Assembly: GCA_963920765.1 (NCBI GenBank)
Contig: OY987245.1
Span: 4,170,727 to 4,234,726, forward strand
Direction of reading: 5' to 3'
Source: Ulota crispa
Lineage: Eukaryota > Streptophyta > Bryopsida > Orthotrichales > Orthotrichaceae
DNA length: 64,000 bases
Shown: piece by piece, positions 1 to 64,000 of the stretch
Layout of the letters: each line of letters starts with the position of its first letter
Numbering within the stretch: position 1 is the first letter of the stretch
Made by a program: the position numbers and the translations under genes
The notes under the pieces: model-generated
Database searches by the model: none
What the model was told of the DNA's origin: nothing
Seen by the model: only the letters and a program-made list of their open reading frames with translations

Positions 1-1288
1 GGAACATATTATGAATCTGTAATGTTTTTGGTAATTGTAAGCAATAAACAACATTAGAGAGTTTAGCAATTACTGTAAATGGTCCCAAAAACTTTGGGGC
101 CAGTTTCCGAGACGGCTGCGTTGTTGTTATAGTATCGTGCCAAAGAAGAACCTTGTCGCATATTTGAAATATTGGTTGTAATTGTACCCCGCGATCATAG
201 TTGCGTTTGACGTCATCCCTTGTAATTTTTATCATGACCTTAAATTCTTTGTGGAATTCTTATAAGTGTTGCACTTGGTCTTCCGCCGCAGACACTGTAA
301 ATGTAGTTGGTGTAGAAACCGAAAATGCCGGATGATAACTATAAGTGGCATAGAAAGGAGAGAACTTTGTTGCAAAATGACTTGCGTTGTTATACGCAAA
401 TTCCGCTATTGGGAGGAGATTGGCCCAATCATTTTGCTAGATTGTAGTGAAAGTTTGAAGAAATTGCTCAAGCACTTGATTTACCCTTTTGATTTGTCCG
501 TCCGCTTGAGGATGAAAAGCCGTGGTTGGAGATGGCCGAATCCTAAAGAGTTTGCAAAGTCTTTTTATGAACTTAGAGACAAAAATTGGCCCACGATCCA
601 AAATTACCTCCTCCAGTATGCCATGAAGCTTCCAAATATTATGTAGATATAATAAAGCGTTGTTGTTGGAGGTAACCATTTCTTTTGTAGGAATAAAGTG
701 GCCTAGTTTTGTGTTTTTATCGACCACCACCATGATAGAGTCATGTCCACTGCTATTTGGTAATTTTACTATGAAATCAGTAGAAATTCTTTTCCACGGT
801 GCATGACCGGCCGAAATGGGTTGCATCAGTCTATATCTAAAATGGTGAATTGATTTCGACTGTTGACACAAGTCACATCCCTCAACGTACCGGTGAATAT
901 AGCGGCGTAATGTGGGCCAATAAAAAATTCGGCTAACTAAATCCAAAGTTTTAGCTCTCCCTTGGTGTTCCGCGACTGGTGCATCATGCCAAGATCACAA
1001 AATTTGCCGCTTGAGTTCTTCATCGCCTGGTGCATTTATTAAATCCTTAAAGCAAAGAATTCTATCATCTAACGTGTATCCTTGAAGTCGTCGACGTATA
1101 TCTTGGGGAGGTTGCTTGGAATTGTCTTTGAAAAATGACAATAGTGGTTGTAGTGTGGCATCTTCTTGCAACGCTGTCTTAAGTCGTTCTATAATCTGTA
1201 CATCCGCCCATACCGGTTCATGAGACTCAAGCGCAGCCAATTGCAATAAGGGTCGATTCTCTTTATTTTGTCCCTCGGTGACATCCAC
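1..1288 (-). pseudogene. Gypsy integrase remnant (zinc-binding, core and C-terminal parts)
   Basis: One frame can be followed from 1288 to the left edge through three stops: TGA at 995-997, TAG at 437-439 and TAA at 260-262. The HHCC zinc region shows HDAPVAEHQG followed by CDLCQQSK. The DDE core shows TDFIVKLP and LDRGP; the last motif reads GQIKRVNQ where functional elements have a glutamate before RVNQ, so the catalytic Glu is now Lys. The C-terminal GPF-type module (KLAPKFLGPFTVIAKLSNV, then an IHNMF end) reaches the window edge. Integrase would join retrotransposon cDNA to the host chromosome; this copy cannot. Confidence 0.9.
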
Positions 1289-1289
1289 T

Positions 1290-1684
1290 CGTCTAGAAAG
1301 AGTGTCTGCCCTTCTGTTTAGCGATCCCGTCCGGTGGTGAATTTCAAAGTTAAAAGCAGATAGGAATTTAGACCATCAAGCTTGGCGTCGGTTCAACTGT
1401 TTCATAGTAAGAAAATACTCCAAATTTTTGTGGTCTAAAAATACCCGGGTTTGATGCGGTGATCCTTCTAAATATACCCGCCAGTCTTGAAACGCCAAAA
1501 TTATGCTTAAGAGCTCCTTATCATAGATATCATAGTTTTGTTCTGTTGGAGACATTTTTGAACTACGGAACGCATAAGGGTGGAGATGCCCATCATCTCT
1601 GTGCTGCGAAAGAATAGCTCCTATTGCCACATCGGATGCGTTTGCCTCTATAATGAAGGGTCGTTCAAAATTAGGGTGGAGCAA
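1290..1684 (-). pseudogene. Gypsy RNase H remnant
   Basis: The translation has FIIEANASDVAIGAILSQ, KELLSIILAFQDWRVYLEG and FLDHKNLEYF, the three core blocks of gypsy RNase H. The first catalytic Asp of the usual TDASD block is Asn here. The frame is stopped by TGA at 1376-1378, where related proteins have Arg (CGA to TGA), and then continues in frame through WSKFLSAFNFEIHHRTGS and LNRRADTLSRR into the integrase linker. In a live element this domain removes the RNA strand after cDNA synthesis. Confidence 0.88.
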
Positions 1685-1708
1685 TACCGGTGCTTGGAGA
1701 AATCTTAA

Positions 1709-2790
1709 TCAAAGTTTCATGAAAGCCCGGTCCACTTCTATGGTCCATTCAAGTTTTTTATCCTTTTTTGTCAGCAGGATAAGGAGAACAGCAATCCTAG
1801 AATAATCACATATAAAACGCCGAAAAAAATTGGCAAAGCCAAGGAATGCTTGTACTTCTTTTACGGTTTTTTGTGTGGGCCAATCTTTAATGGTTTGAAC
1901 CTTGTCCTGGCACATTTTTAACCCTTTAGCAGACACTATCATTCCTAAAAACTCAATAGATTGACAATGAAACTGATACTTTGATTCCTTGGCATAAAAT
2001 CCATGTTTCTCCAATCGTTGAAGAATTTCCGCACGACTCGTACATGTTCTTCCAGATCTTTTGAAAAAATGAGGATGTCGTTCAAATATATTACTACAGA
2101 AATGTCCAATAGATCTCCAAAAATCTCCTGCACGTAAAATTGAAATTGGGCAGGTGCATTAGTTAATCCAAAAGGCATCATTAAATACTCAAACAACCCA
2201 TATCGTGTTTTGAATGCCGTTTTGAACTCATGTCCCAATGCCATCCGCACTCGGTGGTACGCCTGTCTTATATCCAGCTTAGTGAAAATCTTTGCTCTCA
2301 CCAACTGGTCTGTGAGCTCCGGAATAAGGGGTAACAGGTAGCAATTTCGAATTGTGACTTTATTCAAATTTTGTTAATCCACGTAAATTCTGATGGAATC
2401 ATCTTTTTTCTTGGCAAATACAATTGGTGCCGATACCGGGGATTTGGACTGTCAAATCCATCCTTTCCCCAAATTTTCTTCTAAATACTTGCGAAGTTCT
2501 TCTAATTCCGCTAGTGACATAGGTCGGAGACCAATATTTTGTGGCTCCTGGCCCTGCTTGAATTCAATCCTCATCTTTGCCACGTTGTGTTTTGGCAATT
2601 CATTTGATGCCTGCTCACTAAAAGCTCCACTCAAGTCGCAATATTCCTCTAGAATTGAAGAATTCATTGTACTAGAAAGACTCACCTCGGAAATATCGAG
2701 TGCATAAATCTCCGCATCTTTTACCGAAAAACAAAAAGCGGCCGCTGACACAAAGGAGTGCGTTGGGGCAATTAAGTTTCTTGTAACGGG
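1709..2790 (-). pseudogene. Gypsy reverse transcriptase remnant
   Basis: The N-terminal part is read from the gap edge: LEELRKYLEENLGKG, a TGA at 2452-2454, then SAPIVFAKKKDDSIRIYVD, a TAA at 2374-2376 and LNKVTIRN. The palm follows with [20 protein letters not shown] and [12 protein letters not shown]. The active-site motif should be YLDD; YLND means the first catalytic Asp has become Asn. A frameshift near 2010-2040 moves the thumb ([39 protein letters not shown]) to another frame. The enzyme would copy element RNA into DNA; this copy is inactive. Confidence 0.93.
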
Positions 2791-2793
2791 CTC

Positions 2794-2993
2794 NNNNNNN
2801 NNNNNNNNNNNNNNNNNNNNNNNNNNNNNNNNNNNNNNNNNNNNNNNNNNNNNNNNNNNNNNNNNNNNNNNNNNNNNNNNNNNNNNNNNNNNNNNNNNNN
2901 NNNNNNNNNNNNNNNNNNNNNNNNNNNNNNNNNNNNNNNNNNNNNNNNNNNNNNNNNNNNNNNNNNNNNNNNNNNNNNNNNNNNNNNNNNNNN
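2794..2993. other. Assembly gap (200 N) inside the gypsy pol region
   Basis: A run of exactly 200 N lies between the protease and reverse transcriptase. A round 200 suggests a placeholder rather than a measured size. The right edge is a GC-rich tandem repeat, a likely reason for the break. Confidence 0.97.
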
Positions 2994-3085
2994 GCATACA
3001 GGCCCCGACATGCCCGCAGCGCTGACGCACAGGCTGTCTGCAGGCCCTGACAAGCCCGCAGCGCCTGCAAGGCCCGCGACGCCTT
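2994..3085. repeat. GC-rich tandem repeat at the gap edge
   Basis: Units close to GCAGGCCCTGACAAGCCCGC recur three to four times with small changes (ACAGGCCCCGACATGCCCGC, then CTGCAAGGCCCGCGACGCC). The surrounding element is much more AT-rich. The array lies between protease and RT and continues into the gap, so its full length is unknown. Confidence 0.7.
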
Positions 3086-3173
3086 CTCCTTTGCTAATTT
3101 TTTTTTCGATTCTTCCTTCGTGAACTTTGCTTTGTGAATGCAGTACACTTGCGGTAATCTCATCATCCGTTGA

Positions 3174-3600
3174 TCATCGCCAAGCATCATTCTCAAATTT
3201 GGAATGGAGGCTCATTATTTCAGGTATTGTACAATTCGTTCCACAATACGTTGAATTGAACATTAGACTCCTTTGTGACCAACAAATAGTTGGGTCGTGA
3301 CGAATCAACCAAGGGATGCCCAAAATAAATGGGTATCTTCCTATGTTGGTGATATCTGCCACCAACTTCTCACGATGACTCCCAATTACAAGTTGAACCA
3401 CCGCTTTGTGTGTTATAAGTCCGGAATTAATCATTCGGCCATCAATCACTCGGACTTCTTTTAGTGCTCCCTTGAGTTTTAGGATTGCATTGTACTCCTC
3501 TGCAAATCTAGGATGCATAAAGATTCATGTGGCTCTTGAGTCTACTAGGGTGGAGGTCGCCATGGAGTTGATTGTGGCATCCAATATTACATGGGCCTCT
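3174..3600 (-). pseudogene. Gypsy retropepsin-like protease remnant
   Basis: The frame contains VRVIDGRMINSGLITH, HREKLVADITNIGRYP and FILGIPWLIRHDPTICW, typical of the aspartic protease of this retroelement type. The active-site triad DSG reads DSR (about 3534-3542; GGA to AGA), followed by a TGA at 3525-3527, with downstream sequence still in the same frame. In a live element the enzyme cuts the Gag-Pol polyprotein. Confidence 0.85.
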
Positions 3601-3876
3601 GGATCCAAGATAGCCCGTAGAGATAATGGAGTCAATACATTTCCCGGATCCTCGTGGATTATTAGAGGTTTCTTCCATTGCAAACCTTGCTTATAATCAA
3701 GCTCATCATCCCCCCGTTTTGTGCTCGTGCTTTGCTTTGGATTGTAGTCGCCGTCGTTTGGACAATGCCCGGGTACTGAATCCTCTCACTCAGTCTCGGG
3801 CTTTCTTTTTTCCCGAGGCTGTTTCTTCCATCTTCATGGTAGCCAAAATTGAAAGTGGCCTAAAGGGATTTGTGGG

Positions 3877-3918
3877 GCACTTAGCTCTGATATGTCCTAG
3901 TTCGCCGCAACTCCAACA
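3877..3918 (-). pseudogene. Gag nucleocapsid CCHC zinc knuckle
   Basis: The 14-residue motif CWSCGELGHIRAKC fits CX2CX4HX4C exactly. It binds element RNA in the nucleocapsid part of Gag. It lies between the capsid reading frame and the protease, as expected. The surrounding Gag is broken, so there is no long open frame here. Confidence 0.88.
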
Positions 3919-4161
3919 TTGCCCCTGGCGTTGATATTCTAGCCGTTCCGCTGCCGTTTTTGTCAAAGCTTGCGTAGTTCAAGTCGCGCCAAGCTCCATA
4001 GGCACTGGGCTCAAATTTGCTTAAGACCTTGCACTTGGATCATGGAAAATAGCGGTTGGAACTCTAACATTTTGGGAATCGGATTGTACCCGCCGATTTT
4101 ATCGTCGGCTCCATAGCCTCTCCTCAATCCGGGACACCAATGCCATCCAATCTTGAAGTCT

Positions 4162-4833
4162 TTATGGTTGGATTTCTGCGATGGCTATGGAATCCAAGAT
4201 CTCATCTTTAAATCCTCCTCGAAACCGAGCCACCAAGCTAGCTTCATTGCATTTGACTTGAGCGGCATATTCATTAAACGTAGAAATATATGATGCCGCC
4301 AAACCGGTTTGCCTAAGCTGACCTAAACGGTCTTCTACGTTATCTTGTTTATCCAAGTCACCGTAAATCCCAATAATGGATTTCCGGAAAGCATCATAAT
4401 TCGTCAACAGCTCATGATCACGTCCTTCATCAAGGGCTTGCAAAAGTAGCATCGCCTCATTTTGTGCAGCCCCTATCATATATGAAAGAGCATAAGCGAC
4501 TTTATTGGCATCAGAATTATAAGTGCGTGGCTTACCTCGGAATATCAAACGCAATTGTGCAAGCCACCGGTACACCTCGTTATCCTTCTTTCCGGAATAC
4601 TTATTCGGTTCCGCTATTTTTGATTCCTTGATATGAAATCTATCACCTCGAAGCTCTTCCATTTTTCTTGGTGCTTGCCCTTCTTCCTCAGATGTGGATG
4701 ATGCTACCAGTCCTGGCCTCAACGTCGCACGCTCTGGAAGTTCTTGCACCAAGTGGGGAATCGCCGCTTGAAACACATTTTGAATTTGTTGTTGTATGAA
4801 TGAGACCAATTCCGATCCTATCCTTTTCGGCAT
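4162..4833 (-). pseudogene. Gag capsid region of the gypsy element
   Basis: A 223-residue open frame begins MPKRIGSELVSF. The middle has YSGKKDNEVYRWLAQLRLIF, then YNSDANKVAYALSYMIGAAQ, then FRKSIIGIYGD and RLGQLRQTG, the usual retrotransposon Gag helical core. Residues near the end (VARFRGGFKDEILDSIA) match the common Gag pattern. The frame stops before the zinc knuckle, so Gag is truncated. It is the least damaged part of the element. Confidence 0.87.
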
Positions 4834-5365
4834 TGTAAGCCCTCGCGGATCTCCGGCTACGTGCTCACGATCTATAGTAGCTCAACTTAACTTCACAACA
4901 TGACTTCTCCAACCTTCTTTACCCACCACAATCTTGCCATGGTAGACAAGCATTGTTGAAACTTGCAACATGATTTACTTGATGCAAGTATTTCCTAATC
5001 CAAACCTTATTTTATTTATGCCTCTACTCTTTTTTCCTTCCTAATTACTATCAATTAATTGGCCGTTATCCTACCTACTAACCACAATGAATGCATCAAA
5101 ACCTAAAATTACCTCCTCAATAGAACCAACAAACAACCTCAAAAACGCATTGAAACGTTGAATAAAATATGCCAAAATTTTGGAAAAAAAAAATTGCACA
5201 AATTGTTTGCTACTCCTACCACCATAGAAAATTTGCAAGAACTCTCGAGTTTATTTACTTCACAATAATTTCTTGAAAAGCAACATCCCACATTTGTCAA
5301 AACCAAATACATTCCTACCCGGTTGCCTCCTCATCCGAATGTGGACTCTCAAGGATTTGACATTA

Positions 5366-5589
5366 TGTTACGATATAAAATCAAGAGTTGATATTCCTTT
5401 CCTATTTTGATATCATAACCTAATGTAGAAACAAACACTAAGAGACGCAAAGGTGATACTAAAAGTATTCCATTGTATTAAGCAAAATGTCAAGTGAGGA
5501 ACAAACCTCCTCACTTGGTTTAAGAAGGAAAAAAGAAGGGTAACCAATCTCTAACCAACGTACCCGTCATTACGAACTAGTTCGTAACA
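5366..5589 (-). repeat. Probable 5' LTR of the gypsy element (224 bp)
   Basis: The segment starts and ends with the perfect 8-bp inverted repeat TGTTACGA / TCGTAACA, of the usual TG..CA type, about 530 bp upstream of gag. The left part contains TTGTATTAAGC, which may be the polyadenylation region. No clear primer binding site follows the inner end. A decayed initiator-Met-like site (minus strand TGATATCAAAA against TGGTATCAGAG) lies at 5405-5415, so an LTR ending at 5416 is possible instead. The second LTR is outside the window. Confidence 0.55.
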
Positions 5590-6343
5590 CTTGGTCCGTG
5601 TGGCACTGGCGGGGATTGGAGCGCAAACCTGGCCTAAACAGCCTCTCTAGACCTTGGCAACCAACTCTTTGGAGCTTGAATCTGCCAGGTCTGGTGGAGA
5701 TATTCTAAACACAACATGCCAAATGGGATGTCCAGCGTCGCAAGTTGTTTCTAGGCAGCGGCTTTGGACTGAAAATCCACCCTTTCTCTTCAAAATGTGC
5801 ATGCTAATGGCTGAGGGTAGGCCCACAGTTTGTGAAAATCAAAATTGTCATGCTCTGTCTACGAGTCTTTTGCGGCCTTTAAACTTTCTTGAAGTAGCTT
5901 CCATGTGAATCAACTTTTGGAAACTGCTGCGATCCATCAAATTGCTCTTAGCAATTGATTGCTTACAAAAAAAAGAAGCGACAATTTAGTCCGTTAAAAT
6001 TTACACATGCCACTGGAGTTTGGTGTCTTGTAGCGATCACTTGGTGAGGCCTAGAGAATTTCACCGTTTGGTGAGTTAGTGGTGGACTTCCCTTTTCAGA
6101 TCGGCCAAGTCAAGGCCCAATAGTTGTTTCTTTTGGGGCAATTTAAGGCCCAATTGCCTCAAAAAAAAAGGTGAGCTTCAAACCTATTGAAAAAAAAGGA
6201 GAATTTTTTCCAAAAAATGCAAGATTGTAACTTTGAAAATTGCATTGCAGTTTAGGCTTCCATGAAATTCTTGTCAAATTGAAAATTGATGCCATCACTG
6301 TCAAGTTATTTGAGGTATTGTCTAATCCAGTTCCATGCAATAA
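5590..6343. other. Unassigned intergenic stretch
   Basis: I see no gene, RNA or clear terminal repeats. The short frames here do not resemble any protein I know. Confidence 0.5.
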
Positions 6344-6347
6344 TTAA

Positions 6348-7295
6348 CCCTTAAAGAACCAAGTGGCTATTCAACAGCCACTTAAGAACTCGGGTAGGGT
6401 TACATGAAGTTAATTTTTGATGGATGTTTTCAAAATTGTTACATAAGGTGCAAAGATGTATCCCGTAAGTGGAGATGCAATTTTTTCTCCAATCAGATGC
6501 CTAGTTCAAAAGTTATGTTACCCAAAAGAATTTGGGCAACTTGGGCAGCTTGGGCATCTTTGGAGAATCTTAGGCCAAAACTCTCATCAACTTTTGAAAT
6601 TTGGCAAGTACGTAACTCAAAAAAAATAATGTACAATTGTCAAAAAAAAATAATTTAACTCTTACATCACATATAGAAGGGAGTCAAACTTTGTCAAATA
6701 TGTTTGGGTAGTTTCAAGAAAAAAAAACCTCTAACTTCAAGCCCTATTATCTTTCAATTTATAAATCCAAAGCTCTTGAAACTTTTTTTTTACATATTCC
6801 AAATGATTGTTTCTAACTTTTTACTATTTAGATTTTAAATAAAAGACTTCTTCATTGCACGAGAAATCATGAAAGAATGACTAATGTATTGCCAGTTCAC
6901 TAAGCCTTCTTGCACTACAGGGTGATTAGAATAAGCTAGATTTTATCTTTGCATCTGAAAATTTTCATGAGTGAACCTAACTTCATATACTTGTGAATGG
7001 TCAAAAAGCTCAAATTTGTGTAGAGCAAAAATTTTACTCTACGAAGGCTCAAAGTCTAGTGACCCTGTTTTGCACAAATGAAGAAAAGCTATTTTTCTCA
7101 CTTCAAATGTTATAATCTTACAATCCGCATGGTCAAATGGGCTGAATTTTTTTGCACATATTAACTTATCTGTTTCACACACTTTTGTACGGTTGGAATT
7201 GAGGAAAAAGGTTTTTATTTTCAATTTGGGCAAAGCACTAAAGGTTGGCAGTTTCAAAGATTTTTTCTCAAAAATCACCCTTGGTCCTTTAGGGG
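6348..7295. mobile_element. TTAA-flanked MITE, subfamily P4
   Basis: Left end TTAA then CCCTTAAAGAACCAAG; right end CTTGGTCCTTTAGGGG then TTAA. The TTAA pair (6344-6347, 7296-7299) is the target duplication. The right half is related in reverse orientation to the element starting at 18674 (shared stretches around AAGATTATAACATTC and TTCATAAGTATATGATG). There is no coding capacity. TTAA plus CCC-type ends fits piggyBac-like transposition. Confidence 0.78.
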
Positions 7296-7499
7296 TTAAA
7301 TAATGCCAATGGTCATTAGGGTATTTTCAAAAAATTGTCAATGACTATTTTTTGCCTACAAAAAAAATCTCATGATGCTGCAAAAATCCATGCATAGCGC
7401 CTGCCGCCTTCAACTCCAACCAAAAGTAGGATGAAACCTACAAGCTACAAATCTTTTTCAAAGAATGCCACACAAATAGTCAAGCATTGGTCGGAAAAC

Positions 7500-7850
7500 A
7501 AAAAAAAACCTTGGGGCCCAGGGCTTCCTTGTTGAGAGAGGAAAGGTAGAGACATGGTTGTTTTTTGTATTTGTTGAGGTAGAGCAACCCGCACCCTAGA
7601 CCGCACACACGTAAGGAAAAATTACCTATAATTAATTGGAAAGAATGAACAAGATGTGCATGTTCATTCCATATGTTTACTAATAAAAGCTACTTTCATC
7701 CAAAAACTCGCGACTTTGGTGTTTGTCAAAGGGGGGACTTAGGGAATTTATCCACTTTTTCCCTGAAATTTTCTTAGTGAATTGGGAGCAAGTGTCAATT
7801 TCAAGTAAGATTTAGGCAAATTTTCGCTAAGAAAAAAAACCCTGGGTGGA
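7500..7850. repeat. Dispersed repeat F, copy 1
   Basis: This stretch resembles 21855-22160 in the same orientation: both hold a GGTAGAGC(A/T)A block, an ATAATT-GGAA-GAATGA block, an ACTACTTTCAT block and a TTTAGGCAAA block in the same order and spacing. No terminal repeats were identified. Confidence 0.6.
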
Positions 7851-7855
7851 GAAAC

Positions 7856-8322
7856 GCCATATTTGTTAATTTGGGAATTATGTTTGAATTTGGGACTTCT
7901 AAAGGTTTAAGGTGATCTCCTTAAACCTAGCTTTAGGTTTGAGCAACATTTTTTGGTACACGTGCCCTCACCCCGTCACCCGAGAGGAGGAATTTGCAAG
8001 CAAAAAAATCTTAGTGGCTTAAATTGAATCTAATACCTTCAAATTTGGTTTAAGGTAGCTTTTTGGGTTTAACTCGTGAGCACCCAAAGTTATTTTTGGA
8101 TTTAGGAGAAAATTATATCCAAAAAAAGTGACCATAGGATTTGAAAAAAGACTACATTTTCTTCTGATGGGGACCAACCATGACTTTTTTCATTGTACAA
8201 TTATTTTTTTAAAATGAGATGGAATTGTGGGCCCCATGGACAGTATACTATCAATGAGACGATTAAGGGTTAAGGTGAAATTCAATTTGGGAACCGCGTT
8301 TTCCCAATTTAACGAATATAGC
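7856..8322. mobile_element. MITE family E, copy 1 (GCCATATT ends)
   Basis: The ends are GCCATATTTGTTAATTTGGG and, inverted, GCTATATTCGTTAAATTGGG. Shared interior sequence with 15263-15524 and 24018-24267 includes GGTTTAAGGTGATCTCC-like and TTTTTTGGTACACGTGCCC-like blocks. It has no open frame of interest. Superfamily unknown; no clean target duplication was found. Confidence 0.65.
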
Positions 8323-8362
8323 ATCTGATGCTCTAACTCTACTTGGCCAGCAGGCCTTCGCA

Positions 8363-8690
8363 TTATCGCATCAGTTCTCCGACGACTGCGAATTCCTGAA
8401 CGTCGGGATGCGTGCGAGAGATGTGCCGACGTCGAATCCGATTACTTGGAAGCCGCAATCGCGGTATCGCATGCAGGCCTGGATCGCCGGAACTCTCACC
8501 GCCAGCGCAGGTATACACGAGCGATGATCGAAGATCCGATCGATCGATGGATCGTCGCCTGCATGATTCTGTGGGCCTGGCTCGATCGCTGGCCGGGGAT
8601 CCACTTAGGGTTTCTAGAGTGCTGGATCTCGTGAAGTTGCGTATCGAAGTGACGTTCATTGTAAAGGTAACGTGTTCCCATCTATGACAA
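8363..8690. other. GC-rich low-repeat patch, function unknown
   Basis: The base composition is clearly richer in GC than the flanks, with many CG dinucleotides and GATCGATCGAT runs. Overlapping short frames are open on both strands, which is expected at this composition. It could be an old gene fragment or promoter, but no protein family is recognisable. Confidence 0.35.
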
Positions 8691-9950
8691 GTCCATCAAC
8701 AAACTCCGCATCTTCACTTCCGACTCCGCATTTGCAAACACGACCTTGTGTTCTCAGTAACTAACAAACCGAGTTTCAGGCGTGTTTCAGAGCGCCAGCT
8801 ATCTCTATACTGCTGAGACTCCATGCCATTTTCAGTAACTTTCTAAAACTTTTGGGTGTAAGTTGAAGTAACAAAAGATTTCCCAAATATAAAACACCAA
8901 GAGCCCTCCAATCATGTTCTTTTCTAAAATCTTCTAAAACTTCTTTGAGGAAGTTGAAGCAATGAAGGATACTCCAAAAATAAAACACCAAACATCCTTC
9001 AACATCAAATGTTTCCAACAAAATATCAAAAAGTAGTATTGCAATGAAGACAATTATTATTTTTGGTTTAAAAAGAGGACCAAAATGACTATACATTATA
9101 CATCAAAATTAGATTCTAAACAAGTTTTGAGATATTCATTTAATAGAAAATTGAATGTTGCTATACCCATGCATGTCCAACTCGCGCAAAGCATGTACAT
9201 GTATACTCATAAAGAATAATTGCAAGCTGGTACTCTCCTACCAGGCCCCGTCAACTCCAACGGAGGTACTGATTTGCCGGTGGCTTGCCGTTGGGAGAAC
9301 TGATCAAGCGTTGGCTCTTCGTCGTCGCCAAACTGCGGTGGAACTGGTCTGCATCGAGATCATGCATGGTGAGAGCTCCAATAAGTAACTAATTAATTAG
9401 ACGTACACAGATCTGTGGTACCGGCCAGTGGAACGAGGTGAGTACCGAAACTGCGGCAGCCATCCAAATCACTGAAATCTGCAACCTAGTGGAACGTACA
9501 AGAGGTTTTAATTACATGACATGATGATGAGACGAAGCAGGGGCATGATCTCGATACTTTACAAATATTAATAAAAACGTTAGGCTGAGGCCTGAGGCTC
9601 TCTGCTGTCAAATATTCCTTCTTGTCGTTCTAGATCGTGATGCTTTTAGATATTCGAACTCAAGAAAACCTATGGCAGCTAGAATCGCATATATAGCTGT
9701 GTTCTTAATAATTTTGGGAGCAAGTCTAGAATGATCAACAGCAATGTCTGCGTGACTTGATGACTTGGCTTTGGCTTTTGAGTAAGTTTACTACAACGCT
9801 GTTTCTGCTTGCAACTGTACCCAGTGAATCATGGTGATTCATGGCAACTGGGGGGGTGGAGGGTCTGTCTGTGATCATAGCGAATATTGCGTCGTACCCT
9901 CACGGATCTAGAACCCCCCGCACAAAAAAGACTTGATAAAACTTGAAGCG
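8691..9950. other. Unassigned intergenic stretch
   Basis: No gene, RNA or paired terminal repeat was found. An internal near-repeat (TCCAAATATAAAACACCAAGA at about 8883 and TCCAAAAATAAAACACCAAAC at about 8972) looks like a local duplication. Confidence 0.45.
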
Positions 9951-9954
9951 TTTC

Positions 9955-10360
9955 TGTACTTTTCATGACGGCTGATGCCGGGGCCACACAGGCCGAAACA
10001 GCCGGTTTGAAAAGGATGAAGAGGTAACTTGTGTTTTTGGGAATTTGGGAGACAATCATTTTTTCAAGGTTCATAACATTGTTAACCTTCACTAGGGTTC
10101 CTTTTGCTCCCCAAATATGAGGATCTCCCAGTGAATGTCATTTGTCAGATCTAAACCGATAACCAATCAATATTGAGAATTTTATAATTGAACCCTCCCC
10201 CAAGTATATAGGGAGGGATATTCCTCTACGGCTGGGGAGGAATAAATCTTGGTGAACAATGTTATGTTTCATCTATTGTTCTTTTAAAGATATCAATCTC
10301 TCCACCATTCTAGGGCAAAAGGTTTGAGATGCCAGCTTGTGGACCCTTAAAAAGGCTAGT
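9955..10360. repeat. Repeat J, copy interrupted by MITE H
   Basis: The flanks of MITE H (left to 10071, right from 10267) join into a sequence that matches 32785-33325 in reverse orientation. Shared blocks include GATGCCGGGGCCACACA, GGATGAAGAG(G)TAACTTGT, CATCTATTGTTC and CTCTCCACCATTCTAGGGC. MITE H therefore landed in an existing copy of J. Confidence 0.7.
10072..10266. mobile_element. MITE H, intact copy (195 bp)
   Basis: Terminal inverted repeats are CATAACATTGTTAACC and, inverted, CATAACATTGTTCACC. The interior holds a CTCCCAGTGAATGTCATTTG block and a CCCAAGTATATAGGGAGGG block. Two more copies lie at 28130-28308 (inverted) and 38120-39246 (interrupted). The intact TTAA near its left end is the empty counterpart of the insertion at 38134. 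Confidence 0.8.
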
Positions 10361-11059
10361 TTTGAACCGACCAAAAAAGTGGACATAGAAAATCAAAGAA
10401 TCCACTTTTCCACATTGAAGTAAAAGTCACCACCTGTTTTTTACTAACGCCATTTTGACATGCCAATGTATTTGGTGTAGCCCGGCCTTGAGATGGGCAA
10501 GTGTTGGAGGGCATCTGCTATTTGCCATTCTTGAGATCAAGAGAAAAATTTAAGGAGTGGTATATTTTTTTGCCACAATTTTACCTCATTTTATACTAGC
10601 CAACAAGTTAGCAAGTGGGTGATGGCACAATCAAGGTACCCAAAAGGGACTGCTTAAGTATGATTTGGCCTTATCTATGATACTTCTCATATGTATTACA
10701 TCCTACTAGATAGTGCTATGCTGTTAACATTTTGGCAAAAACATGCTTATACTTGTAGATTAGTAGAAAGAAAAGAATATATGTTTTTTTTTAAGATGAA
10801 TGTTATCATGTCTATATTAGTAATTTTGTGAGAAGTTCCAAAACTAACTCATTTCATTGAAATGCAATAAAGGACCCATGTAGACTACAAATTTGTTTGG
10901 TAGGATTTAGGAAAATGCATTTATAATTGTGCAAGCTTTTATGGTCCATGAAATTAAATTGTGTTAGGTCCATACATTATTAAAATGAATTATGGTGAAT
11001 TATTTAAACCAACTTTCATGTGGGTTTTTCCACACCCAATTACAAACATTAAAAATTTA

Positions 11060-11645
11060 CTCCCTCTGTCCCAATATAAAGCTCCAAATTAGGCATAGTT
11101 CTTGTCCCACTAAAAAGCTCCCTTTTGCTAATTTCAATTGTTGAAAAAGTGTTTGTCATGTCCAATGATCTCATGGGGGCAAGTTAAGCAATTAGAGAGC
11201 ACTCCTCTCCTAACAAACTTGGCCTTGCCCATATGAGGTACCATTGTTGCTACTAATCTTTAAATCATCAATAATGAGGAGCTAGCTAGCAACATGTACA
11301 AATATGGTACTTTTTGCATGGAATTTGGGTGCCTAAACGGCAACATCAAAGCTGGAGATTTTGGAGACATTTGGTAGATGGTATATTGATTCTAGAATGC
11401 ATGTGTCATCATTACAAAAACTAAAATAATGAGGAGCCGGCATTTTTCACAAACAATGCACAAAAATGGCACTTTTTGCATGGAATTTGGATGTCTAAAT
11501 GGCAACATAAAAACTTGAGATTTTGCAGATATTTGGTAGGTGGTATATTGATTCTAGAATGCATTTGTCACTAGCATAATGACTAAAAATACAGTTAATC
11601 CCTCATGAAGAAGTTTTTTGGAGCTTTATAATGGGACAGAGGGAG
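11060..11645. mobile_element. Stowaway-like (Tc1/mariner) MITE, 586 bp
   Basis: The termini are CTCCCTCTGTCCCA at the left and its inverse TGGGACAGAGGGAG at the right, with near-perfect match over 26 bp, flanked by TA on both sides. CTCCCTC plus TA is the signature of Stowaway elements. The interior holds a direct duplication (about 11293-11420 and 11455-11585, both with TTTTTGCATGGAATTTGG), which makes it unusually long for the class. Confidence 0.88.
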
Positions 11646-12009
11646 TATAATTTTTCTTTTTAAATGGCAAAAATATGCGCATATACTTGTTTCTAGGTGC
11701 AGATACAATCAAAATTATCAAAATGTTAATAATTCATTTCAAGGAGCCATTACAAATTACAAGTCAAAAAAAGTCCAGATCAAGACATTAGGGTTCTAAT
11801 CACCTTTACTAGTTTTATGGCATGAAAAAAAAAATCAAGAATGTCCTTTTAATGGAGGAAACACTTTCTCTTAACGTAAGGAAAGCTTAAAAAAATGTCT
11901 CATCACTTGCACATTTGATTTTTCCCCTATACATAAATAATTTGGACTCACTAGTGAGACAAGTGTCTTGTCCAATGATCTAGGGAGGTCATATTGAGGT
12001 ACCTTGATT

Positions 12010-12225
12010 GTGCCATTACCCAAGTGCATTTGCAACCAACACAATACAAGATATTTTTCTTGTATTTAAAATGGATGCACACCTTTACTACATTTGAGAA
12101 CAACAAAAAAAATTGGAATATAAGTCAATACAATTCTTGTGAGCTACTCAAGATCCCAAATTTAAACTTCTTGTTGGTAGCAAATGCCAATAATATGGTA
12201 ACATGTCTACTACCCCGTAGAACCT
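12010..12225. repeat. Fragment of a P5-type TTAA MITE
   Basis: This matches the interior of 20315-20540: both have GCAACCAA-ACAATAC, TATTTTTCTTGTATTT, CTACTACATTTGAGA-like, and TTCTTGTTGGTAGCAAATGC in the same order. The ends are lost here. Confidence 0.7.
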
Positions 12226-12493
12226 CATATCCATTAAAATGGGAGTTTTCCATTGAAATGAGAGGTAATGTAAAGGAAAGTCGACGAAAGATTTTATGTC
12301 AATTCAACTTGATTTGAGCTAAATTGACATAAAACCTATGAGATTTGACTTAAAGTTAGAAAGTTTCAGTGCAATTTAAATTAATTTGACCTAAATTGCA
12401 ATAAAACCTTTCAAAACTAACCTAAAATTAAAAAGTTCTATGTCTCCTTTGATTATTTTGGGAGGTGTCCAATCTCCCATTTTAATGAATATG
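12226..12493. mobile_element. Short MITE with CATAT-CATTAAAATGGGAG ends
   Basis: Left end CATATCCATTAAAATGGGAG, right end CTCCCATTTTAATGAATATG; 19 of 20 positions pair. Ends somewhat like those of family E, so it may be a distant relative. 268 bp, non-coding. Confidence 0.65.
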
Positions 12494-13042
12494 TTGTTGT
12501 AGGATGTTTAGAGGTTAACATTGAAAAAAATGAGTGAGAAAACGGATGAAATTGCCAAATCCTCTCAAAGAAACTTCAAGTGCGCCAAAAGTTGGATGAA
12601 AATTACCAATATTAGCTGATATTATGGATGAAAGTACCCTTATGATGACTCTATCTAATTTTCCTTACTCGGGTGCATTGTACCGTTTGTAAGGTGCATG
12701 TTGCTCGGACAATGAGGAACCAAAAAGAATTTCTTTGCTTGGGATTTTTTTTGTAGGGTTTTGTTAGTTTGGGCAATTCCTACTTTGCCATTGGCATAAT
12801 TGTTTCTTATCAATTTGTGAAGCATTCATTTTACTTTATTTGATTCCGTAATCCATTCTTTATGTTTGTACGTTGAGCATTTGCACACTAATGTTGACAC
12901 TTGTATTTTTGGAAACTACTTATACTTAATAGTTTTGAAACTTATAATTAGAGATCCCTTTAATTTAAAGCTCTTAACTCTTGTATACCAAACATGTGGG
13001 TCTATCAATAGTAGAACACGAGATATAGCTGCGTAGACTTAA

Positions 13043-13673
13043 CCCCTAAATGCCCAAGCGACCAGATTTGGGTATTTACAAAACTTTGAAGATGAATAAA
13101 ACATTGTCAAATCATTATTCTGTGTATTTGTTGTTTAATCTATGTTTGTTTTGAAGTCTATTTTCAACATCAAAAATCTAATTTTAAAAATGATTGTTGA
13201 TGATTTTTCAACTCAAGATTTTGTACAAGGGTGTCCACTGCAATCTTGGGTTTTTTAGTGTAGAAAGATCTTGAAATTGAGCCTCATACACTAGAGCTTG
13301 GAGAGAAATCCACATTAGAAATCCATTTAAAAATATATATAGGAGTAGATTTTAAAATCATAAATTGAGTAAAGTTAGACATGTAATGACTTTAAACCTC
13401 ATATTTTTTTGGTGACCAACCTTTTAGATTTGACATGTGAAATGAGCGGGATTGGAAGACTTCAAGTCACATTTGCAACACTCTCATGTTCAAACATTAT
13501 AATCTTTCAAACTATAAGTGATATTATTGTGTTTTTTTTTCCATATAATTTCTAACACGTTTAGTTTGAAAGTAACCATTGAAAAAACTTGATGAAATTG
13601 ATGAAAAGATTGGTTGGTTTTTCAATTTCATGGAAATTCCAAGAAGCTTAGATAGGCATTGGGCATTTAGGGG
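13043..13673. mobile_element. TTAA-flanked MITE, subfamily P3 (inverted copy)
   Basis: Left end CCCCTAAATGCCCAAG, right end TTGGGCATTTAGGGG, with TTAA on both sides (13039-13042, 13674-13677). The interior runs in reverse to 23178-23831 and 29612-30268 (shared GATTGGAAGA, TTTGACATGTGAAATGAG and TTTGAAAGTAACCATTG-like blocks). Non-coding. Confidence 0.85.
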
Positions 13674-14253
13674 TTAAACATGAAGGACATGTCATTGAGG
13701 GATTGTAGACATAACATTCAGTAGCCTGAAGAGAGGCTGCCTTTCCCTCTCTTCAAGTATCATTCACAAACTTCATCTTGACAATATTTTATTTTTTTTA
13801 ATTATAATTTTCTAACACATTTGGCCCCTTCAATGTGTGTGCACTGGATTAAGTCTCCCTTTCATAAACTCTAACAAATTCAACCAAGTGTCTCTATAAC
13901 TAAAGAAGGGTGTGGAATATTCCACACCATTCTCTTGGAAGGAGGGTAGCCTTTACTAGTGCTATTGAATGTTATGAATTGGAGGCAATAACAAAGGGTC
14001 AATAGAATTGGCGTGATTTGGGGTTGAGTATTGAATCCTCCACGTGCAAGAATGTTGATGCTCTCACTTAGGTTTGACCCTAGTGATCCTTCTCTGTTCA
14101 AAAGACTTGATTCCATGTAAGGTAAAAGGGAAAATTTTCCCTAAAAACTACATGATATCCTTTATTTCAAGTTGTGTATTATTGTGTGTCCTTTAACTTA
14201 TTATTTATGTGATCTAAATGGTCAAGGTGGTTAGGTGGGTGTCTTAAGTTTAA

Positions 14254-15039
14254 CCCCTGAGCGCCCGCAGTGAAATCGAGAAAATGAGGTTAGGAGGGAC
14301 CATGCTTGAAAACATTGTACGTCTCGAGCTGAGAACTTAGATTGGGGAAGATTCACCTTTGAAATAGTAAAAAGGGTGCTTGATGTACTTGACCAAAAAT
14401 TTGATTAACTTTTGACCACACCGTTTTGGAGATTATAATAGGCAAAGTACATTTGACTATGTGGCAATTGGCCAATTTTGAGGGGGTCTGTGGCTATGGA
14501 TGTAAAAATTCATGCCTTAAAGGAGGTTCCTTTTGATGAAATTTAGGGAGGGGGTACAATTTACAAGTGTCTCGCTTGCTACCAAATTTGGTGATGTTCT
14601 AACATCCGCAATGTGCTTTTTTAGAGGCCCAAAGTTGCAAGGCTCACACGACATGGTGGATGATAGACAAGGTACGGGTATGGCTTTGACCTCTACAAGG
14701 GCATGGCTCCCAGTGGTACATTTGCAAAATCCTTTTCCAATCTAAGGCATGTGTGCCAAAACACCCCTAATAGTATGGAACCGGACATAGTTGGTGGCTC
14801 TATCCTCGCACCTAAACCCTAAATCGCATGAAATGAAGTTTTGGAGTACTATTGTCATACTTGACTTGCACAATCCATGCTTGTACAAATGGTGAAATCC
14901 CCATCACCCACTTCATGGCATGAGAGTAGTTACCCTTGACCAAGTGCACTTTTCTAGGTAGTACTATTTGATTTGGACCTAATTTTGAAGAAAATTTAAT
15001 TCTAAGGGATGATATTATTGCCCTTCGGGCGCTCAGGGG
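14254..15039. mobile_element. TTAA-flanked MITE, subfamily P6 (CCCCTGAGCGCCC ends)
   Basis: Left end CCCCTGAGCGCCCG, right end CGGGCGCTCAGGGG, a perfect 14-bp inverted repeat, flanked by TTAA (14250-14253, 15040-15043). The same end type caps the 241-bp element at 25291. The interior is unlike the other subfamilies and non-coding. Confidence 0.85.
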
Positions 15040-15262
15040 TTAATACTTGATAAGTTTGATTGTAAATAATTACAATTTTACTAGATGATGATTTTTTTAG
15101 AATGACTAACAAGTGACAAGTGAACATACACAACTCTTCAAAAGCGTCTTTGAATCTAGAGCTCAATAAATCTTTAAATTCACAAAAAAATCCAAAAGAT
15201 GTGGCATTAGTTTTAAATTTTGAGACCTCACTTATTGAATAAATCATAGTACTTAATATAAC

Positions 15263-15524
15263 TCCACATTTGTTAATTTGGGAACTATGTTCAAATTTGA
15301 GACTTCTAAAGGTTTTGTGGTGATCACCTTAAACCCAGTTTTAGGTTTAAGTAACATTTTTTTTTGGTACATGTGCCCTCACTTGAAAGAAAAAATTTGT
15401 GAGAGAAAACATCTTAGTGGTTCAGACTAAATTTAATACCTTTGAATCTAGTTTAAGGCAACTTTTTGGGTTTAAAGTGAATTTCAATTTGGGAACCGCC
15501 TTTTCCCAATTTAACGAATATGGC
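15263..15524. mobile_element. MITE family E, copy 2
   Basis: Left end CCACATTTGTTAATTTGGGA and right end TCCCAATTTAACGAATATGG mirror each other. The interior follows copy 1 (7856) but is about 200 bp shorter. Non-coding. Confidence 0.65.
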
Positions 15525-16122
15525 TTTTTATGAGCACATGTCTATAAGCGTGTCTCAATAAAACTTATACAACAAATACATATTTATTGCACAATGTTCA
15601 ACTCTAGGACAATGAAATTAAGACATGAAATAAAAAAACGTCGCCAATCAAACTTTGGGCTCTTATAAGTTATAATTAGTGCAAACAACATTTCAATGCC
15701 ATTTCTGGATTTTTCCTAATTTCGGCTGCAGTTTTGCCTTCTTAATTCTTAAGAAGAAGATTCCAATGACAAACATCACGGTTGTTAGTAGAATTTGCTC
15801 AATAAGGTAGGACTAGAAGGCTCTAAATGCAACCATGTTCTAAATATGTTCCATATCTAATAATGAGTGGCATATTCCTTCAAATATCTATTGTTGTTGA
15901 TGAGTTATGTAAACTTAAATGATCAATTTATGAACTTCTTACCTTAATAGTTGCCTTGCTTTTACATGATCAAAAGATGGCCTAGTGGTAGAATAAAAAA
16001 TTCTGTCACTTCAAATGGACCTTGACAACAAACTTCCATGCTTGTTAGATATAGTAAACCTAATGAACAACAAACAAGTTTGAGTTTTATAATTTGGCAG
16101 CAAGCATGGAGGGTCTCTTTAA

Positions 16123-17053
16123 CCCCTAAAGGCCCATTGTCCCTTCAGGGGACAGGCTAGACTTTGGGCATGTACCTATGGCTAAACTACTTTGTGTGAT
16201 TTTCTGAAACTTTTCTTAAAGGTGGGGAATTCAAAGACCTATGTGGGCATCTAATTTTTTCTTCATTCCTACATTTGATGAAGAAGTTATGCATGAATTT
16301 ATGAAAATTTGGGGAGGACTACCTATCTAGATAGCCCAAAAACTTTTTTTAATTTTACTTTTAAAAAAACAAAAATTTGAACTTGGTTCTTTAGATTTTT
16401 TTATACTTGAGAAGCTTTGAATCATTTGATTTCAATTAATGAGATGAAAGTTATGAGGAGTTTTTGTTTGCAGGCACTTATGGATTCTTTACTCTAAAAT
16501 AAACTTTGAAGTCCATTATTTTACTCAATTTTCAATATTTTAGAAAAAAGTTAGACCAAAGGAAGTAGCTTGTTTATTGCAACATTATGACCTTTTAGAT
16601 TTGCATATTTCATTTTGATAATTAAATTCTTAACAATTTAGTGTTTTGACTCATTGTCTACCTCTTTATACTTACAATTTTTTCCTATGTGTTATATAAT
16701 TCCAATTGATTTGAAAATTCTCCCACACATACCTAACTTGATCTCCTACATGGAAAAAATAAAGTGCAACTTAGGATAGAGCAATTTTTTTGTTATAAGA
16801 GTGGCCAAAAGCTTCTGAAATTTTTGGGCAACATGGAAAAAAACTTTTTTTTTCACTTTAGATGTAAATATCTCACTCCTCTCCATCTAGAACAAGCAAA
16901 TTCTTTTCCCACAAGCATCTCTTCTAGTTACGGGCAAAATCCTATGGTTGGATCTCCCAAGAACAAAACATAAAATCATTTTTCACTAAACCTCCTGAAA
17001 ATGTCATTTTCTAGTGATTTGATTAAAAAAAAAAGGGCTTGGTCCTTTAGGGG
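16123..17053. mobile_element. TTAA-flanked MITE, subfamily P1 (inverted copy)
   Basis: Left end CCCCTAAAGGCCCATTGTCC, right end TTGGTCCTTTAGGGG, flanked by TTAA (16119-16122, 17054-17057). 931 bp. The interior runs opposite to 27049, 33353 and 35875, sharing CATGTACCTATGGCTAAAC, the GGGGAATTCAAAGA-CTA block and TCCCACACATACCTAACTTG. Non-coding. Confidence 0.87.
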
Positions 17054-17318
17054 TTAAGTTAGGGCCAATTTTCATGGGCAATCAGAATTGCCCACAATGA
17101 CAGGCATTGTCTGACTTTGGAGAATTGAGACCCACAACAATCTTGTGCTTCTTCAATCTCATGCTTTTACTAGAAACTTGCAAGAACACCATCTTTGTTT
17201 TTCAATTTTATTGTTTTTCATCAATCTTCTACGCAAGATTCTACAAATTATTTGTCATTTTCTGACTTACTCCAATTCCAATTACAGTATCCATGGAAGT
17301 TGGTCGGCTTGGCCCTTA

Positions 17319-17766
17319 GGGCATCTCCACCGGTTGGTCGTTTCTTGGATGCGCCAGATGGTGTTGCACGGCCCCGCTGTAATGAATCGGCTCGGGGAAA
17401 GATGTTGATCTCCACTCGTTTGAACGCGCTACAAGATCTGTTATTGAAAATTTTGCTAGAATTAACTGCGGATAGCGGACAGTCGGGACATCTTCACCAT
17501 GACAGCATGGGGCCCTAAGATAGGTCAACAGCAAGGTCTGATTTTGGCTTATTTTTGGCCTATTTTGTGGAACTGTCAAAACCTAGTTCGAGAAACAGGC
17601 TTGCGCAAATATCAAACTACCCCTAGTGCTGAGCGTCTTCGGAGTCTTTGTTAGCAAAGCCAGGCAGAAAAACTCCTTGAATGAATCACCGATGAAGTTT
17701 AGAAGCAAACAAATGACCCTCAGGCCACGCTACTCTTGAGGCCCAAGCCAACCGGTGGAGATGCTC
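17319..17766. mobile_element. Tourist-like (PIF/Harbinger type) MITE
   Basis: Left end GGGCATCTCCACCGGTTGG and right end CCAACCGGTGGAGATGCTC pair almost perfectly and are flanked by TTA (316-318 and 767-769 of the 17-kb block). A 3-bp TTA duplication is the PIF/Harbinger habit. The interior is GC-richer than the surroundings. Open frames inside are not coding. Confidence 0.75.
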
Positions 17767-18673
17767 TTACCCCACAGCTACTGCAACAGACATGCCACCG
17801 GTTGCAACTTGCAGGGTGCATTCCCACTTTGATTCCCACCTTCATACCAAATGGTACGACATGGTAGACTGATGCTTATCTACTTCGTGTACCTGGTTTT
17901 CATAATTCAAACCAATGAATTGGGAGTGTCGAGATTTATTTACGACATAGCCAATAAATTTCAAATATTTCTCAGTGACATAGAAAACATTGGGATGAGG
18001 TACCGACTCAAAATGAGAAATCATGAAATCAATCAAGGATAATTAAAAAGTTTTAGGCAATTTGGCTGACCGTTCCATCATTACTTAGGATATTTATTGT
18101 TTGCGGTTATTTGATTCTGGAGAAGATGGGAAGTTTGTTGGGAAAATTAATAATAATAATAACAAAATTCATAAATCAAATTACGGTATGGGATGGCACG
18201 GAGTAATAGTTGTGTGAGAGAACCCCAGAGTTAATATTCTCCTTGTTTTGTTGAGTTTGATTAGCAAAAACAAGATTGCATTGTGAAGTTGGAGCAAGAA
18301 TATAGACACTGTACTTAGAATTGCTTTGGAAGGGTTAAATGAGGGATTGGCATATCATTGATAATGCCATACTTTTGTGAAAAAATAAAAGAAGGTACAA
18401 TATTCATCTTTATATGTTAATTTTTTGAATTATTTGAAATTTTTAATTGACCTAAGCCCAAATAAATGCTTTGTGTTTGTTTTGTTTGCCTAATTCTCAA
18501 TGTAGTGAGTCATGTTGAATTAGAGATGTTGTTTGTTGTACTAATGAGCTTCTAGAAAATGCATGGACCCTCTCAAGGACCCTCTCTTGGACCCATGCAT
18601 TTTCCAAGAACAACATCCTTGGCACAAAGAAGGTGGGGGCTTGGCCAAATTGAACTCTTGCCAAGGACATTAA

Positions 18674-19620
18674 CCCCTAAAGCCCAAAGGGTGTTTAAGA
18701 AGGAAGAAGTCCAAAACTGCCACTTTTTCATAATTTACTCAAAATCCAAAACATTTTTTTTTTTGAGTTTCAATCTAACAAAAGTGTTGTACACAAGTAA
18801 GAAAATATGAAAAAAAAATTCAACCCATTTAATCCTTTGGATTAAAAGATTATAACATTCATAATTCCACAAAAAAAAAATATTCTTAGCCCTGCCTTAA
18901 AGGGACAATAGGCTTTGAGCCCCTTTGGCTGAGTTTTGTGTTATACACAAACTCAAGGACTTGGTGCATTCATAAGTATATGATGTTAAGTTAAATTTTG
19001 CAAAATTTTAGATGCAATTGAGATGTCTAACTTACTCTAAATGTGCCTGCAATACAAGGTGGTCAATGAAACAACTATACATTAGCCAATCTTTAGAAAT
19101 TTCTTGCATAGTCCAAGTTTATTTATTTTCAAATCCAAATGACAAAATGATGTAACGCCATATCTTCTACAAGCATAATTTTTTTTAAGGAAAATTAACA
19201 AAGCATGCAAAATTATGCTAATTCAAGCTTTGCCACTTTCCATAATCTTCAAATTTATTTCATGAATAAAGCAAGATGGAAAGGAAGATTGACTTCCTAA
19301 ATGCCATCTTGTTCAAAAAAGAAAAAAACCTTGTAAACCCCATGCTTCAACAATAATCTACTAAACTTCTCTGATTTAGTGAACTAAACAAATTAATAGC
19401 TGCTAAAAAAATTCATTACAAATAGCTAATATTGGCTCCCAAAAAATGCTAAAAATAAAATAAAAGTAAAAACCATTTACATGTTCTTCCCTTTGGGGGT
19501 GAAGATTATCATGGCATCTTTCAGAACATCTCCTATGGCCGTACATATATTTGCCATTGCAATTTTGGTCAAATGTGTAGGGACATGTCTTGCAAACCAC
19601 ATAATTTCCTCTCAAACTAG
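18674..19620. mobile_element. TTAA-type MITE, subfamily P4, right end not found
   Basis: The left end TTAA-CCCCTAAAGCCCAAAGG is clear. The first 500 bp follow the inverse of 7295-6800 (AAACTGCCA, AAGATTATAACATTC, GGCTTTGAGCCCC and TTCATAAGTATATGATG blocks). No matching right end is visible; the end given here is an estimate from the length of the 6348 copy. Confidence 0.55.
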
Positions 19621-20029
19621 AGATTGAGGGGTGATAATATCCATTGCATTTTTTTGGTTTATTGCAATTTGTCCTCTCCAATCATGTAAAACAAACTATA
19701 ATTCTAGACGGAATTGGAAATGCGTCACTGCCCTTGGCTGCTCTTAACCATTCTTACACTCATGAACATACATAACAAACATGTTTGCCATTGTCATGCC
19801 TAGTAGGAAAAAAAAACATTCCACCAAGCCCCTTGCCAAGTTTCCTACCAAACCCTTGCCAAACCCGCCAAGACCCCATGCCAAGACCTTCATCCAAACC
19901 CCCACCAAAATTACTATTGAAACCAATTTTGGGCAGATTTTTTTCTTTACTACTCTCTATTTGCACCAAATTGCCCAAGCAATTTGCATCATTTCAAGCA
20001 TCATAGATTTTTACTTGAGTATCTAATTG

Positions 20030-20033
<4 letters not shown>

Positions 20034-20078
<45 letters not shown>
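20034..20078. repeat. Poly-T tract (45 T)
   Basis: An uninterrupted run of 45 T. A second run of 41 T lies at 35958-35998, inside a P1 element. Such runs may be retroposed poly(A) tails on the other strand or simple slippage. Confidence 0.9.
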
Positions 20079-20080
<2 letters not shown>

Positions 20081-20314
20081 ACACAAAGTTATTCATTGTA
20101 CACACCTTGTTTCCAAATCTAAAAAAACACCTGCCTAAAATTGACTTCATAGGAACCTACCCGGATTTTCAAGTGTATTTTGAATGGACAATTGTCTTTT
20201 AGAGATTAAATTATGAAACTTAAATCACATGAATCCCTTTGAAAATGTCACATAGAGGAATAAAAATCCAACCATACACATAATATTTTGGAAATATGCC
20301 AATGAGGAATTTAA

Positions 20315-20540
20315 CCCTTAAATGTCCAAAAGGCCCTTTGCGACCAATACAATACGGGGTATTTTTCTTGTATTTGGAATGGATCGACACCTCTACTACA
20401 TTTGAGATCAACAAAGAAGTTGGAATATAGATGAACGCGGTTCTAGTGAGATATTTAAGATCCCAAGTTATAATTTCTTGTTGGTAGCAAATGCCAAATA
20501 TATGGCAATGTATCTACTATGCCCTTGGGACGTTTAAGGG
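20315..20540. mobile_element. TTAA-flanked MITE, subfamily P5 (226 bp)
   Basis: Left end CCCTTAAATGTCCAAAAGG, right end CTTGGGACGTTTAAGGG, flanked by TTAA (20311-20314, 20541-20544). The interior recurs at 12010-12225 without ends. A compact complete element. Confidence 0.8.
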
Positions 20541-20726
20541 TTAAAAACTAGACAATTTTCTAAATGGTAAATAGTAATAATAGATATATACCCTAGAAAA
20601 AAAAGCTTTGGGCAACTACAAAGCAAAAAAAAACTTTACCGGAAATAAACCAGTTTTCCCATAAAACTTTCCAGATTGTGAGGGGATCTCAGTGGGCACA
20701 GGAATTGACCAACGGATTGTCTTTAA

Positions 20727-21494
20727 CCACTAAAGGACCAAAGAGCCCAATATGGCCAAATGGAGTTTTTGGAGGTGTAAAAGTAAACAAAAGAGGAGTT
20801 GCATGCTCAAGTTTTGGTCTGCCACTCAAGTCTAAATGGTGCTAAAAGTCCAACAAAACTTTTGGATTGGCTTGTTGTTCCTTGAAGCCTCTAGAGTTTG
20901 CACCCAAACATTTGAATATACTATTTTTAATATTAAAACTATTAGTGGGAGTGTATGTAGGGATTGTACATTGCATTGTGGATGGAGGAATTTTGGATGG
21001 GATGGGTTGGAAGCCCACACTCCCAAGTATAGGGGAGAAGGTTGGTGATGTGTCACTTTGTTTTCTCTCAATTGGGCAAGGTTTTTGTAGCTCTATAGTA
21101 GTGAGCCAGCTAAATCCACTTACTTTAAATGACCATAAGTTTTGGAGTTTTTTTTCCATTTGAGGATTTTTTTTTTCCATCAAGTATAACTAGACACGGT
21201 CTCATGGGATCAACCATTAGGGAATTTTTTTTTGGGAAAAAATCACATCAAAGTCCAAAATCCATATTGTGAACTGCTATCCAAATTAACAAATATGAGA
21301 TTCTCAATGGTGGGGATTTTGCAGATTTACTTGAATTTGAAATCAGAATAGATTTAACTTTTGATTTATAGTTGGGTATAGAATGAACAAATTTGATTGT
21401 GTGAATACTTGTTCAATTTTCTAAAAATTGAGGGAATGTGATGAAGGTTCCATATTGGAGGTATGCTAGATTTTCTTAGCAAGACGTTTAGGGG
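20727..21494. mobile_element. TTAA-flanked MITE, unassigned subfamily
   Basis: Left end CCACTAAAGGACCAAAG, right end CGTTTAGGGG, flanked by TTAA (20723-20726, 21495-21498). Ends are more diverged than in P1. The frames open in the middle on both strands are overlapping and unlike any protein known to me. Confidence 0.68.
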
Positions 21495-21523
21495 TTAAGG
21501 TAGTAGGCGCTAGTTCGAAGCAG

Positions 21524-21635
21524 GCTCTGAAATGGAACACCCCCTCAAATGTACTCTATTTGTACATGTTGTTTTTCACTACCCTTTAACAATGTACAGA
21601 TCATGTGCATTTGAGGAGGTGCACCATTTTAGAGC
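21524..21635. mobile_element. Small palindromic MITE D, copy 1 (112 bp)
   Basis: Left end GCTCTGAAATGGAACACCCC and right end GGTGCACCATTTTAGAGC pair, and CCTCAAATGTAC / ATTTGAGGAGG extend the stem. A second copy lies at 26011-26122. No target duplication is evident. Confidence 0.72.
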
Positions 21636-21854
21636 CCTATGGCCTTTCCACTTCAAATTTCCTAACTAATTCTACAAATTTCCAAAAAATATGAAAAAAC
21701 TTGGGTTAGATGTCAATTCTTCTTGTCTTTCAAGGAAAATTTACAAAAAATTATTTCAAGAAGTTTCACCTACCCAAAATTCAATTTCAGCCCTTAGATG
21801 CTTCATTCATGAGCCTCCTACCTTATCCAGTGCTGCCACTCAAGAGCATCTTCT

Positions 21855-22160
21855 CACCATGGCTAAGGGGGCAGGATTTTTTGTTTGTTTTTTGTCAAGG
21901 TAGAGCTACTTGCACCCCAAAATGCATGCAGACAGGTAAAAAATCAGCTATAATTGGAATGAATGATGTGTGCACGTTCATCTAATAAGTTTGCTAATAT
22001 AAACTACTTTCATTCAAAAGCTGGCAAGTCTTATGCGTAAGGAGGCAGTTGAAAATTTCATTCACCTTTCCACCCAAATTTCTTAGTGTACCGTTTGCTA
22101 GTGCCAGTTTGAGGTAAGTTTTAGGCAAAAATTTGCTAAAAAAATTTGACTTTGAAGGGG
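21855..22160. repeat. Dispersed repeat F, copy 2
   Basis: Same order of blocks as 7500-7850 (GGTAGAGCTA, AATTGGAATGAATGA, ACTACTTTCAT, TTTAGGCAAA). Boundaries are estimates. Confidence 0.58.
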
Positions 22161-22294
22161 AGCAATGCCCTATGTGGGTACCTACATGAAATAGTGCATT
22201 TTGGTTGTCCCATACTACTTTGTTAACATTTTATACTATATAAATACTTACTAATACTGCAATATTTTTCATCAATCATGATTGTATTAGAAAA

Positions 22295-22703
22295 GGGAAT
22301 TGATATATGCACACCTAGGGTTTATTGTGTACATAGGGAGGGGGTAAATTTTAAATACTTATCATCAACAAGTGGAATCTAAAAATTTTGAATTCAAAAT
22401 TGAATATAGAGACCTTGATTTAATCTAGAAGTACAAAAGAGGTTACAATTGAACAACACTTAGTGAAAAATCTTAGCTAGGGGGCAAAATTGTTACTTTG
22501 ACCTTTGCTTTTAAAAACACTAAACTTTTTCATTAGGCATTGTTCAACTATAACCTCATTTTTTGCTCTAGATTTAAGGGCTCTAAATCTAAATTTGAAT
22601 TCTAAACTTTCAAATTCCACTTGTTGATGGTAAAAAACTAAAATTAATCCCTACCCCCCATGTGCATATATCAAACCCTAGGGGTGTGCACATATCAATT
22701 CCC
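22295..22703. mobile_element. Palindromic MITE G, uninterrupted copy (409 bp)
   Basis: Left end GGGAATTGATATATGCACAC, right end GTGTGCACATATCAATTCCC. The two halves pair through much of the element (ATCATCAACAAGTGGAATCT against AAATTCCACTTGTTGATGG). Long hairpin potential. A second copy at 28097-28692 is interrupted by MITE H. Confidence 0.78.
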
Positions 22704-23035
22704 TAAATTATAATGAAATTTTCCCTATACTAAATATTACATTTAGGTTGCCTTCACAATTAGGTTGCCTTACTTTTAAAATTTGATTTCATGATACATT
22801 GCTTGGTCACTTGGAGGCACATGCAACTATATAAATACTAGGATTTCACATGTTTTCCTACTTGAGGCCAATATATATTTTTTTGCAGCTTTGTTGCCGT
22901 TGCTAGATTTTTTGAGAATTTTTTTTGTAGCAATTGTTGATAAAAGTTATTATAGGAACAATATATGTTTGTGTGGTGTAAAATGTTGAGAAATTAGTGT
23001 GGGGGCCACCTAAATGCAATATTGAATTAATTTAA

Positions 23036-24012
23036 GAAAAATTTCACAGATAACATAGAAATTTGCCATATTTACATGGGTACCCTTGCTTTTTTAAAAC
23101 TACACAAATATCCTTGGTCCATAACTTTTAGGAGCTTGTTTTGTTATGTGCGCTACTTCTTTCATGACCAATGTTAACCTCTCAAGGCCCATGCACTTTC
23201 TCGAGTTTCTCGTAATTTGTTCTTGGATGAACAAAATGTCAACATTTTGATAAGTTGCATCAAAATTTAAAAAAAAAAAATTGTAACCATAAAAATTCAA
23301 ACTAGATATGTTAGAGATCACATAGGAAAAGAAAACACAACAATATCACTTATGGATTGAAAGATTATAACATTTGATCAAGAGGGTGTTAAAACCTTGA
23401 AAGTGATTTGAATTCTTTCAATCCTCTTTTCACATCTCAAATTTAAAATTGAGGATATCAAAAAAATATGAGTATGTAAACTACAACACGTATAACCCTA
23501 ACTAGTTTATGGCTTCTTAAAATCTACTCTACAACTTTTTAAAATAAATTTCTAATGTGATTGTTTCTCCAAGCTCTAGTGTACATGAGGCTCATTTCCA
23601 AGAGCTCTCAATACTAGAAAGTGAAGATTTGCAATGGACACCCTTGCACAAAATCTTAAATGAAAAAAATCATAATTAGTCATTTTCAAAATCAAACTTT
23701 TGATACTAAAACAAGACTTCAACAAGAATTTTAAAAACAAAAAAAGCATTGTAATTAGTCATGAAGAGAATTTAGGCATCCCAAATTACAAACAAGGAGG
23801 GACAGTTTTGGTCCCCTTGGGCCTTGAGGGTTTAAAACAAGGAGTGCAATAGAACAAAAATGAAGCAACGTGCACACAAGAGAGAAAGAAGTGACATGAA
23901 CAATATAACAAATGTTTGAAAATTACTAACCAAGGATATTTGTGTAATTTCTGAAAACCAAGGGCATCTATGCAACTATCACAAACTTTACGGGTATTCA
24001 TAAAATTTTCCA
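23036..24012. mobile_element. Inverted-repeat element L, copy 1, split by a TTAA MITE
   Basis: The left arm (to 23173) and right arm (from 23836) pair: CACAAATATCCTTGGTCC on the left, ACCAAGGATATTTGTGTAA on the right, plus GTAGC-ACTTCTTTC against GAAAGAAGTGAC. Element 23178-23831 sits in the middle. Copy 2 at 24611-25286 lacks that insertion. Confidence 0.68.
23178..23831. mobile_element. TTAA-type MITE, subfamily P3, inside element L
   Basis: Left end CCTCTCAAGGCCCATG after TTAA (23174-23177), right end TTGGGCCTTGAGGG followed by TTTAA. Interior matches 29612-30268 in the same orientation (ATAACATTTGATCAAGAG-like, TCAATCCTCTTTTCACATCT). It interrupts L copy 1; L copy 2 reads through this point near 24765-24800. 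Confidence 0.75.
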
Positions 24013-24017
24013 ATAAT

Positions 24018-24267
24018 CACCATATTAGATAAATTGGAAAAAATAGTACTTTTTGAGACTTTTGAAAGTTTTAAGTGATTACTTAAAACCAAGTTTTAGT
24101 TTTTTTTGGATACATGTATCGTCACATGAGAGGAGAAATTTGCAAGAGAAAAAATCTTAGTGGCTCAAACTAAATTTGATACCTTTGAATCTGTTTAAGG
24201 TGGCTTCTTTGGATCCAAGTGACGTACAAATTGGGACCCCGTTTTCCCCAATTTACCTAATATGGTG
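24018..24267. mobile_element. MITE family E, copy 3 (diverged)
   Basis: Left end CACCATATTAGATAAATTGG, right end CCAATTTACCTAATATGGTG, 19 of 20 pairing. Interior shares the AAACCAAGTTTTAG and GAAATTTGCAAGAGAAAAAA blocks with 7856 and 15263. Non-coding. Confidence 0.66.
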
Positions 24268-24336
24268 TTAATAGTGACGTGAGTAAAAGGAATCCAAATT
24301 TGAAATAAAAAAGTCCAAGCACTAACTGTTCGGTAC

Positions 24337-24600
24337 CTTCTCCGAAATTTTCCACGAAGGTATACTGAATCTTCGACTTGCACGCCGCACCCTGCAGTTA
24401 TTTGCATAAAAAAAAGGATTAAAATGACCAGAAAGGAAAGAAAATTTGCTGTAGACACGGAGGGAATGAGCTCATCGATACCCATTCTGAGGACCGGAGC
24501 TTTGCAAGCTCCAATATTTCTTCCAGTCAAGCACAAGTATAAAATTTCCACTCCCACAAGTAGCTGATAAATGTCCATCCTTCGCTTGCATTTAAATATC
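24337..24600 (-). pseudogene. Exon-like fragment, product not recognised
   Basis: A GC-richer island holds a candidate spliced unit on the minus strand. One open segment (about 24600-24483) includes KDGHLSATCGSG and LVLDWKKYW. A possible GTATCG donor follows at 24481, and a TGCAG acceptor at 24394-24392 leads to a 55-bp segment, 24391-24337, reading CGVQVEDSVYLRGKFRR, followed by GTACCG. The phases join. I do not recognise a family. It may be a captured or relict gene fragment, or chance. Confidence 0.3.
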
Positions 24601-24610
24601 GGGAACATTT

Positions 24611-25286
24611 GATGGATACCTCTGAAATTTGTGATATTTATATAAATACCCCTGATTTTTCAGAAGTTGCACAAATACTTTTGGATCATAAATTTTAGGC
24701 ATTTGTTTTGTTGTACTGGTCGCTTCCTTCTTCCTTTGTGTGCAAGTTGTTTCTTTTTTGTTCCATTGCACTTTCTTCTCCAACATTGATCACAAAGGAA
24801 GTGACAAGAACAACAAAATAAACTCCTAAAATTTATGGTCCAAGGGTATTTGTACAATTTCTGAAAAACAAGAGGTAAGGTAGAAATACCATAAACGGTT
24901 AAAATAAGCTACTTTAGCCTGTACGATATGGGGAATTTCTTGAGAAATAAAACTCAATTTGTGGAGAAATAAGGATAAAGAAGAGTGCAAAGAAAACAAA
25001 AAAATTACTCAAGAATGAATACTTGTGCAATATAAATGTGGATTCTTGATTTCAACCAATTCTCGTTTCATAGGTGCACCTATGGCTACCTCTAGAACCT
25101 TGTTCCAAAACAAATTCAAACCAATCAAATGTGAGAAAACAACATCTTTTTGAAATCTTTTTCAAAACCAGCTCTTATTGGTTTTAGAACAATCTACTCT
25201 GCCATTATCAAGGAGTAACCGTTTATGGTATTCCTACCTCATGTATGCAAATATCTCAAACTTTAGGATATTTATCAAAATTTCCC
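24611..25286. mobile_element. Inverted-repeat element L, copy 2, carrying MITE M
   Basis: The left arm (AGAAGTTGCACAAATACTTT, TTTAGGCATTTGTTTTGTTG) pairs with the right arm (AAAATTTATGGTCC, ATTTGTACAATTTCTG). The right arm is split at about 24879 by MITE M and resumes at 25239 with ATGTATGCAAATATCTC, matching the right end of copy 1. It is directly followed by a TTAA element. Confidence 0.65.
24879..25238. mobile_element. MITE M (360 bp), nested in element L
   Basis: Left end GGTAGAAATACCATAAACGG, right end CCGTTTATGGTATTCCTACC, 19 of 20 pairing. Sequence of L continues on either side. The superfamily is not clear from the ends alone. Confidence 0.72.
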
Positions 25287-25290
25287 TTAA

Positions 25291-25531
25291 CCCCTGAGCG
25301 CCCCAGCACCCCAAATCTAACCTCTCCATTTTTAAAAATACGTTAACTTTGACCATTATAATCTTTTGATCCGTGCAATGAATGTTTATCAAATTTATCA
25401 TACATCTGCAAACCCTAAACATTGTGCAAGATCAAAGACTAACTCTTCTAAATGTTATTTTTAAACTTGTAGCGTCAGATTGATTGCAACGAGGTCCAAC
25501 CCAGCACGAATTTGGGCTGGGCGCTCAGGGG
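25291..25531. mobile_element. TTAA-flanked MITE, subfamily P6 (241 bp)
   Basis: Left end CCCCTGAGCGCCCCAGC, right end GCTGGGCGCTCAGGGG, flanked by TTAA (25287-25290, 25532-25535). Same end type as 14254-15039 with a short interior. Confidence 0.87.
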
Positions 25532-25539
25532 TTAAATAT

Positions 25540-26010
25540 TCGAGGTCTTTGAATCCGAATATGAGTGAGTACAAGATTTGGTCTTCAGCGTTGAAATATG
25601 TGCCCCGGGACCACACTCAGTTCTGGGATGATCATTGATCAGAATCCGAAGAGGCCGGGCGAGGAAAGCGAATATTAACTGATGGATTCCAACGGTTGAT
25701 GGCGGAGACAAAAGACAAAAGACAAAAGGAGAGAGGAGAGCTCACGGGATGCTGTACTACTCTACTCTAGTGTCTAGTCTACTCCAGGAGAGTGAGAAAT
25801 GATATTGCGGCGACGGAGCTGGAGATTCGCGCTCATGAATGGAGTATCTGAGGGCTGAAACTGAATTTTGGGTAGGTGAAATTTCTTGAAATATTTTTCA
25901 GTAAATTTTCCTTGAAAGACAAGAAGAATTGGCATCTAACTCAAGTTGTTTCATATTTTTTGGAACTTTGTGGAATTAGTTATGAAAATTTGAAGTGGAA
26001 AGGCTATAGG
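25540..26010. other. Unassigned low-repeat stretch
   Basis: Balanced composition with CG dinucleotides in 25560-25860 and a short ACAAAAG triplicate near 25712. No gene recognised. Confidence 0.4.
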
Positions 26011-26122
26011 GTTCTAAAATGTAGTACCTCCTCAAATGTACATTACATGTACACTATTGAAGGGTTTTGAAAAACAACATATACAAACAAAATACATTTG
26101 AGGAGGTGCTCCATTTTAGAGC
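26011..26122. mobile_element. Small palindromic MITE D, copy 2 (112 bp)
   Basis: Left end GTTCTAAAATGTAGTACCTC, right end GAGGTGCTCCATTTTAGAGC, same length as copy 1 at 21524. The stem includes CCTCAAATGTAC and ACATTTGAGGAGG. Confidence 0.72.
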
Positions 26123-26534
26123 ATGTTCCGAATTAGAGCCTTCTACCTTACTTGTAGTAGTCAGAGATTAGGGATAGTGTACACCAATGATTGGGAAATG
26201 GGCGATTAGTGTATTCTCAACCGGTTGAAATTGCAAAAAACCGATTGAGACTTGAAACTATCGGATAAAACATCGGCCATTGTTCTCCAAAATCTAATTA
26301 TAGTATATTATAGTATATTTATAGAATTTCACAAGAAATAACAAGTCCATGCTATGGAAAATCTAGTTCTAATTGGGAAATGCCAGATTTTGGCTGATGA
26401 AGCTAAAATTTCTCCCCAAACTTTAGTGTACACTAGGGGTAGTCACAGCACTTTTTTGGTCGCATGTGGAAATGAGAACACAAACATGTTGATTTGTGGT
26501 TGGCTGCCGGAGCTAATGTTTTTGTTAGCATGTG

Positions 26535-26594
26535 AAACTTCTCACCACTCCATTCTTCTCCTCTAGAGGTGAAGAATGGGGTGGTGAGAAGTTT
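26535..26594. repeat. 60-bp hairpin with 24-bp arms
   Basis: AAACTTCTCACCACTCCATT on the left pairs with AATGGGGTGGTGAGAAGTTT on the right around a CCTCTAGAGG core. The size is in the range of a small-RNA hairpin, but it may be a tiny MITE. Confidence 0.65.
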
Positions 26595-26622
26595 GGCATG
26601 AGAAGTTTCACCTCTCACAACC

Positions 26623-27044
26623 CACGTTGCACCTTATTGTGCTTGTTTTTATCGTTGACTAAGTGCTCATGTTGGTGGAGAATGCAGTAATTCTGAAAAT
26701 CGGTAATCATTTCCCATTCTCATTCTCCAAAACAAACAAACGGGGTGTCATTGTAAACTAAAATAATCCAGCTAGTTCAGCGTTGAGTACTGGCACTGCG
26801 GCAAAAACAATGGTGCATCGATTTCTAATATAAGCTCAAAGTTTTGCTAAAGTGTCTTGCCCACAGCAATGATGAGCGGGAGTGAAGGGGCATTTACATG
26901 AGAGTATGCAGAAGAGTATGTAGATGTAGCCCTCCCGGGACTGCACACGCATGCACACTCATGCATACGCATTTTTTGTTTCTACTTGTTTAATATGGGT
27001 AAGTAGAAGGGTAATTCCATTTTATAAATTTATTAGATGCATGT
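26623..27044. other. Unassigned intergenic stretch
   Basis: No gene or paired ends were seen. A CATGCACACTCATGCATACGC simple-sequence patch lies near 26950. Confidence 0.4.
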
Positions 27045-27048
27045 CTAG

Positions 27049-27979
27049 CCCCTAAAGGCCTAAGCAGTTTTCTCCAATGAAAGTCACTGTTAACTGCCAC
27101 TTTGGGAGGAATGAGTAGAAAAGTAGGAAATAAAATTTGTTTTGCAAATCCAACCATAGGATCTTGCCTTAGACTAGAAGAGATACTTATGGGAAAAAAT
27201 TAGGTCATTCTAGCTGGAGAGGAGGGAGATATTTAGATCTAAAGTGAAAAAAAGGTTTCTTTTGTGCTGTCCAAAAATTTTTAGAAGCCTTTGTCCACAC
27301 TCACATGAAAAAAATTACTCTACACAAAGTTGATGTTTATTTTTTCCATGTAGCAGACCAAGTTAGGTATGTGTGGGAGAATTTTCAAATCAATTGGAAC
27401 TATACAACACATGGGGGAAAATAGTAAGTAAAAAGAAGTAGAGAATGAGTCAAATCACTAGATTGTTAAGATTTTAATTATTAAAATGAAAAAATGAAAA
27501 TCCCAATGGTTATAATGTTGTGATAAACAATTACTTCCTTAGGTTAAGTTTTTTTTCCAAAATATTGAAAATTGTGGAAAATAAAGGACTTCAAAGTTTA
27601 TCTTAGAGTAGAGAATCCATAACTGCCCACAAACTAAAACATCTCATAACTTTCATCTCATCAATTGAAGTTGAATGATTCAAAGCCACCCACATATAAA
27701 AAAATCTAAAGAACCAATTTCTGGTTTTTATTTTTAGAAAATACCAAATTTTAAGAAGTTTTTGGGCTGCCCGGATTGCCCTCCCTCCCTTGGGCAGCAG
27801 AAATTCTTGCATAACTTCTTTGTCAAATGTCAAAATGACAAAAAAATTAGATTCCCGAGTAGGTCTTGGAATTCCCCACCTTCCATAAAAGTTTAAATTT
27901 TTTATAAAAACTAGATTAGCTATAGGTACATGCCAAAATCTCAACTGTCCCTCGGGGGGGACAGCTGGGCTTTTAGGGG
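27049..27979. mobile_element. P1 MITE with a CTAG target duplication
   Basis: Left end CCCCTAAAGGCCTAAGCAG, right end GGCTTTTAGGGG. The flanks are CTAG on both sides (27045-27048, 27980-27983) instead of TTAA. A non-canonical but identical tetranucleotide supports a true 4-bp duplication. Interior collinear with 33353 and 35875. Confidence 0.83.
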
Positions 27980-28096
27980 CTAGAGTTGCTTTCACTTTCA
28001 ATGTCTATAATTTTTGAAAATAAAAACTTTGAATTCATAATGGGTTCCAACTAACTTTAAGTGAATTAAATGAAATTTCAACTATGATTGTTTTTG

Positions 28097-28692
28097 GGAA
28101 TTTGTATGTGCACACTTGGGGTTTAGTACATAACATTGCACGAGGGTTTATTCCCCCCCCCAATTGTGGAGGAATATCCCTTCCTATATACCTAGGGGAG
28201 TATTTAGCTATAAATTCTCAATGTTAATTGGTCCTCGGGCAGAGCTGGCAAATGGCATTCACTGGGGGAGCAAGAGGGACCCCTCTAGTGAAGGTTAACA
28301 ATGTTATGATATATGCACACCAAGGGAGGGGTAAATCTTAGATATTCATCATCAACAAGCTAAATTTGGAATATTTGAATTCAAATTTGGATTTAGAGAC
28401 CTTGGTTTAGTTTAGAACCACAAAAAATGATACAATTAAACAACATCTATTGGAAAAACTTAGCTAGGGGCCAAATGATTACTTTTATCCTTATTTGTAA
28501 AAAAACTAAGCTTTTCCACAAGGTGTTGTTCAATTATATATTTCTTTGCAGTTCTAGACTAATTCAAGGTCTCTAGATCCAAGTTTGAATTCAAATTTTC
28601 CAAATTTAGCTTGTTGATGGTGAATATATCTAAGATTTACCGCCTCCTCCACTGTGTGTATATCAAACCCCGAGTGTGCACAGATATTTCCC
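28097..28692. mobile_element. MITE G, copy 2, interrupted by MITE H
   Basis: Left end GGGAATTTGTATGTGCACAC, right end GTGTGCACAGATATTTCCC. The interior (ATCATCAACAAGCTAAATT and its mirror) matches 22295-22703. Segment 28130-28308 is foreign. Confidence 0.72.
28130..28308. mobile_element. MITE H, inverted copy nested in MITE G
   Basis: Left end CATAACATTGCACGAGGG, right end GAAGGTTAACAATGTTATG. Reverse of 10072-10266, with the GGCAAATGGCATTCACTGGG and CTAGTGAAGGTTAACAATG blocks. It is a second uninterrupted example of the site used by the insertion at 38134. Confidence 0.78.
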
Positions 28693-28763
28693 TTTGTTTT
28701 TTTGTGCGAATCATATTAGATGTTCCGTATTTGGTATGCATTGTAATATATAGTATACTATAA

Positions 28764-29167
28764 CCCCTAAATGCCCATTGTCCCTTTGGGGGACAAATGG
28801 AATTTTAGGCATGTACCTATGGCTAAACTACTTTGCATGATTTTTTGAAACTTTTATTCAAGGTGAGGAATTCAAAGATCTACTTGGGAATATAAAAAAA
28901 TTTTCATTCCGACATTTACTGGAGAAGTAAAAAATGAATAACTGAAAAGCAGGGGACTTTGGGCTGCCCAAAGTCCCCTATTTTTCAGTTATTCATTTTT
29001 TACTTCTTCAATAAATGTTGGAATGAAGATTTTTTTTATATTCTCAAGTAGATCTTTGAATTCCTCACCTTGAATAAAAGTTTCAAAAAATCATGCAAAG
29101 TAGTTTAGCCATAGGTAAATGCCCAAAATTCCATTTGTCCCCGAAAGGGACAATGGGCATTTAGGGG
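28764..29167. mobile_element. Palindromic P2 element with ATAA target duplication
   Basis: Left end CCCCTAAATGCCCATTGTCC, right end GGACAATGGGCATTTAGGGG. Flanks are ATAA on both sides (28760-28763, 29168-29171). The whole 404 bp is an inverted repeat: the two arms meet at GGGCTGCCC near 28967. Strong hairpin potential, no coding. Confidence 0.87.
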
Positions 29168-29611
29168 ATAAGCTGGCAAACAAAATAAATAAATAAAACT
29201 TTAAAGATCCCTTTTGGTGGAATTTTGTGTTGTTTTTTTGCAAACTTGTGCAACCTACACAAGGGTGAGGACTTAAAGAGTTAATACATATAATAACATG
29301 AATATATCTAAACATAAATATATACATGTGAATACAAATATCAATAAAAACATGAATATAAACATAAATGCAATGACATGCATAAAGATAAAATTAAAGA
29401 TAATCATAAATACAACATATTTTAGTGTTTTTGTTTTTGTTAAATAGTGAATTAACTAAAGTAACCAAGTAAGCATTCAATATTAGTTGTGGTTATCAAT
29501 ACATTTTGCCAAAAATAACACAACCCATACTCCTTTACCTTGTTTTTTTTTCAATGTACTAAAAAAAACCCCCCACATTCTCAAGATCACAAGTCACTGC
29601 AATTAAATTAA

Positions 29612-30268
29612 CCTCTAAATGTGCAAGGCTTTTTTGAGCTTCTTGAAATCCCATGAAAATGAACACTCAACCAACCTTTTCATAAATTTCATCAAGTTTT
29701 TGTTAATTGTAACCATACACATTTAAACTAAACATGTTAGCAATTGCATAAAAAAGTAAAACAAAACATTATCATTTATAGTTTGAAAAATTATAATGGT
29801 TAAATTAGAGAGGTGTTAAAATTGCAAAAGTGACTATAAGCCTTCCAATCCTCATTTTGCATGTCAAATCTAAAAAATTGGTCACCAAAAAAGTATGAGG
29901 TTTAAACCTTTAAGGTCATTACATGTCTCACTTTAATCAATATACAGCTTTCAAAATATACTCCTATTTTTTTAATGAACTTCTAATGTAGAGCTTGTCT
30001 CCAAGCTTTATTGTATTTGAGGCTCATTTTGAAGATTTTTTAACACTAGAACCCCAAGATTGCAATGCACAATGCACACCCTTGTACAAAAAAATGAGTA
30101 TAAAAATTATTCACATTCATTTTCAAAATCAGGTTTTTAGTGTTGAAAATAGATTTCAAAACAATCTTGTACTGAAACAAAACTATTAAAAAATAATGAT
30201 TTGATAAGATTTTATTCAATTTCAAGGTTTTGTAAACACCCAAATTGGGGGCCTTGGGTATTTAGGGG
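29612..30268. mobile_element. TTAA-type MITE, subfamily P3
   Basis: Left end CCTCTAAATGTGCAAGG after TTAA, right end CCTTGGGTATTTAGGGG before CTAA; the one-base mismatch in the duplication suggests age. Interior as in 23178, and inverse to 13043. Confidence 0.78.
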
Positions 30269-30546
30269 CTAAGTAGAAACATGTAGGGGTGAATTGGGTG
30301 GTGGAGCTGCTTCAAAAAGTTACCCAAAGACAAGTGGCGCTTCAAGATCCCCCCTAAATTGTGTCGCACACCCTTCTGGCTACCGCACACACATAAAAGT
30401 GGTAGCAAGACCGCACACCCATTGCACACTCCTATTTTCACTCCAAAGTTATAGGATGCCTAGTTTAGTATTGTTTTTCATTGCACATGCCCGTGAAAAC
30501 GCCTCATGAGCAACCTTTGGTAGGAAAGAGGCGAACAGCTTGACAT

Positions 30547-31290
30547 ATGGGGGTAGTTGCAAGAAACACTTCATAGTTTTGTCACAAACACCCTTAAAAC
30601 TGGTAGTACTAGGTAGTACTATGAGCTTTTGAAATAATTTTTTTTAAAATAAAATAAAATATGGAAAATTTGTAAAGCACTTAAAATAGCATGCACTTGA
30701 AAATTCAAACCTAGAAAAAAATTATTCTAAAAGTTATGCACAAAAATAGAGGGACAAAAATTACCAACAAAAAGGCAATTTCCTTTTTTTTTAAGGAAAT
30801 AGTAAAAAAGTTCAAAAAAATAAAATAAAAAATGACCATTGGTGATCACTGTCATTACCATGGGCTAATGCAATTGATTGTCAAAAAAAGTTTTTGACCT
30901 TACACTAGTGGAGAGAGACAGGTTGCTCACTTTGGGTGAATGGCTAGGACAAAGAAATAGGAATTTTCCAAAATTGGTCTACAGATACTTGTAACTCTTA
31001 CTCCTTAACAACCACCCTCATTTGTGGCCCTAAATTCACATTTTACGACCCAATGTAGTACTAAAAACCCTCAAAATAGCAAAAGTAGACAAATTATCTA
31101 AATCCCAAAAAAATACTACAATAATTTTAAAAAATACTTAAAAATTAGGAAATGTCTGCAACTTTGATGTTCACATTGTCCTGAAATTTCAGGTCAAAAG
31201 GTCTTTTGAAGCAAAAGATACAACACTAAAACATGCTATCAAGGTAGTAGGGGACAAAATGTAGTACACCCGTTTCTTGCAATCACCCAT
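30547..31290. mobile_element. MITE family I, copy 1 (744 bp)
   Basis: Left end ATGGGGGTAGTTGCAAGAAA, right end TTTCTTGCAATCACCCAT. Interior blocks shared with 58298-59142: AGTACTAAAAACCCTCAAAA, GCAAAAGTAGACA and TGAAATTTCAG-TCAAAAG. Non-coding. Confidence 0.72.
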
Positions 31291-31314
31291 GGGCAGGAGA
31301 TGAGTGGAAAGAAG

Positions 31315-31955
31315 GGGGCTTTAAACATCAAATTTTTCAAGTGGCTCACTTTGCAATTCACCTTAGTGAATTCACTGGTGAATAGCAAGGTGAGTCACCT
31401 CTAGAATTCACTCCTAACGTGAACTTCAAAAACTCACTTTTGGGCGACTCATCCTCTAGGATGTTTCAGACACTCAAATCTCCGACTTGTGCACAAAATC
31501 CTAATCGCAAACTCACGAATGTGTCAGACTTTAGGTGTGCTAGTGAAGAAAAATAGGGGGTTTCAAACATCAACTTTTTTAGGTGACTCACGTTGCGATT
31601 CACCTCTGTGAATTCACTAGTGAACCATGAGGTGACTCACCTCTAGACTTCACTCCTAACGTGATTCATGTGAGGAGTGAACTTCAGAAACCCACTTTTT
31701 TGGCTTCCTAGGGCTCATGCACCTGCGTCCTCAAACCCAAAAACTTCTTTTGCAGAAACTTCCGCAAACTCACGGGTGTCTCAGACTGCGCGTGCGAGGG
31801 AACATATACAATTTACTAGTGAGCAGAGTCCTGTGAGGTGAGAAGATCAAAGACAAGATTTCATGTTTGAAGCCCCCTAATAATTCACTAGTGACCGGTG
31901 ACTGGGGATCCTGTGAGGTGAGAAACTCAAAGGCCAGATTTTATGTTTGAACCCC
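31315..31955. repeat. Nested inverted repeats with GGGGG-TTTAAACATCAA ends
   Basis: Two left ends (GGGGGCTTTAAACATCAAA at about 31315, GGGGGTTTCAAACATCAAC at about 31556) face two right ends (ATGTTTGAAGCCCCC at about 31864-31879, ATGTTTGAACCCC at about 31943-31955). The inner pair is flanked by TA. The GTGACTCACCTCTAGA-TTCACTCC block occurs in both copies. Best read as one MITE inserted in a relative. Confidence 0.55.
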
Positions 31956-32086
31956 TATGTGAAGAAGAGATGCGGAGAAAACAAAACTGCAAAAGCAAGC
32001 AGCGCCGGCAGGGCGACGGGAGTGGTGCGAGGCTGCGAGTCGAGAGATTCGAGAGAACACCAAATCTCACACTGGTCTTAATAACT

Positions 32087-32206
32087 GCTCTGACAGCTTT
32101 TTTGTGGGGGCCATCGGAGAAAAGCTCCACTTTTCTCTTGAGGGAAAATTTCCAAACCTTGAAGCGGAGCTTTTCCACCCCTGGCCCTACAAAAAGGCTG
32201 TTAGAC
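32087..32206. mobile_element. Short MITE, about 120 bp
   Basis: CTCTGACAGCTTTTTTGTGG on the left mirrors CCCTACAAAAAGGCTGTTAG on the right, and GGAGAAAAGCTCC mirrors GGAGCTTTTCC further in. Superfamily unclear. Confidence 0.5.
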
Positions 32207-32209
32207 CAG

Positions 32210-32784
32210 CGCGGGTTTTGGTGTCCTCTTGATGCGATCAGCACATGGTTTCAGATTGTGAAACATCGTCATGGCAGCGGCCTCATTGGCTTCGTCAGTT
32301 TCCTCGTTTGCTTCCTTTCAAGGCCGGGCCACACAGGCCAGAACAGGCGGTAGAGCTTCTCCAGTCTTTCTTCCCAAACAGAGGACTGCAAACGGATTCT
32401 CCCGAGTGATTTTCCTGGTGCAGGGTGTGGCTTCGGGTAGGGTATAGCCTGAATCGCCAAAATGAGGATGAAAATAAAAACTGTGGGACCATTGTACATA
32501 ATCGTCGAAAGTAATATGCGCTGGCAACGGGTAGTGCCACAGCAGCAAACGAGCTTCCAAAATAAGAACACGTCAAATTTCTTGAATGCATAGAAAATTG
32601 GCGTCTCGGAAGGGAAATTTGACGAGCCCGGGCAGGATTCCCCGTGTGGCAAGCCGGTGCTGGACCTGGATTCCACACCCTTGCATACCCGGGCCCAGTG
32701 TTTGCCCGTTTGGCAAGCAAGGCTGGAGCTACTCTTAGAAACCAACATTTTGTAAAAACAGGGAGTGGAGGGAGAGGAGTTACT
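32210..32784. other. Unassigned stretch, GC-richer
   Basis: Several overlapping open frames lie on both strands, the longest 199 codons on the minus strand. None resembles a known protein and the overlap on opposite strands argues for compositional openness. Confidence 0.35.
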
Positions 32785-33325
32785 GGTTTCTGGAAAAGCA
32801 GATTCTTTGACTTTCAGAGGGCCCGCTTTTTTGGTTTGTTCAAAAACATTAGTTTTGAGAGTCCACAAACTGGCGTATCAAATCTCCTGCCCTAGAATGG
32901 TGGAGAGGTTATCTTTAGGTGAACAATAGATGAAAAGAAGGAAAAGTATTTGTCTCCGAGTTTTCCAAAAATACAAGTTACTCTTCATCCGTTTCAAACA
33001 GTAGGTTTTGTGCATGTGTGGCCCCGGCATCAAACCTGCAGTTTGAACAAAAAACAGGTGGCGGATTTTACATGTTTGTGAAAAATCAGATTCTTTGACT
33101 TTCTAGGGCTCACTTTTTGGTCTATTCAAAACTGTCAATTTTGAGAGTTCACAAATTGGCATCTCAAACCTCTTGCCCTAGAATAGTGGAGAGGTTATTT
33201 TTAGTTGGACAATAGATGAAAACTTGGAGAAGTGATTGTCTTCCAATTTTCCAAAAATATAAGTTACTTCATCATTCATTCCAAACTGCTGGATTGAGCT
33301 TGTGTGGTTCCGACATCAAGCTGTG
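32785..33325. repeat. Repeat J, two tandem copies
   Basis: Two units of about 290 bp lie head to tail (32785-33030 and 33078-33325). Each has CAGATTCTTTGACTTTC, CCCTAGAAT-GTGGAGAGG, ACAATAGATGAAAA, TTTTCCAAAAATA and GGCATCAAAC or GACATCAAGC. They show the uninterrupted site into which MITE H inserted at 10072. Confidence 0.72.
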
Positions 33326-33352
33326 GCACTAGGCGCCTTGGTTGGATATTAC

Positions 33353-34263
33353 CCCCTAAAGGACCAAGCCTTTTTTCTGCCACTTCTAGGAGGTTTAGAA
33401 AAAAGGGATTTTATGTTTTTTTTTTGGCAAATCCAACTGTAGGATCTTGCCCCAAATTGGAAGAGGTACCTGTGGGAAAAAAATCAGCTCATTCCAAATG
33501 GCAAGGAGTGAGATATTTACATCTAAAGTGAAAAAAAAGGTTTTTTTCCATGCTGCCCAAAAATTTCAGAAGCCTTTGACCACTCTTATAACAAAAAAAT
33601 TACTCTACCCAAAGTTATGCTTTATTTTACCCATGTAGGAGATCAAGTTAGGTATGTGTGGGAAAATTTTCAAATCAATTGGAACTATACAACACATGGG
33701 AAAAAATAGTAAGTAAAAAGAAGTAGAAAATGAGTCAAAACACTAAATTTTTAAGAATCAAATTATGGAAATGAAAAATGCAAATCCCAATGGTGATAAT
33801 GTTGTGATAAAAAATCTAGTTCCTTTGGTTTTTTTTTTTTTTTCTAAAATATTGAAAATTGAGTAAAATAATGGACTTCAAAGTTTATTTTAGAGTAGAG
33901 ATTCCATAACTGCCCACAAACAAAAACTCCTCATAACTTTCATGTCATTGATTGGGATTGAATGATCCAAAGCTTCTCATGAATAAATACATCTAAAGAG
34001 CCAATTTCAAATTTGAGTTAAAAAAAAATAGTTTTTAAAGAAGTTTTTGGGCTGCCCTAAAGGGCAGTCCTCCCCAAATTTTCTAAAATTCATGCATAAC
34101 TTATTTGTTAAATGTTGGAATGAAGAAGAAATTTGATGCCCATGTAGATCTTTGAATTCCCCACCTTCAATAAAAGTTTCAGAAAGTTACACAAAGTGGT
34201 TTAGCCATAGGTACATGCCCGAAGTCCAACTTGTCCCCCAAAGGGACAACGGTCCTTTAGGGG
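33353..34263. mobile_element. P1 MITE with a TTAC target duplication
   Basis: Left end CCCCTAAAGGACCAAGCC, right end CGGTCCTTTAGGGG, flanked by TTAC on both sides (33349-33352, 34264-34267). 911 bp, collinear with 27049 and 35875. The frames open inside are not conserved between copies. Confidence 0.86.
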
Positions 34264-34353
34264 TTACTAAACCTCAACTTGGAATTAATGATTTTGACAC
34301 CTTGTTTCTGGGTCAAGGTAAAGTAGCTCTACAAATAAAGGTAAAAGGTATGA

Positions 34354-35201
34354 GGGCATCTCCACCGGTGGCTCAAATACGCTCAAAGTGGATGAATAGT
34401 GTTGAGGCCTCTCTCAAAACCCTCTCAAGACATTTTATCTTATCGTGTTTAGCAAGGGCCCTTCAAGACACTATTTATCACTATTCATCCTAAGTTTAGT
34501 GAAATTTATCCTCTACTTTCCTTGATAAGTAATCAAATGATTATTTATGGGGTGCGTTAACCTCTAAAGGCCCAAGGGCCCTTTTGGGGGACAAATGGAA
34601 TTTTGGGCATGTACCTATGGCTAAACTACTTTGCGTGATATTTTGAAACTTTTATTGAAGGTGTGGAATTCAAAAATCTACGTGGGAATGTAATTTTTTC
34701 TTCATTTTGACATTTATTAAAGAAGTTAAAACGAAACCACACCTACCCGCAAACTAAAACCTCTCATAACTTTCATCTCATCTATCAAAATTGAATGATT
34801 CAAAGCTCTCCACGTCTATATAAGTCTAAAGAACCTATTTCAAATTTTTATTTGAAAAAAATGCAATTTTTAAAGAAGATTTTGGGCTGCCCAGAGTCCC
34901 TTGTTTTTCAATTATTAATTTTTAACTTCTTCAATAAATGTCAGAATGAAGAACATATTACATTCCCACGTAGATCTTTGAATTCCACACCTTGAATAAA
35001 AGTTTCAAAAAATCATGCAAAGTAGTTTAGCCATAGGTACATGCCCGAAATTCCATTTGTCCCCCGAAGGGACAATGGGCCTTTAGGGGTTAAAGTGCCA
35101 GGTTAGCTTTTTGAAGAGTATGGGTGGAGATCAAGGAGCTTAAGGCCACTTCAGAAATAACTGAGAACCTTTTGAACGTGCTAGGACCGGTGAAGATGCT
35201 C
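34354..35201. mobile_element. Tourist-like MITE interrupted by a P2 element
   Basis: Left end GGGCATCTCCACCGGTGG, right end ACCGGTGAAGATGCTC followed by TAA; same ends as 17319-17766. The left flank is TGA rather than TAA. The P2 element 34561-35089 sits inside, so this copy is the older of the two. Confidence 0.65.
34561..35089. mobile_element. Palindromic P2 TTAA element (529 bp)
   Basis: Left end CCTCTAAAGGCCCAAGGGCC, right end CAATGGGCCTTTAGGGG, flanked by TTAA (34557-34560, 35090-35093). Both arms carry the ATGTACCTATGGCTAAAC block facing inward. Confidence 0.84.
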
Positions 35202-35874
35202 TAAGTAAGGTAGTATGCTCTTAAACCTGTCACTTTAAGGATTGGTGCCTTTCATGGGCTTTTCAAGACAAGAAGATTTTTGTCTAATTTCAGAAAAAGA
35301 GAAATTGATGCCAAATGTAACACAATTTTCTTCATGTTTTTTGAAGCATTATTGAATTGCCAACAAATTTTTAAAGCTTTTAGTGGTAGGCACCCAATTT
35401 TGTGACCCAGAAGTTTCCCAAAATTTGTTCAATTGCAAATTGTAAAGAGATGAGGGGAAATTAAGGAATATGATTGGATCTTGCAAATTACAATAAAATA
35501 CACCTTTTCTTCAATGGCTAAACAGGTCCATTCAAGAACCACTCCATGTGCATTCTTAAGCTAATTATAGGAACGCTTTTGAAGAGAGGGTTGCGATTCA
35601 AGCATACTAGCTTACTCCCCTAATTTGGAATTGACCATTTTCATTCCTTTTGGTGTTCTTGGACTACACCGGGATCTTTGAATCCAAAAGCAAATTTTAT
35701 CTCCCAATGGTATAAACTTAGACTCCTACAAATTTTAGAATGTGAAACAACAAACCACCTTAGCTCCACCGAGAGCCCCACAAGCTCACAAAACCCAATC
35801 ATTTGGGCAAGGACAATTAGGGAATCATAGTATATCTAGTGTTGCACTTCAAACTTGACACTTTAAGTCTTTAA

Positions 35875-35954
35875 CCCCTAAAGCCCCAAGCCCTTTTTTT
35901 TTGGTGTGGAAGTCACTAAAAACTGCCATTTTTGGGGGAATGAGTTAAAAAGTA

Positions 35955-35989
<35 letters not shown>

Positions 35990-36825
35990 AAAATTCAACC
36001 ATAGGATCTTGCTCTAGACTATGGTAGGTACTTGTGGGGAAAAAACCAACTCATTTTAGATGTAGAGGAGTGAGATATTGACATCTGAAGTGGGAAAAAA
36101 GAGTTTTCTTCCGTATTGCCCAAAAAATTTAGAAGCCTTTGACCACTCTTAGAGTAAAAAAATTACTCTACATACTCAAAGTTGAAGTTTATTTTCTCCA
36201 TGTAGAAAACCAAGTTAGGTATATGTTGGAGAACTTATAAATCAATTGGAAGTGTACAACATACTTCAATAAATCTTTGAATGCCAAAAGGTTTTGAAAT
36301 TTGCAAATACATGAGGCAAAATTGGAGGCTTTATGTAAAATTCAAAAAGTCAAACACTTTGATCAAAATGGTGAAAATCAAGGAATTTTAACCTACTACA
36401 ATTTGAGAAAAAAAAGAATAAAAAACACTCAAATTGCTCAAAAATTAAAGCGCCAAATTTTACAAGGGGCAAAGGGAATGGAGGTTTGGGAGTTTCCCCA
36501 AGATGGGGCACCTTCCACTCCACTCTCCTTTGTCTAAGTGTCCACACATTGTGTCCACAAGGGCTGAGTTAGACCTTCTTTGGAGTCAACACCCACTTAC
36601 AAAGAAGAGGCCACTTGCCCAAATTGCCCCTTCTTGCCTAGTTTAAAAAAATTCTTGATAACTTCTTCATTAAATGTTGAAATGAAGAAAAAATTAAATG
36701 CTTGTGTAGGTTTTAGAATTCCCCACCTTCAACTAAAGTTTCAAAAAAACATGCAAACTAGTTTAGCTATAGGTACGTGCCCAAAATCCATTTGTCCCTT
36801 AAGGGGACAATTGGGCCTTTGGGGG
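35875..36825. mobile_element. TTAA-flanked MITE, subfamily P1
   Basis: Left end CCCCTAAAGCCCCAAGCCC, right end TTGGGCCTTTGGGGG, flanked by TTAA (35871-35874, 36826-36829). It contains the 41-bp poly-T run. The right third is unlike other P1 copies between about 36270 and 36640, so it may be a composite. Confidence 0.82.
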
Positions 36826-37021
36826 TTAAGAGATTACATTTTTTTTGAATAGCCCTCAAAAATCTTGTTCTCCACCTTTACTCTTCATACGCATCTCAGA
36901 GATAGTCATTTGACCATTCACCAAGGAGAGTACTATAGAAAAAAGCTCACTAAACACGAGAAACAAGAGTAGCAACGTTTCTTCTAGATGAACTCTTGCC
37001 GGTGTGGTGGAGATGCTCTTA

Positions 37022-37354
37022 GGGGCAGTTCACACTATGTCCCACGTCCCAAGTCCCACTGAAATCTAATGAAATCTGAGAATCCAATTGGCGGAGAGGC
37101 AAAAGATGGGACTTTGCATTTCAAATTATGCCTCAAGTCCCACATCCCACTTGCTTACATGGCGCCTACATGGCAGCACTTTCCCAAGTTTTGGCGCCAA
37201 AAAAAGTGGGACTTCACTCCAAGATTGAGTCAAGCATTTTGGTAGACCCATCTTTTAGCCCAAGTCCCATCTTTTCTTGCCCACATAGATAGGATTTTGC
37301 ACTCACATAGGACTTTGTCACATGAACGCGGTGGGACATAGTCTGCACCGCCCC
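37022..37354. mobile_element. Tourist-like MITE (333 bp, TTA duplication)
   Basis: Left end GGGGCAGTTCACACTATG, right end CATAGTCTGCACCGCCCC, flanked by TTA (37019-37021, 37355-37357). Sub-terminal repeats of GTCCCA(C/T) lie on both arms. Length, ends and TTA fit PIF/Harbinger-type MITEs. Confidence 0.78.
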
Positions 37355-37359
37355 TTAGT

Positions 37360-38118
37360 TTCCTAATTTCTCATATTTGGGTCGGTACCTCATCCAAACC
37401 ATTTATGTGTCATTCAAAAATATTCAAAAAATTCAAAAAAATTCAGTTGGGTACAATTGAACTCCTCTAAATTGATATGGTTGGGATCCCAAAAACTAAA
37501 TTACTTTAAATAAGTTATTAGTTGATTACCTTGAGGTTAGTGCCCGGATACCACCAAGAAGTATTATTATTATTGAATGAATTATTTTGGTTTATGACTG
37601 ACGTATGGTCTGACATTAAAATTTGTGTTATACATTAGTTTGCAAAGCATATTAGCTTACAGGAGTTCTACTGTAGTAAGTAAACCTGGGCACTCCCCGT
37701 TCATTGGTGCAGAGTGCAGTGCAGGGGCACCACACAGTGACGCAGTGATCCAATCGAGTGAATCGACTAAACTGAAGAGAGTAGTGGTGGAGGGAGAGAC
37801 GTGGTCCAGTCATGCCAGGGCCTGGTTCTCCGGGGGAGCCAGTGCGAGGACCACTAATTAATGAGTAAGCAGTCTAAGTTAAGATTAATCAGGGGATGCG
37901 GGGAAGGCGGGAGTTTCGTGAGCGGCAGCGGAGACCTCGCCTGCCTTGGTCTGCATGTTTATCGATCACGTTCTTGCGGGAGACCCGGTTCTAACTCTTT
38001 GCTGATTCATTTACTGCTGCCCTGCACTTGCCCCTCGTGTTCTCTGCAAGGAAGCCACCAATGCTGAGCCTAGACTCTAGAGTGCCATTTGCAGTTTTAC
38101 TGTCAAGAATTGCCATGT
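37360..38118. other. Unassigned stretch, partly low-repeat
   Basis: 37640-38090 is GC-richer and looks single-copy within the window. Two consecutive short plus-strand frames abut at 37861 but resemble no protein I know. Confidence 0.35.
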
Positions 38119-38119
38119 T

Positions 38120-39246
38120 CATAACATTGTTAACCCTTTGGAGATCACCGAACCATATTTTGGTTCAGCAGGGTGGTTTTTGACCTATAGAGTAAAATTG
38201 CTCAACAATTTGGAAACAGTTCTTGAAGAACACTTGTGGTCACAAGAATTTTATATCCAACCAAAAAAATAACAATAAAATTGGGTATATGAGTTGATAA
38301 ATAATGGTATTTATACGGCATGGTCTCAAAATACGTATCCATATTTGGTCAAAGATGGATCAAAGCAACAACACAATACATCAAACATCCAAAAAGAATG
38401 CCACATTTCAATGGTGCGGTCTTAAAAAATTCAAATTGCTTAAGAAATATGCTTGTATTGTTTCTCTATACGGTAGTAGTACAATTGTAGTATTTGAAAA
38501 TCTACTAAAATTGTGCTATCATTTCATCTTTAAAATTGTGCTATCATTTCATGTTTAAAATTTGTCATCTTACGTTTGAGGCCAATTCTTGATTGTTTTC
38601 ACCAATTGGATTTTCCATAGCATTTATCAAATTTCTTGTAAACCTGTTTTAGGATAGCAAATAAAGTGGGTTTTTTATCCTTTTTGTCCACTTAGCTACA
38701 CCTTGAGATTGATATTTTATCCATTTTGTGTGAAACCAATCTTATTGGAAAGGTGGGAAAGCTTACTTTCTAGGGATATAAGGCTCTTCTCAAGCAAAGC
38801 TTGTATGAAGCAATAAGATCCAAAACCACACAAGCATGAAAACTAGATATTTTCCACTTGTAGCTCACTTTATCATTATAATATTTCACCTCCCACGGTA
38901 GATCTCGTTGAAATTTTGATGGTTTATAGTAAAGAATGTGTTCTTTCCATTTGTACGGTTGGATTATGCAAACAAAGTCCACATTTGATTTGACTACACA
39001 TTTCTATTTACTACCCTTGTTTCTGGTGGATTTTGTGAAAATGTGTGTGGTCTTTAAAGGGTTAACCTTCACTAGGGGGGCCTTTTGCTCCTCACAATAT
39101 GAGGATCCCCAGTGAATGCCATCTGTTAGCTCTAGTCCTCACCAATTAGCTTTGAGGATTTATAACTATATTCTCCCCCCATGTATATAGGGGGGAATAT
39201 CCCTCCACGGTTGGGGAAAGGAATAAAACCGGGTGAACAATGATAT
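38120..39246. mobile_element. MITE H, copy interrupted by a TTAA element
   Basis: Left piece CATAACATTG with TTAA at 38130-38133; right piece from 39062 reads TTAACCTTCACTAGGGGGG and continues through the GAGGATCCCCAGTGAATGCC and CATGTATATAGGGGGGAAT blocks to GTGAACAATGATATG. Removing 38134-39061 and one TTAA gives the arrangement of 10072-10266. Confidence 0.83.
38134..39061. mobile_element. TTAA-specific element inserted in MITE H (928 bp)
   Basis: Ends CCCTTTGGAGATCACC and, at the right, GTGGTCTTTAAAGGG; TTAA on each side (38130-38133, 39062-39065). The host sequence exists uninterrupted with a single TTAA at 10072-10266 and 28130-28308. The interior is not shared with P1-P6 and no transposase is visible. 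Confidence 0.85.
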
Positions 39247-39676
39247 GGTCTGATTACAATTAGCTCTTTCTTTTTTAGTTTCACCTTCAAATTTCAAACT
39301 TTAGCAAAATTTTGAACCCTCTAAGAAGCTCTTAACTTTTGACCCTCTTAACATTTATTGAACCTAGGTTGGGTACATTAGAAGCATGTGTGAAGTGTCT
39401 CTAGAGTGTATGATTTTTCAACTGTAACCCACAAAAATCATGTATATAAAATGGTAATCTCTTCCTTACATGAAGGATTTTAACCATATGTACAATCCAA
39501 AACAATACAAAAGGCATTGCACTCGTAAAATATGTAAATATACTCACTAGTCCTTATTCAAGTACTTCATTCATTTATGCAAATAGAGTAAAATAGAATT
39601 TGTGATTCTATTTGTATAGCTAGACCCATTGTCCAATTGGAATGCCATAACAATAAAACTCTCATGATTACATTAA

Positions 39677-40402
39677 CCCCTAAATCCTTGAGTGTCCCCT
39701 CGGGGGACAAATGAGATTTTGGGCAGGTACCTATGACTAAACTACTTTGTGTGATTTTTTGAAACTTTTATGGAAGATGGGGAATTCAAAGATCTGTGTG
39801 CACATCTAATTTGTTTTTCATTCTGACATTTTTTGAAGAAGTAAAAAATGAATTTCTGAATTTTTTGGAGATGGGGCAGTCTGGGCAGCCCAAAAAATAT
39901 TTTAAAATTTACATTTTTTTAAAATAAAAATCTGAAATTGGTTCTTTGAGTTTATATATACATGGGAAGCTTTGAATCACTCATTTCCAGTAAATGAAAT
40001 GAAAGTTATGAGGACTTTCAGTTAACTAGTAGATATGGCTCCATATCTACCAGTTAACTGAAAGTCCTCATAACTTTCATTTCATTTACCGGAAATGAGT
40101 GATTCAAAGCTTCCCATGTATATATAAACTCAAAGAACCAATTTCAGATTTTTATTTTAAAAAAATGTAAATTTTAAAATATTTTTTGGGCTGCCCAGAC
40201 TGCCCCATCTCCAAAAAATTCAGAAATTCATTTTTTACTTCTTCAAAAAATGTCAAAATGAAAAACAAATTAGATGTGCACACAGATCTTTGAATTCCCC
40301 ATCTTCCATAAAAGTTTCAAAAAATCACACAAAGTAGTTTAGTCATAAGTACCTGCCCAAAATCTCATTTGTCCCTCGAGGGGACACTCAGGGATTTAGG
40401 GG
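39677..40402. mobile_element. Near-perfect palindromic P2 element (726 bp)
   Basis: Left end CCCCTAAATCCTTGAGTG, right end CACTCAGGGATTTAGGGG, flanked by TTAA (39673-39676, 40403-40406). The arms, about 340 bp each, match almost base for base and meet at a short centre near 40030-40045 (AGATATGGCTCCATATCT). This is the longest and cleanest hairpin in the window. Confidence 0.9.
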
Positions 40403-40409
40403 TTAAACT

Positions 40410-41930
40410 CAAAGGGAGGGCAAAAATAAGAGATAATTGGTTTGTTTGTTACAATCAATACATATCTTGGGATCTTTTTTGAGACTTTAGGGGGGGGGAG
40501 AGGGGCTCTTGGAGTGCTCAAATTTTTATGTGGTAAGGTAGCAACATCCATAAGCGTTGTGTCCCCATGGCCGTCACCTAACAATGGCAGGGGCCAATCA
40601 ATAAAAAAACAAATGGTTGTGAGTGACTAAGTGATGGTTGTGGGTGACTAGCATGAGGTTTTGAGTACCCATCTCACTATTTAAGAACCAATCAGCCTTA
40701 TTTTTAGCATCTTTTACACATGGTTCCTACAATTTCAGTGATTGTGGACTTTGAAAAAATCTTTGTGAACAAATACTTGCAGTTGGAACCTTGAAATTGA
40801 TGCTAATATTTTTGGTTTCCACTTCCTAACTTATAGTATTTTTTTCAAAGTTAGTCAATTGTTTTAGCTACTCCAAAACCCTTATTTCCACCCTTATGGG
40901 TGCGCCTACCTTACATAGTGTTAGAAGGGGTAGTTTGAGAGGCTCAAGATAGAAATGCAATAGAAAGCATTTGGCATGGTAGCTAGACTCAATCTATGTT
41001 ATAGTACTTTTCATCCATTTTAGTAAATGTAAGATTGAATCAATGATTTCTTCAATGTAGCTATGAACTTATTCATTTCTTTCTCTCTTACATGCCATTT
41101 AAAATGTATCAACAAACCAACAAACTAAATTAAAAATAAGAAATGTTTATGCAAAACATCTTCAATGCAAAATGTACTTTGTCAAGTACATAAAGAGGGA
41201 ATTAAAAGTTGTAATTGGTCACAAATTGAATATCTTTTTCCAACTATACCAAAATTGATGTAAAGTGCATGGTTGGGGATGGGTGCTAATACCTTAGAGC
41301 ATTTGTAATGTACAAAACATAATCATCCAACATTACTTATTCATGTAGCTCTTCATAATCCTAAGAATCTACAATGGCCAACAAAGTTCTTTTCATTAGG
41401 CCAAACAAATCTTTCAACAAACTTTAGTCAATGCCACCATTGCAATTGCACCAAATGAGATACAAAAGCAATGTAGAACATAGTTTTTCAAATGTAGATC
41501 ATAAACTTGTCAAAGTTTTTTATATATTTTGCTTTTCCTACCATGAAGAAATGAGACCAACTCTAAGTTCAATTGCTCTCTTCAAAGTACAAAAGTATCC
41601 CCAATCATTAAACATTATTGGAACATAACAAATAAGTATTCACTAAGGCCATCACAAAATGGAATCACAACAAATTATCCATTATAGGGTTGTTGAAGAA
41701 AACCACAATTTCATTGAGTATACCCTTTACCTTCATGACGTCATTGTTCCTTACTATACATATCTAATTTAGAACTACCCAATCCCATTTGCTTTAGGAT
41801 AACCTAAAACTACCGCAACAAATGTCTACAATTTTACATGTGGGGTAATATGGTCATAAACCTAATCCACCTAGTCTTGAGATGACTCACAATTGTATTT
41901 AGAGATTGCTTTTAGACCATCTTATGGTTT
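40410..41930. other. Unassigned AT-rich stretch
   Basis: No gene, paired ends or RNA recognised over 1.5 kb. Short open frames look random. Confidence 0.45.
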
Positions 41931-41937
41931 CACTTAA

Positions 41938-42161
41938 CCCCTAAAGGGCCCTTGGGCTCTAGAGCTACGGTACCAAATACAATTGCAACCAATATACAGA
42001 AGTTTGAATTAGTTGGAATTCAAGTGTTACAACCATACATATTGAAAGGTTGTATGATGGTGGGTGCATAATTTTTTTTGGAAAGCCCTCAAAGCAACTC
42101 AAACATGTATGTACATACGACCATACATACGGCCGCAAAGGGCTTTCAAGCCGTTCAAGGG
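41938..42161. mobile_element. Short TTAA-flanked MITE (224 bp)
   Basis: Left end CCCCTAAAGGGCCCTTGGGC, right end AAGCCGTTCAAGGG, flanked by TTAA (41934-41937, 42162-42165). The internal GTATGTACATACGACCATAC patch is partly palindromic. Nearest TTAA element to the HUB gene. Confidence 0.75.
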
Positions 42162-42529
42162 TTAAATTGTATAGAAAAGTTACGATAATTCCTCAAAAAC
42201 AAAAACAAAAACAATTGAGAATTTAGGATTTACTTGTCTACAAGTGGGAAATAACCTTCAAATACAACTCTGACTTTACTAATGCACAAAATAACCTATA
42301 AGTACAATTCCAACTGTCTTAATGCACAGGTTGGGGTTGGTAAATTTTACCCTACACCGCACAAAATGAGAGTCCAAAACTGAAATCATGCAAGCTTTAC
42401 AATTAGACCAAGCAACTTGCAGTTACATGAGATTGAACTCACAATTTGCTTCAGTGAAAACGTTCTACGTAAGTCGAGATCAACTGCAGGCCTGGAATTC
42501 AGTGGACTGAGCATATGTTAATAGAGTCT

Positions 42530-43063
42530 AATTAACTATTTTATTACTGAACCAAATGGATCGATGAGGTTGGGCCAGAGAACAAACGTGAAACACAAAA
42601 ATGATTGCAGAAATTTGAGTACATATCAGTAATCCTAATGAAAATAGTATGAAAATTTCCAGAATCTAACTCGTCAATCTCTAACCCATCTACATGAAAG
42701 ACTTCAACACGGATCAAAAGCAAAAAAAGCAAGCCTGCAAAAGAAGGGATAAACAAGAACTTTGAACTCACCAGTCCAAAGTTCTAAGAAGAGGTACGAA
42801 AGTTAAACCAGAAAACTGGTAAAACGGAGTCATCTCTATGACACAACTTTACATGCCTGTTGAAATCAAGCAAAACCTTCAACTTGAGATAGGCCCAGTG
42901 ATAAATTCATGTGTTCTTCCACATTCAATCTAATTGCACAGCTTATATAGACAAAGCTGTCTGGGAACGTGAGAATCGATCATAGAACCCACCTTTGAAG
43001 TAGAAAGCCAGAAAGACAAGAAAAAAAGGGATCAGACCATATCACTCAAGTGATAGCGTCTTG
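42530..43063 (-). other. Probable 3' untranslated region of the HUB gene
   Basis: The stop codon is at 43066-43064. The first strong AATAAA on the minus strand is at 42545-42540, which would give a 3' UTR of about 520 nt. An intron in this part cannot be excluded. Confidence 0.4.
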
Positions 43064-46000
43064 CTAAATGTAGACATTTCGAACATCACTTTGACCAAAT
43101 GGAACCCCACAACCAGGACATTTTCGATGTCTGATCTCCAAGTTCCTCTGAATACAAGGACCACAGAATAAATGAAAGCATTTCGTGATGACGACCTGCA
43201 ACCATGACGGGTGACATTCAGATTAGCTTTAACCACAACTTAAAAACAAACTTATAGTGGGAAGTGTGTTGAGAACTATTTCAACCCCTAGGCGGCCACA
43301 TGGTCAAAAGTAGCCAGTTCCATATTTATAGTAGTAAAAATGTATCATTTGGAAAGCTTCAAAGAAGGTAACAACATGCACCAACAGAAATCATACCTTA
43401 CATTTTAGAGCAGTAATTGACAAATAGTGTCCAAAAAGGACTTCCTAATTTTAGCAGATATTTAGGGATTAGACTTCTGGTGCATGGAACCAAAAGCGTC
43501 AACAGCAATATCTATAGATATTGGACGTATCAATGAAGGTCGTGTCATACAGAAATGCAAAGAAAGAGAGATTCTTACTTCTTTTGGACGGTCGTGACAG
43601 ACGCTACACTTCAGAATAGACTTGTATTCTTTTATTTCCTCCTGAAGCCGTTCCACAATAGGACCCCCGTCATGATGTGATCGTAGCCGCGTCAACTTAC
43701 TATTCAATGCCTCCAGCTCATCCTGAACCCTTCGTTTTTCAAATCTGAGCCACAGGAAATAAACCGCTTAGAAGCTATCTCTTATGAGAGAGTTATTGGA
43801 CAAGACATGACTTAAAAAATAGACCAAGTACTAATGACGACTACATCACGATTCCTTTCGTCCAGCCAGCTATAAGAGGTTTGCACAGGTGGCATAAAAG
43901 TGGCAAAGGCGTATAAGATCAAACGTACGCAAAAAAGCGCCGAGAAAGTTATACCAGAGGACGGCAACACGATAATACTACCTATTCCAATGCGTAAATA
44001 TAGAGCTCCATATGAGACGATAATCAACCCCACACGCCAGGACTCACCTTTCTTTGTCCAACTGCTGTTGAGCGTCAGCAAGTTTGTGACCACGGTCTTC
44101 AATCCTTCTACTTGCAGCTTCCAGAGCTGTCTTTGTGGAGTGGAGCTCTTTCTCAGTCTCCGCTGTCTTTCGTTTCAAAGTCTCCAAGGCTAATGTATGT
44201 TGTCTGCTATCGTCCATGACCTTGCCAATTTGCTCAATGTACGATCTAGCCTGCACGATTTATCCACTCACCGCAATAAGCAGGTGTAATAGGTGTGCTT
44301 CCGGGTTCTTAATATTTCGACACAAATTTGGTGACCATCCATATATTTCCCTGCCCACAAAGAAGATCCGCGTAACCTATACAAGAGCAGACACAATAAA
44401 ATATCATACCTGATCTTCTAATCGGCTAACACGCTGCTTGTGGTGGTCAGCAGTAGCGTTAGCATGTTGCACACGACTAGCCAGAACTTGCTTTTCTGCC
44501 TGAAGAGAGGCTTGCAGCTGTTTAGCCTTCAGACTCTCTGCCACCAACTGAAAGATAACATAAAAACAAAACGTACACTTAGATAATGTTCATTTCAAAC
44601 TAAAACAAGCGTAGTAACAATATAATGCTTCCCTTAGCTCAATCTTGTGACCCCCACACCCTTAGCGATGGCTATGGACAGGAATATAACCTGATAATTG
44701 AAAAATGACATACTACAACCCCACACCAAGCATTCTCCTTGCTATCTGGACCCCGCAGCAGATATAAATTGAATGTTCCAGATCATGAAATCCCCAAAAT
44801 ACCTGAGTATTGTAATCGTCCCGTTCAGTGATTTGATGAAGTAAGCGTGAATTTTGTGTTTGCATTTCCTCGTAGGCTTGACCGATAGTCTGCTTAGCCA
44901 AACAATACACGGAAATAAGTCTCGGTATAAAACATTTAAAATAACCCAAATCCAGCATAATAATCAATCACGAGTAGAACTTTCGAGATTTCAAAGTAGA
45001 TAGAGAAAACAAGAAAAACGAACTAACGCCAATCAACCTCAATTTCAGTGATATATGCGTCCCCTTCTTCACTCTTAGACTTCAATGACTCCCTAAGTTC
45101 CATCGCCACCCTGCAGGAAAGAATTTTCATTAACGATAAAAAAAAAAAGAATGCAGGCACTTGCCCCTATTTGACAAAGACCATCTTATCATGCAAATGC
45201 AGGAAGTTTAAGATACGTGACAAATTCCAGCTGATCCAGACATCAACGACATATTAAATGTCTTGAGGCTCCGTCCACTGCCCTCGTGGCATAAGCTTCG
45301 CTGTTACGAGCGGCTTTAACCAGAGAAGAAGCAGTGGGAAGGACGACATTAAGAGCACTATTAATGGGGTAAAAATTAATTTAATCGATATAAAATTAAA
45401 ATTGTAAATTCCTATTTTTTCAAGTGATTAAATCATTATGATAACCGAAAGATAGAGATAAACCTTTCCGAATCGTCCAGCCTATGCCGATGGTCAGCAA
45501 TCTCCGCTTCAGCGGCTGCAAGCCTTTGTTGGCATGCAGCCTCAGCCTCATTAGCAGCTTTCACCCGAAGCTCTAAGCTGTGCTCGTCCAGAGCTCTCTT
45601 AAAGCGCTCTACTTGTACCAATGTTCTACAATGATCTTGCTGCAAATCCATCATACTCCTGCACATCCACCTCAAGAATTAATCAAATGGCAATAATTCC
45701 TACATTCATTGGAACAGGTATCTGAAAATTAAAGATTGAACTAAAGAAGTGAGAGAGAAGGATAAAGCCAACAAGGACACAACAGGATCCAACATCACAG
45801 AGGTTTCATCATAAAAGAGTCCTCTCATACCTTGGATCAGTTGACTCCCTCTCGTACATTTCCAGTATCAACTGCAACTCTTGATCACTTTGTCGTAAAC
45901 TTTCCACCTGCATCAGAGTAAAATTTAGAGAAAATGGAGTAATACCAAGATAACTGAACAAATCTTCATTTCTTCGATCTGATCAAGTACCAATGCTACT

Positions 46001-49000
46001 GCTCAACAAAGAGTCTATTCTGTCTCAATTCTTTGTAATGGGCAACAATGGACAAAGCTACATTGTCTTAAAACGTCCACAATGTTAATGATCAAATCTT
46101 GAATCCCTAACATACCTCAGCTTTTAAGGCTGTCAAATCAGCTACTTGTGCGACATATTGATCTGAAAGGCGCGTCCATTCTACTGTCTATAAAACAAGG
46201 CATTAAATCAGTTACCAAAAGGAAGCTTGCAAGCAAGATTAGATTGCATATGTATATAAATGTGCAGAATACTTGTAACATTTACAAAATTAACTGCATG
46301 CAAGAATGCTCTGAAAACTTATGCAAGCCAGGAAAAATCAATAATCACTGAATAGAATCAACATGCTTTTCTAGTGGCAAATCTAAATCTTGGTTCCTGC
46401 TGTCGTGCACACAAATGTTGAAGATTTTTCCGAACCTTTCTTTCAAGGATTCCAGCCAGGGAGTGGATCTCTGCTCGGAGAGAATGAACTTCACGAGCTG
46501 CTTCCTTGAATTTGTTCAGTTGTGATTGCATCATGCCCATCTCCTTGTGCAGAGTGGAGATCATCACCTGCAATTCAGGCACTGAATCCTTCCTTCCTAC
46601 AAAAGATTTGAAACACAGGTTACGAATAGCAGGGATACGATCTTCACGACTTCAACAGAAATGAACTCAATCATCTTTGGCAACTAAAGATGCATCACTG
46701 TATGTACAAATGCCAAAGCCAAGGACAAAGGATATTACTCTACCTGAAGATTGATTAGCCTCCTCTAATCTGAATTGCAAAGTATCTCGATCTGCCATGC
46801 ACTCTTGAAGTTTTGTTTCCAGTTCTGCAGCTCTAGCATCTGCAATAGCATTTGCCCTGCGGGCTGCTTCACCAGCCTCTGCCTTCAATATAACCTCTTT
46901 TTCTCGGCGAGACATTGCATCACGTTCACTCTGAAAGAATTGAATTTAGCATCAAGCCCGGTATTGTCTGTAAAAGCTGGCTTTATCATACAAAATACTA
47001 TAGGCAGTATGAACTGATGGTTGAGAAGATATAAAGAGCGAAAAAGTATTAGAGTAATACCTGAAGTTTGTCTACCAGACCTCGGTATCGTTCGACCTCA
47101 CCCTTCAGAAACTGAGCTTGATCGTTGAGTACTACATAGGGACGTGATGACAAGATCCTATGTTCATCAAGTAGCGCATCCTGTCACGACCACATCAGGT
47201 CCAAGCTACAGGACTTAGACACAATGAAGCTTGAAGAAGAATACAAGGTTGTGAAACTACGAGTCTCAGGAGTAGTAAAATATTGGCAACCAGCTAAATA
47301 CAAACATAAAAACACCACACACTAAGTCAACATATGTTGAATATATCAATGATTGCAGTACAAAATGGAATTAAATTTTACCTGCATTTGCTGCAGATGC
47401 TGAGAGAAGCTCAACTGTGTTTCCAGAGCTTCTTGTAACTCATTCAGCCTCCTTGACGCCAATGTCTGCATACAAAAAAAGCATGTCCACAAAGATGAGA
47501 ATCCCGATCTGTAGGCTCGGCAATAACAAAATCTCACCAAATGAACACAATATGCATCCCGCCTTCTTCAAGCATTTCACTAGGCGAGTACTTTTAAAGC
47601 ATTGTCAAGGGAAATTAAGGAACAGCCAAAATATTCACATCAGCTTTCATTGCATGAAAAGCTTTCTACATAGACTGAGATACTTCTGATGTGCAAAATG
47701 AGGCAGACTTTAAAAAAAACATGTACCACACTACATTCAAACTTCAATTATATTCGAATCTCCAAGGTATGAATTGAAATTATAGGAGAAGAACAAGCTG
47801 CACCTTTGTTTCTTCTAAAGCAGCTTCCAGTTCGCGAGCTTCTCTTGATACTTTCTCACTGCCGGAATTTCGATCACCGCCCTCAATCTTAACACCTAGT
47901 GGACTTGCACCCACAGTCGGCTGTGCAACAGCTGCAGAATCCTTTTGGCTGCGAATTTTTGCTAGCTTTTGTCTAAACATTTCGAGCTCAGCTGCTGTCT
48001 CCTCTAGCTCACCTGGACATATGTTCAAAAACGTTAAGTGCGATTTACAACCTTAGTTGGAAAAGATAAAAAGCCTAAACCAAAAATCTAAAGAAAGGAG
48101 GGAAAAGAGAGCTATTTTTGATGATCCTCCGTTGGTTATGAAACTAAAATTGCGACATAGCATACAGAATTCACGAACTTAACCAAAAGCTTCAAAGACA
48201 ATGGGCACAAAGTGCAGTCCCCAAGTTTCATTTTGAAAATCTCGAGATATAAACACCCAGTATTTATAAAAACAAAGTACAGGTCAATAGGTGCCACATA
48301 GACCTCAAGGACTACACCATCATGCAGAGCTGATCTTCAAAAGAAGTGAATAAAGCTGTGGAGTTTCTAAGTTGTAAGGATCCAGAACAAGGTTCTAATT
48401 TAGCAGCCACCAGATGTATTAATATCAATGCGTTCACATACCCGAACTTGCAATTGCTAACTGGCAAACAAGAATTTCCATGCCAATTGTCACCAAAGCA
48501 TACACATACCGGCTAGACGTTTGATCTCAGACTGATCCTTGGCTTGAAGGTCACGGGCAGTCCCAATTTCAGCTGACATTTCTTTGTGCTTCAAATGCAA
48601 AGCATCCATGACACCTCGTATCTTGGATATTTCCGTACGCAACTCCTCGTTTGCTTTCTCCAACACTCGCCCTGCTTCTGTTACATATCAAAATCCAACC
48701 ATCTGTAAAATTCATTAAAGAAAATAACATCAAACCAATAGTGTAGCTCAGAACCCAGTTGTAGAAGAGAGAAACTAAAATAACTGGCTCAACAATATGT
48801 CCGTCAACCACCCAGCTACTACAATATTGCCTAAAGTGCCTATATACACACAATCTAGGTATATTAAACTGCCATGTATGAACTTAACTCTAACAATATC
48901 AACTTAACAACCTAGATTCCTAAAAAAAGGTTTATCTTTCAGTGATACGCAACTTCAAATTTAGGGTTTATGACGGGATGGCTAGCCAGTAGCAGTCCAC

Positions 49001-51523
49001 AGCTGCGAAGGACATTACATACTCTAACAGTTAATAAGCCTCCAACATATGACCAGCTCAAAATCCAAGGAATAAGACCGGATACCAAACGTAAAGAATA
49101 TACAAGAAGTCTGTTAGGAATATGAAACATCGAGGAAAAAACAGGTATACAAAAACTACACACTGCAACCAGGTGCCATCCCTTCATGAGCAGAACACAT
49201 ATAACAGGGCTGAAAGACATTTCTTCTGTTCAACGCAGAAATTGATCACTACCTCACCCAAGCATTGGAGAGCAACACGGGGATATGCATGAAATATGTC
49301 TTGGGTGTGATCCTCTAACCGACTTCAAAGGTTCATCAAATAAGGTTAGCACAATTCACCTAGGACCAAAGAGTAAATGAAAATAGCATGCCTCCCACCT
49401 CAGTAGTCAGGCAAAAACGTACCATGAGGACTCACAATACTCCGTAAGGCCGCGGCAAGTTCGTCATTCTTTGACCGTTGAAATTCAATAGATTGCAACA
49501 GACTCTTCATGGTCTTCATAGTCGCAGCCATTCTGGAAGCTAGGCCAGCCTCCACTGTTGGCATCTGACTACTTTCTTCACAATTACTACTCTCAGTAGC
49601 TCCCTTCTCCAAGAGCCTCTGAAGAAACGTCTCTTCAGGCAAAACAGCAGGACCTGCCCTCTCTGTGAACACAATGACCACGTGAGGATAACAAGACTGC
49701 CTGGGTTTTGAGAAGGCTCGAGTTGAAAACAAGCAGTTTAATTGATGCTGTAAACCCTTGTAGTTAGAGAAGAGACTAATCTGAAGAACTTAGCCGGCAG
49801 GGAGCTGAAGTAAGGATAAGAAACAAACTAATGACAGAAGAATAGAGAGTGGTAAGAGGTAGCGATCACAGCAATTTATATTTGTCCTGCATTCGAAGTT
49901 CTAAGTCTCTACTCCAAATCCAAGGACCTTCAACGTGGATCGCCATTAGGCTTTTCATCAACGATACCAGTACAAGACCCATTTTTGAAAATCAATTCCA
50001 TCTTTCTCGAGAGTCAAACTTTAGTTGACAATACCAGTCTTACCCTTAATTGCCGACGGGGACTCGAGCACTCGCAAGCCATTTATAGTGGCATTTGCGC
50101 GCACTGTAAGCAACTCCAAATCGTCCACAAGCTGTACATCGCCACACGAATATTCAGTATAATTAAGTCTCCAAAATATGATTCACCTTCAAATGCTTGA
50201 CTGCAACTTCAAACTGAAATCGATTCGGCACATTGCAGTATAAATGCAGAACTGAGAAAAGGAAAGAAAGAAAAAGGTGGGAGAGAAGGGAGGAAGGGGG
50301 GGCATAATCCATATGCCGATTTTAAAGGTTGAGAATCGCCTTATACCTAGTTACGTATTTCTTTTTATTGATGAGAAAACTGAACTGAAAGTACATACAT
50401 GACCCAAAAAAGATTCCCCATAGTATAACAAACCTACTCTTAAATAACTTGCCGGTGGGAAAAAAGAGAGCAGGGTTACACAAACCAGATCCCATGCGCG
50501 GTTCACAGTGATAAGAGTGTCGTCATAAGAGGCCTGCTTGATCTTAAATTGACAGCATTTACCCTCCAAAGTGCTGATCTCTGAACGCTGATGTTCCAAC
50601 TGCTGAGCCAATTTGTGATTCTGGTACTGAAGCATTGCCGGGTCCACCTGCCAAAATACTCGTTCTGTAAAACGAGCTAATTATAAACACAGTAGACTAA
50701 ATCTAGATAATTAAATCAATAAATACCGAATCACCAGCGTTCAAAATTCGCCATCCTGGAATCGAACCACGTCACTGCTAAGGTAATTACGAACGTCTAC
50801 TGCTCAATAACACTTCCTCGGGCACCTTAAATCCCACTGAGGTTCAATCTGGCGTTACCCATATGCGGTTAACTGTAATACTCAGACCCCGTACGGAACT
50901 GAAAAAATAGTCTGACGCCCACTTTATACGAGGCAGCAAGCCTCCGATCACACGTAGAGTCATCTAAGCGTGCGAATGAACATTCTTTTCTTATCCAATA
51001 TCACTGCACTACCAGAGAATCACGAATTTTTCCACTCTCCCCTCCGGAATAGCAGCTCTTCGCGTGTTTGATTCGTGCACATGATAATTCTCTATAAATC
51101 ATTTTAGTTCGGATTGCATGATGAGACTCATTCTTCAAAATTTTAATATAGAGAAAAGTAAACAATGAAGACTGTCAGTTTCTGAAGAGAAGAGAGCCCC
51201 TATTGAACCGTAACTGCATTATAATTACCCTGAAATTTTATCATACGCAGTTGCTTGCGAACATCCGAAGTTGCAGAAAAGACCATAAAAAAGCAGCCAC
51301 TGTCGATAAACTTGAATCGTGCAGGATTGACCAAAACTGTTGAGATAAGGAGGCTTTTCGGACAGAAATCGTCACTGCACACGATTAAACGATGGCCATG
51401 ACAAGAACGTACCTTCTTCTCGTCCGAGGCGGAAGTAATGACGGGCTTCTTGAACGGCGGGGACGCAGGATGGTGGGAATTGAGGTGACGCCGCTTCCGC
51501 TCGGGCTCCTCTGTACTTCCCAT
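43064..51523 (-). CDS. HUB1/HUB2-like: HUB1/HUB2-like (BRE1) E3 ubiquitin ligase for histone H2B, 19 exons
   Basis: RING E3 of the BRE1 family. Plant HUB1 and HUB2 act together in the nucleus with UBC1/2-type E2s to mono-ubiquitinate H2B, linked to transcription elongation, dormancy and flowering. Exons in coding order: 51523-51413, 50647-50486, 50131-50044, 49662-49423, 48677-48510, 48012-47804, 47465-47382, 47180-47061, 46930-46744, 46596-46436, 46187-46116, 45907-45831, 45658-45464, 45110-45038, 44889-44803, 44547-44410, 44250-44048, 43744-43579, 43195-43064. All introns are GT..AG and phases join to 890 residues (HUB1 about 878, HUB2 about 900). The start MGSTEEPERKRRHLNS resembles HUB1. 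Residues 38-835 are mostly heptad-rich coiled coil. The C3HC4 RING is at 838-876 (CSVC, CFH, CGPC, CPGC), and the protein ends RNVYI. All zinc ligands are present. HUB1 versus HUB2 cannot be decided here. Confidence 0.96.
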
Positions 51524-51837
51524 GCTGCCCCGGCCCAGGCCTTGGGGCACATTATCGGACGCTATCTTCTTCAAAGGCACCTTCACAGACTGCACGACCT
51601 CCAGCTCGACCGACCGAAAAAACGAAAAAAAAAGGCACCAGAAACCCTCTCTCTCACCCTTCAAAATCTTCGTCCAGCCTCTATAGATAAAAAAATAAAA
51701 AAAACATGCCCACACACAAACACACTCACTTCCACTTGCAAATTTCGCTATTCATACCATTCTTCTTACGAACAAAACCTTCACAGACAATACAGTACCC
51801 TAGAATGCTTCCGAATAAGATTTGGAAACCATGCTCC

Positions 51838-51846
51838 AAACCCTAA
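51838..51846 (+). promoter_or_regulatory. Telo-box AAACCCTAA
   Basis: The 9-bp motif AAACCCTAA lies about 315 bp upstream of the start codon, followed by a second CCCTAA at 51860. Telo-boxes are common in plant promoters and leaders and are bound by TRB-type factors. One short motif alone is weak evidence. Confidence 0.45.
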
Positions 51847-51918
51847 CCTCCTTCTCATACCCTAACCACGTCCAGAAACCACCACAACGAACAAGAGAAA
51901 AATCCAGCGCCCCGAAAA

Positions 51919-51937
51919 CGAACGAACGAACGAACGC
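51919..51937. repeat. (CGAA)n microsatellite in the HUB leader
   Basis: Four to five units of ACGA/CGAA followed by a CCGCACCGCACC stretch. Located in the probable leader or promoter, so length variation could affect expression. Confidence 0.6.
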
Positions 51938-52330
51938 ATACTCCGCCGCACCGCACCGCACCTCCCTCCCTCCCGACGGCCTATGACGACCTCCCCGGGA
52001 ATCCCATCGCCACGCCTCGACTTGCAAAACACAGACCTGCTCCAAAAACTCTGAGGATTGAAAAGCGCGTCCCGTGAACGGCTTCCGGAGCGTAGACGGT
52101 CCCTGAGCAGCAAATTCGCAGGAACGGCGACGGCATGAGGAGAGTGCGGCGCAAAGCAAAGAAGAGGTGCGACGGGTGGAGCAAGAGAAATGCAAGAGGC
52201 CCGACGACGGAGACGAAGACGGGAGACGGGAGACGAGGAAGGCAAAGGCAAAGGGCCGAGGTGGTCGCAACGACTAACTTATGGCGCCCCCAAGCTCGTA
52301 TGTTCCGAGCAGGAAAAACCGGAGGCTAAG

Positions 52331-54925
52331 CTTAGTTCATTGCTAACTTAGCCGGTGGAATAGGGCAAAAAGAAAAATGAATCAGTTGCATTTTAAATTA
52401 GGAAATTTAGGAAATTGGATTTTCGTTGATGCATTTCAAAAATTTAGAGGATATTTGATTGCCTTTTTACATTAAAAAAAAAATGATAGATTTTAGCTGG
52501 TCAGTACAAGTCTTCAATATCTAATACTTGGATAAGGTAAAGGTTATATTTAGGTATCAAACCAAAAACCCTCCAAGTATTAGCAAAGAAGGTACCAGTT
52601 TCTTAATTCTCACTTTAATATCTCAATAGTAGTAGATTGTTGCCGGCGTCGCCTTTGAAATTGTAAGTTGTTGTTGTGCTTGGCTTTTGCAACGGTTGAG
52701 TTTGTTCACCAGAACCACCTCTCTATGCGTTGGTTTGCTCCCATCTCACAATGAATTCACAATTCACTACAAACATTTTTGCTTTGCTTGTGATTTTCTT
52801 GTTGCAAAACTTGTGTGATTCTTGTGAGGTTGGACTCTTGCCTTGGTGTGCTTCCGAAGAGCAGAGTCCCTACAAGATTGAACGTGAAAGTTGCATGTTG
52901 TGTCCTTCTAGCGATGTGGAGTGAAGGAGTCCTTGATTCAATATTGCCTGATCGGGTGGCACTGAGATTTAGAGTTTGTTGCTGTTGAGAGCCTTGCAAC
53001 GTTGACATTGCATGTTTGGATGGTGCCTCAAGTGACGTAATCCCTGAATCAAAGTCACAACTCACGAGTCTAGGTATTGAGTGGTCCATATGTTACCCAG
53101 CAATTGGTTCCAATAGAATATTTATTTTGTCACCGCCTCCTTTGTATAGCTTGAGACTATCAAGAATTGGATTTTCTTTTTGTTGTGAGATTCCATCACG
53201 AACACTTTTCTTCTTCTACAAATTAAATGTTCATGTTAAAGGATGTGTGTGTCTTGTTTAGCACAATTTAAGGTCACAATGAACACTAGAACAAGTTCTA
53301 GCATGCATTTTCTATTTGGTTGTAGATATGGTGCATTCAGCATACAAGATTACAATCATGCTTAATTTAGAGTTAATACATAAACAATTTGGTAAGCTTA
53401 ACTCCCGCTTCCCTCTCATGGTGACAAAACCTCCCCTTTAAACACCAACAAATCCACACAAAAGTATAACTTAGCTCTCTCAACAACACTTCCCACACCT
53501 AGCCTATCTCAATAAATAAAGCTTGATAAGTATGTTTGGTGATAAAATTGTCAACAAATGCCCCTTTCATAAGTTCATTTTTCCAAAATGATTGATTGTT
53601 GATATAGACTTCCAAATATCATGATATTTGACTAGAGATTTTATTATTGAAACAACTCTTCCATACCCGTCATATCGACAATTGATGCATGAGATATTCT
53701 CATGCAATCTTTCTTACTTGTTGCATTGAAAAGTGATGCAAGATCAAGGACTCCAAACTCTTTCAAAAGGAATTTTGGCTTTATTGAAAACTACTCTATA
53801 TCTTCTAATACATCAATCTAATTTGATTTACATCTTGCTTGCTAAATCCTCCATTCCGTTTGTAGAACCACCATCAATACTATGGCCAGATTGTAATGGC
53901 CAAAAGGTGGTCATCCCTTTGGTATTGAGTAGAGGTTCTATTACTTGAAATGTAGAGTTTTCATTCTTTGTCATTTTCAACAAAACCAAAAAATATGTTT
54001 TAGCCAAAAAAAACTCTACCATAGAATTACTGACACTTTTTTATCACTATTACATAATTTTGTTTTTGTAAGATTTTACTAAAAGTTTATGTGTGATTTC
54101 AAGGAAAGTAAAAATTAGTAACATATTTTGTAAGTTTATCAAAATCAACAAATCTATATTTAAAGAAATTTTGTCACCTCCCACACATTCACACTAATTG
54201 CCACTTACAAACTTACTAATTGTAGTTTATGTTACAGGTTTTTTTTTTTAAACTTATTAAACAAAGATTGTCTTCCTTAAATTCTAGATGAAATAAACTT
54301 TTCAAAGGTAATATTATCCTTATCACTTTTAACACTTGGTCTTAAACTAGGCTAGAAATTAGAAATAATCGATAATTTTTGCATGTTTAACTTAAAATTA
54401 AATAGATATAAACAAAATTAGGTTTGAAGCAATTGGAAATGCACATCTCTACTTTGTCAATTATATAGTACATGGTGTACTTGTATATAATATATGGTGT
54501 ACCTGAATGAAACTCCAAATTTTCTTTTTCCTTAAAGTACATGCTATCTCACATTTATAAACATAGTATAATTATAAAACAAACAAATTCTTAAGTACAA
54601 TCTTCATGTGAGAACTAGATAAAGAGTTCCCTCCATTTGAGATGCATAATACCAAAAAAATCATTTTATTTTATTATGTTTGATATTTGTTTACAATTTT
54701 TTCCCAACCAAAACTTAATTAAATATTGGTTATTTTAGCAACAAAATTTGTCAACAACCAATGAAGATCATTCTAAAACCACCTTATTTGTCTAATTAAG
54801 AAGAAATTACTAAACATTTATACAAGAAAATCTTTGAATGTGAAATTATTGAAAAGAAATGACACTACTCTAAATACTGGCGTTTGAGAAAAAAAAACTC
54901 TAAAGTTGTTCAAGCAATATTTTAT
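52331..54925. other. Intergenic stretch upstream of HUB
   Basis: AT-rich with no clear gene. The part 52640-53280 has a more even composition and GTTG-rich wording reminiscent of retroelement leaders, but no reverse transcriptase or LTR pair was found. Confidence 0.4.
52751..52924 (+). CDS. Small open frame with signal-peptide-like start (doubtful)
   Basis: From the second Met, the frame encodes about 57 residues beginning MNSQFTTNIFALLVIFLLQN, a plausible secretion signal, followed by a cysteine-bearing tail (LCDSCEV, PWCAS, SCMLC). It could be a small secreted peptide, but nothing supports expression and it may be chance. Confidence 0.2.
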   Translation: MNSQFTTNIFALLVIFLLQNLCDSCEVGLLPWCASEEQSPYKIERESCMLCPSSDVE

Positions 54926-54931
54926 TATACA

Positions 54932-56790
54932 TCTACTATATATAAAAGAATGGCGCACGTGTGTGTTGGTTTGATGAATCCATTTTTAGCTTGCTTTTCA
55001 CCTAAAAATAGAATAGAGCAAGAGTTCAACCAAAATGAAAATTTTAAAAATAGAGTGGAGTACAAGTTCAGCTACAGTAAAAGTGCAAATGGACTAATCT
55101 ACTCTAAATGGATGTTAAATGAAATTTCTTTTATACAAGTTTGTAAACTAATTTAGCTTTAGCTTACATAGGTTTACAAACTCGTTTTATTATACAATAG
55201 GTTACAAACTCATTTCTAATAGTACAAAAGAATTGGGTGTGTGTGTGTGTGCGTGTGTGTGTTGGTTTGATGATTCCATTTTTAGCTCGCTTTCCGCCTA
55301 AAAGTAGGAGTCAAGCACTAGTTTGACCCAAGTTGAAATTGGACAAAAGTAAAAGTGCAAAAGCTATAAATGGAACGAGTTTGTGAACTTATTTTGCGAT
55401 AGCAAAATGGGTTTACAAACTTGTTATTATACAAAAAAATTGGGTGCATGTGTGTGTAAATTTGATGAATCCATTTTTAGCTCAACTTCCACCTAAAAAT
55501 AGAGTAGAGCACAAGTTTAACCAAAGTAACAAATAAATAAACATAGAGTAGAATACAAATTTGGACAAAAGTAAAAGTGCAAAAGTTATAAATGGAATTC
55601 TATGCTAAATGGATGCTAAAGGAATGCTAAATGGATTTACCTATACTATATGGCTGCTAGATGGATTAACTTATGCTAAATGGATGCTAAATGAAATTTT
55701 TTAATACAAATCTTAATCTATGCTAAATGGAGTCACCACTACTCACTTAGCTAAGCTAAATGGGTTTACCAACTAGTATTGCAAATAAACAAAAAGTTAA
55801 AGCCAATTTTATTAAAAGATTTAATTTTTTTTAAAGGTTTAAGGTTTAGAAACTTTCTTATGAACACTATCAAATATGAAATGATATAACAAATTAAACA
55901 TCTAGTTTAACTTGAGTGTGTTTTTAAATTTCAATGAAGTACAAAACATTTTTAATTCAAAAACATGTTTTGTAATCTAGTCAATTGTAGGTTATTGTAA
56001 TTTTGTTTTTTAATGGTTAATCATCACTACAAGGAAACCATGGTTGAATTTACAAAAGTTGACAAAAATTGTGACCTAATCTACAATATACTGTAAATTA
56101 GGTCACAATCTTTGTCAACTTTTTGTAAACTTGACCATGGTTTCCTTGTAGTGTACACACATTTTTTAATTTGCTCTTGGGCTATTATCTGTTTTTTAGA
56201 TAACAATATTTTAAAACTTTAAAAGTTAAACGACATTAGAAACACATTACTCAAAGTGAAGAAAGCAGTATAATAGAAGATGTTTATGATATGCAAACAA
56301 TTTTAAATTATGAAATATTGCAATTTTATAATAGGACTAATAGTTTATAAACCCATTTAGTAAGGCTAAATGAATAGTGGTGACTCCATTTAGCCATAGG
56401 TTAAGATTTATATAAAAAAAATCATTTAGCATCCTTTAGCATCCTTTAGCATCCATTTAGCATAGGTTGAGATTTATACTTAAAATTTCCATTTATTACT
56501 TTGCACTTTTCCTTTTGTCCCCACTTTACTTAGGTTAAACTTAGACTCCACTCTATATTAATGTGGATATTGAACTAAAAAATGGATTCATTTATAGTTT
56601 GATGTCCACCTAAAAATAGAGTAGAATACTACAAGTTTAATCAAAGTAAAAAAGATAAAAACAAAGTACAACATAAATTTAACCAAAGTAAAGTTTTGAC
56701 AAAAGTAAAATTGAAAAAGCTATAAATGGGTTTTTTAAATATAAATTTCAACCTACATGCTATATGGATGCTAAATGGATATGTATATAT
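54932..56790. repeat. Cluster of degenerate Helitron-like repeats
   Basis: A TCTACTATATATAAAAG start at 54932 looks like a Helitron 5' end. The following text (TTTGATGAATCCATTTTTAGC, ACCTAAAAATAGA, AAAAGTGCAAA, ATGCTAAATGGATGC) recurs near 55260, 55460 and 56580, and inverted near 56410-56520. A (GT)n patch lies at 55234-55263. No matching 3' hairpin was found for this orientation. Confidence 0.5.
56025..56153. mobile_element. CACTA-type palindromic MITE (129 bp)
   Basis: Ends CACTACAAGGAAACCATGG and CCATGGTTTCCTTGTAGTG; CACTACAAG is the classic CACTA (En/Spm) terminus. The arms pair almost fully (TTGTGACCTAAT against ATTAGGTCACAA) around ACAATATACTGT. No matching 3-bp target duplication is visible. 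Confidence 0.78.
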
Positions 56791-56795
56791 ATATA

Positions 56796-57468
56796 CTAGT
56801 TTAAGCACCTGTCGTACCGACGGGATTATGTCTCCCCTATTCTCGTGCCTCCTATCCATATGCCCCCCTATTTCCATGCCCCCTATCCATATGCCCCCCT
56901 ATTTCCATGCCCCCTATCCATATGCCCCCCTATTTCCATGCCTCCTATCCATATGCCCCCCTATTTCCATGCCCCCTATCCATATGCCCCCCTATTCCCA
57001 TGCCCCCTATCCATATGCCCCCCTATTCTCATGCCCCCTATCCATATGCCCTCCTATTCCCATGCCCCCTATCCATATGCCCCCCTATTCCCATGCCCCT
57101 TATCCATATGCCCCCCTATTCCCATGCCCCTTATCCATATGCCCCCCTATTCCCATGCCCCCTATCCATATGCCCCCCTATTCCCATGCCCCCTATCCAT
57201 ATGCCCTCTTATTCCCATGCCCCCTATCCATATGCCCCCCTATTCCCATGCCCCCTATCTATATGCTCCCCTATTCCTGTGCCCCCTATCCATATGCCCC
57301 TCTATCCCCGTGCCTTTTAGATTTTACTTTATTCCATTTGTAACTTTAGTTAAACTTGAACTCTACTCTATTTTTAAGTGGATCTAAAGATGGACTTTGC
57401 AAAATTGTCCTCCTCACCTACGGAACCGTTGAGTTTGGCTGCCGTCTGATATTCTGTTATTATATAGA
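56796..57468 (-). mobile_element. Non-autonomous Helitron carrying a minisatellite (673 bp)
   Basis: Minus strand: 5' end TCTATATAATAACAG at 57468 and 3' end CTAG followed by T at 56799-56795. Nine bases inside the 3' end is a 7-bp stem with loop (56808-56824, CCTGTCGTACCGACGGG). TC start, hairpin and CTAGT end define Helitrons, which transpose by rolling circle without target duplication. No Rep/helicase is encoded. Confidence 0.8.
56831..57314. repeat. 31-bp minisatellite, about 15 copies
   Basis: The unit contains CCATATG, CCCCCCTATTCCC and ATGCCCCCTAT in order; period 31 with few substitutions. Since 31 is not a multiple of 3 and no unit has a stop on the plus strand, all three plus frames are open and encode the same 31-residue period shifted. 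These frames are artefacts. The minus strand is G-rich with runs of 5-6 G. Confidence 0.93.
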
Positions 57469-57470
57469 AA

Positions 57471-57680
57471 CTAGTTTACATACCCGTTGTACCAATGGAG
57501 GCAACAAACTATCCTTGCAATAATAGAAAATGTAAAAGGTGCAACAATAGAAAACGTAAAAGGTGCAACTTGTTAAATATAAAAAATGTAAAACGGAGCA
57601 GCTTACATGCATGGAATGCAACTCATAGTTGCACTCAAACTCTTTACTTTTCATCCAAAATGGAGTCTTGGGATTCTTTT

Positions 57681-57742
<62 letters not shown>

Positions 57743-57763
57743 ACACACACTAGTATGTATAGA
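57471..57763 (-). mobile_element. Second Helitron end, possible 293-bp element
   Basis: Minus strand 3' end: stem-loop CCATTGGTACAACGG (57484-57498), then nine bases and CTAGT. The loop TAC is the same as in the neighbour. A 5' end TCTATACATA at 57763 is possible, with the (TA)n tract inside. The first Helitron starts 2-3 bases beyond this 3' end, so they abut. Confidence 0.55.
57684..57738. repeat. (TA)n microsatellite, about 27 units
   Basis: Uninterrupted AT alternation, inside the possible second Helitron. Expected to be highly length-variable. Confidence 0.95.
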
Positions 57764-58297
57764 TAAGATCTAATATCATAGTCATTTTTTAAAATACTTA
57801 TTTCTACAATATCTTGTGTTTTGATTTAGAGGGTTCATTATAGCATCTGTATTTGATATTTATATGGCAATAATGAAAATTGAATTTGTAAAACATGTTG
57901 AACTTAAATGACTGAACATAATGATTTTGCAAAATGTCATGATGTTTGTACTATGATCACCTTTATTTGCTGTAAAAAAAAGAATATGGTTGCAAACCAA
58001 GTATTGAAGAAAAAAGTTAAATTAGGTTATTTATAATTGAAAAATAAATTTAAATAAAAACATCGCATATGATTTTCTTACAATATAAAGAGAGTCATAC
58101 GTGATTTAATCCAATATATTCTAAGATGAAAATATTTGATTCCATTGCATCTAAACTTGGATAAGGAAAATAAATGAGTCTCATAAAATTTTAAAAAATT
58201 CATGAAGTTTGAGAGAAAAAACAAAGTTGCAAAGTATACAAAAAATCTTGCACAACTTAAAACACCTTAGCTCTAAGAACTTTTAATAAAGTAGTAT

Positions 58298-59142
58298 ATG
58301 GGTGATTGCAAAAAAGACTTCACGTTTTTGTCTCAAAATTCCTCTTTTATGAGTGTAATACTGGCAGTACTACCAGTACTGCAAGTACTATACATCATCT
58401 TCACAATGGAAATTTGAAACGTTCTTCCCATCCCAAATCTATTAGGAAGGAGGCATGTGGCATGTCATTTAGAAAGACCAACTATCAGTAATGGCAATTC
58501 AATGAATGGAAGAAAAAAAAATTCACATCCTTAGATGATGTTAGTGGTCAGTGGTACTAAGTAGTGCCAATTAATGGAGGGGAGTACTATGCAGGCATGT
58601 GGAGCAAAAAGTACCATAATTTTTAGGCTACGATATTTTCAATTTTAGTAATTACAAAAAAAATCCCAAAAAATAAAACAAAAAATGGCCATTTTTGCTC
58701 TATTCAAGACACTTGAATTGATGAAATTGCTTTTTTGAGGAAATTTGTTTTCTTTCTCCAATGCTTGACCAAAGGATGTCTACTTTGAGAGCATGTGGAA
58801 GGCTAAGAATTCACAATTTCTAAGAATCCTTCTATAAATCTATATAATGCTCTATGATGAACAACTTCCCTGATTTGTGGCATGAGATTTGCTTTTTGGA
58901 CCCAAAATAGTACTAAAAACCCCCAAAACAGCCAAAGTAGACACTTATTTAGGGGCTATATAAAAATAGTAAAATAATTTAAAAAAATTGCAAAAATTAC
59001 CAAAGGTCTGTAACTGTGACACGTACCTTCCTTTGAAATTTCAGTTCAAAAGAACTTGCTGAGCAAAAGTTACAAGCCAAAAAGCACCTCCAAGAGTGCA
59101 AGGAGACACAAACTAGTACAAGTATTTCTTGCAATCACCCAT
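58298..59142. mobile_element. MITE family I, copy 2 (845 bp)
   Basis: Left end ATGGGTGATTGCAAAAAA, right end TATTTCTTGCAATCACCCAT. If the first A is excluded, both sides are flanked by TA. Interior collinear with 30547-31290 (AGTACTAAAAACCCCCAAAA, CAAAGTAGACA, TGAAATTTCAGTTCAAAAG). Confidence 0.75.
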
Positions 59143-61511
59143 ATCTATAAAAGTATGCATTATTTTTTCCAACTAAACATTGTAATATAGTTGTTAGAAA
59201 AGTGGTGCAAATCATACAACTTTAAATGTGGTTCAAAATGTTAATCATAAAAGCACAATCAAATGAAATTTATTAAACCTACAATTTTGTGTATTAAAAG
59301 AGCAATATCAACTACTTTTAATGCAAATATTGTCTTGAAATCTCATATGCTAATTTTCACATTTAACTTCAAAAATAAAACACCTAAATTATGAAGCATA
59401 TTAGATACAAAACATCAAGTAATTTTAAATGACAATTGGTCTATCCAAATGATTTGGGCTTTTTCAGAAATCCATTCAACAAAATAAATCCCATGTTCAG
59501 GTAAACAAGCAAAACTTGAAACAAAACAAGTACTTGCATTACACCTTAGTTTTGAATTCTACAATGAATGCACAGCATCATGTATGAAGGTTAGAAAGTG
59601 ACCAATCATTATCAATGCATGATATCATATTGGTCTTTTCCACAACTTTTACAAGGATGTTGTCATAATTAGATTTGTATATGTTATGCAAATTTATTTA
59701 ATTTCTTTATTTTTATTGTTTCCGTATTATTTATTTCCTTTAAAAGAATTAACTTGAGTAATCATTAATTTTCAACCTGGATTAACCAATATCTACTACA
59801 ATGCATATGAAGTGCTAATGTATATAGAGTGGTGAAGCGCAACTTAAATTTCTTTTTTAACACAAAAGAGGAGAGAAGAAAAGAACAAGTAGATAAGTGA
59901 AAACAATGAAAATGAAATAATGAGCAGGAAGTGCAAACAATACAAACAAGAGAGAAGAATCCAGTACAAAAAAATAACCAAAAGATGAGAGCATCATATA
60001 CCAATACAACTTTCTTTTGAAAACCTAACATCTTTTGTTTCTTTTTATCACAAGAAGACAACCTTCCAAATTGGTAGATTGGTAAGGACTCTTTATACCT
60101 ACCAAACCGTAGATTTGGTTGGAGAAATATTTAGCACTATTGCTTGCATTCAAAGAGCGTGAAGTTTACCAAATATTTCACTTAGAGCCTTCAAATGAAG
60201 CCAATTTCTAAATTAAACATCCCTAGTAAACCTAGTAATTTCCTACGTAGGCTAAATTTGAAAAATCAATGTTGAATAGTACATAAAATTTGAAGAGTAC
60301 CTTTACATTTTTTGAGTCTAAATCAACTAGAAGTAATTCTAACCGTGTACTAATTGGGCTTTTGAACTGTTTGAATAACTAATACAACTTTTCTTTAAAT
60401 TATTTACTTGACATTATTTCTCTTTAAATATGTTAATTGTTCCAACATATTTGAGTGCATTGGCGCACAAAAATAAAGTATTCATTCTCTTTTGAGTTGT
60501 TAATATGCAATTTTCAACTATTTGGCTATTTAAAATGTTGAAATCAATCTTATGCTCTGCATGCTTTGACTAAGTGAACCTTATGTTAGTTTCTTGAACT
60601 CTTGTACATTTATAAATTGATAGAAACTTGGATTCTAACAATATTCTTTTTAATCTATTAACTTTTTTCATTTATCAACATAACACCTATTTAGCTTAGA
60701 CTTCATACTCTATCATCATAACACTTCACACTTATTTAGCTTAAATGTTGCACTAGTACAAAGGTACAACAAACCTTATTTTATAACAATAAGCAGTAAA
60801 CAAACAAAATTGGTATCCATATTGTTTTAACAAATTCATGGGTATGTCATACTGATGTCCTCTATGAATTAAATAAAATTACATACATTTTCAACATTTT
60901 TATAAAAAACCATAAAGGCCATTTAAATACAAGCTCGAGTACAAGTGCCACTATCAAATTATAGCATCTCTGAAGTTCATGTTTTATTGCATAGTGTAGG
61001 GCCCTAAGAAGGTGCAAACAATTAGCATAAAATATAAAATGAAAGTACAAAAATATAGATTCTTTATTTAATACTTGGTTGTCTTAGTTAGCGTTTTTAT
61101 ATATATATTATAACACTTTGAACATTTCATGAGGCTTTGATTATAATAACAAAGTGGAACAAGATGAATATGAAGATGTTTAAAAAAGATTGTAATGTGA
61201 ATTTAATGCAAAAGATAACTTAGCATTATGAAGAGAAAAGAAATCTAAAAAAAAACTTTACAAAATAAAGGCTTTGCAGTCCTGAGGATTTAATTCAAAA
61301 CCAAAAGAAAAAAATAAAATAAAGTAAATATCACAACTCTTTGAGAAACACTTTGCAAAGCATAAAACCATAATTAAAAAAAGATATAAATATCATGAAA
61401 ACACCATAATACATGCAAGAATAGTAACTGCAAATCATCATTCACAATCTCTTTCCATTTTACGCTCAAAGCAATATTGCTCAAGATGGTATTACACCTT
61501 TGTACAGCTTT
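59143..61511. other. Unassigned AT-rich stretch
   Basis: 2.4 kb without a gene, RNA or paired terminal repeats that I can support. Short frames look random. Confidence 0.45.
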
Positions 61512-61515
61512 TTAA

Positions 61516-61791
61516 TCCTCAAATGCCAAGGGCGGTCATTGCACCTACCCTTGTATAGTGTTCAAAGGTGAACAATGATCTCTACAGTGGTGCCCACACA
61601 TTAAAATATTATTTTTAAAAGTTGGATTGCCTATAAATATGAGTGCAATTCATGAGATAATCTTTTATCTTATATGATGAACCATGTGTTTATTATCACT
61701 TTTGAAAAAAACCAAACAAAAAACTGCTATTTTGCCCATTGTGTTTTTTTGATGGCAAGGGCACAAAAATCATCCCCTTGACATTTAAGGG
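61516..61791. mobile_element. Short TTAA-flanked MITE (276 bp)
   Basis: Left end TCCTCAAATGCCAAGGG, right end CCCTTGACATTTAAGGG, flanked by TTAA (61512-61515, 61792-61795). The ends are diverged from P3. The only TTAA element right of the HUB gene. Confidence 0.68.
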
Positions 61792-61895
61792 TTAATCAAT
61801 GCCATGGCTTGCATTTCAACCCTCTCAAAAACCCGCCAGAATAAAATGGACATTAAGTTCATGCTATACACAAGATGCATAAGAAAATTTACATA

Positions 61896-63477
61896 TAGTG
61901 ACTCACAAAACTGAGTTAGTGTTTGGATATTTTTCATTAAATAAGTTATATCATCACATGGAGTGAACAATCCAACCAGTAAAACATTGTTTTAGAAAGT
62001 AGAAGCTTTATTGATTATTTACATGGAAATCAAAAACAAAATGCACATAATATACGGAAGCACTAAATTTTGGAATCAAACCCCTTACTGACTCAGTTTT
62101 GGACTTGTGTGTCTATACACACTCAAAAATCAATTTACTTGCCCTATGCATAACCAATTGCTTGCACTTTTTATGGCATACTCTCATAAAGGTTCTCACA
62201 CTCAATGGAAGTGATAGAGCAGAAAATCTCAAACCCATGCTCTCACAGTTCTAAAAGACCCTTTGGACGTGTTGATTAACAATTGAGCTTCCGTTTTAGT
62301 ATTGCCCATAGGTGTTTTATAGGGCTTAGGTGGAGTGATTGAGTAAGTCACTTTAAAACATTGAAAAGTTGTTTAAACAATACTCTTTCATTGTTTTTGT
62401 TGTATGTTTTGGATTGTTGTCATGTTGAAAAATGACTCTAGATGCATCTATGCCATACTTTGAAAAAACATCATTGGGAGATTAGTCTCTAATACCTCAC
62501 AACAAACATATTGATTTATTGTGCCTTCTATCTTGCAAATCAAACCAAGACTAATTGCACTTATGCAATCCCAAACTATTGTAAAACCATTTCCATGTTT
62601 CACACTTTTCTTCATTGTTCAATCTACAAAACCCTCTTTGTCTCAATCCCAACATTAGTAACGACCATTTAAGTAGAAATGATTGATTAGAGTCTCATCT
62701 CAAAAAATCACTTGCTTCCAATTTGCAATAGATTAATTTTCAAGAGATTTGACAAATTTTAAACAAACTCAAATAAAAAATGGTTTTTTCTTCTTCACAT
62801 AAATCCTTTAAACTTGCAAATTCAATGCACATTGCATTGTTTGGACACCCATTTCATTGTTATATTGTTGCCTAACTAATTTCAATGGTTTTGGAGCAAT
62901 AATAAATCTTCTACATGTCACTACTCTCACACATACCCTCTCTAAGTGGTTTAAAATTTTAGTTGATTATCCTTCTGTAAATAGTTTAGTGTAAAAAAGA
63001 TGTTTCTTTTGGATCTCTCAACATAAGACTAAGTAACAACAACTATTTTGTTACATTTCTTGTGATTTTCTTGTTTTGTAGCAATGATATTACATTATTT
63101 TTATTTATTTAAAATAGTCGCCTTATCATGTTATAGAACAATTAAAAGTGCAATATACTATTAGAGAAGGAGTAGAAATACTCTTTCCTACTTATAACAC
63201 TCACAACTAAATTTAAGTTCTATGACATATTGTCAATATAAGGAGGAGATGGAGATATAGACATGCAAGACCAAAAGTGAGTCAGTGAGTGACTCTCCTT
63301 TGAAATGAAATATCTCAATCACCCTTGCAAATTTTTCATTGAAGTTTCCTTACATTAGTAAGTACTTGGATACCTTTAATCTGCTCTTTATGACACTTGA
63401 AAATATTTATTAATGCACTTGATATGACAAATTATATTAAGTAACAGTAAACACTGACTCAATTTTGTGAGTCACTG
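61896..63477 (-). mobile_element. Tc1-like DNA transposon, full length but dead (1582 bp)
   Basis: Outer ends TAGTGACTCACAAAACTGAG (left) and the inverse of CAGTGACTCACAAAATTGAG (right), flanked by TA (61894-61895, 63478-63479). A second, inner pair of related repeats lies at 62087-62107 (CTGACTCAGTTTTGGACTTG) and 63266-63289, giving an IR/DR layout. The body holds a broken Tc1 transposase on the minus strand. Length, TA duplication and CAGTG-type ends all fit Tc1. Confidence 0.87.
62245..62950 (-). pseudogene. Tc1-like DD34E transposase remnant
   Basis: Motifs in order on the minus strand: NWKQVIF, a stop (TGA 62700-62702), DETLINHF (first Asp at 62697-62699); GFTIVWDCI, then LGLICKIEGTINQY; VIFQHDNNPKHTTKTMKEY (second Asp at 62419-62421); LSPIKHLWAILKRKL (62285-62329). 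The last motif should contain PIEHLW; the catalytic Glu is Lys at 62315-62317. The second and third positions are 104 nt apart, one base short of the 105 expected for DD34E, so a 1-nt deletion is likely. Cut-and-paste transposase; inactive. Confidence 0.88.
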
Positions 63478-63479
63478 TA

Positions 63480-64000
63480 TATTGCAATTGTAGAGTATAT
63501 TGCAAGAGCAAGGGACTTCCTCCCTAGCCAATCCAAAAAATTAGTGCTCTGATGTCCCCATGAAACCTAACTTCTTGGTAGCTGCTACAATAGGACCGTA
63601 TGAGACGATAGATAACTAAGGACTTTGAAACACTCAGATCTAAAAACCAAGATAAGCCTCTCTCTCCACCTGGGAGAAAGGGTATTTTTAGTTAAATACT
63701 GTCTAATCTAAGCCCCGTTGGATAGTTTGATACATGTTGCAAGCCTAGAAATGTTCTAAGCTTAGGGGTTGTTTTGCACAACAAACCAAGGCCATTTTTC
63801 ACAATGCCATCCACAAATTCAGGCAAATGGGCCTCAAGGCCAGCCCCATCCACTTGGTATATCAAGAATATAATACAAGCCAATTTGCCAAAAAGTCGAG
63901 ACCATTACTCAAGGTGAGGATAAGCATTTGACAACTACTTTCAACAAGGAACATCCAATAGAACCATTAAGTTTTCTATTCTAATTGTACAAAATAATGC
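63480..64000. other. Unassigned window end
   Basis: No gene or repeat ends recognised. The short minus-strand frame near 63700-63880 does not match any protein known to me. Confidence 0.4.

Follow-up and report, generated by a model that had tools for sequence, protein, structure and literature searches.

The short repeats that crowd the 64,000-nucleotide stretch of DNA analysed here (the window) are non-autonomous MITEs that belong, in this moss, to the piggyBac superfamily of DNA transposons, a reading to which we assign a probability of about 0.95. It is carried by the element ends, the 4-bp duplication, the empty sites, the transposase lying between ends of this kind and a set of deletion derivatives traced to one parent element, all of which were observed. 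The host is identified by an adjoining gene, which is 75% identical to its Ceratodon match. This match agrees with the plant genome proposed in an earlier note on this DNA and rules out a grass host, which a Stowaway-like CTCCCTCTGTCCC motif had suggested.

The strict scan of the window required identical 4-bp flanks with a central TA, a CC start, a match at no fewer than 12 of the 16 terminal bases and a length of at most 2.5 kb. It gave 15 end pairs, whereas 100 dinucleotide shuffles averaged 0.04 and never exceeded 1. Two pairs were dropped: 34561–36825 is a cross-combination, and 23112–23935, with ATAT flanks, was judged to be due to chance. The 13 pairs kept, against 0.04 per shuffled window, uphold the dense population of TTAA piggyBac-like MITEs described in the earlier note, and each carries the same tetranucleotide on both sides (TTAA in ten, and CTAG, ATAA and TTAC in one each). 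A looser scan yielded 28 pairs where shuffles averaged 7.8; since shuffles give up to 17 such pairs, the weaker elements are without statistical backing. Four of these were accepted, and 29612–30268 is the only one of them in the loose-scan list. The accepted total is therefore 17 elements and 11,068 bp (Table 1), compared with the 18 elements and about 11.7 kb originally claimed. The proposed end formula CCC(C)TAAA(G/T)G(C/A)CC does not cover every end: it misses the starts at 14254 and 25291 and that at 38134, which reads CCCTTT. The inverted ends begin CC(C/T), as in the piggyBac superfamily. The division into at least six subfamilies is backed by an all-against-all comparison of the window elements. 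An Rfam scan of the window gave no matches.

Table 1. Elements and related features in the window
Feature	Position	Strand	Ends, flanks and relatives
TTAA MITE, 948 bp	6348..7295		Ends CCCTTAAAGAACC / CCCCTAAAGGACC; full-length copy in L029, 84% similar
Empty-site relative of the 38134–39061 insertion	10069..10266	+	Uninterrupted ATTGTTAACC, single TTAA
TTAA MITE, 631 bp	13043..13673		Ends CCCCTAAATGCCCA; 35–48 terminal bp common to transposase-bearing L017 and its deletion derivatives
TTAA MITE, 786 bp	14254..15039		Ends CCCCTGAGCGCCC; strict scan
TTAA MITE, 931 bp	16123..17053		Strict scan; relatives are the elements at 27049 and 33353
Left end of further TTAA element (first 8 bases)	18674..18681		Placed by its left end; element 67% similar to reversed 6348–7295 across 488 bp
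TTAA MITE, 226 bp (234 with flanks)	20315..20540		39 other scored genome places, 89–93%
Possible TTAA element	20727..21494		Weaker ends CCACTAAAGGACC / CCCCTAAACGTC, its only support
TTAA MITE, 241 bp	25291..25531		Ends CCCCTGAGCGCCC; strict scan
MITE, 931 bp	27049..27979		CTAG both flanks; at least 19 copies of a repeat run uninterrupted across the joined flanks
Palindromic MITE, 404 bp	28764..29167		ATAA both flanks
MITE, 657 bp	29612..30268		Flanks TTAA/CTAA; 77% similar to 13043–13673, same family; weaker
MITE, 911 bp	33353..34263		TTAC both flanks
TTAA palindromic MITE, 529 bp	34561..35089		Strict scan
TTAA MITE, 951 bp	35875..36825		Strict scan
TTAA MITE, 928 bp	38134..39061		Empty site present elsewhere in window
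TTAA palindromic MITE, 726 bp (734 with flanks)	39677..40402		Built of two arms of 366 bp that are 98% alike; 39 other scored genome places, 90–94%
TTAA MITE, 224 bp	41938..42161		Weaker; full-length relative in L026, 81%
Probable TTAA element, 276 bp	61516..61791		Weaker ends; right 177 bp 73% similar to L019

The arms of the 734-bp palindromic family are much closer within one copy than between copies, and this sequence pattern suggests arm homogenisation. The agreement could instead be an artefact of assembly polishing or the product of many separate source lineages, an account with real weight although short of an even chance. Short reads of one arm may map to the other arm, 154 both-arm substitutions recur in other copies, the pattern expected of separate source lineages, and the 20 fetched copies come from the top matches to the window copy and are not a random sample. 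However, a further 77 both-arm substitutions each occur in a single copy and are distributed across 19 of the 21 copies, and separate lineages would also require the arms to stay alike inside each lineage.

A profile search of the genome returned 120 rows, copies or fragments, matching the piggyBac transposase family (PF13843, DDE_Tnp_1_7). Most are broken: only 10 of the 120 are stop-free inside, and L024, L027 and L030 are those that span at least 80% of the profile in a single stop-free row. The claim that a TTAA-specific transposase 'was or is active' is supported in its past tense and not in its present tense. Fourteen control genomes gave no PF13843 match, but they gave no GRAS match either and are a weak control. 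DDE_Tnp_1_7 was also found by Pfam in the L024 and L027 reading frames. The first two catalytic aspartates are invariant across 15 aligned rows; the third is kept in L024, L016 and L019, is replaced by Asn in L027 and lies outside the coverage in the five other moss rows. The predicted fold of the moss transposase matches that of piggyBac, with 21–22% identity in the structural alignment (6x67 and 9c0f), and sequence comparison likewise places it with piggyBac and piggyBat. A Cys-rich C-terminal domain was seen by eye in the L016 and L017 frames, two of the 20 fetched loci. Named plant homologues were absent among the matches listed (25 and 30); the protein database does contain moss proteins, and transposons are often masked in annotation, which makes this absence weak evidence.

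Two families of transposase-bearing elements, 5.0–5.3 kb in length, include copies that align from end to end between TTAA-CCC termini. A third such element, L017, has a right end common to 37 other scored places, and all four of the fetched relatives are missing about 5 kb of internal L017 sequence. An extra reading frame lies upstream in L017, L018, L019 and L027, and Pfam assigned no family to five upstream frames (those of L017, L018, L019, L020 and L027). Pairs of TTAA-flanked terminal inverted repeats (TIRs) were rejected as proof of parent elements by themselves, and aligned copies and deletion derivatives were used instead: such a pair spans five of 20 transposase loci and also 13 of 109 overlapping control windows, and looser settings gave 7 loci against 14 controls and then 9 against 38. 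Spanning pairs are common by chance in MITE-rich DNA, so for L018 and L019 the termini are placed by end matching alone. The window MITEs have at most about 20–48 terminal bp in common with L017, and no immediate parent was found for the window's own families.

An assignment of the MITEs to Kolobok (or Sola3), with the piggyBac genes of the genome as unrelated bystanders, is very improbable. Kolobok and Sola3 show the same TTAA target duplication with other transposases, and TTAA by itself does not distinguish them from piggyBac. However, piggyBac transposases lie in elements of the same TTAA-CCC end class, whose boundaries are set by copy alignment, and deletion derivatives of the piggyBac-carrying L017 are scattered across the genome; for the L017 group, the bystander reading is largely refuted. 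The transposases found in elements with such ends are those of piggyBac, in line with the earlier note, and no autonomous parent with an unrelated transposase came to light.

Across the genome, exact CCCCTAAANGCCCA ends number 7,259, compared with none in the control, and TTAA precedes 6,051 of them (83%), so the TTAA flanks described for the window are also the genome-wide pattern. TTAA was called by script on both sides in 32 of 40 fetched copies of two families; six of the other eight look by eye like point changes or a 1-base misplacement of the end, and two (L039 and L048) are ambiguous. For nine insertions, the joined flanks have a spanning match at another place. Six were examined: three of the empty sites contain a single TTAA, and the relatives in the other three (L058, L061 and L067) are without a clear TTAA. 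A Tc1/mariner-type element with a TA duplication, whose inverted repeat takes in the outer T and A of TTAA, would suit the palindromic TTAA and the TAN that precedes 6,626 of the 7,259 ends (91%), but it is scarcely credible, since identical CTAG, ATAA and TTAC pairs around single elements require a 4-bp duplication, the three empty-site relatives fetched for the CTAG element show just one 4-bp unit in a gap-free alignment (although reading CAAG, TAAG and CAAG), which also speaks against the TA-only duplication of Stowaway, and the transposases detected are piggyBac.

Under the piggyBac reading, parents of 5.0–5.7 kb encode a DDD transposase between termini of the form TTAA-CCC...GGG-TTAA, and their internal deletion left short elements that retain the ends. 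The transposase would probably bind the MITE ends in trans and excise at TTAA, possibly through a hairpin and seamlessly, by analogy with insect piggyBac. Reinsertion would then occur at a new TTAA with a 4-base duplication, and now and then at CTAG, ATAA or TTAC. Most source copies are presumably now dead.

Most known piggyBac-type jumping genes come from animals; the insect element measures about 2.5 kb. The moss elements share TTAA duplication, CCC starts, a DDD transposase and the fold with piggyBac of Trichoplusia ni (6x67) and piggyBat (9c0f), and the Cys-rich C-terminal domain, to judge from the L016 and L017 frames, may be a further resemblance; they differ in their low identity, in their 5.0–5.7 kb length with an upstream frame of no Pfam family and in their moss host. 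The Stowaway and Tourist MITEs of plants are also short, non-coding and high in copy number with inverted ends, but have 2–3 bp duplications and other transposases. Bouallegue reportedly surveyed piggyBac-like elements in 2017, and the Ceratodon genome paper is said to contain an unplaced DNA transposon group that might be related. Our literature search, mostly by title and abstract start in a partial library from which priority cannot be judged, found no recognised report of a native moss piggyBac. PiggyBac-type MITEs are known in animals, for example corals (PMC2872659); these are likewise short, TTAA-flanked and thought to be mobilized in trans, whereas here the host is a moss and the ends number in the thousands. 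In plants, a 2025 paper describes piggyBac as occasional, with red algae as an example, and little studied (PMC12732532), and the words piggyBac and TTAA are absent from the main text of a MITE survey of 207 plant genomes (PMC12550479).

A wider proposal, which we consider doubtful, is that mosses carry an old and diverse plant-side branch of piggyBac with a longer architecture, marked by the extra upstream frame, as a leading source of MITEs, and that the arms of palindromic MITEs are kept alike by repair tied to hairpins at transposition or replication. In summary, more than 7,000 exact piggyBac-type ends, together with over 100 copies or fragments of the transposase, indicate that a land plant can host a large native piggyBac load, which may go unnamed in standard plant annotation. 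This moss genome offers native plant piggyBac transposases for study, and homogenised palindrome arms would make the evolution of hairpin-like MITEs directly testable.

The window corresponds to G000:C4:4170727-4234726 of the 274.8 Mb Ulota crispa assembly. A strict scan for elements that start with CC, lie between two identical copies of a 4-bp NTAN motif and agree at 12 or more of 16 end bases found 15 end pairs in it, compared with a mean of 0.04 (maximum 1) over 100 dinucleotide-shuffled sequences. Two of these pairs were removed, 34561-36825 as a cross-combination and 23112-23935 (flank ATAT) as a judged chance pairing. The flanks of the 13 retained elements are TTAA in ten and CTAG, ATAA and TTAC in one each, the same on both sides. 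A looser scan returned 28 pairs and adds little alone, because shuffles already give 7.8. Four weaker elements were admitted mostly through similarity to copies elsewhere, 20727-21494 through its ends alone, and the final list comprises 17 elements (11,068 bp).

Across the genome, the end CCCCTAAANGCCCA occurs 7,259 times (3,635 + 3,624; control, 0), with TTAA directly before it in 6,051 occurrences and TAN in 6,626. Four of the 6,051 exact TTAA ends fall in the window, about three times the genome average by our own arithmetic. Another type of end, TTAACCCTTAAAYGTC, has 986 occurrences (control, 1). By script, TTAA stands on both sides in 14 of the 20 copies fetched for the 234-bp family and in 18 of the 20 for the 734-bp palindromic family, these copies being best matches and not a random sample. 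At L075 (~1270-1510; G000:C5:24.84 Mb) TTAA elements abut, neighbours having one TTAA in common, and in the left flanks of L041, L042, L059 and L069 TTAA elements or GGGG-TTAA ends follow one another with a single TTAA in common, as though earlier target duplications had served again as targets. Some elements are very short, near-pure hairpins of 79 bp including both TTAA (positions 21-99 of L081 and of L082, at G000:C1:241512 and 531562; -38.8 and -52.1 kcal/mol, respectively); two more elements near 79 bp, in L083 and L084, have flanks TTGA/TTAA and CTAG/CTAC.

To compare occupied with empty sites, the two flanks of each of 63 elements (40 fetched copies, the 17 MITEs of the window and six transposase-bearing elements) were joined and compared with the window and the other fetched sequence. 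Nine gave a junction-spanning match at another place, and six of these were inspected. A single TTAA is found where the flanks of the 38134-39061 element match window 10069-10266 (81%) and 28129-28309 (74%), the left side of this match being only ~17 bases, where those of L044 match L027 and L023, and where those of L035 match L042. The joined flanks of L058, L061 and L067 match repeats in which the site is not clearly TTAA. A MITE in L023 is itself interrupted by another element at TTAA, the right copy reading TTCA; the TTAA at this point is kept in most of 12 sibling copies inspected and altered in the window's own copy and L044. For the CTAG element (27049-27979), at least 19 places match the greater part of the joined flanks (81-89%), and three fetched relatives align without gaps, with one 4-bp unit that reads CAAG, TAAG and CAAG, not CTAG.

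The two arms of the 734-bp element were compared in 21 copies, 20 fetched and one from the window. The mean arm difference is 3.3% within a copy vs 8.0% between copies, and own arms are mutually closest in 18 of the 21, with one tie and two exceptions. Substitutions private to one copy but present in both its arms number 77, those private to a single arm 91, and both-arm substitutions common to other copies as well 154. Arm agreement is 231, compared with 49 (maximum 68) under random arm pairing. Simple master-copy spread would not predict this agreement; we infer arm-to-arm correction via a hairpin as its cause. Source-lineage structure or assembly polishing could possibly have produced the agreement instead.

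The remaining features are collected in the table. Joined exon pieces of the ligase gene match BRE1-like ligases of Ceratodon purpureus (75%), Physcomitrium patens (70%) and Sphagnum (58%), Ceratodon being nearest, and a genome search for GRAS regulators gave 62 rows; the host is therefore a moss. The element adjoining TA resembles a Stowaway/mariner MITE, here in a moss.

Features of the window and of fetched transposase loci
Feature	Location	Strand	Remarks
LTR-retrotransposon pieces, decayed	window 437-4881		integrase, reverse transcriptase; run of 200 N among pieces
Inverted-end CTCCCTCTGTCCC element	window 11044-11661		adjoins TA
BRE1/HUB-like ubiquitin ligase gene	window 43462-51751	minus	multi-exon
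Tandem repeat	window 56726-57387	plus (three frames)	long repetitive open frames; SICPPI and PYPYAPLF-like repeats
Upstream reading frame	L017 5902-7116	transposase strand	no Pfam family
Upstream reading frame	L018 2815-4410	transposase strand	no Pfam family
Upstream reading frame	L019 2249-3340	transposase strand	no Pfam family
Upstream reading frame	L027 2429-3490	transposase strand	no Pfam family
Transposase copy	L028 4250-5938		two stop-free rows, one split

PiggyBac-like elements have been described from fungi, plants and metazoans (PMC8086355) and isolated from insects, fungi and plants (PMC10813416), with plant occurrences called occasional and red algae as an example (PMC12732532). PiggyBac is one of seven superfamilies among angiosperm MITEs (PMC10004981) and labels 206 fragments (16.4 kb) in Oryza coarctata (PMC10576809); in the searchable text of PMC12550479 the words piggyBac and TTAA are both absent. 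The kind is thus not new, and its occurrence in plants has been noted before; the literature searched, partial in coverage, gave no account of this moss system.

A genome search with the piggyBac transposase profile PF13843 gave at least 120 rows, the best at 1.3e-73; of 528 candidates, 116 were scored. Fourteen control genomes gave none and say little, because they also gave none for the plant family GRAS. Twenty PF13843 loci of ~10 kb were fetched, 13 top-ranked and seven picked mainly for few or no stops. Ten of the 120 rows are stop-free, and single stop-free rows span at least 80% of the profile in L024 (30-349), L027 (2-340) and L030 (3-290); the third catalytic Asp is Asn in L027. The two rows of L028 jointly cover profile 30-349, and the split could be an intron; this copy may be less decayed than most, or host co-opted. 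A Pfam search of the four upstream frames (354-532 aa) matched no family; those of L018 and L027 have a start that aligns in the DNA and repeats of a basic, PKRKY-like motif.

Two families of transposase-bearing elements were delimited by alignment. The alignment of L014 with L023 extends over 5,029 bp (90.5%) and that of L031 with L033 over ~5.2 kb (~89%). In both pairs the homology begins at TTAA (TTCA in L023) + CCCCT and stops at GGG (GAG in L033) + TTAA, with unrelated flanks outside. The ends of L017, L018 and L019 were initially located by end matching alone. A genome search with the L017 right end gave 417 candidates; of the 40 scored, one is L017 itself, two match over a longer stretch (82% and 68%), and 37 cover the last 113-224 bp only, all stopping at most two bases from the end of TTAA. 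Four high-ranking loci among the 37 were fetched from a point inside the element, their own left ends lying outside the fetched sequence. Each of the four has counterparts of two parts of L017, one near the left end (starting at 173-241, the fetch limit, and ending at 555-586) and one formed by the last 114-135 bp, and lacks what lies between. The window elements 13043-13673 and 29612-30268 have 35-48 terminal bases in common with the L017 group. The internally deleted relatives of L017 are the direct link from a transposase gene to a MITE.
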